Assembly (NCBI RefSeq): GCF_034424315.1
Contig: NZ_CP139972.1
Span: forward strand, 4,526,001-4,590,000
Length of the DNA stretch: 64,000 nucleotides
Reading direction: 5' to 3'
Source of the DNA: Chitinophaga sancti
GTDB lineage: Bacteria; Bacteroidota; Bacteroidia; Chitinophagales; Chitinophagaceae
Below, in pieces: positions 1 through 64,000 of the stretch (positions within the stretch are counted from its first letter, which is position 1; the number at the start of each line of letters is the position of its first letter). The translations under genes were made by a program, and so were the position numbers. Under the pieces are notes generated by a model that did not search any database, had not been told where the DNA came from, and saw only the letters and a program-made list of their open reading frames with translations.

Positions 1-65
1 TGAGGAGAAAGGAGAGCACCACCGGCTAATAGGCTAGTCGCTTTTAAAAAATCTTTACGATCCAT
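1..65 (-). CDS. N-terminus of an exported protein (partial)
   Basis: Reading leftward from an ATG at 65, the frame stays open to the window edge and gives MDRKDFLKATSLLAGGALLS (20 residues shown). A basic start, a DFLK segment and a small-residue hydrophobic core are typical of Tat-like export signals of Bacteroidota oxidoreductases and sugar-pathway enzymes, although the arginine pair is RK instead of RR. Only the signal region is inside the window, so the enzyme class cannot be told. Confidence 0.6.
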   Translation of the reverse strand, partial: MDRKDFLKATSLLAGGALLSP

Positions 66-611
66 GTGACAATCTTTGGAGAATACAATAAACAAATAGA
101 ACAAATCAGGCCATTCAATAAATATTATTAGTAACTGTCAAGCCTGAAAAATGGTTATCAGCTTGAATGTTGCAGAAAGGCGGGGAAGATAACATACAAT
201 GAAGCGTTAATGAAGAGATCATAAATTATATTTATTAATATATTATTTCTCCATCCATTGCCCCTATTCAACGATTATTGGAAAAATGACCCGCTCATCG
301 CAACCCTATCTCTAATTCCTAAATAATGTACCTATCTCCAAATTATTTCACTCGCTTTATCTCCTAATTTTGTACTAACGAAAGCTTTTTTCATTTCTAT
401 CATCCATTTCTAGTTTCCCACCTAATAGCTACATTCTGGTTAGAAATTTTGCTTTTTTCTTCATCAAAGATCCCATTGGAACACTTGAGTAACTTCGGGA
501 TAGTATCCCGGAGTTACTTTTGTTAATGCCCCCTCACATCGCCCTCCTTAACTCATCCAATTGACCCCTATAATACTTCCTAAAAACCCTATTCAAATTC
601 CGCTAGTTATC
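66..611. other. Intergenic region without a gene
   Basis: AT-rich DNA of about 545 bases. No reading frame longer than about 15 codons with a plausible start was seen on either strand. The only structured feature is the hairpin at 488-523. The left part must hold the promoter of the leftward gene starting at 65, but no clear TAnnTTTG box was found. Confidence 0.5.
488..523 (+). terminator. Isolated terminator-like hairpin
   Basis: A stem built from GTAACT, CGGGATA and their complements is followed on the + strand by TTTTGTT. It looks like a rightward intrinsic terminator, yet no rightward gene lies in front of it. It may end an unannotated short RNA or be a relic of a lost gene. Confidence 0.5.
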
Positions 612-1101
612 CTACCCCGCAGCACTCGCTATCGCCGAAAGGGATATACCCATATTCATTATAATAAGCGGAAAGAACTGTAATCCTGACAATTCCTCAA
701 AAGCCCGAAAATCACAATTCCTTACCAACACTGGCAAGATTAAAGAACCATCAGCTGTCGCCCGCTTAAAGAATTCCCCCGACTCTTCTTTTCGGATAAA
801 AGGAGAAGATAGATGAGCTGCACTCACCAATATAATAGCCGCATCTGCTTTCCGGATATTCTCCCCGATCGTCGCTTTCCAATCCGCGCCCATACCAATA
901 TCCTTATCCCGCAAAAACTCAATCTTTGCACCTGTTTTCACAGACAAGTGATCCTGCAATCCTTCTATCAACAGAACGCATCCTTACTACTATAAGAAAC
1001 AAAAATCCGGATCTTCCTTTTTTTTGCACCACCTTTTTTATATCGATTATCTTTATCAAGTTTCAGTACATGAACCTACTCTTTCTTCTACTACCCGCCC
1101 A
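612..1101 (-). pseudogene. TIR domain split by frameshifts, probable former C-terminus of the adjacent STAND gene
   Basis: Directly after the stop of the large STAND gene (1102) the minus strand still encodes a TIR domain in pieces. One frame gives MGNGRVVEERV, the next VHVLKLDKDNRYKKGG leading into KIRIFVSYSSKDA (the TIR beta-A strand and box 1), and a third gives LLIEGLQDHL followed by about 115 further residues with FLRDKDI, ADAAIILVS and SSPFIRKEE (strand and catalytic-Glu region). Three single-base shifts (near 1105, 1068 and 982) would join these to the upstream protein. Known: TIR domains on STAND proteins are NADase effectors. Inferred: this receptor lost its effector by frameshift, or the domain is expressed only after slippage or in revertants. 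Sequencing error at three sites is the main alternative. Confidence 0.7.
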
Positions 1102-4100
1102 TTACCCATGCTTCATCTTATAATCACTGATCTGCATAAATGCCAGTTTAAACTCAAACGCCACATCATCAAGATTCCCCACCCGCCTTGTAAAATCTGA
1201 TAATTCCTGAGGTCCTGTATTATGTTCATCATACAACTTCGAAGCAGCCAGATACTCCGCCAGCGTATCAATATTAAATCGCAAATATGATGTAGCCAAT
1301 GATTCCCTTCGCGTCAGTATCCCATTATCGACAAATCGTTGAATAGGATCACCAGCCATATTGCCATACACCTCAAATATCGCCTTCCAGGCATCCCTCT
1401 CCAGAAAATCCTGCGGCAGGAAATTATTCGCTACAGACATCCTGCCTAACAATTCCGCTATCTGCAGCATTTCCTGCTTAGGTAGATAGTTAGCCGCTGC
1501 GGGATTTTTCGGATTAACATGCACCAGGTACTGATAATATACATCCGGTATAGAATCGGGCATTTCAGTTAGTATTGTTTGAAAATCCCTTTCATCATTC
1601 CCCTCTTTTTTCAAAGCAATTTCTATAATCAGTTTTACCAATATCGGGGTCACGGGTGTCCTGCTATTATGCCCTTCTATGATATTCACTATTTTTTCAG
1701 CAAATGAAAGTTGCTCCCGGCTATTCTGTAATGGATGGCCGGGATAAATATTGAGATAGGTAGTTATAAAATGTAACAGGTTGTTCGAATTAAGCGGAGA
1801 AGGATATAAATAAATCCCTTCCTTCACTTGCAGATCAATCGGCTGTCGCGCCGTAATGATTAATGCATTGACAGGCGTAGTGGTATGAAGCGTTTTAAAA
1901 TAGTCTTGTATTGCGGAAGGCCGTTCAGATAATGAATCCACAACAATCACCAGATGTTGATTTTTCAATAGCAATTTTACGAAGTCCTCATGAATTGCAT
2001 AATCATTTTGCCAGGAACGGAGTATGCCGGTAATTTCTTTCAGTACATCTGTGCAATCAGTTTCAAGCAGTATTGGCAGCCTGGGTATCCAGCCAGGAAC
2101 CCCGTTACGGGTAGCATGTATCACCCACCGGCATATCGCTACAGCCAGTGAGGTCTTGCCGGTTCCCCCCGGACCAATGATCTGTATAATTGTACGTTTG
2201 GGATTAAAAAGCTGGCCTAACATCTCCTCATCAGGCTTCTCAATCAATCTGCCCGTTACCGGATCATTCAATTTAACAGGTAAAGAAACATAGTATGACC
2301 TGAGTTGTGTTATTTCACTTTTCTCATATTTATTAGCAGCAGTAGCAGCAAAAAGCATTACCCAGGCATTTTGCACCCTGGCAGTGGCGACCAGTTTTCT
2401 TAATGGAAACAATACATTCACGAATCCAACAATCAACTGAAACCGTGGATGTATCGAAATCAATTGTTGTAAAATCTCTGCATGATAGATCCGGAGAAAA
2501 ACAAGCGGATAAAAATACCAGGTCAATAGCCAGAAAGCATAATATAACACAATCGTTCCCATTAGTATGATCCACACCTTATTATTCAACCAGAAATTGT
2601 TCCCCAAAGTAATATAAGGATGACCATTTTCATCTTTCACGATGAAGCTTTCCCGGGCGCGGCCATCTTCGGTGTATACATCCACCCGTAAACAAATTTT
2701 GTTGGCGCTTTCCATCCCGGGTATCACCCGAAGGCTACTAGCGACTTCAATATTCGTATTAAGCAGCAAAATAGCTTCCTGCAGATTTATTTTAGCCTTT
2801 ACCGGCGTTCCATACACCCTTACCCAATTGTTTTCCTGATATTCTTTGCTGTAAGGCCTGGCATAAAATTCAATCCGGTAATTATCATTTAAAGCAACTT
2901 TTTTAGTGGTTTGCAGTACGAGATTCAAGTCGATTCCGTGAGGATTGATCGGAGGAGTGGGTGTATACCTCACCTTATCAATTACAGGATACTTCTCTTC
3001 TTTAGTGGTGAGTCTAAAAATTGTATTCCGGTTTATACAGAAAAGATCGTCATCTAATGCCACCATATTAATCAGCTTATCTGTACGGTTGATCCTGATG
3101 TAATTTTTATCCTCATTTTCATTATACACAAATCCATTATCCGCAAGCATCACTATACCCTTAAAAAAGAACAGTTTTTTAAGGGTCTCGTTATGTAGAT
3201 AAGTATCCTCTTCCTCCCAATCGCCATCGCCTTGTTTATGAAATACGCGACCAGTGGTTCCCAATGCATAAATATTGTCTCCCTGGCCATTGATATCATT
3301 GAAATGAATACTGGCAGCATGGTTGATTTGTATCTCCCAGGGATTATTCCCCTTTTTACAGATAATTGTACCTTGATAATTCTCTCCTGTTTTATCTTTT
3401 CCTGCCCAGTCGCCAGAAGCGCCTGCAGCAAATATTGTATCCTTATATCCATATAACGCATGATAGTGATCAACACCATGATGAACATCTTCATTTGACC
3501 AATTACCAGCGGAGTCTTTATGAAAAATTACTCCCCGCTGGTCTTTTACGCCCAGTACCCATAGTTGGCCGTTCCAGCCATATATATCCATAAAATCGAC
3601 TTCACTTGCGCCTGTATTAATTGACCGCCAGGCATCTTCATTTTCTTTTTTATGTAGTATCACCGAATGCGTGCCTATAATCCATATATCATCCCCATAG
3701 CCTTTTATCTTCACGAAATTAGCAGCACTCATCACCTGGCTTTTCCAGGCAGTATCTGTCTTGTGTCGCCATGTAATAGTGCCATTGTTACCAACCAGGT
3801 AAATGCTCTTATCATTTTCGTACAGGTCGGTAAACAAAACATCTCCTGCATGACTGTTCTCTGACTGCCATTGCCCGTCCGCCAGCCGATGATAAAATAG
3901 ACCATTTCTACCAGCTACTAAAATATCCTTATTGAACTTGAAAATGGCCGTTAGGGGTGTATCAGGGAAAGTCGCTGCTATTTTATTCCATGTATTATTG
4001 TTGGATCTTGCAAGCAATGTTGCATAATTCCCGGCAGCAAAGACCGTATCTCCCCTGGCACTGATATCTTTGATGTGGTGGCTTTTCTCAGGTCCGGCTT

Positions 4101-5124
4101 CTTTGATCCAGGTGCCATTCCCATTGTTATGAAAAATAAGACCATCGCTACAGCCGATCCATATATCATGCCCTTTTCCATACATGCAAGTGGCCGTGAC
4201 ATCCAGGTATCCGTTTCCTTCTTTGATCCATCGTCCGCCAGGCAATCGGTGTAGGATCAACCCATTTTTACCAGCTGCATATACCTCTTCCCGGGTACCA
4301 TAGCTGCATAAAATATCAGCAGTGTCGCTGATGTTTTCCTTTTTCCATTCCGAGTCTCCATTATTATAAAAGATGTTCCCGCCGGAGCCCATTACCCACG
4401 CATGTTTGTTATACTGGTACATGGTATAGAAACGTTCGTTTTTATCAGCACTTAAAATCACCTTCCATCCGGTGTCTGTTTTATTATATAAAAATCTCCC
4501 GGCAAGCGCCCATAGCTCATTGTCGTTTCCATATAATTTAGATATACCCGTGCCAGTGATAGTCTGTTGCTCCCAGGTTCCGCTTTTCGTTTTATGCCAT
4601 ATCGAGCCATTGTTACCTGCTGCCGCCCATACTTCATTATTGGAAGCATATACAGCGGTGAACCAAAGCGTGTCATTATCGAACTTTTCACGTACCCATC
4701 GGCCGGAGCCTTTTTTATGAAATAAGGTTGAATGAGTGCCAGCGGCATAGATGTCATTGCCGGAGCCGGTTAATACTGTAAATTGTGTATAGTCAAATGT
4801 GAGCGTTTCTCTTTTCCATGTTTGGTTGCCGGCACAGGAATAGATAGTACCAAAAGGAGAGAGTGCATAAGTATTGCCGGATGTATCGGTATGCAAGGCT
4901 ATAAATCCGGCACCCATTTCAACGCTCATGACCCAGTTTCTGTTAAATTGATTTCCCTGGGGGATGCCGTGTCCTACTTCGGTAGTTACTTCTGGCGGTG
5001 TATTGTTGTCTTCTGAAGAATCAGGCTGTTCTTTGCTTGATATTATATTGCAGCTGCAAATAAGAATAGCGATTAGCAACCATAAGAGCTTAGGGATGGC
5101 ATATCGATTGAGGTTAGTATACAT
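1102..5124 (-). CDS. Membrane-spanning STAND NTPase with propeller-like sensor
   Basis: 1340 residues. Residues 1-25 form a signal with a possible lipobox (ICSC, Cys25). About residues 50-700 hold many 40-45-residue repeats of the type YGxxxxIWAAGxxGxIxHK...W..E, as in beta-propeller sensors. A membrane helix lies near 848-870 (WIILMGTIVLYYAFWLLTW). The C-terminal third is a NACHT-like P-loop NTPase with GPGGTGKTS near 987 and a Walker B segment HLVIVVDS near 1058. The layout puts the repeats outside the inner membrane and the NTPase inside. STAND proteins act as ligand-triggered switches in immunity or signalling. The frame stops just before remains of a TIR domain (612-1101), which was probably its effector. 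The ligand and role are inferred, not seen. Confidence 0.85.
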   Translation of the reverse strand: MYTNLNRYAIPKLLWLLIAILICSCNIISSKEQPDSSEDNNTPPEVTTEVGHGIPQGNQFNRNWVMSVEMGAGFIALHTDTSGNTYALSPFGTIYSCAGNQTWKRETLTFDYTQFTVLTGSGNDIYAAGTHSTLFHKKGSGRWVREKFDNDTLWFTAVYASNNEVWAAAGNNGSIWHKTKSGTWEQQTITGTGISKLYGNDNELWALAGRFLYNKTDTGWKVILSADKNERFYTMYQYNKHAWVMGSGGNIFYNNGDSEWKKENISDTADILCSYGTREEVYAAGKNGLILHRLPGGRWIKEGNGYLDVTATCMYGKGHDIWIGCSDGLIFHNNGNGTWIKEAGPEKSHHIKDISARGDTVFAAGNYATLLARSNNNTWNKIAATFPDTPLTAIFKFNKDILVAGRNGLFYHRLADGQWQSENSHAGDVLFTDLYENDKSIYLVGNNGTITWRHKTDTAWKSQVMSAANFVKIKGYGDDIWIIGTHSVILHKKENEDAWRSINTGASEVDFMDIYGWNGQLWVLGVKDQRGVIFHKDSAGNWSNEDVHHGVDHYHALYGYKDTIFAAGASGDWAGKDKTGENYQGTIICKKGNNPWEIQINHAASIHFNDINGQGDNIYALGTTGRVFHKQGDGDWEEEDTYLHNETLKKLFFFKGIVMLADNGFVYNENEDKNYIRINRTDKLINMVALDDDLFCINRNTIFRLTTKEEKYPVIDKVRYTPTPPINPHGIDLNLVLQTTKKVALNDNYRIEFYARPYSKEYQENNWVRVYGTPVKAKINLQEAILLLNTNIEVASSLRVIPGMESANKICLRVDVYTEDGRARESFIVKDENGHPYITLGNNFWLNNKVWIILMGTIVLYYAFWLLTWYFYPLVFLRIYHAEILQQLISIHPRFQLIVGFVNVLFPLRKLVATARVQNAWVMLFAATAANKYEKSEITQLRSYYVSLPVKLNDPVTGRLIEKPDEEMLGQLFNPKRTIIQIIGPGGTGKTSLAVAICRWVIHATRNGVPGWIPRLPILLETDCTDVLKEITGILRSWQNDYAIHEDFVKLLLKNQHLVIVVDSLSERPSAIQDYFKTLHTTTPVNALIITARQPIDLQVKEGIYLYPSPLNSNNLLHFITTYLNIYPGHPLQNSREQLSFAEKIVNIIEGHNSRTPVTPILVKLIIEIALKKEGNDERDFQTILTEMPDSIPDVYYQYLVHVNPKNPAAANYLPKQEMLQIAELLGRMSVANNFLPQDFLERDAWKAIFEVYGNMAGDPIQRFVDNGILTRRESLATSYLRFNIDTLAEYLAASKLYDEHNTGPQELSDFTRRVGNLDDVAFEFKLAFMQISDYKMKHG

Positions 5125-5284
5125 TGGATTACTTTTAAATTTTCATGATGATGATATCAATACATCACATAACAGGTTTGATGGAATCTCGTTTGGGCAG
5201 TAAGGATAAGGGAAATTTCTGGGTGAATTTCAACACAGTGATAAACTAGGTATTTAATTTCAAAAAAGAATGGTTTCGCGGGGA

Positions 5285-5330
5285 GCTGTAATGAAAGGCT
5301 TTCAGCAATGCTGAAAACCCCTATTACAGC
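5285..5330 (-). terminator. Hairpin after the 5351-5848 gene
   Basis: GCTGTAAT pairs with ATTACAGC 30 bases away and encloses a second perfect stem TTTCAGC/GCTGAAA. It lies just past the stop of the leftward P-loop gene. No U-run follows, so it may be a 3'-end stabiliser instead of a true terminator. Confidence 0.5.
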
Positions 5331-5350
5331 GTAGCAGAAAATGTATTTTT

Positions 5351-5848
5351 CTAACCAATTACTACCTGATCTGACGAATGTTGCTTTTCGCCAATTTTGG
5401 AACTTTGAACCAGATCTTTTTCTGTATCAATCAGCTTTTTTATCAATTGCAGTATGCTTTCCGCAAAAATATTATTTAAAAAATCAGAGGATAATTCGTT
5501 GCTAAAATAATTTGATGTCCAGATAATATCGTAGTTACATTTTGAAAACATACTATCTATCCAATCAACAGTCATTCCACTTGTACGGGATGCACATATA
5601 ATAATATCACAGTTCAGCTCAGCGAAATCTGCTAAGCTTTTCTGCAAGCGGCTGTTAGGGTCTCCCTGGCTTTCAATACCAATTATTACTTCTCCAATTT
5701 TGACTAATACGTTGATATCCCCGTCTGAAATAATGAATTCTATAGTTGCTTGTGGGAAATAAGTATGAATATTATTTACAATGGCCTTGATTGATGAGGA
5801 CTTTCCTGTACTGGCAGTGCCATTAATGGCGATTAGTGTCTTTTGCAT
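5351..5848 (-). CDS. Small P-loop nucleotide-binding protein of unknown function
   Basis: 165 residues. The N-terminus carries a Walker A motif, INGTASTGKSSS (residues about 8-19), on a first beta strand. Later hydrophobic strands (EVIIGIES, DIIICASR, DIIWTSNY) fit a compact kinase-like or ParA-like nucleotide-binding fold, with a helical tail rich in Leu, Ile and Lys. No partner domain or signal peptide is visible. It stands alone between the STAND gene and the RloAB pair, so a role in the defence island is possible by position only. A small-molecule or polynucleotide kinase is an alternative. Confidence 0.7.
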   Translation of the reverse strand: MQKTLIAINGTASTGKSSSIKAIVNNIHTYFPQATIEFIISDGDINVLVKIGEVIIGIESQGDPNSRLQKSLADFAELNCDIIICASRTSGMTVDWIDSMFSKCNYDIIWTSNYFSNELSSDFLNNIFAESILQLIKKLIDTEKDLVQSSKIGEKQHSSDQVVIG

Positions 5849-6250
5849 AGAAACGGGGTGATTTATTAAATACCTGTAAATTTCTATGTTAATTGCTTTC
5901 GCCCTAAAATAATAACATGTTATTCAATAGGGGGAATAAAAAAATAACACTCAACCTAAACATCATTAACAATTGGTTATCACTAATTTAAACTAATAAA
6001 ATGCATGAATTTTTAATTTATTTGCTTGCAAAACGATCTATTTTACGCTATATATAAAGGTGTAAATTGAAATGAAAAAACTGCAGGCACTAAAAAAAGC
6101 ATTTGAAGAAAGGTAAAATGTATCGCCGTGCTAAATTAGCTCAATGGACAAGCGGCATTGATCGCCAACTAGCTGCACTTGTAAATGAAGGGTCTCGATG
6201 TTTTTTGAGTATAATACAATAACATCTATGCTACTACCTAATTAATTGAA
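5849..6250. other. Intergenic region with two very short open frames
   Basis: About 400 AT-rich bases between the P-loop gene and rloB. On the + strand there are a 14-codon frame at 6072 and a 34-codon frame at 6118-6222 beginning MYRRAKLAQWTSGIDRQL. Neither has a recognisable relative or start signal. They may be scraps of a lost gene. Nothing else was seen. Confidence 0.4.
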
Positions 6251-6961
6251 CTAAGGCTCATACGCGAAATATCGAATCCACGCCAAAAGATCTTCAACCA
6301 ATAAATAAACCCTGGTACATGGGTTTGATTCTAAAAACGTCTTCCCATTATGTGCAACTTCAAGCAATTTGGCTCTTCGAATAGCTGCTGCCTGATCTCC
6401 TCTCTCATTAATTGGCGTCAAAACACTTGCATTCCCATGTTCATACTGAAAACCTCCATATCCAGGGAGCGCTTTGATGCTATCTTCCAACATCCTGTAA
6501 ATGTCTCTTCTTGGTATAGCAGTATCAGCGGATAATCCTATTAAATGAAGTAATAACCAAACTTCAAAAACTTCATTACTTGGCGCCAATTTCATATTCT
6601 TCTCCTGACCGGCCATTTCAAACGCCTCCTTAAATCGTTGAATACGTTTTTCATTGAGATCTGCATCATCCTTGTCAAAGACAACCCATGTAATATCCAC
6701 GTCTTTTCCAGCATTTGTCGCCAGTCTGACTTTTTCTTCAATAGCTCTTTCAACTACACCTTTTGGATCTCTCCCGGTACCTATAGCTTCTAAATAGATA
6801 GAGTCTTCTGGTATCTGTTCCTTAAAATGTTCAAAATATCTTTTTTCAGTATTCTCATCCTCACATACTATAAGGAACAAATACTGATACTTCCTAAACC
6901 GTTTAGGCCGTTCTTCTGTTTCACTTTTCTTAAACGATTTAACCTTTCCTTTCTTCGCCAT
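6251..6961 (-). CDS. rloB: RloB family protein (TOPRIM-like putative effector)
   Basis: 236 residues matching the RloB family. After a basic N-terminus comes FLIVCEDENTEKRYFEHF (residues about 29-46), where the Glu fits the first acidic residue of a TOPRIM-like site. ITWVVFDKDDAD (about residues 88-99) gives the DxD-type metal site, and NEVFEVWLLLHL follows. In Campylobacter, rlo genes were named as restriction-linked ORFs. RloB with a partner AAA ATPase resembles the PARIS (AriA/AriB) layout, where the ATPase holds a TOPRIM effector until phage is sensed. Its start lies 23 bases inside the rloA end, so the two are translationally linked. The nuclease activity is inferred from the motifs. Confidence 0.85.
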   Translation of the reverse strand: MAKKGKVKSFKKSETEERPKRFRKYQYLFLIVCEDENTEKRYFEHFKEQIPEDSIYLEAIGTGRDPKGVVERAIEEKVRLATNAGKDVDITWVVFDKDDADLNEKRIQRFKEAFEMAGQEKNMKLAPSNEVFEVWLLLHLIGLSADTAIPRRDIYRMLEDSIKALPGYGGFQYEHGNASVLTPINERGDQAAAIRRAKLLEVAHNGKTFLESNPCTRVYLLVEDLLAWIRYFAYEP

Positions 6962-8276
6962 CCATATCAGTTTTTGTTGATTTGAATCGCCCTAAAAAAG
7001 GAACGGCACCATAACGTCCTTCAAAGTACCTCTTCTCCTTGTCTGTATCTGGCCGCTCCTTTTCATTCTTGCCACCATTACTTTCCAGGTATATAAAATC
7101 AGATAATGAGAAGATTTCTGTTGCTTCCCAATTATTTTTTTCGGTAAAATAGATCTGATCTCTGCGAAGCTCTGAATAGGTTAATAAGTTCGTATCATGA
7201 GTAGCAAAAACAAGCTGCGCGTTATTGGGATTTGTCTCCTTATTCAAAAAATAGTTGACAGTATGCAGCGTCAACAAAGGATGCATTTTCGCCTCGATTT
7301 CATCAATAATTAATACCCCTCCATTTTTAATAGCCGACAATATGGGGCCACTCAGATGAAATGCCTTATGCGTACCTTTGGATTCCCTATCATCAAACCT
7401 CCAGGATATTGTATCTCCTGTCGCTTTACCATCAGCAGCATAGGTTTTATGTTTTGAATTGACCTGATATCCTTGTCTGCCAGATAATGTCTTGATCAAT
7501 CTATTTCTTGTACCCTCATCAAGATCCGGAGGTAAATCAGATTCATCAAAATCCTTTTTAGATATATCAATACCTATAAAACCAAGGTTCAAACAATCCA
7601 GGAATTTTTCAATTTCAGACCGGTCCGCTAAATCATCCCACATACTGACAGTTCTAAATTCCTGCTTTTCTGTATCAATCCCATCAATATGATTATAATT
7701 TTGAAGCCACTGAAAAATCTCCTTAGCTTCTTCTACATTCAACATATCACAGGTAGAAAGAAACAATGCATTGGGCCTTGTAGCTTCAATAGCCGCATCA
7801 ATTATTTTCACATTTCCCTTAAAGCCGGATGATGGATCAATTGTATCCTTTTCGCGTAAAAACAATGGCACTTCTCTTCCTGTTGCTTTTCTGTAAAGCC
7901 ATTCCTTAGTGATTTCTTCTTTCGAATATTCTACTCCATATCGGTATCTAACCTCACTAATTATAAAGGTAATTTCAAATTTTGTTGGTTTATCCTCCCA
8001 GCCTGCACTCAAAAGAAAAGGATCGTAAGGTAGTTTAGTAGTGGAAGATGAGCGCGCAGATGCTTGTATAATTACATCAAATACCCTCATCGCTTTTAAC
8101 AAATTACTTTTTCCGCTGGCATTTGCGCCGTAAATAGCAATTGCGTTTAGGGCCTTATGGTTGCCTTTACTAAATATATTATCTGGATAATCCTTTTGCT
8201 TAGGGGCTGGAATCAAACTCAAAATTTGTTCTTCAGCAATAGATCGGTAGTTGGACACCTTAAATTCTATCAACAT
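6939..8276 (-). CDS. rloA: RloA-like AAA ATPase (AAA_15/AAA_21, partner of RloB)
   Basis: 445 residues. It starts with the SMC/RecF-type first strand MLIEFKVSNYRSIAEEQ, followed by Walker A GANASGKSNLL near residue 50. The C-terminal half contains the signature region with LSGPIL, Walker B GGVLIIDEIEAKMHPLL and the switch histidine in FATHDTNLL. This is the ABC-like ATPase found with RloB, and in related form as AriA in PARIS or with OLD-family nucleases. It is expected to sense infection and gate the downstream effector. The gene is transcribed first and overlaps rloB by 23 bases. It stands apart from any restriction-modification genes here. Confidence 0.85.
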   Translation of the reverse strand: MLIEFKVSNYRSIAEEQILSLIPAPKQKDYPDNIFSKGNHKALNAIAIYGANASGKSNLLKAMRVFDVIIQASARSSSTTKLPYDPFLLSAGWEDKPTKFEITFIISEVRYRYGVEYSKEEITKEWLYRKATGREVPLFLREKDTIDPSSGFKGNVKIIDAAIEATRPNALFLSTCDMLNVEEAKEIFQWLQNYNHIDGIDTEKQEFRTVSMWDDLADRSEIEKFLDCLNLGFIGIDISKKDFDESDLPPDLDEGTRNRLIKTLSGRQGYQVNSKHKTYAADGKATGDTISWRFDDRESKGTHKAFHLSGPILSAIKNGGVLIIDEIEAKMHPLLTLHTVNYFLNKETNPNNAQLVFATHDTNLLTYSELRRDQIYFTEKNNWEATEIFSLSDFIYLESNGGKNEKERPDTDKEKRYFEGRYGAVPFLGRFKSTKTDMDGEERKG

Positions 8277-8829
8277 GGCTTATTTTGAATTATTTTCTCA
8301 AAATTACGAATGTTCGCTGGCGATTTAAAATAATTCTTTAATAATTAAATGTATCAACTACTATACCCGAGCATTATCACAAATTGATTACCAACCACTT
8401 AACAAATACATTTCCCAAAACTTCCCATTCACCGCCCTATACACCCTATGCGCCAATTCTTATAACATAACCCGTCTACCATCGTTCCCCCATCTTCCTA
8501 TGCCCCACTAATCCATCAAATGCCCTAATTTATTCCCTATTTATGCCCATAATGAAGATTAAATAACGCTCCTTATTATCTAAATATTTATTAATCCGTT
8601 TAAAAGCTTTTCCCATAAATGATAACGAGAGTAAATATTAACATAGTTGGGATAACATAGATATTCGCGCTCTACTAATTGAGCATTTGTATTTAAACTT
8701 ACATTATCCCTACATAATTTTCCATATACATGTTACATTTTCCCCCCAACCGTAACATCCCATATTACCCTCTTTCCATTGTTCCAAGAGGCTTTCCATC
8801 GTTATCAACATTAAATTATATTCATAAAA
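8277..8829. other. Divergent intergenic region
   Basis: About 550 AT-rich bases between leftward rloA and the rightward rhamnosidase gene, so promoters for both must lie here. The middle (8400-8530) is unusually C-rich on the + strand. No coding frame, repeat or clear promoter box could be supported. Confidence 0.5.
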
Positions 8830-11454
8830 ATGATAAATCGTCTCAGTTTACTCTTCATCTCCCAGCTATTATGCGTCCAACTTTTCGCGCAAGTCAAAGT
8901 AGACCAACTCCTGACAGAAAACCTGAAAAATCCTGAAAGCGTTGAAAACACCACGCCTCGCTTCAGCTGGAAACTAAACACGACACAAGCGAACACCACG
9001 CAAACAGCTTACGAGCTAACCGTACTCCAAGGCAACACCCCCCTCTGGAACAGCGGAAAAGTAAACTCAGACCAATCGATTTTCGTTCCTTACGCAGGTA
9101 CCACCCTACAATCCGGCAATAAATACACCTGGAAAGTCCGCGTATGGGATAATAAACAAAAGGCCTCTGCCTGGTCTACGCCTGCTTATTTCAGGTTAGC
9201 ATTGGCTAAATCTGACTGGAAAGCAAAATGGATCGAACCGGGTTACGAAGAAGACACCATCCTACGCCCTTCGCCTATATTTAAAAAATCATTCCGCGCT
9301 GATAAAAAAATCGCCTCCGCAGTCGCCTACATCACCTGCCACGGTGTATACGAAGGCAGCATCAACGGCAAAAGAATCGGCGATGCCTACCTTGCCCCTG
9401 GCTTCACAGACTACGTAAAACGCCTGCAATACCAGGCATACGATGTAACAAATCTTCTCCAAAACGGCGACAACAATATCGAACTCACCCTCGGCTCCGG
9501 CTGGTACAGAGGCATCGTAGGCTGGTGGAATCAAGCCAACCACTATGGTAAAACCCTCGCGCTTTTATACCAAATGGAAATCACCTATACCGATGATACA
9601 AAAGAAACGATCATCTCTGATGAGAATTGGAAATCTACCACCGGCAAAATCGCCTATTCAGAATTATACAATGGCGAAACAATAGACAACCGCAAAGAAT
9701 CCAGCACATGGCACCCGGTGAAAGTTGTAAATTACTCTTTCGACAACCTCGTACCAACCACCAGCGAACTCGTTACCAAACACGAAACTTTCAAACCTGC
9801 CGCCGTCATCACCACACCAAAAGGTGAAACGGTGATTGACTTCGGTCAGAACCTCTCAGGCTTTATACATTTCAAAGCCAGCGGCAAAGCCGGCGACAGC
9901 ATTATATTAGAACACGGTGAAGTACTCGACAAAGCAGGTAATTTCTACAACGCTAACCTGCGCACTGCCGCAGCAAAAGATGTATTCATTTTAAGCGGTA
10001 AAGGCGAAGAATACTTCGAACCACATTTCACCTACCATGGCTTCCGCTATGTACGTGTAAGCGGTTCCGTTAAACCAGTACAAACCGAAGCCGTCACACT
10101 TTATTCCGATTGCCCACTCACCGGGGATTTTGAGTGCTCCAATCCCATGATCAATCAATTACAACATAACATCCTCTGGAGCCAGAACGATAACTTTGTA
10201 GACATCCCTACCGATTGCCCACAGCGTGATGAACGTCTCGGCTGGACAGGCGATGCACAAACCTTCTCCAAAACTGCCGCCTTCAATCGCAATGTGAACA
10301 ACTTCTTTGCAAAGTGGTTGAAAGACTTAGCTGCGGATCAACTTCCCAACGGTGCAGTGCCTTTTGTAGTACCTAACTTAATGGGAGATGCAGCCGGCGC
10401 CGCTGGTTGGGCAGATGCTGCCACTGTAATTCCATGGACGATCTACCAGGCATACGGCGACAAAAAGATACTTGCCGATCAATACCCTTCCATGAAAGCA
10501 TGGGTAGATTTCATCCAGAGCCGTACGCACAATGATCTCTGGGATAACGGTTTCCAGTTTGGCGACTGGCTCTCTTATCGCGCCGATGGACTCACTGAAA
10601 ACACTGCTAATACAGATTCCTATCTCGTTGCACAATGTTATTACGCCTACTCCACGCAATTGCTCATCAACGCCGCAAAGACCTTAGGCAAACAGGAAGA
10701 TGTGGATAAATACAGTGCCTTATTAAAAAGGATCAAAGAGGCGTTCTTCACAGAATACGTCACTCCCAAAGGTCGTATCATGTCGAATACCCAAACAGCT
10801 TATGTACTGGCATTGCAATTCGATCTCTTACCAGAAAATCTTCGTCCTATCGCAGCAAGAAACCTCGCTGCGAATATCGCCAGTTATAAGTATCACCTGA
10901 CCACAGGTTTCCTGGGTACTTATTTCCTGACGAACGTACTTTCTAATCACGGCTACATTGACGTAGCCTATAAATTATTATTGCAGGACACCTATCCTTC
11001 CTGGTTATATCCTGTAAAGATGAACGCGACAACCATCTGGGAGCGTTGGGATGGCATGCGCCCTGACAGCACTTTCCAGACGACTGATATGAACTCTTTC
11101 AATCACTATTCTTATGGTGCCATTGGAGAATGGATGTATAGAGTAGTGGCGGGGATAGACATGGATCCCTCTGTACCCGGGTATAAAAAGATCCGTATCA
11201 AACCACAGCCTGGTGGTAATCTGAGTTATGCAAAAGCTAGTCTCGAAACGGGTTATGGCAAAGTGGGCGTAGACTGGAAAATTAATGATGGCAAATTCAC
11301 GATGGATGTAGAAATTCCTGCAAATACAACGGCAGAGATCTTTGTGCCGGTGAATGATGGCTATGAAAAAAAGAACGTTGGTTCAGGCAAATATCATTAT
11401 GAATCAGCTAGTACAACATTTCAGAACAAGAGTTTAACAGTCAAAGAGAAATAA
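8830..11454 (+). CDS. Secreted GH78 alpha-L-rhamnosidase
   Basis: 874 residues with a signal peptide ending FAQ (about residue 21). It shows the GH78 order: N-terminal Ig-like domain (LLTENLKNPESVENTTPRFS), the beta-sandwich lectin-like domain around ITCHGVYEGSINGKRIG, then the (alpha/alpha)6 catalytic barrel. PTDCPQRDERLGWTGD near residue 460 carries the acidic residues of the active site, and TTIWERWDG near 735 the second catalytic Glu. A C-terminal beta domain follows. The enzyme should release terminal L-rhamnose from pectic or other glycans in the periplasm or outside the cell. It is the first gene of a two-gene operon and is a paralogue of the proteins at 18063-20705 and 25032-27605. 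Confidence 0.95.
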   Translation: MINRLSLLFISQLLCVQLFAQVKVDQLLTENLKNPESVENTTPRFSWKLNTTQANTTQTAYELTVLQGNTPLWNSGKVNSDQSIFVPYAGTTLQSGNKYTWKVRVWDNKQKASAWSTPAYFRLALAKSDWKAKWIEPGYEEDTILRPSPIFKKSFRADKKIASAVAYITCHGVYEGSINGKRIGDAYLAPGFTDYVKRLQYQAYDVTNLLQNGDNNIELTLGSGWYRGIVGWWNQANHYGKTLALLYQMEITYTDDTKETIISDENWKSTTGKIAYSELYNGETIDNRKESSTWHPVKVVNYSFDNLVPTTSELVTKHETFKPAAVITTPKGETVIDFGQNLSGFIHFKASGKAGDSIILEHGEVLDKAGNFYNANLRTAAAKDVFILSGKGEEYFEPHFTYHGFRYVRVSGSVKPVQTEAVTLYSDCPLTGDFECSNPMINQLQHNILWSQNDNFVDIPTDCPQRDERLGWTGDAQTFSKTAAFNRNVNNFFAKWLKDLAADQLPNGAVPFVVPNLMGDAAGAAGWADAATVIPWTIYQAYGDKKILADQYPSMKAWVDFIQSRTHNDLWDNGFQFGDWLSYRADGLTENTANTDSYLVAQCYYAYSTQLLINAAKTLGKQEDVDKYSALLKRIKEAFFTEYVTPKGRIMSNTQTAYVLALQFDLLPENLRPIAARNLAANIASYKYHLTTGFLGTYFLTNVLSNHGYIDVAYKLLLQDTYPSWLYPVKMNATTIWERWDGMRPDSTFQTTDMNSFNHYSYGAIGEWMYRVVAGIDMDPSVPGYKKIRIKPQPGGNLSYAKASLETGYGKVGVDWKINDGKFTMDVEIPANTTAEIFVPVNDGYEKKNVGSGKYHYESASTTFQNKSLTVKEK

Positions 11455-13706
11455 TGAAAGGCAAGGGAATAATCATCATAGCAGCTACAATATTATCAGG
11501 TTTCTTCGTTAAAGCACAGGAATATCATTGGAAAGGGAGCTGGATCACCTATACAGAAGACACCACTTTCAGGCCAGCTCCTTTATTTAGAAAAGCCTTT
11601 CCTATTCACAAGGAGCTGAAAAAGGCGACGGCCTACATCTGTGGGGTAGGCCATAATATATTGACCATAAATGGAAGCCTGGTAACGGATGCGGTATTGA
11701 GCCAGGAATTTACACGCTTTGATAAAACCTTGTTATATAACACTTATGATGTGACCAGGCTACTTTCAAAGGGGAATAACTGTGTAGGCCTTGAGTTAGG
11801 CAATGGTCGATACAATGTACAAAGCTATACTATCTGGAACTTTGATAAAATCCGCTGGCGTAAATCGCCCCGACTTCTTTTTAACCTGGCCCTGGAATAT
11901 ACGGATGGCACTGTGGAAACCTTATCTTCAGATAGCTCCTGGACCTGTGCTACTGGACCGGGTCTTTTTAACAGCACAAATGCAGGTGAGATCTACGATG
12001 CAAGATTAGAAATCCCAGGATGGAATACAGCGGCATTCAATGATAATAACTGGAAACATGCATTGACGACGAATTCTCCCGGGGGTATTTTGAAGCCATC
12101 TGAGATCCCCCCTATTCGCGTAATCCGTAGGATCCAACCTGTTTCAGTGAAAGATATGGGTAATAATACCTGGTTGGTAGATATGGGGGAGAATTTCTCT
12201 GGTATGGCTGCTCTGACAGTGAATGGGAACGCAGGAGATACTGTCACACTTCACTATGGAGAAGTCCTAACGCCTGATGGACAATTTGACTTGATCCATA
12301 ATGCGGATCAGATGGCGCCTTACCAAAATGACCTCTCCTTCCAAACAGATAAATACATCCTCAAAGGCGGTGGACCGGAAACCTATACTGCGCGATTTAC
12401 CTACCATGGGTATCAATATGTATTAGTACACGGCGCTAAGCCATCACTTGAAGGACTATTTTACAGCACCGACTTCAAACCTGCGGGGCATTTCAGTAGT
12501 TCGGATACCATGCTGAATAAACTCTATGCTGCAGCGATTCAATCTTATCGTAGCAATTTCCATAGCATTCCTACAGACTGCCCTACCCGTGAAAAAAACG
12601 GCTGGACAGGTGATGCGCATGTAGCAGCGGAGATGGGATTATTTAATTTCCATACGGCAGCTGTGTATAAAAAATGGCTGGCGGATGTGAGAGATGTACA
12701 AGCCACAGACGGCAACTTACCCGGTATTGCGCCTACCTTAAGTATCGGCTTTCATTGGGAAAATGCGGAAGATGACGGCTTTGGTCCTGCATGGGGAGCG
12801 GCTTTGCCGATAATAACCTGGTATTTGTATGTATATGAAGGAGATACTGCTGTGATCAAAGAAAACTATAATGCGATCAAAAAATACGCAGAACGCCTGG
12901 TGAAAATGTCTGATCATTACCTTTATAAGACAGGCTTCGGCGATTGGCTGTATATAAAAGAAACGCCAATGCCGCTGGTGTCTACGGGGTATTTTTATAC
13001 TTGTATTCGGTTGTTATCTAAGATGGCTGGGGTAGTAGGGAATAAGGAGGATCAACAACATTATGGGGTGATTTCGGATAGTATTCGGGTAGCTTATAAT
13101 AAAACCTTCGGGAATGTAGATACTACACAAACAGCGTTAAGTTGTCCTCTATACCTGCAACTCACTCCTGAAAAAGACAAAAAAGTTATCGCTTCCAAAC
13201 TCGCTGCTTCAATTACTAAAAATAACTACCACCCCACCTTCGGTATGCATGGTGCTAAATTCACCTTATCAGCATTGAGTGATAACGGCTATGCAGATGT
13301 CGCATACAAGATGCTGACAGATACCGCCTACCCCAGCTGGGGGCATTGGATTGCCAATGGGGCAACTACATTATATGAAGACTGGGATAGCAAATTCTCT
13401 CACAACCATGTGATTTTTGGGGATTTTTGTGCATGGTATTTTAAAGCATTGGGAGGGATACAGCCGGATGAAAAAGCTCCTGGGTTTAAACATTTCTTCA
13501 TTAAGCCAGTTTTTCCTAAAGGACTAGATTGGGTGGATGTAACCCATGAAACAAAATACGGCAATATAGGCGTGAGATGGGAGCGAAAAGGAAAGAATAT
13601 TCATTTATCTGTAACTATACCAGAAGGTACCACAGCTGATGTAAGGGCAATGGGATATAAGAAGGTATTACAGCCAGGACAGCATGAAATAAAAGTGAAT
13701 GAATAA
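11454..13706 (+). CDS. Secreted GH78-family rhamnosidase, shorter type
   Basis: 750 residues. Its ATG overlaps the stop of the preceding GH78 gene (TAATG), which indicates translational coupling. A signal peptide ends near KAQ (residue about 22). Unlike the three other GH78 proteins here it lacks the first Ig-like domain and begins directly with the WKGSWITYTEDTTFRPAPLF segment. The active-site motif is PTDCPTREKNGWTGD near residue 372, a variant one residue shorter that keeps the Glu. TTLYEDWDS near 637 replaces TTIWERWDG. These differences suggest another linkage or aglycone preference while both enzymes work on the same glycan. The family assignment is firm and the substrate is inferred. 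Confidence 0.92.
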   Translation: MKGKGIIIIAATILSGFFVKAQEYHWKGSWITYTEDTTFRPAPLFRKAFPIHKELKKATAYICGVGHNILTINGSLVTDAVLSQEFTRFDKTLLYNTYDVTRLLSKGNNCVGLELGNGRYNVQSYTIWNFDKIRWRKSPRLLFNLALEYTDGTVETLSSDSSWTCATGPGLFNSTNAGEIYDARLEIPGWNTAAFNDNNWKHALTTNSPGGILKPSEIPPIRVIRRIQPVSVKDMGNNTWLVDMGENFSGMAALTVNGNAGDTVTLHYGEVLTPDGQFDLIHNADQMAPYQNDLSFQTDKYILKGGGPETYTARFTYHGYQYVLVHGAKPSLEGLFYSTDFKPAGHFSSSDTMLNKLYAAAIQSYRSNFHSIPTDCPTREKNGWTGDAHVAAEMGLFNFHTAAVYKKWLADVRDVQATDGNLPGIAPTLSIGFHWENAEDDGFGPAWGAALPIITWYLYVYEGDTAVIKENYNAIKKYAERLVKMSDHYLYKTGFGDWLYIKETPMPLVSTGYFYTCIRLLSKMAGVVGNKEDQQHYGVISDSIRVAYNKTFGNVDTTQTALSCPLYLQLTPEKDKKVIASKLAASITKNNYHPTFGMHGAKFTLSALSDNGYADVAYKMLTDTAYPSWGHWIANGATTLYEDWDSKFSHNHVIFGDFCAWYFKALGGIQPDEKAPGFKHFFIKPVFPKGLDWVDVTHETKYGNIGVRWERKGKNIHLSVTIPEGTTADVRAMGYKKVLQPGQHEIKVNE

Positions 13707-13736
13707 TTGCCAGTCGATCCAAATCTGACTTAATAA

Positions 13737-13932
13737 CATTTATATTTCCCCAAAAAGGTATTGCGTTTTATCCAGCATTATGTATCTGTAAATGATAAGG
13801 TTTTGAATATGGCATTTGTGGAAATCATACAATTGATTAATTTCTCTCTTCCTGCATTTGAAAATGTGTCAGATGAACACCATAAAGCAGGGAGAAAAGT
13901 ACAAGATAAAACCTTATCGAAATATTTATAAA
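13737..13932 (+). pseudogene. Possible short gene remnant
   Basis: The + strand is open for 65 codons without a good start at the left. An ATG at 13809 would give 40 residues starting MAFVEIIQLINFSLPAFEN and ending KTLSKYL. The composition looks protein-like, but the family is not recognised. Inside the frame, GATAAGGTTTTG (13794) and its near complement (13907-13919) form a long-range inverted repeat. It could be a relic of a transposed gene. The rest of 13933-14099 shows nothing. Confidence 0.3.
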
Positions 13933-14099
13933 GTTGGAATAAAGCTTCCTACTTCTAGCCTCTTTCTAAGGGTTGATGACCTATGATATGCTATTTACGT
14001 TTCTTATCTCTATCCACAAGAGGTAGGGCATTGACCTGCGCCAGGGATTCTGTTTAGATTCAATTAATGTTACATCAACTTTACAACTTATTCCTCTGG

Positions 14100-14864
14100 T
14101 TACTCTATATTATTCACATCAGGCAACTGCTCAATCACATCTAATTCATCTTCCAGAATAATAAACCGCAGATTTAAATTTATAATCTTCTCATATGAAA
14201 TGGAGAAAATATCCCCTGGAATTTGCAATGCCGTAGTGGGTTCAGTCTCGCTCTCATTTCCATTTTCGCCTGGTTTTAATTTTCTCCGAACTACATCTCC
14301 AATATAAATTCTTTCTAATTTTTCACCATCACAAACAAAATCTACTAAAAATCCGGAATAAATCATTGTACACTCCTTTGTATCAACTACAGCATCTACA
14401 AATACTAAATCAAAATTTTCAATATTATTTTCTATACCATTAAAAAAATACCACCATCTATTATTCAGTCGTAATAAATTATTTTGCCCATTATTCAATT
14501 TTAACCTTAATACAATAAATCTTAATATTCGGCCAAATAAGATGAATAAAACAAGCATGCAAAAATTATAGATTGCAAATTGCCTAATATAAATGCCAAA
14601 TTCATTATTGGTAATTTTCTTTTCTACATCCTTAATTTCTCCTCCCAACAGTTTTAAAAATATATCAAATCTAATTTCTTGCTTTATAAAAGCAATTGCC
14701 AACGAATGAACAAATAAGGATATAATTGCCGTTATTAGAATTCCATCTAGCAAACTAAATTTTGGACCAGATCGTGGGAATTGGCCATAAGAAAAGCTAA
14801 TGTAAAGTGCAATGGGGGGAATTAAAAGAATGAAAATAATTACCGCGCTTAACGCAATATTCAT
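14100..14864 (-). CDS. Membrane protein of unknown function, candidate immunity partner
   Basis: 254 residues. Three hydrophobic stretches lie in the first half: residues about 4-24 (ALSAVIIFILLIPPIALYI), 42-62 (LDGILITAIISLFVHSLAIAF) and 98-118 (FCMLVLFILFGRILRFIVL). The second half is soluble, with beta-rich segments (LVFVDAVVDTKECTMIYSG, IYIGDVVRRKLKPG) and an acidic tail. No family was recognised with certainty. It lies downstream of, and on the same strand as, the eCIS-core protein at 15405-17711 and the 63-residue protein, so a toxin-immunity role is possible. That is only an inference from position. Confidence 0.6.
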   Translation of the reverse strand: MNIALSAVIIFILLIPPIALYISFSYGQFPRSGPKFSLLDGILITAIISLFVHSLAIAFIKQEIRFDIFLKLLGGEIKDVEKKITNNEFGIYIRQFAIYNFCMLVLFILFGRILRFIVLRLKLNNGQNNLLRLNNRWWYFFNGIENNIENFDLVFVDAVVDTKECTMIYSGFLVDFVCDGEKLERIYIGDVVRRKLKPGENGNESETEPTTALQIPGDIFSISYEKIINLNLRFIILEDELDVIEQLPDVNNIE

Positions 14865-14890
14865 AACGTATAATCTTCTAAATAATGGAG

Positions 14891-15082
14891 TTATTTTTTC
14901 GTCGAAGAAGTAGAGTTTTGGGCACTCTTAATTGTCACTGAATAGTTATCAACCTTGACGGTTAGCCCATTTCTGTCAAATAGGTTACGCCCTTCTCTAA
15001 CAATTGCACTTGCAATTTTAGAAGAAGAATAACCTCTTTGAAGTAATGCCTTCCCTTTGGATGATATTTTTACATTTGACAT
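14891..15082 (-). CDS. Small protein of unknown function (63 aa)
   Basis: Begins MSNVKISSKGKALLQRGYSS, with a helix-rich middle (KIASAIVREGRNLF) and a short beta segment (GLTVKVDNYSVTI), ending in a Ser/Thr/Lys tail. The gene ends 27 bases before the start of the membrane protein gene, so the two are probably co-transcribed. The size and charge would suit a DNA-binding or immunity protein, but nothing specific is seen. Confidence 0.5.
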   Translation of the reverse strand: MSNVKISSKGKALLQRGYSSSKIASAIVREGRNLFDRNGLTVKVDNYSVTIKSAQNSTSSTKK

Positions 15083-15404
15083 AATGCTAAATTAATGAAA
15101 ATAACCTGGATCTACAAGATTAAAATTTCCTCAAACAAAGAAAACAGCATTATTACTGAATACATAACTACGTAATAATCAAAACTTAAATCCATATTTC
15201 AATAATATCAGCAATCACTAAAATTGAAAATGATATTATCAATTTAGTATTAGAACTTTAGTAAATATTTGAGTTGCTTGGTGTTAAATACTTTGCATTC
15301 TCTGGATACAAATAAAAAATGCCTCCAGAAATATATCTGAAAGCATTTTGGCTTTTATCTTTTTTCGTTAATTAAGAATGCTGTGAAATGAAAACTACCA
15401 TTTT
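15083..15404. other. Intergenic region with terminator
   Basis: About 320 AT-rich bases. The terminator at 15310-15350 closes the leftward 15405-17711 gene, and the remaining part should hold the promoter for the 63-aa gene. No other feature was found. Confidence 0.5.
15310..15350 (-). terminator. Intrinsic terminator of the eCIS-core gene
   Basis: On the minus strand AAAATGC pairs with GCATTTT around an inner CAGA/TCTG stem, followed by TTTTTTATTTG. It lies about 55 bases past the stop of the leftward gene ending at 15405. Confidence 0.7.
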
Positions 15405-17711
15405 TCACCAATCATCCCCTCCATCCACATCACAATCATACGGCCTCCACTTCACCTCCACATGTGGCAACAACTCCTTCATCATCTCCGCCACCGGCTT
15501 TGAATTAAAATACCACTCCACATCATACCCACATTCCATCCCAATCAACATCTGCCGGATACTCTGTTCCAAAAACCTATCCAATGTCTCCTTTTTCCGC
15601 TTCTTCATTTTCTCTCCCAGGTTCTTATTCAACATCCACTCAAAACCTGTTTTTACTTCTATCAGCAAATCCCCTCTCACCGCATCAAAATCAGCAGTCA
15701 ACCCTTCCGGAGTCGTTACCCTATATTCAAGACGTGTACCACTGAATAATTTCGCATAATCAGAGTGACAAGGGAATCTACCAAATTTCGCCTCTATCCA
15801 TTCTGTTCTACATCTACTTTTAGTATCATCATCTACATCATCCCATGGAGATGTATGTGGGAATGGATTGGGGTATGTAATATCACGAGGTTTCGGGGAT
15901 GTCTTCTTTTTAGTACGTTTATTAGGCGTTGCATCAGGGGCTACAGGCGTTGAGGGCTTAGTAGTAGGAGCCGCCGGTTTAACTGGTGCTGGAGCCGGTT
16001 TCGTAGTAGGTTTTGCTGGTGTCACCGGTGCAGGAACTGGCGTAACCGGTGTCGTCTTAGGCACTGGTGGCGTTGCAGGCTTTACTGGTGCTGGTGCCGG
16101 CTTTGTGCCAGGCGTAGGTGTTGCCGGTTTAACCGGAGCAGGAGCAGGTGTTGTCTTAGGCACAGCTGGTGTAGCTGGCTTCACAGGCGTAGTCGGCGTC
16201 AATGGCTTCAGCGGTCCTCTCCATGAAGTAATCGGGCCCCAGGGATTTTGTTGAAATGGATTCGGCTGTGTCCATGGTTGTGAAAAAGGCCCATCACCCA
16301 ATGATCCACCTTTCCCCCATGGATTATTATTCAATGGTGCCTTTGGCTGATGACAATTCGCAATACACACACCTAATGGCGCTGGCAATATTGTAATACC
16401 CTTACTTTGCAACTCAGCCTGGAAATTCGCATAACTAACCAGGCTTACTGCCGCCACTATCACAATCACCCCTACCGCCACCGGTATCGCCACCGTGGCC
16501 ACTCCCGCCCCTGCAGCTGGCGCTGCCACAGTCGCACCGCCTTCAAGCGCTGTTACCGCTGCTGTTCCTTCAACCGCACCAGCCACCGCAGCTCCTTCTG
16601 TAGCTGTAGCTGCCGTAGATGCCCCACCCTGCAAAAGCGTTAATGACGCCGTACCCGGTGTAGCCGTTGCCGCAGTCGCACCACCTTCCAGTACTGTGAG
16701 CGTAGCCCCTCCCTGCGTTGCTGCAGTGGCCGTTGTTGCTGTTGCAGTTCCTTCTACTGCTGTCGCAGCAGCTGCCGTACTCCTTACAAACCCTGCTGCT
16801 AATGGAGCACCTGCTACCATCGGCCTCATATCCGCAGGCTGTGTTCCAGGAGCCTTGGCAGGTGCCGGAGCTGGCGCCTGTGGCTGCTTATCCAGCCCTA
16901 TCGTTATCCTTCCTGATCGATACATTTCATACGCCTCCTGCTCTGTAATCACCTTTTCGCACTCTCCCCACACCCTACAAAGCTGCACGGCATTCGCCTC
17001 CTTCACCAACCCTGCCTGGCGATAAGAACTTTCCACGCCCTCTCCATATTTTTCATATGGCACCGCCGTTGAAACACCCCCATCAGCAGGCGCTCTTTGC
17101 ACAGCACCACCCGTCTTTCCCTGCTGCTGTGTATGCGTCAACTCATGCGCCAACAAATGTTTCCCTTCCTTACTCTGCGGATTATACTGCCCGCTATTAA
17201 AATAAATATCACTACCATGCGTAAAAGCCTTCGCCTGGATCGTACTACTCATAGACGTTGCTGCCGCATTATTATGAATCCTTACATGCGATAGATCTGT
17301 CTGAAAAGCGCCCTCCATAAAACTCCGGGTATCAGCAGCCATTGGCATACCAGCACCTTTTGTATCTGCTAGTTTCGACTCAAACTGCGGAGGAGCCTGG
17401 ATCCCTCCTTCCGCCGCCTCTTTCCGCATTACACCCTGCTCTTTCTTATCTTCTTCCTCACATTTCGCACACTTCCGCTGAACAGCCGGCGCTTTCGCAG
17501 CACTATCCGGCATTAAACTTACCTTGTCTGCCACGGCATCAGCTTCCTGTTCATACTTATCTCCCGGACTGTTTACATTTAATTTCGCTTGTACAACCGG
17601 CGCAAAAAACGATGAGGACTGTTGCTCTCCGAAGAAAGCGGACGATGAAGAAGAATGTGACGATTCTCTTTGGGGATTTGCATATAACATAACAAACATT
17701 TTAATATCCAA
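15405..17711 (-). CDS. eCIS-core (DUF4157) protein with nuclease-like C-terminal domain
   Basis: 768 residues. The N-terminus has the usual Bacteroidota lead-in (SAFFGEQ, then VQAKLNVNSPGDKYEQEADA), a Cys pair CAKC (81-84), and the DUF4157 core with SHVRIHNNA and the metalloprotease motif HELTH (189-193). An Ala/Gly/Thr-rich and hydrophobic stretch (about 290-430, VAIPVAVGVIVIVAAVSL) and long TPAPAPVKPATP linkers follow. The last 140 residues form a separate domain with ADFDAVRGDLLIEVKTG, a D..E.K pattern as in restriction-endonuclease-fold toxins. DUF4157 proteins are cargo or toxins of contractile injection systems. Delivery by such a system is inferred, as no injection-system genes lie here. 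The start may be Met1, Met5 or Met8. Confidence 0.85.
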   Translation of the reverse strand: MDIKMFVMLYANPQRESSHSSSSSAFFGEQQSSSFFAPVVQAKLNVNSPGDKYEQEADAVADKVSLMPDSAAKAPAVQRKCAKCEEEDKKEQGVMRKEAAEGGIQAPPQFESKLADTKGAGMPMAADTRSFMEGAFQTDLSHVRIHNNAAATSMSSTIQAKAFTHGSDIYFNSGQYNPQSKEGKHLLAHELTHTQQQGKTGGAVQRAPADGGVSTAVPYEKYGEGVESSYRQAGLVKEANAVQLCRVWGECEKVITEQEAYEMYRSGRITIGLDKQPQAPAPAPAKAPGTQPADMRPMVAGAPLAAGFVRSTAAAATAVEGTATATTATAATQGGATLTVLEGGATAATATPGTASLTLLQGGASTAATATEGAAVAGAVEGTAAVTALEGGATVAAPAAGAGVATVAIPVAVGVIVIVAAVSLVSYANFQAELQSKGITILPAPLGVCIANCHQPKAPLNNNPWGKGGSLGDGPFSQPWTQPNPFQQNPWGPITSWRGPLKPLTPTTPVKPATPAVPKTTPAPAPVKPATPTPGTKPAPAPVKPATPPVPKTTPVTPVPAPVTPAKPTTKPAPAPVKPAAPTTKPSTPVAPDATPNKRTKKKTSPKPRDITYPNPFPHTSPWDDVDDDTKSRCRTEWIEAKFGRFPCHSDYAKLFSGTRLEYRVTTPEGLTADFDAVRGDLLIEVKTGFEWMLNKNLGEKMKKRKKETLDRFLEQSIRQMLIGMECGYDVEWYFNSKPVAEMMKELLPHVEVKWRPYDCDVDGGDDW

Positions 17712-17862
17712 TATGCCATTCTCGTTAGCAAATTGAATAACAAACTTCTTTAATAATTATACTTCAACTCTTGGGGTAATCGAATATACATAGATTCTAC
17801 GCTTTGGCAAATTAAACTTCACCATGTGGTATAGGCTTTTATCTAGTGGAAAAACATTTCTA

Positions 17863-17933
17863 AGAACTCATTTCATAATTACTATTTATGTATTGATTAT
17901 CAGCTGGAAATACCTATTTATGAAGTGGGTTCT
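17863..17933. repeat. 71-bp palindrome-ended element, copy 1
   Basis: Ends are AGAACTCATTTCATAA and TTATGAAGTGGGTTCT, which pair imperfectly. The interior holds TATTTATGTATTGATTATCA, nearly identical to the two tandem copies at 48270-48411. The length is exactly 71 bases in all three. It sits in the gene-poor stretch 17712-18062, which otherwise shows nothing. Confidence 0.85.
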
Positions 17934-18062
17934 AAGTAATGCCAGCAAAAAATAGCAAAATAAATAGAAGACACCACATATGCTGATTACATCCTACGTA
18001 TTTCAATAAAATTGAAAGCACAAATCTCCTTAAGAAAAATTAACTTACAATTCCCCAAAAAC

Positions 18063-20705
18063 CTACATATCAATCATCTCCTCATAATGATATCTCCCCG
18101 ACCCCACCATCTCCTTTTCATAATTCCCCATCTCCCCCTTCGGCACAAAAATCTCCGCACTAGTATTCTCCGGCACCTGCACATCCAAAATGAATTTCTT
18201 ATCCACCACCTTCCACTCCACCTTCACCTCCCCATAATACGTTTGCAAGCCCGCCTTCACATAACTAATCCCCACACCCGGATGCGGCATAATCCTGATC
18301 TTCTTATATCCCACCCCCGTCGTATCCGTATCAATCCCCGCCATCACCCTATACATCCAATCACCCACCGCACCATATGAATAATGATTAAATGAATTCA
18401 TATCGGCCAACTGAAAACTACCATCCGGCTTAATTCCATCCCATCTCTCCCATATCGTTGTAGCCCCCATTTTTACGGGATACAACCACGAAGGATATGT
18501 CTGCTGCAACAATAATTTATAAGCAATATCAGTATACCCAAATCTCGATAACACATGCGGTAAAAATGGCACACCCAAAAATCCAGTTGTCAGGTGATAA
18601 TCATAACTCACTATATTATCCGCTAACATCTTCGCTGCTATCGGCCTGAACGCCTCCGGCAATAAATCAAACTGCAATGCCAATACATAAGACGTCTGTG
18701 TATTCGAAAGAATCCGTCCATTAGGTGTCACATATTCCTTGCAAAAAGCATCTTTAATTTTTGAAGAAATCACTGTATACTTTTCCACATCCTCCGTCTT
18801 ATTTAACACCCTCGCCGCATTGATCAACAACTGCGTTGAATACGCATAATACGCCTGCGCCACCAGGTACACATCCGTCAATGCAGAACGATCCACCTCA
18901 TTATACCCTGACCGATACGACAACCAATCACCAAACTGAAAATTCTTCCGCCACAATCCATTCACACTCTGCGCCGTCACACAATCCACCCATGCTTTCA
19001 TGTGCGGATACATATCTGACAATACCTTTTTATCACCATAAGCCAAATAAATATTCCATGGAATGATCGTCACTGCATCCGACCAACCCGCAGCACCATT
19101 CCTTGAATTCTCATCTACACTACTAAAAATATCAGGAATAATAAAAGGCACCACCCCATTCGGAAACTGTGCCACCGCCAGATCCTGCAACCACTTCGCA
19201 AAGAAATTATTCACCTGCCTGTTGAAAGTTGCCGTCCTTGAAAATACCTGCGCATCCCCTGTCCAACCGAATCTTTCATTTCTCTGCGGACAATCAGTCG
19301 GCACATCCAGGAAGTTACCATTCTGACTCCACACTATATTATGCTGCAATTGATTAACCAAAGAATCAGAACATTCAAAATACCCCGTCTGCGGCATATC
19401 AGAATAAATCGCAACAGCCTCAATTTGATTTGCCTGAATCGAAGAAGGATCAAAGTCTTTAAGCCCCGTAATTCTTACATATCTAAACCCATGAAAAGTA
19501 AAATGCGGTTCAAAAAAATCAAGCCCTTTCAAAATATAAATATCCCTCTGCCTCGCAGAACGCAAATTATCCGTATAAAAATTTCCTTCCTGGTCTAAGG
19601 TCTCCGCATGTTCTATAGAGATCATACTCCCCGCTGCACCCTTAATATTCAAACGTGTAAAACCAACAAGATTCTGTCCGAAGTCTACAATCGTCTCCCC
19701 ATTAGGCGCTTTAAAAATCCTAAGTGGTTTAAACGTTTCATGCGCTCGAATCGGTTCATTGATCGTAGCAATCAGGTTATCAAAAGAAATATCCAACACC
19801 TTAACAGTAGAAGCAGGCTTCGGATTAAAAGTATGATCTATGATCTCTCCATTATAAATTTCCGCATATCGGATCTGACTCTCAGCCGCTTTCCAGGAAG
19901 TATCACTGGTAATGTATTCCTTAGATCCATCCGTATACTGCACTTCCGCCTGGAAAAGCAATGCGGACAACTTACCATACATATTCTGCTGGCCCCACCA
20001 TCCTAGTTTTCCTCTATACCATCCAGTACCAACTGTAACGTGTATATCATTATTCCCCTTTTGCAGTAGATTGGTAATATCATACACCTGGTATTGCAAA
20101 CGTTGATCATAAGTAGTCCAACCCGGAGTCAATACATCATTACCGATTTTCTGATCATTAATAGTAGCATCATACACTCCATGACAAGTGATGTAAGCAA
20201 TAGCAGATTTGATCGTCTTAGCAGGATGAAAGCGCTTCATAAAAGTAGGAGATGGACGCATGATGCTATCTTCTTTATACCCCGGGGTTATCCATTGCGC
20301 TTTCCAGTCGTTTGGCGCCAGCAAGCCCATTCTAAATGAACCGGTATTGGTTGCCTGTTTACCTTTATTATCCCAAACATTCACCGTCCATTTATACTGC
20401 ATACCCGATTTCAACGCAGGACCGGCATAGCTAATATTTACAGATTGATCGGAATCCACTTTCCCGCTTTTCCAGATCAGCGCCTTCCCCTCATATACTT
20501 TCATCTCATACGCCTTTTGCAAAACACCTTTCCCGGGGCTTTGCAATTGCCAGGTAAAACGTGGCGCTTTATTGTCAACACTTGCTGGATTGGGCAGGTT
20601 TTCAGTAAGCAGATGAATGACTTTCAACTGGCTGAATGCAGTGTTGGTAAAAAAAGAAATCAGCACTGTGATCACCCATAATTTTATGGTCGCTTGAGGT
20701 GACAT
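18063..20705 (-). CDS. Secreted GH78 alpha-L-rhamnosidase
   Basis: 880 residues with a signal peptide ending AFS (about residue 25). The domain order is the same as in the 8830-11454 paralogue: Ig-like domain (LLTENLPNPASVDNKAPRF), lectin-like domain (ITCHGVYDATINDQKIG), (alpha/alpha)6 barrel and C-terminal beta domain. The active-site motif reads PTDCPQRNERFGWTGD near residue 468, with Asn where two paralogues have Asp but the Glu kept, and TTIWERWDG lies near 748. It faces the rightward esterase gene at 20825 across a 119-base divergent region, so the two may share regulation. It should cleave terminal rhamnose from extracellular polysaccharide. Confidence 0.95.
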   Translation of the reverse strand: MSPQATIKLWVITVLISFFTNTAFSQLKVIHLLTENLPNPASVDNKAPRFTWQLQSPGKGVLQKAYEMKVYEGKALIWKSGKVDSDQSVNISYAGPALKSGMQYKWTVNVWDNKGKQATNTGSFRMGLLAPNDWKAQWITPGYKEDSIMRPSPTFMKRFHPAKTIKSAIAYITCHGVYDATINDQKIGNDVLTPGWTTYDQRLQYQVYDITNLLQKGNNDIHVTVGTGWYRGKLGWWGQQNMYGKLSALLFQAEVQYTDGSKEYITSDTSWKAAESQIRYAEIYNGEIIDHTFNPKPASTVKVLDISFDNLIATINEPIRAHETFKPLRIFKAPNGETIVDFGQNLVGFTRLNIKGAAGSMISIEHAETLDQEGNFYTDNLRSARQRDIYILKGLDFFEPHFTFHGFRYVRITGLKDFDPSSIQANQIEAVAIYSDMPQTGYFECSDSLVNQLQHNIVWSQNGNFLDVPTDCPQRNERFGWTGDAQVFSRTATFNRQVNNFFAKWLQDLAVAQFPNGVVPFIIPDIFSSVDENSRNGAAGWSDAVTIIPWNIYLAYGDKKVLSDMYPHMKAWVDCVTAQSVNGLWRKNFQFGDWLSYRSGYNEVDRSALTDVYLVAQAYYAYSTQLLINAARVLNKTEDVEKYTVISSKIKDAFCKEYVTPNGRILSNTQTSYVLALQFDLLPEAFRPIAAKMLADNIVSYDYHLTTGFLGVPFLPHVLSRFGYTDIAYKLLLQQTYPSWLYPVKMGATTIWERWDGIKPDGSFQLADMNSFNHYSYGAVGDWMYRVMAGIDTDTTGVGYKKIRIMPHPGVGISYVKAGLQTYYGEVKVEWKVVDKKFILDVQVPENTSAEIFVPKGEMGNYEKEMVGSGRYHYEEMIDM

Positions 20706-20824
20706 ATATATTCTTTAATTGATAGCTCTTTGTCTAATTAATGTAATTACTTTCACTGCGAAATGGTAACACACGGAAATGGGGTATATTATTATTTTCC
20801 GGGTATTGCAATTAATCAATCGTT

Positions 20825-21688
20825 ATGAGAAAACTACTATTCCTGTTTTTAACAGCTACTTACCTTCCATTGATGATCCATGCCCAGGAAATCATCCCTC
20901 TTTATAAAGACTCGATCCCTGGCGCTCTTCCGGCAAAAATAGAACTGCCGGATTTAACCATTTATCTTCCCAAAGATGTAAAACATCCTACAACGGGGAT
21001 CCTGATCATCCCTGGTGGTGGGTATGGCTTCGTTTCCTCCACCAAAGAAGGATCAGAAATCGCCAGCTACTTCGCTAAAAAAGGAGTGGCAGCCTTTGTA
21101 CTTAAATACAGGCTTCCCAGCGATGCGACGATGAGAGATAAAAAGACCGGCCCTATCCAGGATGCACAGCGGGCGCTGCAAATAATCCGGCTGAATGCAG
21201 AGAAATGGGGAGTAGATAATAGTAAAATAGGTGTGATAGGATTTTCCGCCGGTGGACACCTGGCTTCCACACTGGGCACACATTTCAATAAATCATTTAT
21301 TACAAAAGACGCGACAACAAGCCTGCGCCCCGATTTCATGATCCTGGTATATCCTGTGATCACCATGAAAAAGGAATTGACACATGCAGGGTCAAGAATG
21401 AACCTGTTAGGTAAAGCCGCTACTGAAGAAGATGTCAATTATTTCTCAAACGAGGAACAGGTAACACCCACGACACCGCCTACTTATCTCACACATGCCG
21501 GTGATGATAAAGTGGTGTCTGTGCAGAACAGCATTGCCTTTTACCAGGCATTGTTAAAAAATCATGTATCCGCAGAAATGCTCTTAGTCCCGCAAGGAGA
21601 CCACGGTTTTATCTTCCAGATAAAACAAGAGGAGTACATGGATCCCATATTTCTGTGGATGCGAAAAGGTGGTTGGCTAGATGAATAA
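20825..21688 (+). CDS. Secreted alpha/beta-hydrolase, probable sugar acyl esterase
   Basis: 287 residues with a signal peptide ending IHAQ (about residue 21). Hallmarks are the oxyanion segment IIPGGGYGF, the nucleophile elbow GFSAGGH (Ser about 141), HAGDDKVV with the acid residue and QGDHGF with the catalytic His. This is the acetyl-esterase type common beside plant-polysaccharide enzymes of Bacteroidota, where it removes acetyl groups from pectin or xylan. It is divergent to a rhamnosidase gene, which supports deacetylation of a rhamnose-containing glycan. The exact substrate cannot be told. Confidence 0.88.
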   Translation: MRKLLFLFLTATYLPLMIHAQEIIPLYKDSIPGALPAKIELPDLTIYLPKDVKHPTTGILIIPGGGYGFVSSTKEGSEIASYFAKKGVAAFVLKYRLPSDATMRDKKTGPIQDAQRALQIIRLNAEKWGVDNSKIGVIGFSAGGHLASTLGTHFNKSFITKDATTSLRPDFMILVYPVITMKKELTHAGSRMNLLGKAATEEDVNYFSNEEQVTPTTPPTYLTHAGDDKVVSVQNSIAFYQALLKNHVSAEMLLVPQGDHGFIFQIKQEEYMDPIFLWMRKGGWLDE

Positions 21689-21773
21689 GCTTTTTTCTTC
21701 ACCAAACAGGGCCTTCCCAATCATGAGGAAAGGGTCATTCATGACGAGTTAATCAGGTATCATGAATTCCTTT

Positions 21774-22628
21774 TCATGAATGAGAAGACACTGTAGTTAT
21801 TTTTTCAGTTGGTTTTACAGTGGAATTACTCTTTTCTGTTGGCGGTAAGAATTGTTTCTTTCCCCTGCCATGCAATTCAGGGGTAATGCCATCAAACAAT
21901 TTAAATTGTGCTAAGCCCATTCTTTGCAGGAAGCATTTCATGCTCACTGCCAATACACCCATACCATAAATAGCGCTGCGTCTAAAATTGATAGAAGAAG
22001 CTTCTTCAAAGTATTTAGTAGGACAGGTTACTTCAGCGATGTCGAAACCTTTGTAACAGATCTGCCCGAGCATTTCGTTGTCGAAAACGAAGTCGTCAGA
22101 ATTAGATTCCCAGGGGATTGCTTCCAACACACTTCTATCAAATGCACGATAGCCGGTATGGTATTCTGACAATTTCTGACGCATCAACGTATTCTGACTG
22201 ATGGTGAGGAATCGGTTAAAGAAGTATTTGTAATAAGGCATGCCCCCTTTGAGTGCGCCGCGGCCCAGGATGCGGGACCCGAGGACAACAGGGTATACAC
22301 CTTTTGCGATGATGGAAGCCATGGCTTCGATTAAAAGAGGGGTGTACTGATAGTCGGGGTGAAGCATGATGATGATGTCAGCACCGAGTTCTAACGCGCG
22401 TTTGTAGCAGGATTTCTGGTTGCCACCATATCCCTTGTTTTTCTCATGACAGATAATATGCACGATACCGATTTCCTTGGCTACTGCGACAGTGTTATCT
22501 TTGCTGGCATCGTCTACGAGGATGACGTCGTCAACGAGGGAGCGATCAATTTCATCGTAGGTAATTTTTAAGGTTTTGCCTGCATTGTACGCTGGTAATA
22601 CAACAAGGATTTTCTTACCATTTATCAT
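21774..22628 (-). CDS. Family 2 glycosyltransferase (polyprenyl-phosphate mannosyltransferase-like)
   Basis: 284 residues. GT-A fold signs: VVLPAYNAGKTL at the N-terminus, DVILVDDASKDNT with the first acidic site, CHEKNKGYGGN, and ADIIIMLHPDYQYTP near residue 90 for the second. The C-terminal part has YHTGYRAFDRSVL and FDNEMLGQICYKGF, as in dolichyl/undecaprenyl-phosphate sugar synthases. There is no C-terminal membrane anchor, so it is a cytoplasmic or peripheral enzyme. It probably makes a lipid-linked sugar donor or extends a glycan. The gene is convergent with the esterase gene. Confidence 0.85.
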   Translation of the reverse strand: MINGKKILVVLPAYNAGKTLKITYDEIDRSLVDDVILVDDASKDNTVAVAKEIGIVHIICHEKNKGYGGNQKSCYKRALELGADIIIMLHPDYQYTPLLIEAMASIIAKGVYPVVLGSRILGRGALKGGMPYYKYFFNRFLTISQNTLMRQKLSEYHTGYRAFDRSVLEAIPWESNSDDFVFDNEMLGQICYKGFDIAEVTCPTKYFEEASSINFRRSAIYGMGVLAVSMKCFLQRMGLAQFKLFDGITPELHGRGKKQFLPPTEKSNSTVKPTEKITTVSSHS

Positions 22629-22895
22629 AAGCTATGATTGACAAGGTTAACAATGTATAGTCAATCAAATTTATTAGAAGAGGGTGCATTAGATCTTCAT
22701 TGAGGAGGATTGAAGATATTACTCTCTATGTCCAAGGAGGAGGGCGGGGTGTCTATAGTTTCATTTTGGAGGAGCGGTAGATAACCATAAAGTATCCACC
22801 CACCAAAGTTATTTCTAACAACAAATAATCATCCATCGTATCGAACATTTCTCTACTTTCAAACTACCAAACATCGTTAACCCCATTCAACCATC

Positions 22896-23237
22896 ATGCG
22901 CAACAATTTTGTATCCCTCATCGATGCATTCTATGCAAAAATGACCAGGGACCTCAACATATCCCCTGGCCATATCGCCACTTATCTTGCCCTCGTCAAT
23001 CTCTGGACGCTGCATAGCTATTCGCCCACATTCATCATAAAACCTGAAGAAATCATCGCATATGCGAAGCTGGAAAGTTTCCAGGAGCTCCGTGACTGCC
23101 TGAAATATATTGAAAAAGCCAAATATATCAAGACCTATTCTACCAGGATTCCAACGAACGGTATCGGCATCAAACTCATCTCTCTGTACAAAATTGATAA
23201 GAACAGCAATCAAAATAATAATCGAATTACAAAATAG
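22896..23237 (+). CDS. Small winged-helix protein
   Basis: 113 residues. The pattern ISPGHIATYLALVNLW, then FIIKPEEIIAYAKLESF, then LRDCLKYIEKAKYIKTY resembles the short Bacteroidota winged-helix proteins usually found near mobile elements, in which a helix pair precedes a recognition helix and a wing. The usual conserved HK and PS motifs of that group are degenerate here. It is followed by two hairpins and a strong terminator, so it is monocistronic. DNA binding is inferred. Confidence 0.6.
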   Translation: MRNNFVSLIDAFYAKMTRDLNISPGHIATYLALVNLWTLHSYSPTFIIKPEEIIAYAKLESFQELRDCLKYIEKAKYIKTYSTRIPTNGIGIKLISLYKIDKNSNQNNNRITK

Positions 23238-23348
23238 GTAATCAAATGATAATCAATAAATAATCCAATTTAACTTAGGTTTTTCATAATAATTATTTAC
23301 CCTTTAATGATCAGCCCCCCTTAGACCGTGGGCTGAAATATAAAACCT

Positions 23349-23386
23349 GGAGCTTAGGATATTTCTATATCTCAAGCTCTTTTTTA
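23349..23386 (+). terminator. Intrinsic terminator of the winged-helix gene
   Basis: GGAGCTT pairs with AAGCTC around an inner GGATAT/ATATC stem and is followed by six T residues. A weaker CAGCCC/GGGCTG stem lies just upstream at 23314-23335. The region from 23390 to 23930 holds only a GC-rich palindrome near 23680-23720 (AGCCACCG/CGGTGGCT) and no supportable gene. Confidence 0.8.
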
Positions 23387-23937
23387 CGCCCAAAACCAGG
23401 TCTCAAAAAAATTTTAAACTTTTTTTCATTTCGCATCATACTTTTTGAATTTCTGCTTTGTCTTACTTATACCCTCTAAAATGAACCAGGTTGATATTCA
23501 TGTCAGCCATGCTCTTTGCTTTCCCTTTTTAACCTGGAAGACACCTGGACATAAATAGAACCAGGAGTCACGTATGCGGAAAAGCTGCATACAACTACGG
23601 ACCTCATCATAAACCAGTTGTCTCACCATACGAAGGCAACAAACCCGAAATTGTTTGAAATAATTACCCATTTCACCCATTCAGCCACCGCGGAGAGAGA
23701 TTCTTCGGAACGGTGGCTGATCGGTGATATTTCTTCTACTTAAAATATAAGGACTGGATTTCTGCTATTAAACTCAATTCATTCTACCAACAATCACCTA
23801 AACTAATCATGTTGCAGTAATCGTATTCTTTCTTTCAAACACCTCTCCCAACAGGCAATAAAATAAACTGATCTCCAAATAACCACTTAAAAATGGCCAC
23901 CTTTTGCCCACTCCTCCCTGCCAAATCCACTCCCACG

Positions 23938-24537
23938 TTCAAAAACCACCCGAAAATCGCTCTCCGCAACATCATCCGCCATAAATCCGAAGATGTATAA
24001 ACAACATGTACCCCACATGCAGGCACCTTTATCGCGCCACCCATCACCAGCATTCACTTATCACTTGCTGCGCAGGTCGACCTGCCAGGACATGGGAATG
24101 TCCAATATGTGAAGATCTTCTTCATCGCTGCTATCTTCATCTCTATCGTCGCCTGTATCAACTTCATGAACCTATTCATTACACGCGCTGCAAGAAGCAG
24201 GCTTACGAAAAGTGTTAGGCGCAGTAAGAGGGCAATTGATCAGGCAGTTTCTAATAGCGTCATTATCGATCTCTTTCTTCTTCAGCATTGATCATCGTTT
24301 ACCTATTCCTGCTGGTATTCAATTTACTAGCGGATAAAGACATGGTTTTACATGTAAAAGGTATTGGTATCTTATCCGGTATCGCGCTTGTTACTGGTTT
24401 AATTGCCGATATCTATCCCGCACTGATTCTTTCAGGGTCGCCGCCTATCAAAGTGTTGAAAAACAATCAAATCTTCCCGGTGGAAATCTGATCTTCCGGA
24501 ATGGATTGGTGATTGTTCAATTCACTTCCCAGGGAAT
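23938..24537 (+). pseudogene. Decayed MacB/FtsX-type ABC transporter permease
   Basis: Pieces of one permease can be read in order but in different frames. FKNHPKIALRNIIRHKSEDV (start region) runs to a stop near 24000. SIHLSLAAQ..GNVQYVKIFFIAAIFIS and ACINFMNL (periplasmic end and third-quarter helix) follow directly, so the large extracytoplasmic domain is deleted. Then come SVRRSKRAIDQ and GIALVTGLIADIYPALILS, and after another shift FRNGLVIVQF. Intact relatives are about 800 residues long with the conserved INFMNLsTARS and YPAlyLS motifs. The remains are about 600 bases long, so this is a clear deletion plus multi-frameshift pseudogene. Confidence 0.8.
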
Positions 24538-24554
24538 TCACTAAATTAGTGACC

Positions 24555-24911
24555 ATGCACAACTCACTCCTCCTCGCCAGCATCCTCGGCCCAATCCTCA
24601 TCGCCCTCTCCATCTCCGAATACCTCAATTTCAAAATCTGGGAAAACACCCACCCCACCCTCGTATACCTAAACGGCCTAATCCTCCTCACTGGCGGCAT
24701 TATCATCATTCGCATCCACAATAGCTGGATCCCCGCATGGCCCACTCTCATCACCCTCACAGGATGGCTTATCACCCTCGCAGGCCTTGGCCGCATGTTC
24801 TTCCCCACCGCAAAACAACTCCCAAAAAACTACCTATCTATTTCAATTATCGCAACACTCCTGATTATAGGCATCGTACTATCTATCAAAGCCTACGGCC
24901 CCGCCAGCTGA
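24555..24911 (+). CDS. Small four-helix membrane protein
   Basis: 118 residues from ATG 24555. A longer frame from 24513 is open but overlaps permease remains, so the inner start is preferred. There are four hydrophobic helices: LLASILGPILIALSI, LVYLNGLILLTGGIIII, WPTLITLTGWLITLAGL and ISIIATLLIIGIVLSI. There are few charges and no enzymatic motif. The layout suits a small inner-membrane protein of the YrhK or DoxX-like size class, but no family is claimed. Confidence 0.65.
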   Translation: MHNSLLLASILGPILIALSISEYLNFKIWENTHPTLVYLNGLILLTGGIIIIRIHNSWIPAWPTLITLTGWLITLAGLGRMFFPTAKQLPKNYLSISIIATLLIIGIVLSIKAYGPAS

Positions 24912-25031
24912 TGATTTCATCAGAAAACCATCCTACTCTCTCCCATTGAAAAAATTATATTTTTCTAATCCATTTCAATACTTTTACCCCCTCAGGTCTC
25001 AAATTATTAACACATTCCACATCATCCCATT

Positions 25032-27605
25032 ATGAATAAGCTTCTTAGCCTTTTATTCGTATCCCAGGTGATCTATTTCCACCTCTCCGCGCAGGTTCAA
25101 GTAAAACAACTGCTTACGGAAGGATTAAAAGATCCACAAAGTATTGACAACGTTCATCCTCGTTTCTCCTGGAAACTGAGCACCGAACAAAAAAACACAC
25201 TTCAATCGGCCTATGAAATCACGATTTTAGATGGAAAGAAACCTACGTGGACGAGCGGCAAGATTTCGTCTGACGAGACACTGCACGTGCCCTACGAAGG
25301 CGCTGCCCTCACTCCCGGCAAACAATACTCCTGGAAAGTAAAGATCTGGGATAACCACGGTCATACCACCACCTCTTCCGAACCTGCATATTTCCGTATG
25401 GGAATCACAGAATGGAAAGCAAAATGGATCGAACCCGGTTACCAGGAAGCCGCCAGCAACCGTCCATGCCCTATTTTCAAAACCAGTTTTCACCCTGGTA
25501 AGAAAGTAGCTTCCGCCATCGCTTATATCACCAGTCATGGGCTATACGAAGCACAGATCAATGGTAAAAAAGTAGGTGATGGTCTCCTCACACCAGGTTT
25601 TACCAGTTACAATAAACGCCTGCAATACCAGGTATATGATGTCACCAACTTACTGCAAGCAGGTGATAACAATATTGAGATCACCGTCGCCTCCGGCTGG
25701 TACAGGGGTACCATCGGATGGGGCACTGATAAGTATGGTAAAACTCTCGGTGTACTCTACCAGATGGAAGTAACGTATACCGATGGTACGAAAGAAACAG
25801 TCATCTCCGACGGCAACTGGAAATCAGGTACCGGCAAGATTACCTACGCTGAAATCTATAATGGCGAATGGCAGGATAACCGCAAAGAAACAACCAACTG
25901 GAGCGGCGTGAAAGTCCTCGACATTCCCACCAATAATCTCGTTGCCAGTGTAAGCCCTCCCGTTACAAAACAGGAAGTGTTCAGCAACATCAAACGCATC
26001 AAAACACCTGCCGGTGAAGACGTTATCGACTTTGGTCAGAACCTCTCCGGCTTCGTTCACTTCAAAGCAAGTGGCAATGCAGGCGATAGCATCATCTTAG
26101 AACACGGCGAGATCCTGGATAAGAAAGGGAACTTCTACAACGCCAACCTGCGCAGCGCTGCCGCCACCGACATCTTTGTATTAAGTGGCAAAGGCGAAGA
26201 GTTCTTCGAACCACATTTCACCTTCCATGGATTCAGGTATGTAAGAGTGCGTACCAAAGCAAAGATGACGAACATCGAAGCCGTAGCGACCTATTCAAAC
26301 ATTCCTGCTACCGGGGTTTTTGAATGTTCTAATTCAATGATCAACCAACTCCAGCATAATATCCAATGGAGCCAGGTGGACAACTTCGTAGACATCCCTA
26401 CCGACTGCCCACAGCGTGATGAACGTCTCGGCTGGACAGGTGATGCACAGGCTTTTGTACAGACATCTACCTTCAATCGCAACGTAAACACCTTCTTCTT
26501 AAAATGGCTCCGCGACCTGGCGGCTGATCAACTGCAGAACGGCTCCGTGCCTTTTGTCATTCCAAATGTATTGGGTAGTGATGCGTCAGGTTCTGCTGGC
26601 TGGGGCGATGCTGCAACTGTCGTTCCCTGGACCATGTACCAGGCATACAGCGATAAGCGTTTGTTAGAAAATCAATATCCTTCCATGAAGGCATGGGTTG
26701 ATTTCATCCAGTCAAACTCACCTAAGAACATGTGGGCAACAGGCTCTCACTTCGGTGACTGGTTATCTTATAAATCCGAAAATCGTTCTGCCGACACCTA
26801 TACTTATATCACTACACAATGCTATTATGCATTGTCTACCCAACTGGTCATCAATGCGGCCCGCGTATTAGGCAAGCAGGATGACGTGAATAAGTACTCC
26901 GCATTACTGCAAAAGATCAAAGATGCATTTGTAGCAGAATACGTCACTGCAAATGGACGTATCATGTCTAACACACAGACATCTTATGTACTGGCTTTAG
27001 CCTTCGATATGTTACCAGAACATATGCGCCCGATGGCTGCGAAAAACCTGGCAGATGATATCGCGAGTTATAATAATCACCTGACAACCGGCTTCCTGGG
27101 TACGTACTTATTATCAAATACCCTGACGAGATTCGGCTATACAGATGTTGCTTATAAACTGTTATTGCAGGATACCTATCCTTCCTGGCTCTACCCGGTG
27201 AAGATGGGCGCAACTACCATATGGGAGCGCTGGGATGGCATGAAGACGGATAGTACATTCCAGACGATAGAGATGAATTCATTTAATCACTATGCTTATG
27301 GTGCGATTGGCGATTGGATGTATAAGAATATAGCGGGGATTAATATGGATTCTTCCAGTACCGGGTTTAAGAAGATCGTGATCAGGCCGAGGTTAGGCGG
27401 CAATCTGACTTATGCAAAGGCGAGTTATGAGAGTGGATATGGAAAGATCGCGGTAGATTGGAAAATAAAGGATGGTAATATGTTTAGTATGGATGTGGAG
27501 ATTCCTGCTAATACGACGGCGGAGATTTATGTGCCGGGTAAAGAAGGCAAGGAAGCGGTTGGATCCGGGAAGTATCATTATGAGGCGACGATTAATAAGA
27601 ATTAG
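25032..27605 (+). CDS. Secreted GH78 alpha-L-rhamnosidase
   Basis: 857 residues with a signal peptide ending LSAQ (about residue 21). It is the closest paralogue of 8830-11454, sharing long stretches, for example LTTGFLGTY and LLLQDTYPSWLYPVKM. PTDCPQRDERLGWTGD lies near residue 456 and TTIWERWDG near 728, so both acidic sites are intact. It ends in a C-terminal beta domain with EIPANTTAEIYVP. Transcription stops at the strong hairpin at 27613. It is probably another enzyme for rhamnose removal from pectic glycans. The high similarity points to duplication within this lineage. Confidence 0.95.
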   Translation: MNKLLSLLFVSQVIYFHLSAQVQVKQLLTEGLKDPQSIDNVHPRFSWKLSTEQKNTLQSAYEITILDGKKPTWTSGKISSDETLHVPYEGAALTPGKQYSWKVKIWDNHGHTTTSSEPAYFRMGITEWKAKWIEPGYQEAASNRPCPIFKTSFHPGKKVASAIAYITSHGLYEAQINGKKVGDGLLTPGFTSYNKRLQYQVYDVTNLLQAGDNNIEITVASGWYRGTIGWGTDKYGKTLGVLYQMEVTYTDGTKETVISDGNWKSGTGKITYAEIYNGEWQDNRKETTNWSGVKVLDIPTNNLVASVSPPVTKQEVFSNIKRIKTPAGEDVIDFGQNLSGFVHFKASGNAGDSIILEHGEILDKKGNFYNANLRSAAATDIFVLSGKGEEFFEPHFTFHGFRYVRVRTKAKMTNIEAVATYSNIPATGVFECSNSMINQLQHNIQWSQVDNFVDIPTDCPQRDERLGWTGDAQAFVQTSTFNRNVNTFFLKWLRDLAADQLQNGSVPFVIPNVLGSDASGSAGWGDAATVVPWTMYQAYSDKRLLENQYPSMKAWVDFIQSNSPKNMWATGSHFGDWLSYKSENRSADTYTYITTQCYYALSTQLVINAARVLGKQDDVNKYSALLQKIKDAFVAEYVTANGRIMSNTQTSYVLALAFDMLPEHMRPMAAKNLADDIASYNNHLTTGFLGTYLLSNTLTRFGYTDVAYKLLLQDTYPSWLYPVKMGATTIWERWDGMKTDSTFQTIEMNSFNHYAYGAIGDWMYKNIAGINMDSSSTGFKKIVIRPRLGGNLTYAKASYESGYGKIAVDWKIKDGNMFSMDVEIPANTTAEIYVPGKEGKEAVGSGKYHYEATINKN

Positions 27606-27612
27606 AATAAAG

Positions 27613-27643
27613 AGGGTGTCTCATTTCATTTATGAGACACCCT
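27613..27643 (+). terminator. Intrinsic terminator of GH78 gene
   Basis: AGGGTGTCTCAT and ATGAGACACCCT form a perfect 12-bp stem 7 bases after the stop region, followed by an AT-rich tail ending in TTTTG. Confidence 0.8.
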
Positions 27644-27912
27644 ATATTATTTTGTAAGCAATACCATCCTGGTCATTACGCCCTTAGCGTCAATTTTGAA
27701 GCTGTAATGCTGGACATTCTTTCCTTATGCTGAAAATCAGGTTTGGTTGCAATCACATGATTATTCTTAGCCGGGTTAGGAAATAGACTAAGTATGTATT
27801 CATCGCATTCACCAGACTTCCATAACACCCAAAACTAACCTGAACAAGCTTCTCTAACCTTCCATCCCCCCTTCCCGGCCAATTTATATCTCCCTACTAC
27901 CTGCCAAAATCC

Positions 27913-27949
27913 TATATTTAGGCCTGATTGCTATCAACAGGAGGATTTT
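27913..27949 (+). promoter_or_regulatory. Promoter-like box and strong Shine-Dalgarno
   Basis: TATATTTA at 27913 resembles the TAnnTTTG -7 box with one mismatch. AGGAGG at 27939-27944 lies five bases before the ATG at 27950. A full Shine-Dalgarno is uncommon among the genes here and fixes the start of the dehydrogenase. The 27644-27912 part shows nothing. Confidence 0.55.
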
Positions 27950-29446
27950 ATGGAAAATAAAAAGAGTCTTACGGAATTTATATCCGATTTCGAGCGAACA
28001 CTAAGACATATATTTTACGAAAAGAACGACATCAATCAGCTAAGCCTTCAGCGTGGCTTACCTGACAACATTTGGAAGGACATCATGGACATGTCCCCTT
28101 TATCAGTCGCTATACCCACAGCGTATGGCGGGAGAGGTTGCAATGTGAAAGAATGCCTCTCGCTACTCTCCGCGGCCGCTTATGAGTCCCTCCCCCTATC
28201 CCTTACTTTCGGAATTAACATCGCTTTATTTTTGGAACCACTTTCCAAATACGGTAATGACAAGGTAAAAAAGGAAGTCTTTGACAACTTCCTCCATCAC
28301 CAGGCCATGGGCGGACTGATGATCACCGAGCCTGACTTCGGCAGCGATGCCCTGAATATGATGACCGCCTACAAGGAAGAGGAAAATAGCTATAAGATAA
28401 AAGGTTCCAAGCACTGGCAAGGTTTAACCGGCCAGGCTGATTACTGGTTGATTGCCGCAAGGCGGGAACAGGGAGATGGTAATTTGTCCAGAGATGTGGA
28501 TTTCTTCCTGGCTGACAATAACCGTAAAGAGCAGACCATCATCGTTGAATCATATTACAATAACCTCGGTTTGTACATGATTCCTTATGGCCTGAACAAA
28601 ATAGACATCGAAGTACCGAAGGAACACCTCCTTATTCCAGAAAGTACAGGTATCAAGATGATGCTGGATATCCTGCACAGAAGCCGGATGCAGTTCCCTG
28701 GCATGGGCATGGGCTTTATCAAACGAATGTTGGACGAAGCCCTGGGGCATACCAAGAACAGGATTGTAGGTGCGGGTAACCTGTACGCGATGGACTCTAT
28801 CAAGTTCCAGCTTTCCAGAATCCAGACGGCCTTTACCATCTGTTCCGCCATGTGTTTTAAAAGCAGCCGGATGAGTGGCATTGAACATAACCTGGCTACT
28901 GAAGGGCTGGAAGCGAATAGTATGAAGGCCCTCGTGACGGACCTGATGCATGAGTCAGCGCAGTTGTGCCTGCAATTGTCCGGGGCAAATGGATATAAGA
29001 TCAGCCATATAGCGGGCAGAGGTATTGTGGATAGCAGGCCGTTCCAGATCTTTGAAGGATCGAACGAGATGCTGTATACCCAGATAGCAGAGGCCGTGAG
29101 CAAGAAGATGAAACGTCAACAAACCACGGGCCTATACGATTTTCTGTCTACCTTCCCGCTGACGCATCGGTCTGCGGAGTACTTCAAAGAACAGCTTGCC
29201 GTAAACGTAACAGAGACATTGACCCAAAGGAAGCTGGTAGACCTGGGTAAGATCGTGAGCAGACTGATTTGCACTGATTATGTCCTGGAGATGGAGGATG
29301 CAGGGTTTAGGAAGGACCTGGTGGAAAATTGTATCGGGAATGTGCGGATGGAGATTGCGCATTTAGTATCCAACCTCGGCATTAAGAATCTGTCTACGCC
29401 GGTAGATCAGTACCAGGAGGGTAGCAACTGGTTGAATCTGTTTTAA
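27950..29446 (+). CDS. Acyl-CoA dehydrogenase family protein
   Basis: 498 residues. Acyl-CoA dehydrogenase order: N-terminal helices, then LMITEPDFGSDALNM (flavin and substrate region), KIKGSKHWQGLTGQADYWLI (beta domain) and the C-terminal helical domain with LCLQLSGANGYK and IFEGSNEMLYTQIAE, where the Glu of FEG is the usual catalytic base. An extra C-terminal helical extension of about 110 residues is present. It should oxidise a CoA- or carrier-bound acyl substrate with FAD in the cytoplasm. It stands alone, with no electron-transfer flavoprotein nearby, so the pathway is open. Several such proteins act in secondary or carrier-linked metabolism. Confidence 0.88.
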   Translation: MENKKSLTEFISDFERTLRHIFYEKNDINQLSLQRGLPDNIWKDIMDMSPLSVAIPTAYGGRGCNVKECLSLLSAAAYESLPLSLTFGINIALFLEPLSKYGNDKVKKEVFDNFLHHQAMGGLMITEPDFGSDALNMMTAYKEEENSYKIKGSKHWQGLTGQADYWLIAARREQGDGNLSRDVDFFLADNNRKEQTIIVESYYNNLGLYMIPYGLNKIDIEVPKEHLLIPESTGIKMMLDILHRSRMQFPGMGMGFIKRMLDEALGHTKNRIVGAGNLYAMDSIKFQLSRIQTAFTICSAMCFKSSRMSGIEHNLATEGLEANSMKALVTDLMHESAQLCLQLSGANGYKISHIAGRGIVDSRPFQIFEGSNEMLYTQIAEAVSKKMKRQQTTGLYDFLSTFPLTHRSAEYFKEQLAVNVTETLTQRKLVDLGKIVSRLICTDYVLEMEDAGFRKDLVENCIGNVRMEIAHLVSNLGIKNLSTPVDQYQEGSNWLNLF

Positions 29447-29573
29447 GTGTAAATGAGACCTTTTTTGACGCAAATGCCTAACTGATAATCATTTAACAAT
29501 CCTATTATACCCGCTTTCGACAATAAGATATATAACTCATATATAAGAAGTCCTGACCTGTAAGGTCTTTGCC

Positions 29574-29603
29574 AACATAAGCGCTCTCCCGGGCGCTTAT
29601 GTT
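29574..29603 (+). terminator. Terminator hairpin after the acyl-CoA dehydrogenase gene
   Basis: AACATAAGCGC and GCGCTTATGTT form a perfect 11-bp stem with an eight-base loop, followed by TGTT. Its last bases overlap the -33 box of the next promoter, a tight hand-over between transcription units. Confidence 0.7.
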
Positions 29604-29632
29604 TGTTCCGTGGCAAAAAAAACGTACCTTTG
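29602..29632 (+). promoter_or_regulatory. Bacteroidota-type promoter with long leader
   Basis: TTTG at 29602-29605, a 19-base spacer and TACCTTTG at 29625-29632 match the phylum consensus TTTG-N19-TAnnTTTG exactly. Transcription would begin near 29639, which leaves a leader of about 228 bases before the ATG at 29867. Long leaders of this kind are typical of cold-shock-type mRNAs. Confidence 0.75.
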
Positions 29633-29866
29633 TCACGATTTAGCATCTGTCTGGCACTTTAATAATGCTAATGCTTATCCATCACTAAAACAGCGATCCA
29701 GACTAATATTGCACTACATTTTTTTCTGATCAATTGAGATGATAGTTAACCTTGTATTGGATACTATTATTACTATCTATTATCTATTGATTAATTATTA
29801 ACATGGATCGATTCCAATGTATCCTCGGAGAAAATTGATCCTTTTGTATCACCAATCTATTTTACT

Positions 29867-30079
29867 ATGGCAATAAGCTGGAATAAAAAGACAAAAGAAA
29901 ATAAAAAAAGACTTGCAAAACAGCAGAAGGAAGAGCGGAAAGAAGAGCGGAAGAAGAATGCTGTAAAAGGCGGCAACCTGGAAGATATGATGGCATATCT
30001 GGATGAGGATGGTAATTTGACGACTGTTCCACCAGATGAGAGAGAGAAGTTGAAGAAACAGGAAGACGAGCAGAAGTAA
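29867..30079 (+). CDS. Small highly charged protein, cold-shock-associated type
   Basis: 70 residues: MAISWNKKTKENKKRLAKQQ, then a Lys/Glu/Arg helix (EERKEERKK), then LEDMMAYLDEDGNLTTVPPD. In Bacteroidota this kind of basic N-terminal segment with a DEdGNlt..PPD tail is found next to or fused with cold-shock proteins. No CspA gene follows here. The exact promoter match and the leader of about 228 bases fit control at the mRNA level. The function is not known, and RNA binding is inferred from charge. Confidence 0.7.
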   Translation: MAISWNKKTKENKKRLAKQQKEERKEERKKNAVKGGNLEDMMAYLDEDGNLTTVPPDEREKLKKQEDEQK

Positions 30080-30218
30080 TTTCAGACCATATTCCTTTTC
30101 CAATTCCGCAGCAATCTCCATCGGATTCAATGCGGAGTTGGCCTATGGTCTATCAATTTTGATAACTGATAAGGTTTTTAATCTCTCAATACCATTTCAG
30201 ATTGATATTTCGATTCCT
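30080..30218. other. Spacer before the 88-bp repeats
   Basis: Short stretch after the small charged protein gene. No terminator or frame could be supported. The repeats at 30219-30503 fill the rest of the gap to the reductase gene. Confidence 0.4.
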
Positions 30219-30503
30219 GAACAGCATCGAAAGCATTCATTACCGCCCAAGCGCCCCCATCAACATCTCAGGATAACACGTGCCTTTTACACCCCCCGCA
30301 GGCAGAACAGCATCAAAAACATTCATTCTACCGCCCAAGCGCCCCCATCAACATCTCAGGATAACACGTGCCTTTTACACCCCCCGCAGGCAGAACAGCA
30401 TCAAAAACATTCATTCTACCGCCCAAGCGCCCCCATCAACATCTCAGGATAACACGTGCCTTTTACACCCCCCGCAGGCAGAACAGCATCAAAAACATTC
30501 ATT
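30219..30503. repeat. 88-bp tandem copies of an aldo/keto reductase gene end
   Basis: Three full units (30240-30327, 30328-30415, 30416-30503) plus a partial one follow the reductase stop. Read leftward, each unit ends in codons for DAVLPAGGVKGTCYPEMLMG, ALGR and a stop, which aligns with the NAVMPAGIVSGTRYPEMLMG end of the gene itself. The units are almost identical to each other but differ from the gene at several codons. They are therefore not simple copies of the present gene end, and look more like an amplified tail of a related gene. Confidence 0.9.
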
Positions 30504-31502
30504 CTACCGCCCAAGTGCCCCCATCAACATCTCAGGATAACGTGTGCCTGATACAATCCCCGCAGGCATAACCGCATTTATACTTTGCAATTCATCCTTC
30601 GTCAATTGCAAATCTCCCGCAGCAATATTCTCTTCCAATTTCCTGATTTGCTTTGTACCAGGAATAGCAATAATATTCTCACTCTGCGCGAGGATCCAGG
30701 CTAATGCTAATTGCGCAGGTGTACAACCTTTTTGCGAAGCGATTACTTTTATCTTCTCCACCAACTCAAGATTCTTATAAAAGTTCTCCCCCTGAAAACG
30801 CGGCATGTTCACACGATTATCTTTCAGGTCTTCGGGTGATTTCACCTCACCACTCAGGAAACCTCTGCTCAAAGGAGAGTACGCGACAATACCAATACCA
30901 AGTTCGCGGGCGGTAGGGAGCACTTCTGCTTCAATCTCCCTGCTCCAGAGAGAGTATTCAATTTGTAAAGCTGTAATAGGTGCTACTGCAGCAGCTTTCC
31001 GGAGTGTGGAGGCGGAGGTTTCAGATAAACCAATGTAACGGATAACACCTTTATCCACCATATCTGCTAATGCACCAACAGTATCTTCAATAGGTACATT
31101 AGGATCAACACGACCAGGTGTATAAAGGTCGATATAGTCTGTTTGCAGACGTTGTAAACTATAGAGGATCGCATTCCTTAAATAGTCAGGATGCGCGTTT
31201 ACCGGCCCGAAGGTAAAGCCTTTATTAGCAGCGGGCGCCATGAGCTGGCTTGTTTTTACAGAAAGAAATGCCTTGTCGCGATTCCCTTTAATAGCTTTAC
31301 CGATGAGAGTCTCGTTGTGGCCTGTACGATAGTAATCGGCAGTGTCGAAGAAGTTGTTGCCCAGTTCAAGTGCGCGGTGAATAGTGGCTATAGATTGTTG
31401 TTCATCTGCAATGCCATAGGCACCGGACATACTCATGCATCCAAGTCCGATAGCGGATACGATTGGGCCGTTTGTTCCAAGTTTTCTGTTCATGATGTTC
31501 AT
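30504..31502 (-). CDS. Aldo/keto reductase family oxidoreductase
   Basis: About 332 residues from the ATG at 31502 (MNIMNRKLGTNGPIVSAIGL). An upstream ATG at 31544 is open but adds an unusual hydrophobic lead. The barrel signs are GLGCMSM, FDTADYYRTGHNETLIGKAI (catalytic Asp and Tyr), SVKTSQL (Lys) and the NADPH site near IPGTKQIRKLEENI. The usual QHRVDP histidine site reads YTPGRVDPNVP, so the fourth catalytic residue is replaced, as in some family branches. It is transcribed just after the AraC regulator gene, which probably controls it. It reduces aldehydes or ketones, with the substrate unknown. Confidence 0.88.
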   Translation of the reverse strand: MNIMNRKLGTNGPIVSAIGLGCMSMSGAYGIADEQQSIATIHRALELGNNFFDTADYYRTGHNETLIGKAIKGNRDKAFLSVKTSQLMAPAANKGFTFGPVNAHPDYLRNAILYSLQRLQTDYIDLYTPGRVDPNVPIEDTVGALADMVDKGVIRYIGLSETSASTLRKAAAVAPITALQIEYSLWSREIEAEVLPTARELGIGIVAYSPLSRGFLSGEVKSPEDLKDNRVNMPRFQGENFYKNLELVEKIKVIASQKGCTPAQLALAWILAQSENIIAIPGTKQIRKLEENIAAGDLQLTKDELQSINAVMPAGIVSGTRYPEMLMGALGR

Positions 31503-31550
31503 TTTTACAAATGTCAGCTGCAACAGGAAAAAAGGGCCGGACAAAACGTA

Positions 31551-32402
31551 TTAGTTCCCTGACAAATCCTGCACAAACTCCCCTATCGTCTGTCCCGTCA
31601 CCTTCTTGAACAAGCGTGAAAAATACTCCGGGTCATTGAATCCCAACTCATAAGCCAGCTCTTTAATACTGGACTGCTTATTATAATACAATCTCCGCTT
31701 TGCCTCCAGGATAAGCCGGTTCGTAATAAACTCCTTCGGACTCAAACCTGAATACTGCTTCACCATATTATACAAGCTATTAGGATTCAAAGCGAGTTCT
31801 TCTGCAATCTCAATAATACTGGGATGCTCAGTAAGATTATTTTCTATCAATAATTTAAACCGGATGAATGCAGACAGTCTATCATTTGCAGGCCGTTTTT
31901 CCACCGCGAAATAAGCAGCGTTAATCTCTGTCAACAAACTATTCAGATGCGCCAGGATCAGCTCTGGATCAGTATCCATCCTGCTTAATAAGCCAAGCAA
32001 CATTTCAAAGATAGACTTCAGTCTTGCCGCTGCAGCAGGGCTGAATTGGATCTTTTGATTATTCAGTGGATTAATGAGAAAAGGGTATTGTCTTGGTAAG
32101 AGCGACAGGCTGCTTTCATCAAAACCCAGCTTAAAAAAGTTAGTACCTTTTTTGCCATCGGGTACATGGTGAATCTGGTGCGGAAGTACAAATAACAATT
32201 GATCAGCCGTCACATCAAATTGCTGTAAGTCTATACCATGGCGGGTTGTACCTTCCAAAACAAAGAGCAGGAAATAATACGGTTTACGAAGCAAGGGTGT
32301 ATAATCACCCATCAACGCCGTTTCCAGGCTCCCGAATGTCGGAGAGACAATGCGGATGGGGAGCTTGTTATTTTGTGTATGTTGTTGCAGGAATGAACCC
32401 AT
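31551..32402 (-). CDS. AraC family transcriptional regulator
   Basis: 283 residues. The N-terminal half is a cupin-like sensing domain (YFLLFVLEGTTRHGIDLQQ, LLFVLPHQIHHVPDG). The C-terminal 100 residues hold two helix-turn-helix units with SIIEIAEELALNPNSLYNMV and SIKELAYELGFNDPEYFSRL, then FKKVTGQTIGEF, the classic AraC signature. Its stop lies about 50 bases before the reductase start on the same strand, so it is likely to regulate the reductase gene and itself in response to a small molecule. The start at 32402 follows a short upstream open frame. Confidence 0.9.
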   Translation of the reverse strand: MGSFLQQHTQNNKLPIRIVSPTFGSLETALMGDYTPLLRKPYYFLLFVLEGTTRHGIDLQQFDVTADQLLFVLPHQIHHVPDGKKGTNFFKLGFDESSLSLLPRQYPFLINPLNNQKIQFSPAAAARLKSIFEMLLGLLSRMDTDPELILAHLNSLLTEINAAYFAVEKRPANDRLSAFIRFKLLIENNLTEHPSIIEIAEELALNPNSLYNMVKQYSGLSPKEFITNRLILEAKRRLYYNKQSSIKELAYELGFNDPEYFSRLFKKVTGQTIGEFVQDLSGN

Positions 32403-32820
32403 ATTGTAAATGTAGAGAATAATGCAATACGATCAGGAATAATGCTTTCAACTACTTTATGGCTGGGGTTGATGCTTGAAATTAAATAGCCATAGCTACT
32501 ATCATCTTTGTATAGAATCCCATTGTTCTGTAATACCAATTGCAGATTATTCGAAAAATTATGCAACTGGGGATGTTCATCCGTAAAGCCATCATAACCC
32601 GTTAAATCACTAAAATCAAACACTTCTTGTTTGCCCACCTGTTGCATACTTACCTGGCAGGTTTATTATGCTCCTGAATTATTCTATCTGTATGTTAAGA
32701 CTTTAAACCGATGAAGATGCTGCCTGTTTGGCCATTACCAACACATTTCAGCCAGGCGCTTAGTTAATTCATTTTAATGGAGGATTTATATCACTATTGA
32801 GAGATAAATAACTATTGTCA
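32403..32820. other. Intergenic region with a possible short leader frame
   Basis: A leftward frame from 32647 reads MQQVGKQEVFDFSDLTGYDG and stays open across the AraC start into 32312. Codon choice in its first 80 codons looks plausible, but no family is recognised. It could be a small protein overlapping araC, a relic, or chance. The part 32648-32820 holds nothing clear. Confidence 0.3.
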
Positions 32821-33954
32821 TCAATAGGGTAAAATCAATTCAAACGAACTTATTTCTGAAAAAATCCGTGGTTGATTACCTGGATGTAGTTTACCTTTTA
32901 TCCTTAAATAGGAATCAGCAGTCATGTGAGAAATATCAGCCTTCTGGTACTGTTCTGCATCTAATATTATGCGAGCGCGAATAACCTCGCTATCTTTGTA
33001 TAAATTCAGAATAACCTCTCCGGATCTTTTATTATCACTCCCCATGTCTCCAGAAAGATGTTCAACTGTTGCCATAAAAACATCCTCCAATTTTTGTTCC
33101 TCAGATCTTTTTAATTCTCTTCGAACATCATCTATTCTGGAAAAATAGTCCTTTTGAATCTTTATTTGATTATGAACTGTAAAATTTGCCGGTAATCTCA
33201 CTGATCCTGCCCATGTAAAGTTTACATATAGATCAAAATCTTCATGCTCTTCCTTAAAATTTGTTACAGCCTTGCACAGATTAGAGGAAATTTGAGGATT
33301 GGGTTCACTTTTAATAGTTTCTACTAATGCGTCTAAGGTATCAGCTTGGATTGCTGATACCAGTTTATTTAAACCATTATTGATTACGAGCGTTGTTTGC
33401 CGGATAAATGGAAAATCATCTTCAAAAAGGCGTCCCTGCAACTCCATCGCCCTAACCGGAGCCGAAACCTTGATAACAAAACTTCCAGTTTCAGTATGAC
33501 GAAATTTTGATTTATCAATTAATTCAAGCGCTTCGGATCTCGATAATCTTGGATGATGAATTTGCGGTTTCAGCACCGTACATGCCGCCGAAAGGAACAA
33601 TTCTTTCGCACCATTCAGCGCTGACACGGCATAAGATAATGGAATAAAAGTTTCTTCATTCCTGGTGTCAACAATCCGGAATCTCAGTGTATCATCCTTA
33701 ATTTCCTCTATGGCAGCGACAATATTATTAATCGTTCTTTGCTGAATCTCTGCCAACTTATGTATTACAATATTCACTGCATCAGAATAATCTGGCTGAG
33801 CTGAATCTATTGGAAATACCAATTGCCGACGTGGGTGATGTGGATGATTTAAAACAAATAATCCATCATCAAGCGCTTCAGCTACTTGCAGCCAACCCTG
33901 AGATTTAGCATAATCACGAATATCAGTTGAGCTTATATTTTGAAAAACATTCAT
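32821..33954 (-). CDS. Unrecognised 377-aa protein
   Basis: A soluble protein with no signal peptide or membrane segment. The N-terminus has a short helical module (DIRDYAKSQGWLQVAEAL) and the middle is mixed helix and strand (LVETIKSEPNPQISSNLC, FDLYVNFTWAGSVRLP). The C-terminal about 100 residues look like a small beta barrel (GEVILNLYKDSEVIRARIIL, LRIKGKLHPG). Its start overlaps the stop of a short upstream frame in an ATGA junction (33951-33954), so it is the second gene of a coupled pair. The isolated context and pair structure would suit a defence or toxin module, but no motif proves that. Confidence 0.7.
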   Translation of the reverse strand: MNVFQNISSTDIRDYAKSQGWLQVAEALDDGLFVLNHPHHPRRQLVFPIDSAQPDYSDAVNIVIHKLAEIQQRTINNIVAAIEEIKDDTLRFRIVDTRNEETFIPLSYAVSALNGAKELFLSAACTVLKPQIHHPRLSRSEALELIDKSKFRHTETGSFVIKVSAPVRAMELQGRLFEDDFPFIRQTTLVINNGLNKLVSAIQADTLDALVETIKSEPNPQISSNLCKAVTNFKEEHEDFDLYVNFTWAGSVRLPANFTVHNQIKIQKDYFSRIDDVRRELKRSEEQKLEDVFMATVEHLSGDMGSDNKRSGEVILNLYKDSEVIRARIILDAEQYQKADISHMTADSYLRIKGKLHPGNQPRIFSEISSFELILPY

Positions 33955-34124
33955 TCCGGCAATTGATAAATTAAACTTTCATTCCTGCTTCTTGTAGCCA
34001 ATATTTCTCTTAAACTATTACTATTGAAGATTTGATTTTGAGGAATGTAAATCGTTTGACCACCCTCATTTTCTGATTCAGGAGCGCCCCTCAAACTAAC
34101 CCAATAAGCACACTTTTTTAGCAT
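33951..34124 (-). CDS. Short upstream partner of the 377-aa gene, probably truncated
   Basis: Starting at the ATG at 34124 this gives 57 residues: MLKKCAYWVSLRGAPESENE, then GGQTIYIPQNQIF and LREILATRSRNES, ending LIYQLPE. The same frame is open further upstream to a stop at 34182-34184, adding LCHEFPKHWLNITEEEL, which reads like the inside of a protein. The stop overlaps the next start as ATGA, normal for a real operon. The likely story is a longer first gene cut off at its 5' end. A genuine 57-aa protein is the alternative. The family is unknown. Confidence 0.5.
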   Translation of the reverse strand: MLKKCAYWVSLRGAPESENEGGQTIYIPQNQIFNSNSLREILATRSRNESLIYQLPE

Positions 34125-34296
34125 CAATTCTTCTTCTGTAATATTAAGCCAATGTTTTGGAAATTCATGGCAAAGCAGGGATCATCGCGCTTGGATTCTT
34201 CAAGCTACGCTGGCTGGGCACTGGCATAAAATCAATGGATGCCAGTCACCAGGAAATCGAAATATTACATGGAAAAGCCGAAGATGACGTCTGGTT

Positions 34297-34836
34297 CTAT
34301 TCCACTTTTATCTCCCTGACCGTTTCATTGCCCGGCAAGTCAACTAATACTATTTTCACCGTAGCACTGGGCGGCAGACTAGCTGCTTTATAATACCAAT
34401 CAACCCCATTTCTGCCTAAAGTAGCCTTTCCTCTTTCGAGGATGCTGCCTGCTGCATCTATTACCAGTACATCCACTTCTGCTACCCTGAATTCGTCGTT
34501 TGCAGTCACGATCACAGTCGTGTCTTCAAAACGGATATCCTGCACTTCCGGGGAGTGATAAGCGTCTTTAATAGCCATGTTCCAGGCATTCTGCCCGGGG
34601 CCGGTTTTGGATTGATAATATGCCTTTAAGTCGGGGTCCTGCAGGATGACTTTGGCATAAGCGGCCGCTACCTTCATTTTATAACGGGCTTCCAGCTGTT
34701 TCGTTGTCGGCTTATTGTTTGACGGGCCGCGTTTCTTCGCGATGATGATCTGCCCGTTTCTCTCATAGATCGTGAACTGGTCGCCGAGGCTTCCCCGTAC
34801 GACCTGGAAGAGCACACTGTCTGTTATTAACGCCAT
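34297..34836 (-). CDS. Unrecognised 179-aa protein
   Basis: The N-terminal about 85 residues are basic and helical (GQIIIAKKRGPSNNKPTTKQ, YKMKVAAAYAKVILQDPDL). The second half is a predicted beta sandwich (VQDIRFEDTTVIVTANDEF, RVAEVDVLVIDAAGSILERG, VKIVLVDLPGNETVREI). No signal peptide or catalytic motif is present. It is monocistronic, with a strong hairpin upstream. Similar two-part proteins occur as single genes in this phylum, but no function can be given. Confidence 0.7.
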   Translation of the reverse strand: MALITDSVLFQVVRGSLGDQFTIYERNGQIIIAKKRGPSNNKPTTKQLEARYKMKVAAAYAKVILQDPDLKAYYQSKTGPGQNAWNMAIKDAYHSPEVQDIRFEDTTVIVTANDEFRVAEVDVLVIDAAGSILERGKATLGRNGVDWYYKAASLPPSATVKIVLVDLPGNETVREIKVE

Positions 34837-34939
34837 AAAATTGGTTTTTTGAGGTTACTATATCAATGTAAATATTCAATCCGAATATAGCCTTTCCTTT
34901 ATTCATTTTTGTCACTAATTGAGTATTACTACGTCATTA

Positions 34940-34980
34940 TAAGGTCACCTCAATATCGATTTGATATTGAAGTGACCTTA
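34940..34980. other. Long inverted repeat upstream of the 179-aa gene
   Basis: TAAGGTCACcTCAATATC and GATATTGAaGTGACCTTA pair over 17 positions with one mismatch around a five-base loop. No U-run follows on either strand. It is a possible operator, attenuator or small structured RNA in the gap 34837-35075. Confidence 0.5.
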
Positions 34981-35023
34981 AGCTGTCCTTATAATAACCT
35001 TTTAGCATTATAGATAAACAAAA

Positions 35024-35060
35024 GCTAGCCCCCGGAAGCACTCGGCTCCCGGGGGCTAGC
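35024..35060 (-). terminator. Strong intrinsic terminator of the GMC operon
   Basis: GCTAGCCCCCGG and its complement form a very stable stem, followed on the minus strand by TTTTGTTT. It lies beyond the gene end and its duplicated tail, which suggests that the tail is inside the transcript. Confidence 0.85.
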
Positions 35061-35075
35061 TATAGAATGTTAAAA

Positions 35076-35157
35076 TTATATCGTTCCTGTCGTCATTTCC
35101 TTCACCACATAATCCATTATATCATTCCCTTCTTCATCTCCTTCACCGCATAATCCA
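35076..35157 (-). repeat. 41-bp tandem duplication of the GMC gene end
   Basis: Unit B (35117-35157) is the last 13 codons of the gene, DYAVKEMKKGMI plus stop. Unit A (35076-35116), after the stop, spells DYVVKEMTTGTI plus stop. The two units differ at several bases, yet the amino-acid pattern is kept, as in the 30219, 46004 and 52475 cases. Confidence 0.9.
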
Positions 35158-36826
35158 CAGCTCTCGCCGTCAGCGCCATATACGTCAAACTCGGATTCTG
35201 GGTACTGGTCGATGTCATACAGGCACCATCGGTTACAAATACATTCTTCACCAGGTGCATTTGGTTCCATTTATTCAGCAAAGATGTTTTCGGGTCATGC
35301 CCCATTCTCACCCCACCCATTTCATGAATATCCAGGCCCGGTGCCTGTTTGGAATCATGGGTTTTCAGATCTGTAAAACCAGCTTTGGTATACATATCCG
35401 TCATTTGTTCGAAGAAGTCTTTTATCATCTTCTCATCATTATCATCATACCCGATATCAGCATGCAATAATGGAATACCCCATTCATCTTTCTGAGCCTT
35501 ATCCAGGAATAAACGGCTTTGCTCTTTCGGAATCGTTTCTCCCATCATATGCGAACCTACAAACCATGGACCCAGCTCTTTTTTAGAGAGATGATCTTTT
35601 AGCTGTGTACCAAAACCATCATGCTTCGAATACGACGGACGCATGGAATAGAAACCAGCCGCATAGCCACGTAAAAAATCCGTCTCCTGTTTGACGAGGT
35701 TTCTGAATCGCGGGATATAAGCACTGGTCGGGCGTTTTCCATCAGTCGTATAATCGAGTAATCCTTCGTATTTACCGGTAATGACTGCACGATAATTATG
35801 AAATGCAAAATACTTTCCTAACAATCCATTGTCATTACCCAGTCCATTTGGAAAACGATCGGATGTAGAATTCAGCAGGATGATATTTGTATTCACCGCA
35901 GCGGCATTTACAAAGATCACCGGTGCGAAGTATTCAGTGGCTGCATGTGTTTTTGCATCGATTACACGTACACCTGTAGCCTTGCCTTTTGCTGCATCGT
36001 AAATGATAGAATGTACGACGGAATCGGGTTTCAGGGTAAGATGACCGGTCTTCTCCGCCCATGGAATCGTAGAAGCATTGCTGCTGAAATACCCGCCAAA
36101 CGGGCAACCCCGCTGGCACAGATCACGTTTCTGACACTGCACTCTGCCTTGTTGTTTATGGATCTCCTGTGCTTGTGTCACATGTGCACAGCGACCATAA
36201 ATAACGTGCCGGTCTTTATAATTTTTACCAACAAAATCTTTGAAGTATTCCTCTACTTTCGTGAGGTCCATCGGTGGCAGGAATTCGCCATCGGGCAAAC
36301 CGGGTAAGTTATCTTTATTACCTGAGATCCCTGCAAACTTCTCCACATAGCTATACCAGGGGGCAATGTCTTCATAGCGGATAGGCCAGTCAACCGCAAA
36401 ACCATCCCTGGCAGGGCCTTCAAAATCGTAGTTGCTCCACCGTTGCGTCTGCCGGGCCCATAGCAGGGATTTACCGCCTACCTGGTAACCGCGGATCCAG
36501 TCGAAGGGCTTGTCCTGCACATAAGGATGTTCCTTATCTTTTACAAAGAAATGCAGTGCATCTTCCTTGAATGCGTAGCATTTACTCACTACCGGGTTGT
36601 CGTCCTTTTGTTGTTGGGTCAACTGTCCACGATGCGCAAATTCCCATGGCATCAGGTTGGTGGTAGGATAATCTTTAATGTGCTTAACGTCTCTACCTCT
36701 TTCGAGCACTAAAGTCTTCAAGCCTTTTTCCGTGAACTCTTTAGCTGCCCAGCCGCCGCTGATACCCGATCCGATCACGATCGCATCGAAGTTGTGGCTG
36801 GTATCGCCTGTATTTATATTTGGCAT
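35117..36826 (-). CDS. GMC-family oxidoreductase (gluconate/glucoside dehydrogenase-like large subunit)
   Basis: 569 residues. The FAD-binding motif AIVIGSGISGGWAAKEF lies at the N-terminus (about 13-29), with VLERG as the second part. A Cys-rich segment CQKRDLCQRGCPFGG near 230 is typical of the gluconate 2-dehydrogenase group. DIHEMGGVRMGHDP and NPSLTYMALTARAVDYA form the C-terminal flavin and active-site end. It is preceded at five bases by the gene for its small Tat-type subunit, which exports the folded pair. Relatives oxidise sugars or sugar glycosides (for example 3-dehydrogenation) at the periplasmic side. No cytochrome c subunit follows, so the electron acceptor is unknown. Confidence 0.92.
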   Translation of the reverse strand: MPNINTGDTSHNFDAIVIGSGISGGWAAKEFTEKGLKTLVLERGRDVKHIKDYPTTNLMPWEFAHRGQLTQQQKDDNPVVSKCYAFKEDALHFFVKDKEHPYVQDKPFDWIRGYQVGGKSLLWARQTQRWSNYDFEGPARDGFAVDWPIRYEDIAPWYSYVEKFAGISGNKDNLPGLPDGEFLPPMDLTKVEEYFKDFVGKNYKDRHVIYGRCAHVTQAQEIHKQQGRVQCQKRDLCQRGCPFGGYFSSNASTIPWAEKTGHLTLKPDSVVHSIIYDAAKGKATGVRVIDAKTHAATEYFAPVIFVNAAAVNTNIILLNSTSDRFPNGLGNDNGLLGKYFAFHNYRAVITGKYEGLLDYTTDGKRPTSAYIPRFRNLVKQETDFLRGYAAGFYSMRPSYSKHDGFGTQLKDHLSKKELGPWFVGSHMMGETIPKEQSRLFLDKAQKDEWGIPLLHADIGYDDNDEKMIKDFFEQMTDMYTKAGFTDLKTHDSKQAPGLDIHEMGGVRMGHDPKTSLLNKWNQMHLVKNVFVTDGACMTSTSTQNPSLTYMALTARAVDYAVKEMKKGMI

Positions 36827-36831
36827 ACAAT

Positions 36832-37332
36832 TTATCCTTTATTAACTAATACACTTCCGTGGAATCGCCCTGGTACGAGCTCGTAGGGGAATACCTTTGT
36901 GAGATAATATTCAGAGCCGGTATAACCCTGAATTAATAAGTCTTTGTAAGTATGATAAAATGAGGAGGTGGGAGATGCATCAGGAGCAGTCTCTTCCATT
37001 TTTTTAAGGAAGGTTTCGTCTCCTTTTTTCCATTCCTGCTGAAAGGCTTTGAGGCCGGTTTTGAATTTCTCCTGGTCTGCTTTTGAGTAGCAGTCATCCA
37101 TCAGGGTCATTGCGTACTGGTCGGCCTTGACTTGCCTGGCTCCGGGCTTATCGCCACCGGGTATCAGGACATCGGCAAGGGAAATTAGGGTCGCTTCCTC
37201 ATCACTACTTAGGTCGATATTTTTCACTTTAAATTCCGGTGGCTTTTTGTCGTGGAGACACGAGGGCAAAACAGCAAGACCGGCAGATACGAACAGGACC
37301 TGTTTTAAAACGGTTCGTCTGGATACAAGCAT
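36832..37332 (-). CDS. Gluconate 2-dehydrogenase subunit 3 family protein
   Basis: 166 residues. The N-terminus has a twin-arginine signal with a lipobox-like end (SRRTVLKQVLF, then AVLPSC, Cys about 25). The mature part has the family pattern LSSDEEATLISLADVLIPGG, then a helical bundle ending FPYELVPGRFHG. In this family the small subunit carries the export signal and stabilises the GMC flavoprotein. The next gene, five bases downstream, is that flavoprotein, so the two form one enzyme. The likely location is periplasmic and membrane-tethered. Confidence 0.9.
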   Translation of the reverse strand: MLVSRRTVLKQVLFVSAGLAVLPSCLHDKKPPEFKVKNIDLSSDEEATLISLADVLIPGGDKPGARQVKADQYAMTLMDDCYSKADQEKFKTGLKAFQQEWKKGDETFLKKMEETAPDASPTSSFYHTYKDLLIQGYTGSEYYLTKVFPYELVPGRFHGSVLVNKG

Positions 37333-37434
37333 TGGCGCGTTAGTTTTTCATTACGAGCAATAAGGTAGCAGGAAGATCTGGTATTTCCAAACATTTGGGA
37401 TGAGTGGGGCATTGCCGTAAAGATGCAGGCAGAA

Positions 37435-38892
37435 TTACTTTCCATAAACTTTCATATCCCAGAGCATGCCGCCAAATGTAGCGCCAATGATCATGTTGAA
37501 TAACTGATACCGTAATACAACGGGAGAAGCTAACACACTAAAACCGATATTGACGAACCAGTAATAAGTGACGATGGTGAGTGCATACCGGAAGTGTTCG
37601 TTGGCGATGGCGCGGCCTTCCTGGTATAGATACCTTACCCAGCCGATGGCGAAGATAAGGAGGAGCATGAGCATGAGGTAAGGGTAGAAATTGAATAGTT
37701 GCAGTTCTGCGCCTGCGCGTTTATAAACATGATTGTCTTTGTAATGGAACCACTCTTTTGCGACATTTTGAATGGTATCTATGCCGTCATTATATACGGC
37801 GAGGTTTTCTGCAGGAGGGAGCATGTATTGCAGGAGATTGGGCCAGATATAATACTGGATATAGGCAACGGGATAGCGTGCGATTAAGTACTTGCCATAG
37901 TCATTGAGGAGGGGGGCTACCTGCGCCATCTTATGTAAATGCGCAGCGTTGTCAGAGATATTTTGAGCACCGGGTTCGGGTTGTAAAGGAGAGCCCGGAT
38001 CCCAGATGAAGAAGGCCATGATAGGCCTGTGAGGTCTTTGAGGCATGGGCACGGAATCGAGCCAGTGGTTGACGCGGGAGTGAATGTTTTTGAACTGGGC
38101 GGGAACGGGGTCTTTAGATCTTTTATCAGCGGGGATGTGCGCATAGGCATACACCGCATTGTTGCCCATTTGCCAGCCACTGAACACGGAGAATTGCCGG
38201 CGGCCCATGTGGGTTTCTGTTTGCCGGGTGGTGTATAAGATAAAGGCGCCAACGAGGAGGATGGTCGTGACGATGGCGGAGATCTTAATTTTGTTCGGGT
38301 ATTGGCAAAATACAATAACGGTCATGCTGATCATGGGGTAAATGAGTGCATGGTACCTGACCGTAAATGCGAGGAGTAATACTACTATGTGCAGGGATAA
38401 TAGCAGCAGGGTGGGCTTGTAAGTAAGGCGGAATAATTGTGCCATCCACAAGAGACTGATCCCGATAAAATACACGTCGCTGGTAACGTAATTACTTAAG
38501 TAGAGAATAGCGGGATTGAGGAAGATGAAAATGAACATGGTCCATTGCAGCCATTTGCTGCAGGGTCTGAGCGCGAGGAGGGTGTGGAAATAGAATAGTC
38601 CGCAGCAATGATAAATGAATAATTGCAGGAAGATGAGCAGGTGATCGCTGTGAGAAAAGAAGCCGGCAAAACGGATCAGTTTTGCATAGCCTACGGGCCA
38701 AAGATTAGCGTCGATATTGGTAGCCGCGCTTCGCAGGTAATTGTAGGAGTCCTGCATGAAATTAGGAAACGGGTAGAGGTATTTGATTAAAATAAACTGC
38801 AGGACCATGGTCAATCCTGCTAAAGATCGCATTCTCATCATACGGCAGGAATTTAATTCATTCATTGAATATAAAGTTAGGAGATCCGGCAT
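37435..38892 (-). CDS. Polytopic membrane protein, glycosyltransferase-like
   Basis: 485 residues with about ten hydrophobic helices in two blocks (residues about 25-250 and 400-475), separated by a 150-residue soluble loop. Helices include LTMVLQFILIKYLYPF, LLLSLHIVVLLLAFTVRYHA and YPYLMLMLLLIFAIGWV. An early loop contains DSYNYL and the first helices are followed by WPVGYAKLIRF. The layout recalls lipid-sugar-dependent (GT-C) transferases, in which an acidic residue in the first loop is catalytic. No firm family could be named. The start may be Met1 or Met10. The gene is divergent to 38990. Confidence 0.75.
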   Translation of the reverse strand: MPDLLTLYSMNELNSCRMMRMRSLAGLTMVLQFILIKYLYPFPNFMQDSYNYLRSAATNIDANLWPVGYAKLIRFAGFFSHSDHLLIFLQLFIYHCCGLFYFHTLLALRPCSKWLQWTMFIFIFLNPAILYLSNYVTSDVYFIGISLLWMAQLFRLTYKPTLLLLSLHIVVLLLAFTVRYHALIYPMISMTVIVFCQYPNKIKISAIVTTILLVGAFILYTTRQTETHMGRRQFSVFSGWQMGNNAVYAYAHIPADKRSKDPVPAQFKNIHSRVNHWLDSVPMPQRPHRPIMAFFIWDPGSPLQPEPGAQNISDNAAHLHKMAQVAPLLNDYGKYLIARYPVAYIQYYIWPNLLQYMLPPAENLAVYNDGIDTIQNVAKEWFHYKDNHVYKRAGAELQLFNFYPYLMLMLLLIFAIGWVRYLYQEGRAIANEHFRYALTIVTYYWFVNIGFSVLASPVVLRYQLFNMIIGATFGGMLWDMKVYGK

Positions 38893-38930
38893 TCAATCAT
38901 TGAAAAATTTAAATGAATCTTTAACCAAAT

Positions 38931-38967
38931 GTTAACTATTCCCAAGATTTACTTTATTAGTTTAGCA
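38931..38967 (+). promoter_or_regulatory. Shared promoter block, copy 1
   Basis: A block from GTTAACTATTCCCAAG to TTTATTAGTTTAGCA lies 22 bases before the ATG at 38990. It recurs with about 80 percent identity at 39639-39676 in front of the next gene. The right end resembles a -7 box with A in place of G (TAGTTTAG). Confidence 0.65.
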
Positions 38968-38989
38968 GCAGGAAATAAAATATGCCAGC

Positions 38990-39544
38990 ATGCATAAAGA
39001 CCTTATCAGGGTATATGAAGAACAGGCCCCAAATGAATTATCCCATTTTTTTTACGACAATGCCATCGCGATAGACCAGTTGATTCAGCAATATGAGTCC
39101 TGGAACCTTGCCAATATGCGGCGGCAGCTGCAACGTATTCATGAGATAAAGAGAGGTATTCGTGTACTTACGGGGAATCATGGATGGACGGATATTGACG
39201 GCCTGGATATTTGTTACCAGTTTTTGCGGCCGGGAGTGCCGGCTATAAACATAGAAGCGGGGTTCACGGCAACGCGTACACAGGCAGCGGGTGAATTTGT
39301 GATTAATATAACGACGACTGGCATACAGGCCTGGAATTATTACGAGGATCAGTTGCTGCAGGCGTATACGGTTTATGAGCCAGTCATTGCGGTACAGAAG
39401 ACGATATTGCAGGTGTCGGCCATTGCCGGAGACGAGCACGATAAGATCATGGAGGAACTCTTACAGGTATACGATTTTTTGCAGACCCTGTGTGGTCAGG
39501 TTCAGGGGTACAAGGTGACAGTACCTGGTTTATCCCAATCATAA
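38990..39544 (+). CDS. Unrecognised 184-aa protein
   Basis: Mostly helical and soluble. The N-terminal third has LIRVYEEQAPNELSHFFYDN and DQLIQQYESWNLANMRRQLQ. The middle has a beta segment with GEFVINITTTGIQAWNYYED, and the C-terminus a long helix (DKIMEELLQVYDFLQTLCG). There is no signal peptide or known motif. It shares a promoter-like block with the AraC-like gene at 39928, so the two are probably co-regulated although 383 bases apart. Function unknown. Confidence 0.7.
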   Translation: MHKDLIRVYEEQAPNELSHFFYDNAIAIDQLIQQYESWNLANMRRQLQRIHEIKRGIRVLTGNHGWTDIDGLDICYQFLRPGVPAINIEAGFTATRTQAAGEFVINITTTGIQAWNYYEDQLLQAYTVYEPVIAVQKTILQVSAIAGDEHDKIMEELLQVYDFLQTLCGQVQGYKVTVPGLSQS

Positions 39545-39638
39545 TCAATTCATTATCATAAATTTCACATATTACCCCCTTTTCTTTGCGATAGCAATTC
39601 GTTTATTTATTTTATCTTTTTTATTTTATTAACAAGTC

Positions 39639-39676
39639 ATTAACCACTCGCCCAAATCATTTTATTAGTTTAGCAT
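39639..39676 (+). promoter_or_regulatory. Shared promoter block, copy 2
   Basis: CATTAACCACTCGCCCAAAT runs into TTTATTAGTTTAGCA, matching copy 1 at 38931-38967. Here the distance to the next long gene is about 250 bases. A 12-codon frame (MLINGDKKGRY) starts just after it, so a leader peptide is possible. Apart from that, 39677-39927 shows no gene. Confidence 0.6.
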
Positions 39677-39927
39677 TATGCTGATCAATGGCGATAAAAA
39701 GGGTAGGTATTAAAATGGAAAAGATAAATTAGTACTGGTATTGGAACATAATTTTTTGCTGTAGTGGAGCGTATTAAACCCCAATCGTTTGAATACCTGG
39801 CATTGTTCGAACCCTGCTGACAGGCTACCTGAAATTTGATCATCATATTCAAATCGCACATTTCATGTGACAGTGTTAACTGCCTTTTTAGAGGCATCAT
39901 CAAGATCGCCGTTAAACAAACACGATT

Positions 39928-40932
39928 ATGTACCCAATATTACATGATGAAAATAAGCTGCTTTTAATTGACCGCTTCATTACAGAGTATGTTCATGCGG
40001 GTCATGTGCCTACGGAGTACCTGCAATTGGTGATTCCGAATGCGGGCTTGTATTTTGAGTCGGACAGTGATTTTGATATGTTATCGCAGCATATGCAGTT
40101 GGGTTATTTTTCAGTGTGGTTACATGATATTTTTGCGAAGAAGGATATTGTATTGTGTCCGTATTCACCGTATCATTTGTGGGCATTGCATTTTATGTAT
40201 GAGGATACTTTGAGGACGGAGTCGATCAAGATACCGGAGTTTATGCTGGAGGAGCGGCAGTGTAATTTGTTCAATTTGTATTCGGAGATGCACAGGGTGC
40301 CGATGAAGGCGGGGCAGAAGGTGTTGTCATTTCATATAAATATAATGCCGTCCAATGTGCCGAAGTTGGTGCAGCAGTACCCGGGATTGTATAACCTGGC
40401 GAATAAGCGGTTGGAGAAGTTTAGCGGGATGATAAATGACAGGCCTTACAGGATAAATGCGGTGTGTAATTATTTGATCCAAAGTATAGTCTCGTGTAAG
40501 TATGTGGAGGAGGTAGCGCAGTATTATTTGCATAGGTGTTGTGTGGATTTGTTTTTGAATTTTTCATTGCAGGATGCGACGCCACCGCCGACGATCCAGT
40601 TGTTTACGCCGATACAGACGGTGATGTTGCACCAGGTGTTTAATTATGTGACGACGAATCCGCATATGCAGCATAGTGTGGCGGAGTTGGCGAATATGTT
40701 TAATATGCCGGGGGCGCAGTTGGCGCAGGGGTTCAGACATCATTTTTGTATTGGGATCACGCCGTTTATAAATATGGTGCGGATGATGCATGTGTATAAT
40801 AGTATTATGCAGAAATCGATTACGCTGGGGATGGTGGCGGCGGCTACGGGGTATAGGAATACGGTGGATATGTTGAAGGAGGTGGATGGGTATTATGAGT
40901 GTAATGTAATGGTGATGAGGAGGGAGCAGTAG
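39928..40932 (+). CDS. AraC-like DNA-binding protein
   Basis: 334 residues. The first 220 residues are an uncharacterised sensing region (YLQLVIPNAGLYFESDSDFD, CPYSPYHLWALHFMYEDTL). The last about 100 residues follow the AraC layout: VFNYVTTNPHMQHSVAELAN, MFNMPGAQLAQGFRHHFCIG, ITPFINMVRMMHVYNSI, then the second helix-turn-helix with LGMVAAATGYRNTVDMLKEV. The residues are diverged from typical AraC regulators, so DNA binding is inferred. Codons in this gene end very often in G and T, more so toward the 3' end. It shares a promoter block with 38990-39544. Confidence 0.75.
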   Translation: MYPILHDENKLLLIDRFITEYVHAGHVPTEYLQLVIPNAGLYFESDSDFDMLSQHMQLGYFSVWLHDIFAKKDIVLCPYSPYHLWALHFMYEDTLRTESIKIPEFMLEERQCNLFNLYSEMHRVPMKAGQKVLSFHINIMPSNVPKLVQQYPGLYNLANKRLEKFSGMINDRPYRINAVCNYLIQSIVSCKYVEEVAQYYLHRCCVDLFLNFSLQDATPPPTIQLFTPIQTVMLHQVFNYVTTNPHMQHSVAELANMFNMPGAQLAQGFRHHFCIGITPFINMVRMMHVYNSIMQKSITLGMVAAATGYRNTVDMLKEVDGYYECNVMVMRREQ

Positions 40933-41069
40933 TTGAATTAAATACAGATAAAGTGTTCGGAAATTCCGAATAGTACAATAGGGCAATTCCGGATTGCCTG
41001 GTAAAGGTTAACCCGATCCGGCATTATGCCTTTCGGGCGGGTTTCAATTGTTTGCAATAAATAAAATTA

Positions 41070-41089
41070 GCCGGGCAGGAATGCCCGGC
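41070..41089 (+). terminator. GC-rich hairpin, probable terminator
   Basis: GCCGGGCA pairs perfectly with TGCCCGGC around a four-base loop (ggaa). A U-run is missing (ATTATGG follows), so termination efficiency is uncertain. Confidence 0.5.
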
Positions 41090-41395
41090 CATTATGGATA
41101 TAGACTAAAAAATTCAATCAATGTGCAATGCTAGACTTTTGTTATCAAAAATCGGTTAATGCGGAGTTAATAATCTCAGATTTTTTCTCTTTTACTCACA
41201 TTATTTATCATTTGTAATTAATTGTTGATCATACAAATCCTTTACCCTATTCCATCCCGGGCGATGGCTGGTTTAAAAATGAACGAAATGAACAGGCCGC
41301 ATGATGTATATTTTCCTATATTGCATTTACTATCAGGATCACCTATACCTGGTACCCTCCAAATAACTATGACTAAAATTTACTATTGTTAACCA

Positions 41396-41405
41396 TTAGC
41401 GCTAA
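41396..41405 (+). promoter_or_regulatory. Palindrome directly before the 41412 start
   Basis: TTAGCGCTAA is a perfect 10-bp palindrome inside a wider GTTA...TAAC symmetry, ending seven bases before the ATG. The position suits an operator or translational control site. Confidence 0.4.
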
Positions 41406-41411
41406 CACATT

Positions 41412-42617
41412 ATGAAAACTCCCTTGAACCCGCTGAATCAGCTGGTAGAAAGCCTACAATTTCTTAAACAACCAGAAGACGATATCACACCATATGAACT
41501 GATTGCGTCCATACACCAGGGAACTATCAATGCCATCAGTCATCTGAAAGCAGCACTGGAAACATGCCGGTTAAACGGGCTGCATGAACAGGCCATGCAA
41601 CGTTATATCCTCATCTGTCAGCAAAGGTTATGTGCCGTGATGAATGAATTACCAACGGCCTGGCTGAATACAGAATTGTCCTCCTCGCATACGATACAGG
41701 AGAACACTGCATTGTTACGGGCTGATATTTGTTTTCAGCTGGATGAGTTTCTAATTTACCTGAGAGACACCTTCCCTGCTTATTTCAATCGGTTGCTACC
41801 ATTACCCAATATTCATAAGGAGATTATCAGGCAGCAGTTGCTACCGGGTATTCCGCTTATAAAAAGGTGGTTTGATATAACAGAGGAGAGTTGCCATGAC
41901 CTGCAGGATTTGATCCTTGACATGTTTGATCAGCTGGAGCCGGCGTCGCCTCAGCGCCTGAATGATGCGAAACTGCAGTTTTTGGTACAACTACATCAGC
42001 ATTTACTACGCCTGCTGGACCAGGAGAATTATAATTTACAGCATCACCAGTTGCAGTATGTGCTGTTCTGCCTGAACTGTAATACAACGGATTTTTATCA
42101 TTATTGTACGACCTGGCTGAACAGGCAATTGCATAAGGTGAATTCACTGGAAGAGCAAATGAAGTTGCTGAAAGATACGTATACGGATATGCAGCAATTG
42201 CAGTTGCGCTCAGGACAGGCGTATTGTCCGGATGCGCCGCCGATCAGGGATCTGCTGCAGGAGTGGTTGGTGGTGGAGATCAAATTCCTGGAGCGGAAAA
42301 TGAAGGAGGAGCCGGGCTTATTGATCACGCATGAGAAGATCCACACGAATATGTCGGTGTCGATGATAGCGTTGATGCTGCGGCTGCTGCGGGCGATGGG
42401 GCAGTTGTCGCAGAAACATGTGGAAGAGGCGTTCAGGTTATTGCCAAGGTATTTTATGGCGAGGCGGAACGAGACGTTTACAGAGAGTATATTCAGGGCG
42501 AAATATAAGGAGCTAACGAGTAGTACATTGAGCAGGATAGTAGGGATAGGGCAGGAATTGCTGAAGATGCTGAAGCCGGAGGAGCGGACGAGCAAGACGA
42601 GGCGATCGTCTTTGTGA
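41412..42617 (+). CDS. Helical protein with RteC-like C-terminal segment
   Basis: 401 residues, almost entirely helical and soluble (SLQFLKQPEDDITPYELIAS; QRLNDAKLQFLVQLHQHLLR). The C-terminal region KIHTNMSVSMIALMLRLL followed by FTESIFRAKYKELTSSTL resembles the end of Bacteroidota RteC-type and related proteins (pattern K..tNLSv..la.l.r.l, then S...LR.KYy). RteC acts in regulation of conjugative-transposon excision, whereas many relatives have no known role. No transposon genes are present here. The assignment rests on the terminal pattern only. Confidence 0.6.
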   Translation: MKTPLNPLNQLVESLQFLKQPEDDITPYELIASIHQGTINAISHLKAALETCRLNGLHEQAMQRYILICQQRLCAVMNELPTAWLNTELSSSHTIQENTALLRADICFQLDEFLIYLRDTFPAYFNRLLPLPNIHKEIIRQQLLPGIPLIKRWFDITEESCHDLQDLILDMFDQLEPASPQRLNDAKLQFLVQLHQHLLRLLDQENYNLQHHQLQYVLFCLNCNTTDFYHYCTTWLNRQLHKVNSLEEQMKLLKDTYTDMQQLQLRSGQAYCPDAPPIRDLLQEWLVVEIKFLERKMKEEPGLLITHEKIHTNMSVSMIALMLRLLRAMGQLSQKHVEEAFRLLPRYFMARRNETFTESIFRAKYKELTSSTLSRIVGIGQELLKMLKPEERTSKTRRSSL

Positions 42618-42624
42618 TATAAAT

Positions 42625-42662
42625 TTTCAGCCCCCTCGGATTTAGATCCGAGGGGGCTGAAA
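42625..42662. terminator. Bidirectional terminator between convergent genes
   Basis: TTTCAGCCCCCTCGGAT and ATCCGAGGGGGCTGAAA form a perfect 17-bp stem with a four-base loop. It lies just after the 41412 gene and within 80 bases of the end of the convergent helicase gene. Confidence 0.85.
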
Positions 42663-42736
42663 TATGCTTATGTCTTCTTTTAAACAGTTTTAATCCTGCG
42701 AAGCAGGGCTTCTTTGTTTTACTTTTTCAGTTACGA

Positions 42737-43987
42737 TTACTTCTTCTTTTTCTTCTTCTTCACTTTTTCCATCTCCTCATTATGCTGATCTAAGAGCAGT
42801 TGCCAGTTATCATTCGGAATATCCTCAGAGAAACTGATCGTCTGCCGATAATCATTCTTATCAATCTTCATCACCGTGATTTCCTTTCCTAAATATTTCT
42901 GGATCTCATCCAGCACCGGCTTCTCCTCATCACTACAAAACGATACGGCCTGTCCTTTCTGCACCCCACGGCCAGTACGCCCTACCCTATGTACATAATT
43001 CTCCGGCACATCCGGCAAATCATAATTCACCACATAATCCACATTCGGAATATCTATCCCTCTCGCATTCACGTCAGTTGTGATCAACAATTTCACCTTC
43101 CCACTCTTAAAATCTTCCATGGCCTCCAGGCGGTTCTCCTGCTCCTTACCACCATGCATCACCAGGGCCGGGATCTCCACCCTCTCCATGGCCGCCTGTA
43201 CACGCTCAGCACGCACCTTTGTTCTCACGAACACCAGGATCTTCCCTTCCGGGAACTCCTTCACCAATCTCTCCAGGAAGAAACGCTTATCATCCATACT
43301 TACAAATGCCACGGCATGCTGTACGTTCTTTGACACCGGATCTTCAGGGGAAATCTGGATCCTGATCGGATTCCTTACCACAGAATAAGCCAGGTCTTTA
43401 ATATCCGTATCAATGGTCGCGGAGAAGAAAAGGGTCTGGTGCCTGCGGCCCATATGTTTTAGTACATCCCTGATATCACGGATGAAACCCAGGTCCAGCA
43501 TATGATCCGCTTCATCCAGGATCAGGGTTTCGGTAAAACTAAGGTCTATAAATCCCCTGCTGATGAGGTCAAACATCCTGCCTGGGGTGGCGATGAGTAC
43601 ATCAACCCCTTTGGCCAGTTTTTCCAGCTGCGGGCCTTCGTCTACGCCACCAAAAAGGCCTAATATATTGAGTTTGGTATACTTGGCAATGGTAACGAAT
43701 ACTTCGGCGATCTGGATGGCCAGTTCACGGGTAGGTACCATTACGACACATCTTACCTCTCCTTTGGTTTTTTTAGGGAGTCTTGAGAGCTTTTGTTGCA
43801 GCAAATGCAGCACCGGGATGGCGAAGGCAGCGGTTTTTCCGGTACCGGTCTGGGCTATCGCCATTACGTCATCCCCCTTCAATATAGATGGGATCGCCTT
43901 AAATTGGATATCTGTCGGGCGTTTGAATCCCAATTCCTCCAGGCTTCTTTTTATCTCCGGGGAAATACGATACTGTTCAAATTTCAT
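42737..43987 (-). CDS. DEAD-box RNA helicase
   Basis: 416 residues from the ATG at 43987 (MKFEQYRISPEIKRSLEEL). All helicase motifs are present: Q motif (GFKRPTDIQ), AQTGTGKT, PTRELAIQ, ATPGR, DEAD in ILDEADHMLDLGF, SAT, ARGID and HRVGRTGR. It unwinds RNA during ribosome assembly or mRNA decay, typical of RhlE/CsdA-type enzymes. A 648-base open extension to 44635 is C-rich repeat sequence and not believed to be coding. The tail is poly-Lys (VKKKKKKK). A one-base shift in this A-rich tract would instead give EEKEEVIVTEKVKQRSPASQ, so a frameshift is possible. TATCTTTG stands four bases before the ATG, so the message may be leaderless. Confidence 0.93.
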   Translation of the reverse strand: MKFEQYRISPEIKRSLEELGFKRPTDIQFKAIPSILKGDDVMAIAQTGTGKTAAFAIPVLHLLQQKLSRLPKKTKGEVRCVVMVPTRELAIQIAEVFVTIAKYTKLNILGLFGGVDEGPQLEKLAKGVDVLIATPGRMFDLISRGFIDLSFTETLILDEADHMLDLGFIRDIRDVLKHMGRRHQTLFFSATIDTDIKDLAYSVVRNPIRIQISPEDPVSKNVQHAVAFVSMDDKRFFLERLVKEFPEGKILVFVRTKVRAERVQAAMERVEIPALVMHGGKEQENRLEAMEDFKSGKVKLLITTDVNARGIDIPNVDYVVNYDLPDVPENYVHRVGRTGRGVQKGQAVSFCSDEEKPVLDEIQKYLGKEITVMKIDKNDYRQTISFSEDIPNDNWQLLLDQHNEEMEKVKKKKKKK

Positions 43988-44022
43988 GTTGCAAAGATAT
44001 GGGATGTAGGGGGAATGTGGGG

Positions 44023-44510
44023 GGGTGGGGGAAGATGGTTTTTTGGGGGAGGGTGTGAGGGGGTGTTTTGGGGGGAAGGCGTTTTCGGGGGGAATTGGAG
44101 GATGATGTTTTTTTGGGGAGGGTGTGATGGGGAAATTGGAGGATGATGTTTTTTGGGGGGGGGGGTGATGGGAGAATTGGAGGAGGATGTTTTTTTGGGA
44201 GGAGAGTGTGAGGGGAGAATTGGAGGAGGATGTTTTTTGGGGTGGGGGTGATGGGGGAGAGTTGGAGGAAGATGTTTTTTGGGGGTGGGTGTGATGGGAG
44301 AGGAGGAGGAGGATGTTTTTTGGGGGAGGGTGTGATGGGGGAATTGGAGGAAGATGTTTTTTTGGAGGAAGGTGTGAGGGGGAATTGGAGGAAGATGTTT
44401 TTTTGGAAGAGGGTGTGATGGGAGAGTTGGAGGAGGATGTTTTTTGGGGGTGGGTGTGAGGGGGAATTGGAGGAAGATGTTTTTTGGGAGGAGAATGTGA
44501 GGGAAAGGAA
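44023..44510. repeat. G-rich minisatellite, about 41-bp units
   Basis: About ten diverged copies of a unit such as GAATTGGAGGAAGATG, TTTTTTGGGGG, GGTGTGATGG, spaced 40-44 bases apart. The + strand is almost free of C. It occupies the space between the helicase start and 44510. Runs of four or more G recur in every unit, so G-quadruplex folding is plausible. Indels between units break any common reading frame. The remaining 44511-44672 is AT-rich promoter DNA for the next gene. Confidence 0.9.
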
Positions 44511-44672
44511 GGAGTAAATATGATTTTAGGAAGGAGGTTTTTGATAAAACGTTTTTGAGTTTTGATTTTAAAAATATCAGAATAATAAGGGTATGTTTTT
44601 ATTTTTTTAATTAAAAACAATCGCCGTAAATTCAATACTGCAAAGGTTTTTAAACTAAAAACATTTTAAATT

Positions 44673-44945
44673 ATGAATGTCAATTTGCAAGAGGAAAAGC
44701 AAACAATTCTAGCGGCGATGGACCGTACAAAACGGGGTTGCTGGGCAACGCCCCTGGAATTATCCAGGATCTCCGGCATCGACCTAGAGCGTGTATTAAG
44801 GGTAGTCTACAATTCTTATGAGTTCCTGCAATGTTCTTATCTGAGTGACGATGGACTTCCCATGTTCACCTCAAGAAAGATTTATAAGGAAAGAGCTCCA
44901 TTGTGGAACAAATTTTTAAGTTTTATAAAAAGCGAATATGTTTAA
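44673..44945 (+). CDS. Small winged-helix-like protein
   Basis: 90 residues: a helix (EEKQTILAAMDRT), then WATPLELSRISGIDLERVLR as a helix-turn-helix pair, then YLSDDGLPMFTSRKIYKE as a wing. No domain follows apart from a short hydrophobic end (WNKFLSFIKSEYV). The stop overlaps the start of the next gene by eight bases, so a two-gene operon with a membrane protein is likely. A regulator of the local operon is possible, but no target is known. Confidence 0.6.
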   Translation: MNVNLQEEKQTILAAMDRTKRGCWATPLELSRISGIDLERVLRVVYNSYEFLQCSYLSDDGLPMFTSRKIYKERAPLWNKFLSFIKSEYV

Positions 44946-45240
44946 GATTCCAATTTCCATTATTTTTTGCATGTCAGGGGCTTTAGGAGCCCTGATTATT
45001 AAGTTTATTGACGACTCAACGTTAAAGCCGGAAGATAGGCCTGATTTCCGCTCACTACTGTACTATACAAGAGGCGCGGCATGGCTTTTACTGGCTGGCA
45101 TTATTGGTTTTGTTTATTTTGATAACGAACCAATTTTCAGTAATAAGTCTATTTATTTCCATACGGGTGCCTCCGCACCTGTAATTGTAAAGGCATTGAA
45201 AGATTCAATCCCTTCACAGATTAAATCACAAATGAAATAA
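44938..45240 (+). CDS. Small membrane protein
   Basis: 100 residues with an N-terminal helix (IPISIIFCMSGALGALII) and a second one (AAWLLLAGIIGFVYF), then a polar extracytoplasmic tail (IYFHTGASAPVIVKALKDSI). It overlaps the preceding gene by eight bases in another frame, an arrangement that usually means translational coupling. No family was recognised. With the winged-helix partner it could form a membrane-sensing regulatory pair, which is an inference. Confidence 0.6.
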   Translation: MFKIPISIIFCMSGALGALIIKFIDDSTLKPEDRPDFRSLLYYTRGAAWLLLAGIIGFVYFDNEPIFSNKSIYFHTGASAPVIVKALKDSIPSQIKSQMK

Positions 45241-45316
45241 ATAGCAAGCAATATCAGTTTAACCCCTAAAAAATTTCCCCCTTAATCCCTAACTTGCCTA
45301 CACAAAACACTTCCCA

Positions 45317-46033
45317 TTGGCAAAAGCAAAGGCAAAAATAATCTCCGGCATACCAACACGCTCTCCACTCTCCCGGTTCTTCACCAATCTCCACCCGGTT
45401 AAAAGAATACTGATCGCCCTGCTGTCCTGCGGCCTCGTCTGGCTCTTCATCAAAAATGAATCCATCACTGCCCTACTCAGAATCATGATCCTCTGGGATG
45501 TATTCTCCCTTGTATTCTGCGCCCAATGCCTTTACATCTTCTTCAACCGCACCACCAATGAAATCCGTGCATACGCCAGACAGGAAGATGGCAGTCGCCT
45601 CATGGTATTTGTCCTGATAGTTATTGCCTGCTTTGCAAGCATGCTCATGGTGCTCCTCCTCATGTTATCCACCGAATCAAGAGAAGCCGGCCTGGTATTA
45701 TACCTGCCTGTAGCGGTAGCGGGTATACTTTTATCATGGGTCATGATCCATTGCATGTTTGCAATTCACTACGCCCACATCTATTATGATGATGACGAGG
45801 AAGACAATACCCGTCATATTGGTGGATTAGAATTCCCGCAGGAAAAGCATCCGGATTACCTGGATTTCGCTTATTTCTCTTTTGTGATTGGCATGACCTT
45901 CCAGGTTTCAGACGTGGAGATCAGTAATAAAAAATTAAGAAGACTGGCTTTACTACATGGATTGCTGGCATTTGGAATGAATACCTTTGTGGTGGCATTA
46001 ACGATCAACCTGGTAGCAGGTCTGAAAGGATAA
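45317..46033 (+). CDS. DUF1345 family membrane protein
   Basis: 238 residues with five or six helices (ILIALLSCGLVWLFIK, LMVFVLIVIACFASMLMVLL, LVLYLPVAVAGILLSWVMIH). The family core HCMFAIHYAHIYYDDDEEDN, GGLEFP and YLDFAYFSFVIGMTFQVSDV is intact, so this is a DUF1345 protein. Its function is unknown in the field. No ATG fits the beginning, and the best start is the TTG at 45317 (MAKAKAKIISG). The last codons (INLVAGLKG) are repeated twice downstream of the stop (46004-46148). Convergent with the HTTM gene. Confidence 0.85.
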   Translation: MAKAKAKIISGIPTRSPLSRFFTNLHPVKRILIALLSCGLVWLFIKNESITALLRIMILWDVFSLVFCAQCLYIFFNRTTNEIRAYARQEDGSRLMVFVLIVIACFASMLMVLLLMLSTESREAGLVLYLPVAVAGILLSWVMIHCMFAIHYAHIYYDDDEEDNTRHIGGLEFPQEKHPDYLDFAYFSFVIGMTFQVSDVEISNKKLRRLALLHGLLAFGMNTFVVALTINLVAGLKG

Positions 46034-46148
46034 GGGATTTACTCCAAACTCCATCAACCTGGTGGCCGTCTGGAAGGATAAGGGACTTACTCCAAACTCC
46101 ATCAACCTGGCAGCCCGTCTGAAAGGATAAGGGTTTACTCCAAACTCC
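46004..46148. repeat. 48-49-bp triplication spanning two convergent gene ends
   Basis: Units at 46004-46052, 46053-46100 and 46101-46148 each begin ATCAACCTGG and end ACTCCAAACTCC. Unit 1 carries the end of the DUF1345 gene (INLVAGLKG and stop). Units 2 and 3 repeat it with changes. Unit 3 also carries the end of the leftward HTTM gene (SLE and stop). The whole junction was amplified, then diverged. Confidence 0.9.
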
Positions 46149-47094
46149 AAAATGCCTGCGTTGCCAGCACTTCCGCTCTTCTTAGCATCTTCTTTTCCCT
46201 CAATGGCCGCACTATGCCCCAATACACCTGTTCAATATACTCCCATCCAAACGCCGCTGTACTAAACACGATCATTATCCCTGCAAATAACTGTAATCCC
46301 ATAAAAAACGAAATTCCTACATGCAGCAACACCACTCCCACGTACGCATATACCCTTGTTTTTCTCCACCAGATAAACACAGGATAACCGATTTCAATCA
46401 ACAAAGTACTCCAGCAAATCAACTTCGCCAGCCATGGATAGTCCGCCAACCAGCGCATATCAAATCTTGCAAACTGCCCCTGCATGAATGTTTGCCAGAT
46501 CGCTTCCCCATTCCACCATTGTGCTCCCATTGCCTTTTCCAGGCCGGAAGCTAAGTAGACAATACATAAATGGATCTGCAATACCCTTATTGACAGCGTA
46601 TTCCATTCACTCACACTACTCTCACTATTCTTCCATGTAAATGAATCGCCCACCGGCATCAGTATGCAATAGAACAAAGCAATGTGTAAGAATGTCTCTA
46701 CCCCATAGGCAGCCATAAATCCTGTATTGATAAACATCAGGTGTAAACCCCAGGCCAGTGTAGCGGCTGCTCTTGTTGACATCCCCAATAACAGGAAGAT
46801 TAAACAGACCAGGTATACCGCCATTAATATATACACCATGCTATCGCCGGGTATGCCTATCGCCGTAGCTAAGGGCTGTAGCCAGGATAACTGGGGCATG
46901 AGGGGGGATACGATTCCTTTGCTGAGTGACCAGGGGATTAATCCATTTACGCCGTATAACATTACGACATTGCCCAGGAGCCAACATCCCTGGATTAATC
47001 CAATGAATGCGATGGCGATTCTAAAAAAAGCTAGTGGCTCGCCAGAGCGGGGGGAGAAAAAGAAGCGGTGTAATACACCGGAATAGCTGTTCAT
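46135..47094 (-). CDS. HTTM-like membrane protein (vitamin-K-carboxylase-related)
   Basis: 319 residues. The beginning RFFFSPRSGEPLAFFRIAIAF is the usual HTTM opening. Several helices follow, for example VYILMAVYLVCLIFLLLGM, LCIVYLASGLEKAMGAQWW, WSTLLIEIGYPVFIWW and LLHVGISFFMGLQLF. HTTM proteins share the membrane part of vitamin-K-dependent gamma-carboxylase, but most bacterial members have no known reaction. The gene upstream on the same strand (47614-48093) encodes a small membrane-anchored protein, a pairing often seen with HTTM proteins. The end of the gene lies in the 48-bp triplication. Confidence 0.82.
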   Translation of the reverse strand: MNSYSGVLHRFFFSPRSGEPLAFFRIAIAFIGLIQGCWLLGNVVMLYGVNGLIPWSLSKGIVSPLMPQLSWLQPLATAIGIPGDSMVYILMAVYLVCLIFLLLGMSTRAAATLAWGLHLMFINTGFMAAYGVETFLHIALFYCILMPVGDSFTWKNSESSVSEWNTLSIRVLQIHLCIVYLASGLEKAMGAQWWNGEAIWQTFMQGQFARFDMRWLADYPWLAKLICWSTLLIEIGYPVFIWWRKTRVYAYVGVVLLHVGISFFMGLQLFAGIMIVFSTAAFGWEYIEQVYWGIVRPLREKKMLRRAEVLATQAFWSLE

Positions 47095-47162
47095 AAAAAC
47101 TGTTATTATAGATGAAGGAAATCATCTCCGGTAGGGGGTATTGATTGGCTTAGTAGTAGTTA

Positions 47163-47465
47163 TTGATGCAAGGCTTTAAGTAGGCTATTAATGCAGGACT
47201 TAAAGCAAGCTACTGATGCAAGACTTAAAGCAAGCAACGATGCAAAACTTAAAGTAAGCTACTGATGCAAGACTTAAAGCAAGCCACCGATACAAGACTT
47301 AGAGCAAGTCTACCGATGCAAAACTTAAAGTAAGCTACTGATGCACGACTTAAAGCAAGCTGCTGATGCACGACTTTAAGCAAGTCTACCGATGCAAGGC
47401 TTAAAGCAAGCCACCGATGCAAAACTTAAAGCAAGTCTACCGATGCAAAACTTAAAGCAAGCCAT
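47163..47465. repeat. About 24-bp tandem array
   Basis: About thirteen diverged copies of GATGCAAGACTTAAAGCAAG with a short variable end (CTAC, CCACC or TCTACC). No unique spacers separate the units and no cas genes are present, so it is not a CRISPR array. It fills most of the gap 47095-47613. The rest of that gap is plain AT-rich DNA. Confidence 0.9.
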
Positions 47466-47613
47466 AATAAATAATAGCCATGATGCAAAACCAATCCTCC
47501 TACCGGATATGTTTATTGATTGAAATTATTTTTATCATCTCTCCCAATTACCAGGCATATTCAACAGATGACTGTTATTCCTAAATGTTTCATTAACAAA
47601 TATTCATACCCAT

Positions 47614-48093
47614 TCACTCCCTATTCTTTCTATAATCTTTCACCAAAAACGGCTCCCACTTTGCCTCCACCCCATTCCTAAAATCCTTCATCTCCGGCAC
47701 CAACTTACTCACCACCGTCACCCGCACCATCGTGCCATCGGGCGCCTCCTTCAACACATACGCCGCACAACTCCTCGCCAGCAACGGCTGCGCTTCCTCA
47801 ATACTGAAAAAATTATAAATCGTCTGAATCCTCCTGTTACACTCGCTATTATTACCTTCCAATCTCATTACATGCTGAGATTTTCCATCTGCCACCGTGT
47901 ACAACACCGCAATTTCATTCCCGATATGCGGGGCGAAAAAACTAAAAATATTCCCGGCGCCGGTAAAGTCGCCATAACCTGATAACCAGGTCGTATGCTT
48001 ACTCCATTCTTTGAAATGAGCAGCATGCAAAGCGACTACCAACAAGTGGAAAAGCGCGATGCCCATCCAACAAATATGCTTCCACGTTATCAT
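47614..48093 (-). CDS. Small membrane-anchored protein next to HTTM gene
   Basis: 159 residues. One N-terminal helix (HICWMGIALFHLLVVALHAA) is followed by an extracytoplasmic domain with GDFTGAGNIFSFFAPHIGNE, LYTVADGKSQHVMRLEGNN and a beta-rich end (YVLKEAPDGTMVRVTVVSKL). The same arrangement is found upstream of HTTM proteins in related bacteria, to the extent I recall. It probably works with that protein. No catalytic motif is visible. Confidence 0.65.
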   Translation of the reverse strand: MITWKHICWMGIALFHLLVVALHAAHFKEWSKHTTWLSGYGDFTGAGNIFSFFAPHIGNEIAVLYTVADGKSQHVMRLEGNNSECNRRIQTIYNFFSIEEAQPLLARSCAAYVLKEAPDGTMVRVTVVSKLVPEMKDFRNGVEAKWEPFLVKDYRKNRE

Positions 48094-48135
48094 AAAAAAG
48101 GTTAAAATGAAGCGTGTAAAAAGTTAAAAAAGAGA

Positions 48136-48174
48136 GGCCAGCTGAAAACAGCGTATAAAATTTTACAGCTGGCC
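48136..48174 (-). terminator. Intrinsic terminator
   Basis: GGCCAGCTG and CAGCTGGCC pair around a 21-base loop and are followed on the minus strand by TCTCTTTTTT. It ends transcription from the lipoprotein gene to the right, just before the 47614-48093 gene. Apart from the repeat pair at 48270-48411 the gap 48094-48409 shows nothing else. Confidence 0.75.
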
Positions 48175-48269
48175 CCGGGGTAAGTAGGAATGGGTGGATG
48201 AAAGATCAAAGATCGAAATGGGGTTAATGAATCACCAATCTTCTCCTGTCCTTTCATCTACCATCAACC

Positions 48270-48411
48270 AGACCTTATTTCACAATTACTATTTATGTAT
48301 TGATTATCAACTGGAAATACCTATTTATGAAATAAGTTCTAGAACTCATTTCATCATTACCATTTAAGTATTGATTATCAATCATAAAGGCCTATTTATG
48401 AAATGAGTTCT
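48270..48411. repeat. 71-bp palindrome-ended element, copies 2 and 3 in tandem
   Basis: Copy 2 covers 48270-48340 and copy 3 covers 48341-48411, directly abutting. Copy 3 has perfect 14-bp terminal inverted repeats (AGAACTCATTTCAT and ATGAAATGAGTTCT). Copy 2 carries CTTATTT matched by AAATAAG, so one stem pair changed on both sides. The end of copy 3 supplies two bases of the TAG stop of the lipoprotein gene. Confidence 0.88.
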
Positions 48412-49240
48412 AGTTAATCCCTAATATCGCGGCACCTGCAACTTCTTCTATATTGAGTTTTTCAAACCCTTTATCAAGACTTACAAAATTCGCCCTGATA
48501 TCCCGCAACACAATCGGGTCAAAACATCCAATCATATTCGGGAACTTCCTTCTCAATATATCTTCCCATCTCAAACTGGTATAAATCGTCAGCTTAGCAC
48601 CCGCACTTGCAGGCACCTGGGTAATATCTCCCAATCCATAAAATCCTCTTGTAAAGTAAGGCAGTGCCGTACCCTGTGGCAGTGATAACCTGAACTTTTC
48701 CAGGGGAGCCTTCGCCAACACTTTCGTATCTACTGCATCCGCCTGTAATTTGCTGGCCGCAGTCAGGAAGGTCTTGGTGGCCAATACCTGCTCACTGGCA
48801 GACAATTCAGTAATTGTCAGGTCTGCAAAGGTTTTGCTATCCACTTTCTGTATCAATTCTGCCGCTCTTTTAGCTATATCCAGGTAAGGAATCATGGTAG
48901 GACAGGTCTTGATCCAAATCTTTTTAAACGGCGCTTTGGTGTATCCAATCCTTGCCAGGTACGGAAAAGGAATCGGGGTTTTTCCATCGCCGAATTGGGT
49001 TTCATCGGAAAGACCGCCGTAAGATGCTTTGGTGATGTAGTTATTTGCCGGTAATCCATCGAAAGTGAGCAGATAGGTTTCCGGTTTAAGGTCCTTTAAT
49101 ATGGCATCCATTTCATCACTGCCATCAGCAGCTGTTACGGCTAATTCTGAAGTTGGACGAAGGGAAGCCTGTTCTTTCTTGCAGGAAAACATGGTCAGTA
49201 CAGCTAAGCCAGCTATACCGGCTAAGAGGTTGCGTTTCAT
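48410..49240 (-). CDS. Lipoprotein of unknown function
   Basis: 276 residues from the ATG at 49240 (MKRNLLAGIAGLAVLTMFSC), a lipobox ending FSC with Cys20. An upstream ATG at 49285 is ignored because it would displace the signal peptide. The mature part has an acidic lead, LKPETYLLTFDGLPANNYIT, then helical and beta segments with IKTCPTMIPYLDIAKRAAEL and TIYTSLRWEDILRRKFPNMI. No family was recognised. The stop codon TAG is formed at the junction with a 71-bp repeat, so the original end may have been longer. Confidence 0.7.
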   Translation of the reverse strand: MKRNLLAGIAGLAVLTMFSCKKEQASLRPTSELAVTAADGSDEMDAILKDLKPETYLLTFDGLPANNYITKASYGGLSDETQFGDGKTPIPFPYLARIGYTKAPFKKIWIKTCPTMIPYLDIAKRAAELIQKVDSKTFADLTITELSASEQVLATKTFLTAASKLQADAVDTKVLAKAPLEKFRLSLPQGTALPYFTRGFYGLGDITQVPASAGAKLTIYTSLRWEDILRRKFPNMIGCFDPIVLRDIRANFVSLDKGFEKLNIEEVAGAAILGIN

Positions 49241-49462
49241 TTTTTGGGGTTTGAGGTTTTTAGATAACAATTGTTTACCGCACAAAAGTCATGGAATTAC
49301 CGCTTGCCCACAAGCAGAAAAATACTTGTTTTCACAACGTAGAAATACGCAAATATGGGGTTAACAAGTCAAGGGGTGGGGTGTGATAAATATAGTCCAC
49401 CGGTATTTGTTATGCTAAAATTTTCAATGAGATATGAGTGTTGTGAAATGTTTGAAAAGAAT

Positions 49463-49946
49463 GTGAGCTATGCACTTAGACATAGCCCACGATCCTGTAG
49501 TCATTCCACAACTTTCTTTGATGAATGACGGGTGAGGCTGTTAACAATGGAATACGTCATTCGAAAAATCTTTGAATGGATTGTGAGCTATGTGATTAGA
49601 CATGCCCACGAACCAGGAGTTATACTACAATTACGTTGGATGAAAGGTGAGCTATACCATAAAGTACGGCCCACCATATTATCTATTTATTCGAAAACAG
49701 TTGAAAAGTAAGTTATACCCCACCGGGCATAACTTACTCACATTAGGGGTTCTTACAAACTCTTTGGACGAATGGCAAACTATACCATAAAATATAGCCC
49801 GCCATCTTTATTTTTATTCACTTTAGAACAGATGAAAGGCCAGCTACGCCCGAAGGCATTGCTCACTCAATTTGGGGCAACATCATCTCTCTTGAACAAT
49901 AGATGAAGGGAGCAGGAGAGCTACACCCAAAGGCATAGCACTCCTG
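49463..49946. repeat. Array of seven diverged hairpin units
   Basis: Hairpins at 49463-49490, 49583-49609, 49646-49675, 49707-49738, 49774-49803, 49838-49864 and 49913-49946. A typical unit reads GATGAAAGGTGAGCTATACC, then a short loop and AGTACGGCCCACC. The paired arms differ between units but stay complementary, for example GTGAGCTATG/CATAGCCCAC, AGTAAGTTAT/ATAACTTACT and CAGGAGAGCTA/TAGCACTCCTG. Spacing is 60-118 bases. The array lies in the 775-base gap 49241-50015, and no gene was found there. Confidence 0.75.
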
Positions 49947-50015
49947 TACTATCAACTTTACATCCGTCTTACTTAATTAATAATAACGCAGCGGTCATAT
50001 AGGTTGTAGCCAAAA

Positions 50016-50276
50016 TCACCTGATCCACACAATCTTCCCACCTTTGCTGGACTTATAAGTTTTGGAAGACGCATCATAATAGTACGTACAGGTACCAAAA
50101 TGATCAAACTGACATTCGTAATCATATCCTTCGATACCTGCTTCTACGTAAGCAGTTCCATTCCAGTAATATTGAGTTTCCTCGCGGTGATCCTTTGCGA
50201 AAGAGCTGGCAATAGCGGAACCGGTACCTACTACAACAGCCAGTGTCATTAACGATAGTTTTAAATTTTGATTCAT
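50016..50276 (-). CDS. Small secreted protein, DUF6520-like
   Basis: 86 residues from the ATG at 50276 (MNQNLKLSLMTLAVVVGTGS), a signal peptide likely cleaved after IAS or SFA. The mature part is short with YYWNGTAYVEAG, a Cys pair (YDYECQFDHFGTCTYYYD) and KGGKIVWIR at the end. Small Bacteroidota proteins of this pattern are grouped as DUF6520. Their role is unknown. A disulfide between the two Cys is plausible in the periplasm. Confidence 0.65.
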   Translation of the reverse strand: MNQNLKLSLMTLAVVVGTGSAIASSFAKDHREETQYYWNGTAYVEAGIEGYDYECQFDHFGTCTYYYDASSKTYKSSKGGKIVWIR

Positions 50277-50602
50277 GGGTTTACATTTTGTGAGTGATAG
50301 GGTCAACAAAACTGGGTACGTACTTTTAAATTATGGATGATCAAGGCCGTAAAACAATGAAGCGAAGATATAATAGTCTGCTGCAATACCGCCGCAGTTT
50401 GACACAAGATCTTATTTTAACTTTTCCTGTACCCCTTCTCTGCTAAAACGGACTAATATTGAGCTTTACGTCAAAGCAGCTGCATCCGCCATCCATGTAT
50501 ATTTCAAATTCAATAAGTGTTTTCAATACACCTTAGTTTTAAAAATATTTTACTTTTTAAAAATATCTCATTAGCTTTGCGTCAAATTAACACAAAGACC
50601 CC
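50277..50602. other. Divergent promoter region
   Basis: About 325 bases between the small secreted protein gene (leftward) and the NAD operon (rightward). The right end holds the promoter and direct repeats listed at 50537. Elsewhere nothing was seen. Confidence 0.5.
50537..50579 (+). promoter_or_regulatory. Promoter and candidate operator of the NAD operon
   Basis: TAGCTTTG at 50572-50579 fits the -7 consensus TAnnTTTG, 23 bases before the first ATG. Directly upstream the sequence TTTTAAAAATAT occurs twice (50537-50548 and 50555-50566), 18 bases apart. Such a direct repeat in the promoter suits binding of the NrtR-like regulator encoded by the first gene, which is inferred. Confidence 0.55.
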
Positions 50603-51277
50603 ATGCCATCTTTCAGTAGTTATAAAAACCCATCGCTGGCAGCAGATCTCGTTGTGTTTGGTTATCAACAAGGTACCCTCTCTATCCTGCTCCTAAACAG
50701 GAATACTGAGCCTTTTAAAGATAAATGGGTACTCCCAGGCGCCTTCCTCCTTATGGAAGAACGGCTCCACGATACCTGTGCCCGTGTGCTGAAAACCAAA
50801 CTTGGTATGGATGACCTCTACCTGGAGCAACTCTTTACCTACGACGCCCCTGATCGTGACCCCAGGGGCCGTGCGATCGCTGTTGCTCACTATGCCCTGG
50901 TAAACCCTGCAAAGTTTGCCATTACTGCAGGTACGATGGCGAATGACGTGAAGTGGTTCAATGTGAAGGAGTTACCAGCGCTCGGTTTTGATCATGATAT
51001 CATTGCGGCAGATGCATTGAAACGTTTACAGCATAAAATCCTCCATTATCCTGTAGGTTTCGAATTGCTCAATGATGTCTTTACCATGCCGGAGCTGCAT
51101 GCCCTGTATGAATGTATTCTGGATATCAGTATTGACAGAAGGAATTTTCGACGGAAAATACTGGATGCGGGATATATTATTAGTATAGGGAAGAAGAGGG
51201 AAGGATTGAATAACAGGCATCCGGATCTTTATGAATTTAATAAAGAGTTGAAAAGCATTCATTTGAGTTTTGGCTAG
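50603..51277 (+). CDS. NrtR-like Nudix transcriptional regulator
   Basis: 224 residues. The N-terminal half is a Nudix fold (AADLVVFGYQQGTLSILLLN, DKWVLPGAFLLMEERLHDTC, VLKTKLGMDDLYLEQLFTYD) with the Nudix box changed, as in regulators. The C-terminal half is a winged helix (LLNDVFTMPELHALYECILD, RRNFRRKILDAGYI). NrtR proteins bind ADP-ribose or related NAD products and repress NAD-linked genes. The following four genes all handle NAD-derived groups, which supports local control. Cytoplasmic. First gene of the operon. Confidence 0.88.
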   Translation: MPSFSSYKNPSLAADLVVFGYQQGTLSILLLNRNTEPFKDKWVLPGAFLLMEERLHDTCARVLKTKLGMDDLYLEQLFTYDAPDRDPRGRAIAVAHYALVNPAKFAITAGTMANDVKWFNVKELPALGFDHDIIAADALKRLQHKILHYPVGFELLNDVFTMPELHALYECILDISIDRRNFRRKILDAGYIISIGKKREGLNNRHPDLYEFNKELKSIHLSFG

Positions 51278-51354
51278 GCCCAACTGTTTTCTTCGGAGAA
51301 AAATTCACCTGGCCCCAAACCCCATTTTACAACAGACCCTTTCAAAATTTTATT

Positions 51355-51915
51355 ATGATGACGAACGACAATAATATAATGACATACGACACCAACTGGC
51401 TCATTGCCCAACAGCCAACACCCAAGTTCTGCTTCTTCTGGAAACCTGAGATTTCCGAAGATGGGAGTATCACTGAATCCTGTTTAGGCCAGTGGTGGGT
51501 AGCCCCTTTCACCGTGAATGGAAAAACATACCTCACCGCTGAACACTGGATGATGGCCGGCAAAGCCACCCTCTTTGGCGATACTGAAATAGAGAAAAAA
51601 ATCCTTGCCAGCCCCTCTCCTGCTACAGTGAAAGCATTGGGAAGAAAAGTTGCCAACTTTGATCCTGCTAAGTGGGATGCTGCGAAAAGAGAGATCGTGA
51701 GACAGGGAAATATTTACAAATTCACACAACATCCGGAGCTGAAAGCATTCCTGTTAAGTACAGGGAAGGATGTACTGGTAGAAGCCAGCCCCCTGGACAG
51801 GATTTGGGGGATTGGTTTGTCTGCGACAAATGAAAATGCTGCACATCCTGAAAAGTGGAGGGGCCAGAATCTCCTCGGGTATGCTTTGATGGAAGTGAGA
51901 GATGTGTTAAAGTAA
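51355..51915 (+). CDS. NADAR family protein
   Basis: 186 residues with the NADAR/YbiA-type pattern: CFFWKPE, GQWWVAPFTVNGKTYLTAEH with WMMAGKA (key Glu), KIREIVRQGN-like KREIVRQGNIYKF, then ASPLDRIWGIGL and WRGQNLLGYALMEVRDVL. Enzymes of this fold split N-glycosidic bonds. Some remove ADP-ribose from guanine in nucleic acids and others act on riboflavin intermediates. Here the neighbours make the ADP-ribose reading far more likely. It is 77 bases after the regulator gene and 28 before kptA. The start at 51355 gives MMTNDNNIMTYDTN. Met2 or Met9 are alternatives. Confidence 0.88.
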   Translation: MMTNDNNIMTYDTNWLIAQQPTPKFCFFWKPEISEDGSITESCLGQWWVAPFTVNGKTYLTAEHWMMAGKATLFGDTEIEKKILASPSPATVKALGRKVANFDPAKWDAAKREIVRQGNIYKFTQHPELKAFLLSTGKDVLVEASPLDRIWGIGLSATNENAAHPEKWRGQNLLGYALMEVRDVLK

Positions 51916-51943
51916 TGAGTGGTATACTCAAAACCTAATTTAA

Positions 51944-52474
51944 ATGAATCAAAAAGAAACATCAAAATTCCTCAGCCTGATCCTCCGCCACCAACCGGAA
52001 CTCATCGGACTGAAACTCGATACCAACGGCTGGGCGGATGTAGACACCCTACTCGCCCTGGCCGCACGCCGTAAACGTATCACCAAAGCAGAACTCGAAA
52101 CCATCGTGGCTGAAAGTGACAAACAACGCTTCGCCTTCAACGAAGATCGTACTAAAATCAGGGCCAACCAGGGGCATTCCATTCATGTAGACCTGGAACT
52201 CCCCGTCACCACACCTCCCGAGTTCCTCTTTCATGGTACCACCGGCGCCTTTGTATCTGACATTCTAAAAACAGGTATTCAAAAAATGAGCCGCCAATAT
52301 GTACACCTCAGCGTTGACAAATCGACTGCTACCAAAGTAGGGAGTCGCAGAGGAGTTCCCGTCATCCTTACGATTCGTAGTGGTGATATGTACAGAGATG
52401 GTATTCCATTTTTTGTATCTGCCAATGGTGTGTGGCTCACTGATCATGTGCCGGCTAAATACATTTCACAGTGA
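51944..52474 (+). CDS. kptA: RNA 2'-phosphotransferase Tpt1/KptA
   Basis: 176 residues. The family order is complete: SKFLSLILRHQPELIGLKLD with the first Arg-His site, GWADVDTLL, RIRANQGHSI-like TKIRANQGHSI (His), FLFHGTTGAF, YVHLSVDKSTATKVGSRRG (Arg site) and NGVWLTDHVPAKYI. KptA/Tpt1 moves an internal RNA 2'-phosphate to NAD+, and related enzymes can ADP-ribosylate nucleic-acid ends. Bacteria lack the fungal-type tRNA ligation that makes 2'-phosphates, so the substrate here is open. Its last 16 codons recur as a diverged copy just after the stop (52475-52537). Confidence 0.92.
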   Translation: MNQKETSKFLSLILRHQPELIGLKLDTNGWADVDTLLALAARRKRITKAELETIVAESDKQRFAFNEDRTKIRANQGHSIHVDLELPVTTPPEFLFHGTTGAFVSDILKTGIQKMSRQYVHLSVDKSTATKVGSRRGVPVILTIRSGDMYRDGIPFFVSANGVWLTDHVPAKYISQ

Positions 52475-52537
52475 TAACCGGGGTAAAATGAGGGCATTAT
52501 CGCTGACTATGTACCGGCTAAATCCAATTTACAATGA
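52475..52537 (+). repeat. Diverged copy of the kptA 3' end
   Basis: After the kptA stop, a segment in the same frame spells NEGIIADYVPAKSNLQ and a TGA, which aligns with the gene end NGVWLTDHVPAKYISQ. The copy is 63 bases (21 codons) downstream and about 22 percent different over its best 36 bases. Its TGA overlaps the ATG of the next gene as ATGA, as expected if it was once the true end of kptA. Confidence 0.8.
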
Positions 52538-53475
52538 CCACTCCAATCAAATCAGCCCTCCTGGGCCTTGCCGTTGGCGACGCCCTGGGGGTTCCTGTAG
52601 AATTCCAGTCACGCGATACCCTTGCCAAACATCCCGTTACCTCCATGCGGGCATACGGCTCACATAACCAAGCTGCCGGCACCTGGTCTGATGATAGCTC
52701 CCTCACCTTCTGCCTCGCGGAAACCCTCGCAAAAGGATATGAGCTCCAGGACCTCGCCAACCGCTTTATCAACTGGCGCGACCATGCTTACTGGACCCCG
52801 CACGGCCATGTATTTGACATCGGCAACACCACCAATACCGCCATCTATCTCCTTTCGCAAGGCACCCCACCCACCCAGGCAGGAGAAGATACCGAAGACA
52901 GCAATGGTAATGGTTCCCTCATGCGTATCCTGCCGCTCTTATTTTATATCAAAGACCTTGATATTCATGCGCGCTATCAGCATGTGCGGGATGTTTCCAG
53001 CCTCACACACCGCCATATCCGCTCCATTGCCTGTTGCTTTATCTACCTCGAAATCGCCCTCCATATCCTGAAAGGCGAACAACCTGCAGCTGCTTATCTC
53101 AATGCCATCACTGATGTAAATAAATACTTCAGCGAACAAGCATTAATGGATCAGCAAGAGTTGGAAATATTAGCACCTATACTCTCGGGATCATTGATCG
53201 ATAAAACGATCGATGACATTCACGGTACCGGCTATGTGGTGCGCACACTTGAAGCTGCCATCTGGCTCCTGATCCATACCAATAGTTATGCTGAAGCCGT
53301 ACTGACCGCTGTCAATCTCGGCAATGACACCGATACCACCGCAGCAGTGACCGGTGGAATCGCTGGTCTGCACTACGGTTGGGAAGAAATTCCTGCCGAA
53401 TGGTTAAACATTTTAGCAGGAAAGGAGAGAATTGAAAATCTGATTACTAACTTGCAGGTCAAATTCAATATGTAA
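52534..53475 (+). CDS. ADP-ribosylglycohydrolase (DraG/ARH family)
   Basis: 313 residues with the ARH signature throughout: SALLGLAVGDALGVPVEF at the start, GTWSDDSSLTFCLAETL (first metal pair), NGNGSLMRILPL and NLGNDTDTTAAVTGGIAG near residue 255 (second metal site, D-x-D). The two Mg-binding sites are intact, so the enzyme should hydrolyse ADP-ribose from proteins or nucleic acids. The start overlaps the duplicated kptA tail (ATGA). The stop overlaps the start of the phosphatase gene (TAATG), so both sides are translationally coupled. Confidence 0.92.
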   Translation: MTTPIKSALLGLAVGDALGVPVEFQSRDTLAKHPVTSMRAYGSHNQAAGTWSDDSSLTFCLAETLAKGYELQDLANRFINWRDHAYWTPHGHVFDIGNTTNTAIYLLSQGTPPTQAGEDTEDSNGNGSLMRILPLLFYIKDLDIHARYQHVRDVSSLTHRHIRSIACCFIYLEIALHILKGEQPAAAYLNAITDVNKYFSEQALMDQQELEILAPILSGSLIDKTIDDIHGTGYVVRTLEAAIWLLIHTNSYAEAVLTAVNLGNDTDTTAAVTGGIAGLHYGWEEIPAEWLNILAGKERIENLITNLQVKFNM

Positions 53476-54206
53476 TGGCCCGGACGTTTGTAATTGGAGA
53501 TATTCATGGTGCATTGAAAGCATTGGAACAGCTGATAGGACAACTCCTGTTGCAACCGTCGGACAAACTCATTTTTCTTGGCGATTTTGTAGATGGCTGG
53601 TCTCAGTCTGCAGAAGTGGTTGAATACCTGATGGCATTGCAACAGCAATATGACTGCATCATCATTAAAGGGAATCATGATGCCTGGGTAGAACGCTGGC
53701 TGAATGGCGAAGACCCGGATCCTGTATGGCACCGGAATGGCGGCAAAGAAACGATTGCCAGTTATGCAAAGGTCTCTCCCGAACAACGCATGGTACACCT
53801 GGAATGGCTGAATCGTCTCAGGTTGTATTATGTAGATGATCAGAACAGGCTGTTCCTCCATGCAGGTTTTGCCAGTATGCATGGCCCGGAAAAAGAACAT
53901 TATGATACCAACTTCTACTGGGATCGGTCTTTGTGGGAAATGGCCCTCTGTATGGATAAGCGGATTAAGAAAGATTCATTACTATACCCGAAAAGATTAT
54001 TACTCTATAAAGAAATTTTCATTGGTCATACACCTACCGTAAATTATGATGTGACCACCCCGATGAATGCATGTAATGTGTGGAATGTAGATACCGGCGC
54101 GGCTTTCATGGGAAGGATCTCTGCTATGGAGATTGATTCAAAAGAGTTTTGGCAGAGTGACCCTGCTTATGTTTTTTATCCTGGTGAAAAAGGACGCAAT
54201 AAATAA
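53475..54206 (+). CDS. PPP-type metallophosphoesterase
   Basis: 243 residues. Motifs in order: FVIGDIHGALKAL, LIFLGDFVDGW, IIIKGNHDAW, LHAGFAS and FIGHTPTVNYD with NVDTGAAF. This is the bacterial PPP serine/threonine or ApaH-like phosphatase group. Within an operon of NAD-group enzymes it could remove a phosphate left after ADP-ribose processing (for example 2'-phosphate, ADP-ribose-phosphate or Ap4A-like dinucleotides). A protein phosphatase is the other option. It overlaps the preceding gene by one base and is the last gene of the operon. Confidence 0.9.
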   Translation: MARTFVIGDIHGALKALEQLIGQLLLQPSDKLIFLGDFVDGWSQSAEVVEYLMALQQQYDCIIIKGNHDAWVERWLNGEDPDPVWHRNGGKETIASYAKVSPEQRMVHLEWLNRLRLYYVDDQNRLFLHAGFASMHGPEKEHYDTNFYWDRSLWEMALCMDKRIKKDSLLYPKRLLLYKEIFIGHTPTVNYDVTTPMNACNVWNVDTGAAFMGRISAMEIDSKEFWQSDPAYVFYPGEKGRNK

Positions 54207-54209
54207 ACA

Positions 54210-54313
54210 CTTGTATCAAAAGTAAAACTTCCCGGATTAAAATCAGGCAAAGCATGGAGCACGTTTTTGTCTATAAAATGTCTCCACTGGCTTCAATTTA
54301 CCTTTGATACAAG
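54210..54313. repeat. 104-bp segment with 17-bp terminal inverted repeats
   Basis: CTTGTATCAAAAGTAAA at 54210-54226 and TTTACCTTTGATACAAG at 54297-54313 are complementary with one mismatch. The segment lies exactly between the two convergent genes and no frame is inside. It might be a small non-autonomous mobile element or a long-stem terminator for both genes. Confidence 0.65.
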
Positions 54314-54316
54314 CTC

Positions 54317-54928
54317 TTATTTTATACCCATTTCTTTCTTTGCTAAAGTAAGCTGTTCATCATGCGGATCTTCCTGGTAATAATACACTATGCCATCTTC
54401 TACTACTATCCTGTGCTGTAAATCTTCATCACTCAAATAATTACACCCGTTATACACCAGCCATGGATCAGAGAGCTGCTTCCAGCCAGCTTTTGTAAAT
54501 GCCCAGGTACTCATCACATAAGTACATCCATGCAAGGGCGCCTGGTATACTGAAATATCATCTCTGCCATCACTGTTCAAATCTCCTTCATTAATCAACC
54601 GGATCTCTCCATAGCCCGTTACCAATGGCCTGATCCCAGGATTAGAAAAGCGGATCACATATTCATCCTGCCCTTCCTTTTCCATCGCCTTTCTGTACAA
54701 TACACCATATGCCTCATCCTGGTTGCCATCTCCATCAAAATCGCCGTTAATACGGATCGTATCAGGCACTACCTGCGGAGTTTCAGGGGGTGCGCCAACA
54801 GCCATTACACCGGTATCTACTTTCGTTGACAGACTTAAAAAAGAGTCTGGAGTAGCAGCTTTATTTTTCCCCGGGGAGTTGCACGCGAGCACACCTGGGA
54901 TAAGGATATAAAGAAGGTTTTTATACAT
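54317..54928 (-). CDS. Lipoprotein with EF-hand-like calcium loops
   Basis: 203 residues. The signal ends LIPGVLAC, so Cys16 is the lipidation site. Two acidic loops, NGDFDGDGNQDEAYG near residue 62 and EGDLNSDGRDDIS near residue 114, match the D-x-D-x-D-G calcium-binding pattern of FG-GAP or dockerin-like repeats. The second half has YNGCNYLSDEDLQHRIVVED. It probably sits in the outer membrane and binds calcium, with no partner known. It is divergent to the DinB-like gene. Confidence 0.75.
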   Translation of the reverse strand: MYKNLLYILIPGVLACNSPGKNKAATPDSFLSLSTKVDTGVMAVGAPPETPQVVPDTIRINGDFDGDGNQDEAYGVLYRKAMEKEGQDEYVIRFSNPGIRPLVTGYGEIRLINEGDLNSDGRDDISVYQAPLHGCTYVMSTWAFTKAGWKQLSDPWLVYNGCNYLSDEDLQHRIVVEDGIVYYYQEDPHDEQLTLAKKEMGIK

Positions 54929-54984
54929 GGATTTAGCTTATTCCAACAAAAGTATTAATTTCATTTTGATAATACATAATCCAT

Positions 54985-55431
54985 ATGCTCACGACTACTT
55001 TGAAAACGCTCTTTCGCAGAGATCTTGAAAAACTGGTTGAAGAACTTTCATTGTATAAGAATGAAAGTAAGATCTGGTATACGGAAAAAGGCATCAGTAA
55101 CAGCGCGGGGAATCTTGCCCTGCACCTGGTGGGTAACCTGAATACGTTCATTGGCTTGCACCTGGGAAACACGGGGTATGTTCGTCACCGTGAGTTGGAG
55201 TTTTCACAGAAGGATGTACCTCGGGCGACGCTGACAAAGATGATTGAAGATACAATTGTGGTGATTGAGAAAGCCCTGGATGGCCTGACGCAGGAACAGG
55301 TAGAAGCATTATACCCGATCGAAGTATTTGGAGGGCCGATTTATACAGGGCATTTCCTGGTGCATTTAAGCGGTCACCTGATGTACCACTTAGGCCAGGT
55401 GAATTATCACAGACGGTTGTTAGATTTTTAA
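54985..55431 (+). CDS. DinB superfamily protein (DUF1572-like)
   Basis: 148 residues, a four-helix bundle. Residues usually used as metal ligands are present: NLALHLVGNLNTF (His about 47) and FLVHLSGHLMYHLGQVNYHR near the end (two His about four residues apart). The motif order NSAGNLALHLVGNLN and the GHLMYHLGQV end are the DUF1572 pattern. Related enzymes use thiol cofactors such as bacillithiol or mycothiol for detoxification, but the actual reaction is unknown. Cytoplasmic, monocistronic. Confidence 0.85.
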   Translation: MLTTTLKTLFRRDLEKLVEELSLYKNESKIWYTEKGISNSAGNLALHLVGNLNTFIGLHLGNTGYVRHRELEFSQKDVPRATLTKMIEDTIVVIEKALDGLTQEQVEALYPIEVFGGPIYTGHFLVHLSGHLMYHLGQVNYHRRLLDF

Positions 55432-55447
55432 TTAAATAACTCCATTC

Positions 55448-55669
55448 TTTATTACAGCAGATGGATAAAATCTCACATTATGCAACTACTGCATGAAGTT
55501 TCACTTTATTACAGCTGCTGCATGAAGTTTCACTTTATTACAGCAACTGCATGAAATTTCACCTTATTACAGCAGGTGCATGAAGTTTTACTTTATTACA
55601 GTCGCTACATGAAGTTTCACTTTATTACAGCAGGTGCATAAAATCTCACTTTATGCACCTGCTGTAATA
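55448..55669. repeat. 29-bp tandem array ending in a 20-bp palindrome
   Basis: Seven consecutive units of 28-29 bases (starts 55448, 55477, 55505, 55534, 55563, 55592, 55621), for example TTTATTACAGCTGCTGCATG plus AAGTTTCAC. The last unit is followed by its perfect inverse: TATTACAGCAGGTGCATAAA (55623-55642) and TTTATGCACCTGCTGTAATA (55650-55669). This could form a strong hairpin in the transcript of the DinB-like gene. Confidence 0.9.
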
Positions 55670-55741
55670 CATTTTATCCCTTCTGCATCAAGACTATAGC
55701 CATTGTCCACTGCGCCCACTTATCAGTGTAATGCATTGGCC

Positions 55742-55755
55742 CGCAAACGTTTGCG
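55742..55755 (+). promoter_or_regulatory. LacI-type operator before the pectate lyase gene
   Basis: CGCAAACGTTTGCG is a perfect 14-bp palindrome with the central ACGT of LacI/CRE-type operators, 72 bases before the ATG at 55828. It suggests repression by a LacI-family sugar regulator encoded elsewhere. The other bases of 55670-55827 show nothing specific. Confidence 0.65.
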
Positions 55756-55827
55756 TAAATATATCTGTCCGTTGCTGATCACCTGCCAAACATTTCCATG
55801 TAAATTCAGGTAAAATAACTCTCCACT

Positions 55828-58059
55828 ATGAAAACACTTCTACTAGCGCTGCTATGTTTGGCAGGAGCGTGCCTCTCCTATGCGCAAACCCTCTACGTTT
55901 CCCCCAGCGGATCTGCCTCGAACCCCGGCACCAGCATCAATGCCCCCACTACGCTTGCCAACGCACTGGCAACGGTGACTGCCGGAAGCACTATTTATCT
56001 AAGAGGCGGAACTTATAGTTTAAGCGCCTCCGTTATTATTACTGCAAGTAACAATGGTACCTCTTCCGCCTACAAGAATGTAGTGGCGTATACTGGTGAA
56101 ACCCCGGTACTGAATTTCTCTGCTATGGCAATTGCCGATGCCAACCGGGGCGTGATCCTGGATGGCGATTACTGGCACTGGACAGGTATTACCATCCAGG
56201 GCGCCGGTGATAATGGAATGCTCTTAGCCGGCAATAGTAACATCATTGAAAAATGTATTTTTAAAGGCAATCACGATAGCGGTTTACAACTCAGCCGTTA
56301 TGTGACCTCCAACACTACCCTCGCCTCATGGCCTGCTAACAACACCATTCTGAACTGCGAAGCGTATGACAACCAGGATCCTGACAATGAAGATGCGGAT
56401 GGCTTTGCTGCAAAACTTACCTGTGGTACAGGGAATGTTTTCAATGGCTGTATCTCTCACAACAATATTGATGATGGATACGATTTGTATGCGAAAGATG
56501 AAACGGGGCCTATTGGTCCGGTAACATTGATTAATTGCCTTGCTTATGGTAACGGTACGTTGAGTAACGGCAGTACATCAGGTGGTGGTGATAAGAATGG
56601 ATTTAAATTAGGTGGTAGTGGTATTGCGGTGGCACATATTGTACGTCGTTGTGTAGCCTTTAATAATGGCCACCATGGCTTTACGGACAATAATAATCCC
56701 GGCGCAATTGAAGTAACGAACAATACCAGTTATAATAATGCGGAGTCTAATTTCAATTTCCGTTCTGGTAGTACGGCTACTTTCAAAAACAATCTTTCTT
56801 ACAATGCAGGTTCTTCTGATGCCACCAATGGCACGGATGTAACCCCTACCAATGTGTGGTGGAAAAGTGGTGCCAGTTCTAATACAGGAGGCCTCGTTGT
56901 GAGCAGTGCAGACTTTCAAAGTCTGACACCATCGGTGACAAAGAACAGTGATGGGAGTCCGAACCTGGGGAGTTTCCTGGCATTGGCCAGTGGCAGCGAT
57001 ATGATTGATAAAGGTGTGACTTCGACTGGTATTACTTATTCCGGTTCTGCACCTGATATAGGAGCCAGGGAATCTGGTGGAAGTACAAATCCTTCTACTT
57101 ATACGGTGAGTGTAACGGTATCTCCTTCAGCGGGTGGTACCGTGACATTGAGTCCGGGTGGTGGTGCTTATACATCCGGCACGGTTGTTACGCTGACAGC
57201 AACGCCTGCCGGCGGGTATACATTTAATGGCTGGAGTGGTAGTGCGAGCGGTACATCAACAACGACTACGGTAACGGTTACATCAAATCTATCTGTTACG
57301 GCAAGTTTTAACAGTAGCGGTACTGGTGGTGGATCTACATTGCATATAGATGATGCTGCTTCGGCTACTGGCGGTTATTGCAGTGCGGATGGCAGCAGGC
57401 AAAATACGTATACCGGTGCAGATGGCGGGTATTATATCAACCTGAGTAATGCTGCTGCTAAGGGTGTGAATTATAGTGTGAGTGTGCCTTCGGCAGGAAC
57501 TTATTCATTTGTATGGCGCTATTCAAATGGAGGTGCGACGGTATCAACAACGGCGAAATTATTAGTGAATGGTAGTACAGCGGTGGCAAGTGTGTCATTT
57601 CCCAAGACCAGCAGCTGGACCTCATGGGCTACCACGGGAGCGGTGACAGCGACTTTGGCAGCGGGTGTGAATACCATTAGAATTGAAACACTTTCATCTA
57701 CAGAATTTGCGGTGATTGATTGGCTGGAGGTAACGGGTAACAGTCCGGCAGCGGGGGTATGTAGTGCAACCGCATCGTCGGCAAGGTTAGCACCGAAACT
57801 GGAAATCACGGAGACGAAGATCTATCCTAATCCGGCAAAGAATACGGCGGCGATTAGTTTTTATAATGAGCAAGCAGAGCGGGTGCAGATCAGGGTATAT
57901 TCATCAAATGGGCAATTGTTGAAGACAGTGGTGGATAAAGAGTTCCCGGCAGGGGCGAACCAGTTTACAATGGATGTGAGTAGTTGGCCACAGTCATTGT
58001 ATTTGGTAAAAGTTGAAAAGGGAGCGGGTAGTAATACCTTGAAATTGATAAAACAATAG
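55828..58059 (+). CDS. Secreted PL9-type pectate lyase with carbohydrate-binding and T9SS domains
   Basis: 743 residues with a signal peptide ending SYAQ (about residue 20). Residues about 20-415 form a right-handed parallel beta helix. The PL9 region CEAYDNQDPDNEDADGFAAK and NNIDDGYDLYAK holds the Asp residues for calcium. Next come an InlB-like B-repeat (about 425-495, TATPAGGYTFNGWSGSA), a CBM6/35-like beta sandwich (about 510-650) and a C-terminal type IX sorting domain (KIYPNPAKNTAAISF, SLYLVKVEKG). It should cleave polygalacturonan or rhamnogalacturonan by beta-elimination after export across the outer membrane. A LacI-type site lies upstream. It complements the GH78 enzymes. Confidence 0.9.
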   Translation: MKTLLLALLCLAGACLSYAQTLYVSPSGSASNPGTSINAPTTLANALATVTAGSTIYLRGGTYSLSASVIITASNNGTSSAYKNVVAYTGETPVLNFSAMAIADANRGVILDGDYWHWTGITIQGAGDNGMLLAGNSNIIEKCIFKGNHDSGLQLSRYVTSNTTLASWPANNTILNCEAYDNQDPDNEDADGFAAKLTCGTGNVFNGCISHNNIDDGYDLYAKDETGPIGPVTLINCLAYGNGTLSNGSTSGGGDKNGFKLGGSGIAVAHIVRRCVAFNNGHHGFTDNNNPGAIEVTNNTSYNNAESNFNFRSGSTATFKNNLSYNAGSSDATNGTDVTPTNVWWKSGASSNTGGLVVSSADFQSLTPSVTKNSDGSPNLGSFLALASGSDMIDKGVTSTGITYSGSAPDIGARESGGSTNPSTYTVSVTVSPSAGGTVTLSPGGGAYTSGTVVTLTATPAGGYTFNGWSGSASGTSTTTTVTVTSNLSVTASFNSSGTGGGSTLHIDDAASATGGYCSADGSRQNTYTGADGGYYINLSNAAAKGVNYSVSVPSAGTYSFVWRYSNGGATVSTTAKLLVNGSTAVASVSFPKTSSWTSWATTGAVTATLAAGVNTIRIETLSSTEFAVIDWLEVTGNSPAAGVCSATASSARLAPKLEITETKIYPNPAKNTAAISFYNEQAERVQIRVYSSNGQLLKTVVDKEFPAGANQFTMDVSSWPQSLYLVKVEKGAGSNTLKLIKQ

Positions 58060-58067
58060 GTGACAGG

Positions 58068-58111
58068 CCTCGCCTTTTGCTGTATTCAGCAGGGGCGGGG
58101 TTCTATTTTTT
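58068..58111 (+). terminator. Intrinsic terminator of the PL9 gene
   Basis: A CCTCGCC/GGCGGGG-type stem with an inner GCTG/CAGC stem, followed by TTCTATTTTTT, eight bases after the stop codon. Confidence 0.75.
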
Positions 58112-58125
58112 GCCTGTCCGCTCTG

Positions 58126-58245
58126 TTTGGTATTTTGTGAGGTGACGAGGTTTATTTTATGGAAGACCCTTCCTTTGGGTATTTTGCGAGGTAACGGGGT
58201 ATATTTTATGAGAGACCTTTCCTTTTAGTGTTTTGTGAGGTGAAC
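58126..58245. repeat. 48-49-bp tandem repeat
   Basis: Two full units (58126-58173 and 58174-58222) and a partial third. Each reads TTTGGGTATTTTGCGAGG, then TAACGGGGTATATTTTATG and AGAGACCTTTCC, with several differences. It lies downstream of the PL9 terminator. Confidence 0.8.
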
Positions 58246-58295
58246 TTATCAGCAATCCGTTACCAGGAAAACTCTGATTGTTATGTCATTTGTTG

Positions 58296-58427
58296 TTAAT
58301 CCCAGGAGTAATCACACCCCCTTCCATCAGCCTTAAATTCATACGCCCATCCCCCAATAGCGCGTAAACCACTGCCATCATCAAGGTCATTTTCCCAGGT
58401 ACCGGGTAGCGCAGCAGCTGCATACAT
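58296..58427 (-). pseudogene. Short protein fragment, probably a gene remnant
   Basis: A leftward frame of 43 codons from the ATG at 58427 reads MYAAAALPGTWENDLDDGSG, then LRAIGGWAYEFKADGRGCDY, then SWD. The pattern GTW...DGSG..GWAYEF is protein-like and resembles the beta strands of small lipocalin-type domains, but it is far too short for one. No signal peptide is present. The surrounding 58428-58531 holds only promoter-like AT-rich DNA for the next operon. Confidence 0.4.
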
Positions 58428-58531
58428 TAAAATTCGAATGATGCAATTAAATAACTATAATTCCTCCCTAATTATTATTATTTTACTATCAACCAGGAAG
58501 TATTAGTATAATAACCCATACATCAACCAAA

Positions 58532-60115
58532 ATGTCAATTTCAAGAAGGGAGTTCCTTACCAAAACGGGAACAATGGCTGCTGCCTATCCGGCCATGCTG
58601 GCTCTAGGGATGTTAAAAGAGGCCCCTGCTCATGCTTTTTCACTTGATGGAAGTGGTAAAGGTAAGCACATCATCATCTTAGGTGCTGGTCTGGCAGGCA
58701 TGGCTGCTGCCTATGAATTATTAAAGCTCGGCTATCAGTGTACCATCCTGGAGGCACGTGAGCGATCGGGAGGACGTGTGTGGAGCATCCGGAAAGGGGC
58801 TACGCACCGGGAAACCGATCTTCCGCTACAGACAGCCAAATTTGATGAAGGACTTTATTTCAATGCGGGGCCTTCGAGAATTCCTCATCACCATGCGCTG
58901 ACCTTACATTATTGCCGGGAACTGCAGGTGCCAATCCAGGTGTATAACAACATTAACGAGGCGGCATATTTTTTTGCTGAGGGTAAAGGCTCACTTTCCA
59001 ATAAGAAGATCCGGGTTCGGGAAATCCACAATGATCTTCGGGGCTATACTGCAGAACTCCTTGCCAAGGCGATTGACCAGCACAAACTGGATACGGGTCT
59101 TAGTACTGAAGATACGCAGAAAATACTGGAATACCTGCGGGCAGAAGGTGGTTTGGACATTGATAAACTATACAAAGCGTCTGACAGGCGGGGCTACCTG
59201 GAAGGCCCTGGTGCCGGGGATCTGCCGGGGAAAATAGCGTCGCCGCATAGTCTGGCAGATATTATTAATTCCGGCCTGGCTGATCCTGATTTCTACAATG
59301 TATCTGAATATGTGTATGAACTACAAATGACCATGTTCCAGGCGATTGGCGGCAATGACCAGATTACAAAAGCCTTTGAGAAGAAGGTAGGCCAATGTAT
59401 TCATTTTGGTTGCGAGGTGACGGGGATCCATAACCAGGAGGAAGGGGTGAAGATTAGTTATAAGGATGGAAAAGGATCGAAAGAGTTGACAGCGGATTAT
59501 TGTATTTGCACGATCCCCACACCGGTGCTGAGTAATGTGGATAACAATTTCTCATCTGATGTGAGCAGGGCGATTGATTACATTCCTTATATGGTGACGG
59601 GGAAGATAGGGATGCAGTTTAAGCGGAGGTTCTGGGAAGAGGATGAACATATATATGGCGGGATTACACATACGAACAATGAGCTGACACAGATCTTTTA
59701 TCCTTCTTATGATTATTTATCGAAGAAGGGGATTTTGTTAGGCTATTACAATTTTAATGAGAAAGCACGACAGACAGGGAACCTGTCGCACCAGCAGCGG
59801 GAGAAGCTGGCAATGGATAAAGGGCGTTTGATCCATCCGCAGTATGATAAGGAGTTTGAAAATTCATTTTCTGTGAGCTGGCATAAGACGCCTTATAGTA
59901 TGGGCGGATGGGCGCTGTATAATAATACAACCAGGCAATCACATTATAAAAGCCTTTTGCAGGCGGATAAGCGGGTGTATTTCGCAGGGGAGCATACGAC
60001 TTATCTGAATGCATGGATGGCAGGAGCATTGGAATCAGCAAGAAGGACAGTGACGGATTTACATGCAAGGGTTTCTGAGCAAAGGATTTCTTATCCCATT
60101 ACAACCAATATCTAA
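58532..60115 (+). CDS. Tat-exported flavin amine oxidase (L-amino-acid oxidase-like)
   Basis: 527 residues. The N-terminus MSISRREFLTKTG is a twin-arginine signal followed by a weakly hydrophobic Ala-rich core, cleaved near AHA. FAD binding: HIIILGAGLAGMAAAYELL and EARERSGGRVWS. The C-terminal motif RVYFAGEHTTYLNAWMAGAL is the second FAD region of monoamine and L-amino-acid oxidases. The enzyme should oxidise amino acids or amines in the periplasm, releasing ammonia and peroxide. It is the first gene of an operon with 6- and 8-base gaps to the aminotransferase and Hint genes. Confidence 0.9.
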   Translation: MSISRREFLTKTGTMAAAYPAMLALGMLKEAPAHAFSLDGSGKGKHIIILGAGLAGMAAAYELLKLGYQCTILEARERSGGRVWSIRKGATHRETDLPLQTAKFDEGLYFNAGPSRIPHHHALTLHYCRELQVPIQVYNNINEAAYFFAEGKGSLSNKKIRVREIHNDLRGYTAELLAKAIDQHKLDTGLSTEDTQKILEYLRAEGGLDIDKLYKASDRRGYLEGPGAGDLPGKIASPHSLADIINSGLADPDFYNVSEYVYELQMTMFQAIGGNDQITKAFEKKVGQCIHFGCEVTGIHNQEEGVKISYKDGKGSKELTADYCICTIPTPVLSNVDNNFSSDVSRAIDYIPYMVTGKIGMQFKRRFWEEDEHIYGGITHTNNELTQIFYPSYDYLSKKGILLGYYNFNEKARQTGNLSHQQREKLAMDKGRLIHPQYDKEFENSFSVSWHKTPYSMGGWALYNNTTRQSHYKSLLQADKRVYFAGEHTTYLNAWMAGALESARRTVTDLHARVSEQRISYPITTNI

Positions 60116-60121
60116 AAACTC

Positions 60122-61378
60122 ATGACGATGCGTACCACCAACAAATCTATTAACAGGCGGGAATGGCTGAAGACCACCGCCCTATTTACAGGAGGCTTAA
60201 CCATGCTACCGGGCGTATTGCAGGCGGGAGCTTTAGCGGAGGGACCTGCTGAAGAGGCATCTGCTACTTTTGATGCGTTAACCCTTCCTGGAACATCCGC
60301 CTCTTCCAATTTACACAATGCTGAAAGGCTCTCCGGCTTACAGGCGGATGCCGCTTCAGCAGCACGTATACCAGGGCCACTCAAAGCACGCTTATTCGCC
60401 AACGAAAACCCATTCGGCCCATCTTCAATAGCCAAGAAAGCAATGATAGATTGTATGGATAATGGCTACCAATACCCGTTCATGTTACTTAAAGACCTGG
60501 AGGCAAAGATCTGTGCTTATGAAGGGATTGATGCAAACATGCTGATGACGAGTGCGGGATCATCTCCATTGCTATTAGGCTCTGCGATCACCTTATTGAG
60601 CAATGGCGGCAATATTGTGAGTGCAGATCCTACTTATGATGACTTACCTACCCGCTGTGAAAAGATAAAAGCTACCTGGATTAAAGTGCCTTTAAAACCA
60701 GACTATACACATGACCTGGATGCCATGGAAAAGGCAATAACCGCGGAGACGAAATTGGTGTATATCTGTAATCCGAATAACCCAACGGGTACAATTGTAG
60801 ATGTGGCGAAACTGAAAGATTTCTGTGAACGGGTGTCTAAAAAAGTACCTGTGTTTGTAGATGAAGCTTACATTGATTATCTCCCTGATCCTGCTGCGAC
60901 AACATTGATAGATGGGGTAAAGAAAGGGCAAAACATTATCATCGCCCGTACATTTTCTAAAGTATATGGTTTGGCAGGATTGCGGGTGGGTTATGTAATA
61001 GCGCAGCCTGCGATGATAGAATTATTAGGGCATTATGCAGCAGCGGGTGGCTATGCCTTGTCATTGCCGGCTATTACGGCGGCATTAGCGAGCTATAATG
61101 ATAAAGCTTATATCGATGAGGTGAAGAAAAAAATGGAAGCCAGTAAGCATTTCTTGTACGAGACTTTGAAAAGCGAGGGATATAGCTATATACCGTCTTA
61201 TACAAACTTTGTGATGTTTCCCTTGAAAATGGAGGGGCAGCGGTTTGTAGAGGAGATGTATAAGCGGGAAGTTGGATTACGTAACTGGAAATTAAACAAC
61301 CAGGACTGGTGCAGGATCAGCATTGGCCGGATGGATGAAATGCAGGCATTTGCAACTGCTTTTAAAGAATTATCTTAA
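60122..61378 (+). CDS. Tat-exported PLP-dependent aminotransferase (HisC-like)
   Basis: 418 residues. A Tat-like signal (NKSINRREWLKTTALFTGG) is followed by a Ser/Ala-rich linker of about 50 residues and then the aminotransferase fold. Motifs: FANENPFGPS, MTSAGSSPLLLGSAI, ICNPNNPTGTIVD, VFVDEAYIDYL and IIARTFSKVYGLAGLRVGY with the PLP Lys, ending with DWCRISIGRMDEM. Related enzymes are histidinol-phosphate or aromatic aminotransferases, normally cytoplasmic. Export of such an enzyme beside an amine oxidase is unusual and suggests extracytoplasmic amino-group chemistry. The actual substrate is unknown. Folded, PLP-loaded export is what Tat is used for. Confidence 0.9.
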   Translation: MTMRTTNKSINRREWLKTTALFTGGLTMLPGVLQAGALAEGPAEEASATFDALTLPGTSASSNLHNAERLSGLQADAASAARIPGPLKARLFANENPFGPSSIAKKAMIDCMDNGYQYPFMLLKDLEAKICAYEGIDANMLMTSAGSSPLLLGSAITLLSNGGNIVSADPTYDDLPTRCEKIKATWIKVPLKPDYTHDLDAMEKAITAETKLVYICNPNNPTGTIVDVAKLKDFCERVSKKVPVFVDEAYIDYLPDPAATTLIDGVKKGQNIIIARTFSKVYGLAGLRVGYVIAQPAMIELLGHYAAAGGYALSLPAITAALASYNDKAYIDEVKKKMEASKHFLYETLKSEGYSYIPSYTNFVMFPLKMEGQRFVEEMYKREVGLRNWKLNNQDWCRISIGRMDEMQAFATAFKELS

Positions 61379-61386
61379 ATAAGAAT

Positions 61387-62370
61387 ATGCGCACATTATT
61401 ATTATCATTGAGCTGTATGTTTTGGGTGGCTACAGCGATTGCACAATCAAGACCTATCCGGACAGATGAATATGAAAAAGCGAAGACATTTACGGTGAAG
61501 GACCTGGACAACGATACTTATGTGAAGTTTAATAATGCTTATGTATTGGATCGTTATGAGATGCGGAAGCCGTATATTATAACGGGGGATGATGGATTGA
61601 AAAAAAGAATTGACTTGTATCGTTTAGTGGCGAAGGATAGTATGCAGAATATTGGAACGGTGATATTTTATACGAATGAGAAGGGCGTATTATATACGGC
61701 AGTGTTACCGATATTTAATAGTAATGCGGAGATATGGAATAAATATTTTGAGGATATACATGCGATAGATAAGGTGGAGAAGAATTACGTATTAAAATTG
61801 TCTTATGTGCTTTCGCGGGAGTTTAGTTTTCAATTGTACAAGGGCATGAATGCGGGAAAGGATGTGAAGGCGGAGGCGGGAACGTATGGAACGGATATTT
61901 GTTTTCCGGGAGAGGAAGAGGTGATGTTGGCAGATGGGGGAAAGAAGGTGTTGAAAGATATTTTGCCGGGGGATAGGATCATTAGTCTGGATGCGGCGAC
62001 GCATAGGACGAGTGTGATGAAGGTGAAAGAGTTGGTGGTGCATGAGGCGAAGAATTATGCGATCACACAATTGCTGGCGGTGCATGTAGAGGTGGATGAG
62101 ATACGTGAGGCGCATGTGGTGAGGATATCAGGGAAAGTGTTGCAGGCAACGCCAAATCATCCGGTGCAGACCTCGGCGGGGAAGAAGCGGATAGGTGAGG
62201 TGAGAGATGGGGAGGAGTTGTTGTGTATGGATGAGAAGGGGGAGCGGGTGATGAGTTATGTGGTGGTGAGTAAGACGGAGAAGGCTGGTGGTATGCAGGC
62301 GGTGTATAATATTGTTGCGGAGGGAGAGGGAACGTTTATGATGAATGATGTGATGGTTTTGCAGAAGTGA
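61387..62370 (+). CDS. Secreted protein with C-terminal Hint (hedgehog/intein) domain
   Basis: 327 residues with a signal peptide ending IAQ (about residue 20). Residues 20-170 form an unknown domain (DEYEKAKTFTVKDLDNDTYV, KKRIDLYRLVAKDSMQNIG). From Cys about 176 the protein shows the Hint pattern: DICFPGEEEVMLADGGKKVL, KDILPGDRIISLD, then ATPNHPVQT with the block-B/F type His and ending VAEGEGTFMMNDVMVLQK. A terminal His-Asn pair for splicing is missing, so N-terminal cleavage (hedgehog-like or BIL-like) is more likely than splicing. It follows the aminotransferase gene by eight bases and closes the operon. The role in this context is undescribed. Confidence 0.82.
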   Translation: MRTLLLSLSCMFWVATAIAQSRPIRTDEYEKAKTFTVKDLDNDTYVKFNNAYVLDRYEMRKPYIITGDDGLKKRIDLYRLVAKDSMQNIGTVIFYTNEKGVLYTAVLPIFNSNAEIWNKYFEDIHAIDKVEKNYVLKLSYVLSREFSFQLYKGMNAGKDVKAEAGTYGTDICFPGEEEVMLADGGKKVLKDILPGDRIISLDAATHRTSVMKVKELVVHEAKNYAITQLLAVHVEVDEIREAHVVRISGKVLQATPNHPVQTSAGKKRIGEVRDGEELLCMDEKGERVMSYVVVSKTEKAGGMQAVYNIVAEGEGTFMMNDVMVLQK

Positions 62371-62382
62371 TATTTTTCTTTC

Positions 62383-62427
62383 TTTAAAAATCCCGTGTTT
62401 GCAAGGAGCAAATACGGGATTTTTAAA
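62383..62427. terminator. Bidirectional terminator
   Basis: TTTAAAAATCCCGT, an inner GTTTGC/GCAAAT stem and ACGGGATTTTTAAA form a long stem with A- and T-runs on the two sides, so it works on both strands. It separates the Hint gene from the convergent lipoprotein gene. Confidence 0.9.
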
Positions 62428-62438
62428 AATAATAACAT

Positions 62439-63188
62439 CTATTGTTGTAACATGGTATCCGTGGCTGGTGCCACTTCCTCACTATCTCCCACCGCATTTT
62501 CGAATTCTATCCTGCTCGTCTCCGACAAATCCTTCCTCAGCTCCATCTCCTTCGTATTCTTAACAAAATCCCCCTTTTGTATAATACAGATCGCCCCATA
62601 CACATTATTCATACTCAACTGCACCCACACCTCTGCCCCTCTATTCCTCAACACATAAGTATTCAACTCAATCCCTCCAAAACCCACTGTAAACCCTCGC
62701 TCCTTGTCATAAATCTCCACATCTCCCACTCTCTCCATCTCCGCCTTCGTAGGTATATCCGTACTCACTTTCACACCACCCACACTCTTTATCATCCTGT
62801 CAAAACTCTTTTCCACCCTCGAAATACTAAACATCGCCGGCCTACTCTCCTCTCTCACCAACTCCGCCTTAAACGACCTCCCTTCTACCGGCAATAATTT
62901 TCCATCTGCAAGAAAGTATTCCTCACCACGATCTTTCAGTTTCACGTTTCTATACTGATAACCCTTAGGCGCAGGAAAGAATGGGAAATTGCCCAGGTCT
63001 ATATTCGTACTGGGAATCTTGTTCATATCAAATGCAGCACGTGCTACAGTAGGATAAGTTTCTGCTGTATCGGCAGTGACCATTGTATCAGTGACAGTGC
63101 TATCTCTATGAACCATAGGCTGTTTGTGCGGTTGGCAGGCAGGGCATAGGTACAATAGAGGGATTAGAGCACAGAGATACCGTTTCAT
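62439..63188 (-). CDS. Lipoprotein with OmpA-family N-terminal-like domain
   Basis: 249 residues from the ATG at 63188 (MKRYLCALIPLLYLCPAC), where the lipobox ends at Cys18. Starting at 63212 would place eight residues before the signal. The mature part has a Thr/Asp-rich linker and then PFFPAPKGYQYRNVKLKDR, DGKLLPVEGRSFKAELV and FSISRVEKSFDRMIKSVGGV. That last segment resembles the N-terminal domain found in front of OmpA domains in envelope proteins, but the OmpA domain itself is absent. Probably an outer-membrane or periplasmic lipoprotein of unknown role. Confidence 0.65.
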   Translation of the reverse strand: MKRYLCALIPLLYLCPACQPHKQPMVHRDSTVTDTMVTADTAETYPTVARAAFDMNKIPSTNIDLGNFPFFPAPKGYQYRNVKLKDRGEEYFLADGKLLPVEGRSFKAELVREESRPAMFSISRVEKSFDRMIKSVGGVKVSTDIPTKAEMERVGDVEIYDKERGFTVGFGGIELNTYVLRNRGAEVWVQLSMNNVYGAICIIQKGDFVKNTKEMELRKDLSETSRIEFENAVGDSEEVAPATDTMLQQ

Positions 63189-63285
63189 AGAATGCATAAA
63201 TTTGGCTGACATTAAACAACAATCATGCTAATTAAAGTTGGATAGCTAGGATAACAAATATAATACGCTCATATTCAATATACAA

Positions 63286-63315
63286 GAGGCCAGCCAAAAA
63301 GATTCGGCTGACCTC
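63286..63315 (-). terminator. Hairpin after the EF-G-like gene
   Basis: GAGGCCAGCC and GGCTGACCTC pair with one mismatch around a ten-base loop about 90 bases past the stop of the leftward gene. Only a weak U-run (TTGTAT) follows on the minus strand. Confidence 0.55.
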
Positions 63316-63404
63316 AGGATTATTTAGGATTTACAATTTATGGAATGATGGATGCAGATTGGGGGATGCAGATGGTGGAGGAATTTGATTCACTCAAAAA
63401 ACCA

Positions 63405-64000
63405 CTACACGCCTACGCTCACCGGTGTATGCTCATAACCAGCAAAAGTGATTGAAGCTGTTGCCCTTCCTGCACACAAACTCCTCAATGTCGTCACATA
63501 ACCAAACAACTCTGCCAAAGGCACATCTGCCTTGATTACCTGGGCATTCCCTCTCATCTCCATATGACGGATCATTCCTCTCCTTCTATTCAAATCACCC
63601 GTTACAACACCTGTATATTCTTCAGGCGTTGTGACTTCCACACTCATCACAGGTTCCAACAATCGCGGGTTGGCTTTCGCCGCAGCGGTTCTAAACCCAA
63701 TGATTGCAGCGTGTTCAAAGTCTAAGGCATGAGAATCATTCTCATGGATCTGACCATCCAGCAATCGCACTTTCATAGATTGCATCGGGTACCCGGATAA
63801 TACGCCCGTCTTCATCGCTTCTTCAAAACCTTTTTGCACAGAAGGGATGTATTCTTTTGGAATAGCACCACCTTTTATCTCATTTACAAATTCCAGTCCT
63901 GCCAATCCATCAGTTCCCGGACCCAGCTCAAACTGAATCACGGCGAAACTACCACTACCGCCATTTTGTTTCTTATACACTTCTTTGTGGATCACCGATG
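63405..64000 (-). CDS. EF-G-like translational GTPase, C-terminal part (partial)
   Basis: The last about 198 codons of an elongation factor G-like protein, cut off at the window edge. Domain IV to V motifs are clear: KQNGGSGSFAVIQFEL, FVNEIKGGAIPKEYIPSVQK, LLEPVMSVEVTTPEEYTG, DLNRRRGMI and ADVPLAELFGYVTTLRSL followed by AGRAT. The main-type EF-G of this phylum has KQ.GGRGkfa and a VDSD-type tip, whereas here it reads GGSGSF and IHENDSHAL. The protein may therefore be a second EF-G (EF-G2 or ribosome-protection type) and not the housekeeping copy. The GTPase domain lies outside the window. Confidence 0.85.
   Translation of the reverse strand, partial: SVIHKEVYKKQNGGSGSFAVIQFELGPGTDGLAGLEFVNEIKGGAIPKEYIPSVQKGFEEAMKTGVLSGYPMQSMKVRLLDGQIHENDSHALDFEHAAIIGFRTAAAKANPRLLEPVMSVEVTTPEEYTGVVTGDLNRRRGMIRHMEMRGNAQVIKADVPLAELFGYVTTLRSLCAGRATASITFAGYEHTPVSVGV

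Follow-up and report, generated by a model that had tools for sequence, protein, structure and literature searches.

Among the gene ends of the window, the 64 kb (64,000 nucleotide) stretch of Chitinophaga sancti DNA analysed here, four are followed by copies of their own 3' sequence, hereafter called echoes. The aldo/keto reductase gene (AKR; 30504-31544, minus strand; PF00248, E 2.1e-78) has its stop codon within an array of 4.1 copies of an 88 bp unit (30219-30577, minus strand; TRF score 627, 95% matches). The gene end constitutes one copy, and past the stop it is followed by three complete echoes and part of a fourth. The GMC oxidoreductase gene (35117-36826, minus strand; PF05199 and PF00732) terminates in two copies of a 41 bp unit (35075-35157, minus strand; TRF score 124), the second of which is the echo (35076-35116). 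A DUF1345 gene (45317-46033, plus strand; PF07077) converges with an open reading frame (46135-47094, minus strand) which we presume, solely from its label in the preliminary description, to be HTTM, and which has no Pfam match at E 0.001. The 3' ends of both genes are contained in the unit of a three-copy, 48 bp array (46004-46149; TRF score 225), and the HTTM end has an echo score of 30 as the partner within the DUF1345 unit.

The fourth gene is kptA (51944-52474, plus strand; PF01885), which encodes RNA 2'-phosphotransferase. Its echo (52500-52537, plus strand) is 38 bp long, 79% identical and 63 bp downstream, and it ends in an overlap with the start codon of an ADP-ribosylglycohydrolase gene (52534-53475, plus strand; PF03747). 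While the AKR, GMC and DUF1345 units are adjacent, head to tail and at constant spacing by TRF, the kptA repeat was not detected by this program and is seen as the 38 bp match at 63 bp spacing. This match covers 38 of the 63 bp; from reading by eye, the remainder would be the diverged part of the unit.

That each of these genes possesses one to three copies of its own 3' end, as stated in the preliminary description, was borne out when each gene tail was aligned locally with the DNA downstream of it, with scores of 103 for AKR, 52 for GMC, 45 for DUF1345 and 36 for kptA. In a null set of 2070 mismatched tail/downstream pairs from the window, the pool of which contains the four echo-bearing tails themselves, the 99.9th percentile was 28 and the maximum 33. 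The echoes likewise exceed shuffled sequence, since 500 shuffles of each downstream DNA reached 28, 26, 25 and 27 for AKR, GMC, DUF1345 and kptA, respectively. As a 5' control, none of 45 gene starts in the window scored at least 26. Four of the 44 gene ends in the window have echoes scoring at least 34; an apparent echo of the ORF at 30138-30452 lies inside the AKR array, is spurious and was excluded from this count. The further statement, that the AKR, GMC and kptA copies differ from the gene end and align with it up to a stop codon, was confirmed with two amendments. The AKR and DUF1345 echoes are tandem units which span the stop codon and include the sequence beyond it; and, over a comparison of 161 nt, identity is 100% among the AKR echoes and 94% for the copy including the gene end.

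The corresponding loci were compared in three other Chitinophaga genomes (G031, G046 and G014; that of the window is G000). In all three, and in record L023, kptA has a single tail, the stop codon of which overlaps the start of the next gene (ATGA). The window has 63 extra bp between kptA and the ADP-ribosylglycohydrolase gene, and it is the echo that retains the CAATGA junction. The GMC tail is single in all three relatives, the duplication not being found there by eye. The DUF1345 tail is single and without an array in G031, while G046 and G014 have different arrays with scores of 20 and 24 against shuffle maxima of 27 and 24, so that descent of these from the echo is unsupported. The AKR unit of the window is absent from the AKR genes of G014 and G046 (the latter with a marginal echo score of 25 against a shuffle maximum of 24), and AKR is not present at the corresponding place in G031.

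When the differences in kptA, GMC and AKR were polarised against the relatives, 1 synonymous and 12 nonsynonymous changes fell on the echo side, and 7 and 2 on the gene side (Fisher P 0.0015; three sites undecided, and one kptA site, counted as synonymous on the gene side, ambiguous in that G031 has the gene's base). The genes are thus constrained and the echoes drifting. The 25 gene/echo differences are distributed over codon positions 1, 2 and 3 as 8, 9 and 8, and simulated drift retained frame and stop with a joint probability of 0.06-0.51 under assumed indel rates. The premise that neutral drift would have destroyed the amino-acid match is contradicted by these data, and neither donor replacement nor selection is necessary to explain its survival. 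That the echoes are retained by selection as coding or regulatory elements, for example in coupling kptA to the next gene, is accordingly very unlikely. The kptA echo does retain the stop/start overlap, but the overlapping bases belong to the start codon of the next gene and are conserved for that reason. A selected coding element would show an excess of synonymous change, and 12 of the 13 echo changes are nonsynonymous; furthermore, none of the three relatives has the kptA or the GMC echo.

The same sites bear on the earlier suggestion that each gene was overwritten by homologous DNA of a related strain, with the resident tail remaining in place. At differing sites the echo has the relatives' base in 3 of 9 (kptA), 3 of 6 (GMC) and 3 of 10 (AKR) cases, and at kptA it is the echo, rather than the gene end, which occupies the junction known from the relatives; both observations are equally predicted by tandem duplication. 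The relatives are single-tailed, seven of the nine gene-side changes are synonymous, and at eight of the nine all sampled relatives have the echo base, leaving no sampled donor. Among these relatives no gene end had more affinity to another lineage than expected from vertical descent, and identity is ordinary for gene bodies and last 150 nt alike (kptA against G031, 88.7% and 86.0%). Replacement would also leave unexplained why AKR has several identical units and why the DUF1345/HTTM unit contains two gene ends, and we consider it scarcely credible.

In our reading, to which we assign a probability of about 0.88, the echoes are the spare copies of short tandem duplications and part of a broader birth and turnover of arrays in the region. 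Of the two breakpoints of each 41-88 bp duplication, one would fall within the gene's 3' end and the second at the stop or past it. Because translation would stop in the first copy, the gene would remain intact and selection would therefore tolerate the duplication. The downstream copies would then evolve without constraint and sometimes re-amplify, as may have happened at AKR. The molecular step could be polymerase slippage or short-homology duplication, with a selective filter presumably retaining those units that include the stop. The echoes would then be the coding-overlapping members of an array turnover involving units of ~20-140 bp in noncoding DNA. Of the earlier proposal of repeated duplication with gene conversion, the first half is right; conversion is possible for the identical AKR echoes only, where it is not separated from recent amplification.

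Further arrays lie in the window. One of 41/124 bp upstream of a DEAD-box helicase gene (44087-44500; TRF score 583) and one of 29/87 bp just 3' of gene 54985-55431 (55447-55654; TRF score 290) are in spacers without arrays in the three relatives. The spacers of a 25/76 bp array (47165-47461) and of a 49 bp array 3' of gene 55828-58059 (58129-58243), both found by TRF, bear arrays in all three, and that of a 71 bp duplication reaching the stop of gene 48410-49285 (48270-48413; TRF score 197) does so in G031 and G014. Noncoding arrays (TRF score at least 100, period at least 18) number 35 per 244 kb in the syntenic 60-64 kb of the four genomes versus 34 per 2130 kb of sampled background. The regional counts are 8 in 64 kb for the window and 5, 9 and 13 in 60 kb each for G046, G014 and G031; those of the background are 11 in 1036 kb, 5 in 400 kb, 7 in 400 kb and 11 in 294 kb, in the same order. 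The density ratios are therefore 11.8, 6.7, 8.6 and 5.8 (P 5.5e-6 to 0.0054; the window was chosen for its repeats, which inflates its own P values, and G046 and G014 are near relatives with arrays in common). Per 10 kb of noncoding DNA there are 4.0-8.5 arrays in the region versus 0.5-1.7 in the background. Some spacers bear an array in three of the genomes or in all four, and from one lineage to another the units appear unrelated; in G046 and G014, the pair compared in this respect, arrays differ in length within shared spacers. By orientation, convergent spacers carry 1.14 arrays per kb, co-directional 1.01 and divergent 0.35, rates which rest on 6, 14 and 2 arrays from spacers that are not all independent.

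Selection of the window for its repeats might by itself have produced such clustering, several other regions being equally dense; three background stretches of G031 and one of G014 do have 3 arrays per 20 kb, matching the density of much of the region. This we regard as unlikely, since the relatives' syntenic regions were not selected for repeats and are 5.8-8.6 times denser than the sampled background, also per noncoding kb. Moreover, of four background stretches that were tested, three show extensive synteny with all three relatives (79-94% identity, among the matches listed) and hold none of this genome's 8 background arrays; the fourth matches G046 only, at the cut-off used. Tentatively, and at rather less than even odds, this stretch of some tens of kb, ~0.17-0.3 Mb from dnaA (the distance to the best DnaA match in G000, G046 and G014), may be a heritable hotspot in which short duplications arise several-fold more often and the same spacers repeatedly gain unrelated arrays in separate species. 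A raised substitution rate was considered as a cause and rejected: fourfold-site divergence in the region is 0.50 (G014), 0.42 (G031) and 0.51 (G046), within or near the background of 0.34-0.54 (1 to 8 genes each), and gives no clear signal. A position at the replication origin was likewise set aside, the skew and coding strand of the sampled stretches being too irregular to place the origin. Separately, a dispersed intergenic element encountered during the work had no match in the window or in the relatives' syntenic regions.

Echoes were also counted in stretches sampled from each genome, with genes called as longest ORFs. Outside the window, 39 stretches of this genome contain 2 echoes scoring at least 34 among 535 gene ends, and 13 neighbouring stretches a further 2 among 195. 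The view that four examples in 64 kb point to a genome-wide process is upheld only in part. Five of the six genomes sampled have echoes elsewhere too, which shows that the process extends beyond the window; at the window's rate, however, a genome-wide process is not supported for this genome, given 4/44 in the window and 4/730 among gene ends sampled elsewhere. The relatives' syntenic regions have 2/46 (G046), 2/46 (G014) and 2/48 (G031), some at short and possibly spurious ORFs, and their backgrounds 2/298, 2/290 and 10/209; nine of the ten in G031 come from two stretches of serial short ORFs, which also account for all eight 5' hits in that genome. On these counts, enrichment of echoes in the relatives' syntenic regions is not clear.

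The echoes constitute clean, polarised cases of tandem duplication surviving at gene ends, in which a stop-carrying unit spares the gene. Should the density hold in whole-genome counts, the region would be a natural system for studying what sets the rate at which bacterial tandem duplications arise locally, four genomes offering the same spacers for comparison.

Minisatellite-type variable tandem repeats of bacteria have reportedly been reviewed by Zhou, Aertsen and Michiels in 2014. Like these, the window arrays consist of head-to-tail units of tens of bp, are noncoding and vary among relatives; unlike them, certain units extend into the 3' ends of coding sequences, and one stretch of the chromosome is rich in arrays in all four genomes. 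Mycobacterial interspersed repetitive units (MIRU) are a dispersed family, whereas the kptA echo copies the end of its own gene. Those between senX3 and regX3 measure 53-77 bp and, like the kptA echo, are short units between two co-directional genes (excerpt of PMC4213456). The repeats of lake Planctomycetes are, like the window arrays, intergenic and tandem; they are linked to noncoding deletions, and their authors cite polymerase slippage, in an account which, in the excerpt available, is without gene-end echoes or a regional hotspot (PMC9426551). A limited literature search, including excerpts of PMC9426551, PMC4213456 and PMC5179023, yielded no description of gene-end echoes in Chitinophaga. 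As a class, the echoes belong with ordinary tandem duplication and the known minisatellite-type repeats.

The genome (G000) is a single contig of 8.42 Mb, of which the window represents bases 4526001-4590000. The copies of their own 3' ends (echoes) which follow the stop codons of the aldo/keto reductase (AKR), GMC oxidoreductase, DUF1345 and kptA genes are real, as the preliminary description held: their tail-versus-downstream scores of 103, 52, 45 and 36, respectively, exceed the maximum of 33 among 2070 mismatched pairs and the maxima of 500 shuffles each (28, 26, 25 and 27). Tandem Repeats Finder (TRF) reveals an 88-bp unit in 4.1 copies at the end of AKR, a 41-bp unit in two copies at that of GMC, and a 48-bp unit in three copies between DUF1345 and the convergent gene HTTM; a repeat finder places a 38 bp copy of the kptA end 63 bp downstream. 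Among the 45 gene starts in the window none scores 26 or more for 5' copies.

The four echoes are tandem duplications. In three related Chitinophaga genomes with syntenic regions (G031, G046 and G014; kptA identity 93%, 89% and 89%) kptA possesses one tail, with its TGA overlapping the start codon (ATG) of the gene that follows, while in the window there are 63 additional bases and the CAATGA junction is retained by the echo and not by the gene end. The nearest named relatives by kptA are Chitinophaga silvisoli (locus L022, 93% amino-acid identity) and [Flexibacter] sp. ATCC 35208 (L023, 90%). GMC also has one tail only in the three related genomes. The DUF1345/HTTM unit contains the 3' ends of both convergent genes, so that each retains an intact copy. 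The earlier proposal that a donor segment had replaced each gene and left the resident tail behind is not supported. The AKR echoes are mutually identical in a 161-nt comparison, yet between the first echo and the gene 10 of 75 sites differ; this pattern implies either later amplification of an echo that had already drifted or homogenisation among the echoes.

Echo and gene differ at 25 sites in kptA, GMC and AKR, distributed 8/9/8 over codon positions 1/2/3. The relatives match the gene at 13 of these, where the echo has changed (1 synonymous, 12 nonsynonymous), and the echo at nine, where the gene has changed (7 synonymous, 2 nonsynonymous; one is ambiguous since G031 has the gene's base there); polarity is undecided at the other three. 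This contrast (Fisher P 0.0015, with sites that are few and not fully independent) shows that the genes are constrained and that the echoes drift freely. It had been argued that neutral drift should erase the amino-acid match. This is contradicted by simulated drift at the observed number of changes, in a simple model with assumed indel rates, which gave a joint probability of 0.06 to 0.51 that the stop is kept and that neither an inner stop nor an indel arises; the match up to the stop thus requires no selection.

At a score of at least 34, 3' echoes are found at 4 of 44 gene ends in the window (one spurious ORF dropped), compared with 2/535 in the G000 background (39 stretches, 780 kb) and 2/195 in its neighbouring stretches (13 stretches, 256 kb), values which do not support a process acting throughout the genome at the rate seen in the window. 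The P of 0.0005 for the excess is inflated, since the window was picked for its echoes. The corresponding values for 5' echoes are 0/45, 1/535 and 2/195. Backgrounds of other genomes gave 2/298 (G046), 2/290 (G014), 10/209 (G031) and, in two further sampled genomes, 1/140 (G054) and 0/142 (G057); nine of the ten in G031, and all eight of its 5' matches, derive from two stretches with serial short ORFs. The syntenic regions contain 2/46 (G046), 2/46 (G014) and 2/48 (G031), some being short and possibly spurious ORFs. In G031, the end of a 179-aa gene is followed by a clear echo (score 42, shuffle maximum 24) and that of a 159-aa gene by a weak one (35, shuffle maximum 32); for AKR of G046 and DUF1345 of G046 and G014, echo descent was not demonstrated by shuffles. 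Echoes exist outside the window and their excess is clear only within it, for which reason the regional claim is built on arrays.

The echoes are ordinary tandem duplications at gene ends, and it is the array density of the region, common to four genomes, that is worth following. Counting noncoding arrays with a TRF score of at least 100 and a period of at least 18 (in-ORF arrays with periods divisible by 3 excluded), the window has 8 in 64 kb and the syntenic 60-kb stretches 5 (G046), 9 (G014) and 13 (G031). The backgrounds have 11 in 1036 kb (G000), 5 in 400 (G046), 7 in 400 (G014) and 11 in 294 kb (G031), resulting in region/background ratios of 11.8 for the window, 6.7 (G046), 8.6 (G014) and 5.8 (G031), with P values between 5.5e-6 and 0.0054. 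Normalised to noncoding DNA, the regions have 4.0-8.5 arrays per 10 kb and the backgrounds 0.5-1.7. G054 and G057 have no arrays in 200 kb each, and the surroundings of kptA contain 4 in 187 kb at 42 Chitinophaga loci (some genomes twice) and 2 in 404 kb at 67 other loci. Other dense spots exist, with three arrays per 20 kb in three G031 and one G014 background stretches. Three of four G000 background stretches tested retain synteny for the most part in all three relatives (the fourth matches G046 only, at the cut-off used) and contain none of the 8 background arrays; their emptiness is thus not due to poor conservation.

At a TRF score of at least 60, arrays occur in all four genomes in the spacers at 47094-47614 and 58059-58532, and in three genomes in those at 48093-48410 and between DUF1345 and HTTM. 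Flanks of the 47094-47614 spacer are conserved; its units, by eye and in local alignments, appear unrelated among three lineages, namely the window, G031, and G046 together with G014, the best between-lineage alignments stopping short of the window's array. G046 and G014 have arrays in common with altered lengths. Slippage or short-homology duplication during replication would create such tandem units, and a selective filter may retain those which include the stop. In G000, G046 and G014 the best DnaA match is approximately 0.17-0.3 Mb away from the region; the replication origin, sought by skew, was not placed, and fourfold-site divergence in the region revealed no clear excess.

Several other features were observed. 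At 48270-48411 a perfect 14-bp inverted repeat, found by eye, lies at both ends of the second 71-bp unit, and recurs with two mismatches in the first; the second unit adjoins the stop of gene 48410-49285. The DEAD-box ORF (42737-44635) is open upstream across a 41-bp array in a proline-rich frame; since relatives lack an array in this spacer, translation probably begins at an ATG close to 43990 (position estimated). The window also encodes a protein of 768 aa carrying the domain eCIS_core (PF13699; 15405-17711) and four alpha-L-rhamnosidase-type proteins (8830-13706, 18063-20705, 25032-27605). Adjoining its left end, G000:C1:4386001-4526000 (L160-L165 and L150; sampled except for 4 kb) has a GC content of 0.33-0.37, compared with 0.40-0.48 in other sampled stretches, and is possibly an acquired island. 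Two kptA loci, perhaps of one genome, have a 50-bp duplication of equal size and score (L027:3550-3651 and L110:1378-1479), which in L027 starts about 20 bases past the kptA stop. Lastly, L017:15017-15100 represents an intergenic element, about 60-110 bp long and dispersed, with 24 matches in 16 of 139 compared stretches, none of them inside the window or the syntenic regions of the relatives. In G014 and G046 its matches number in the dozens; it forms tandem rows in places (e.g. G014:C1:4946792-4947158) and is REP-like in appearance.
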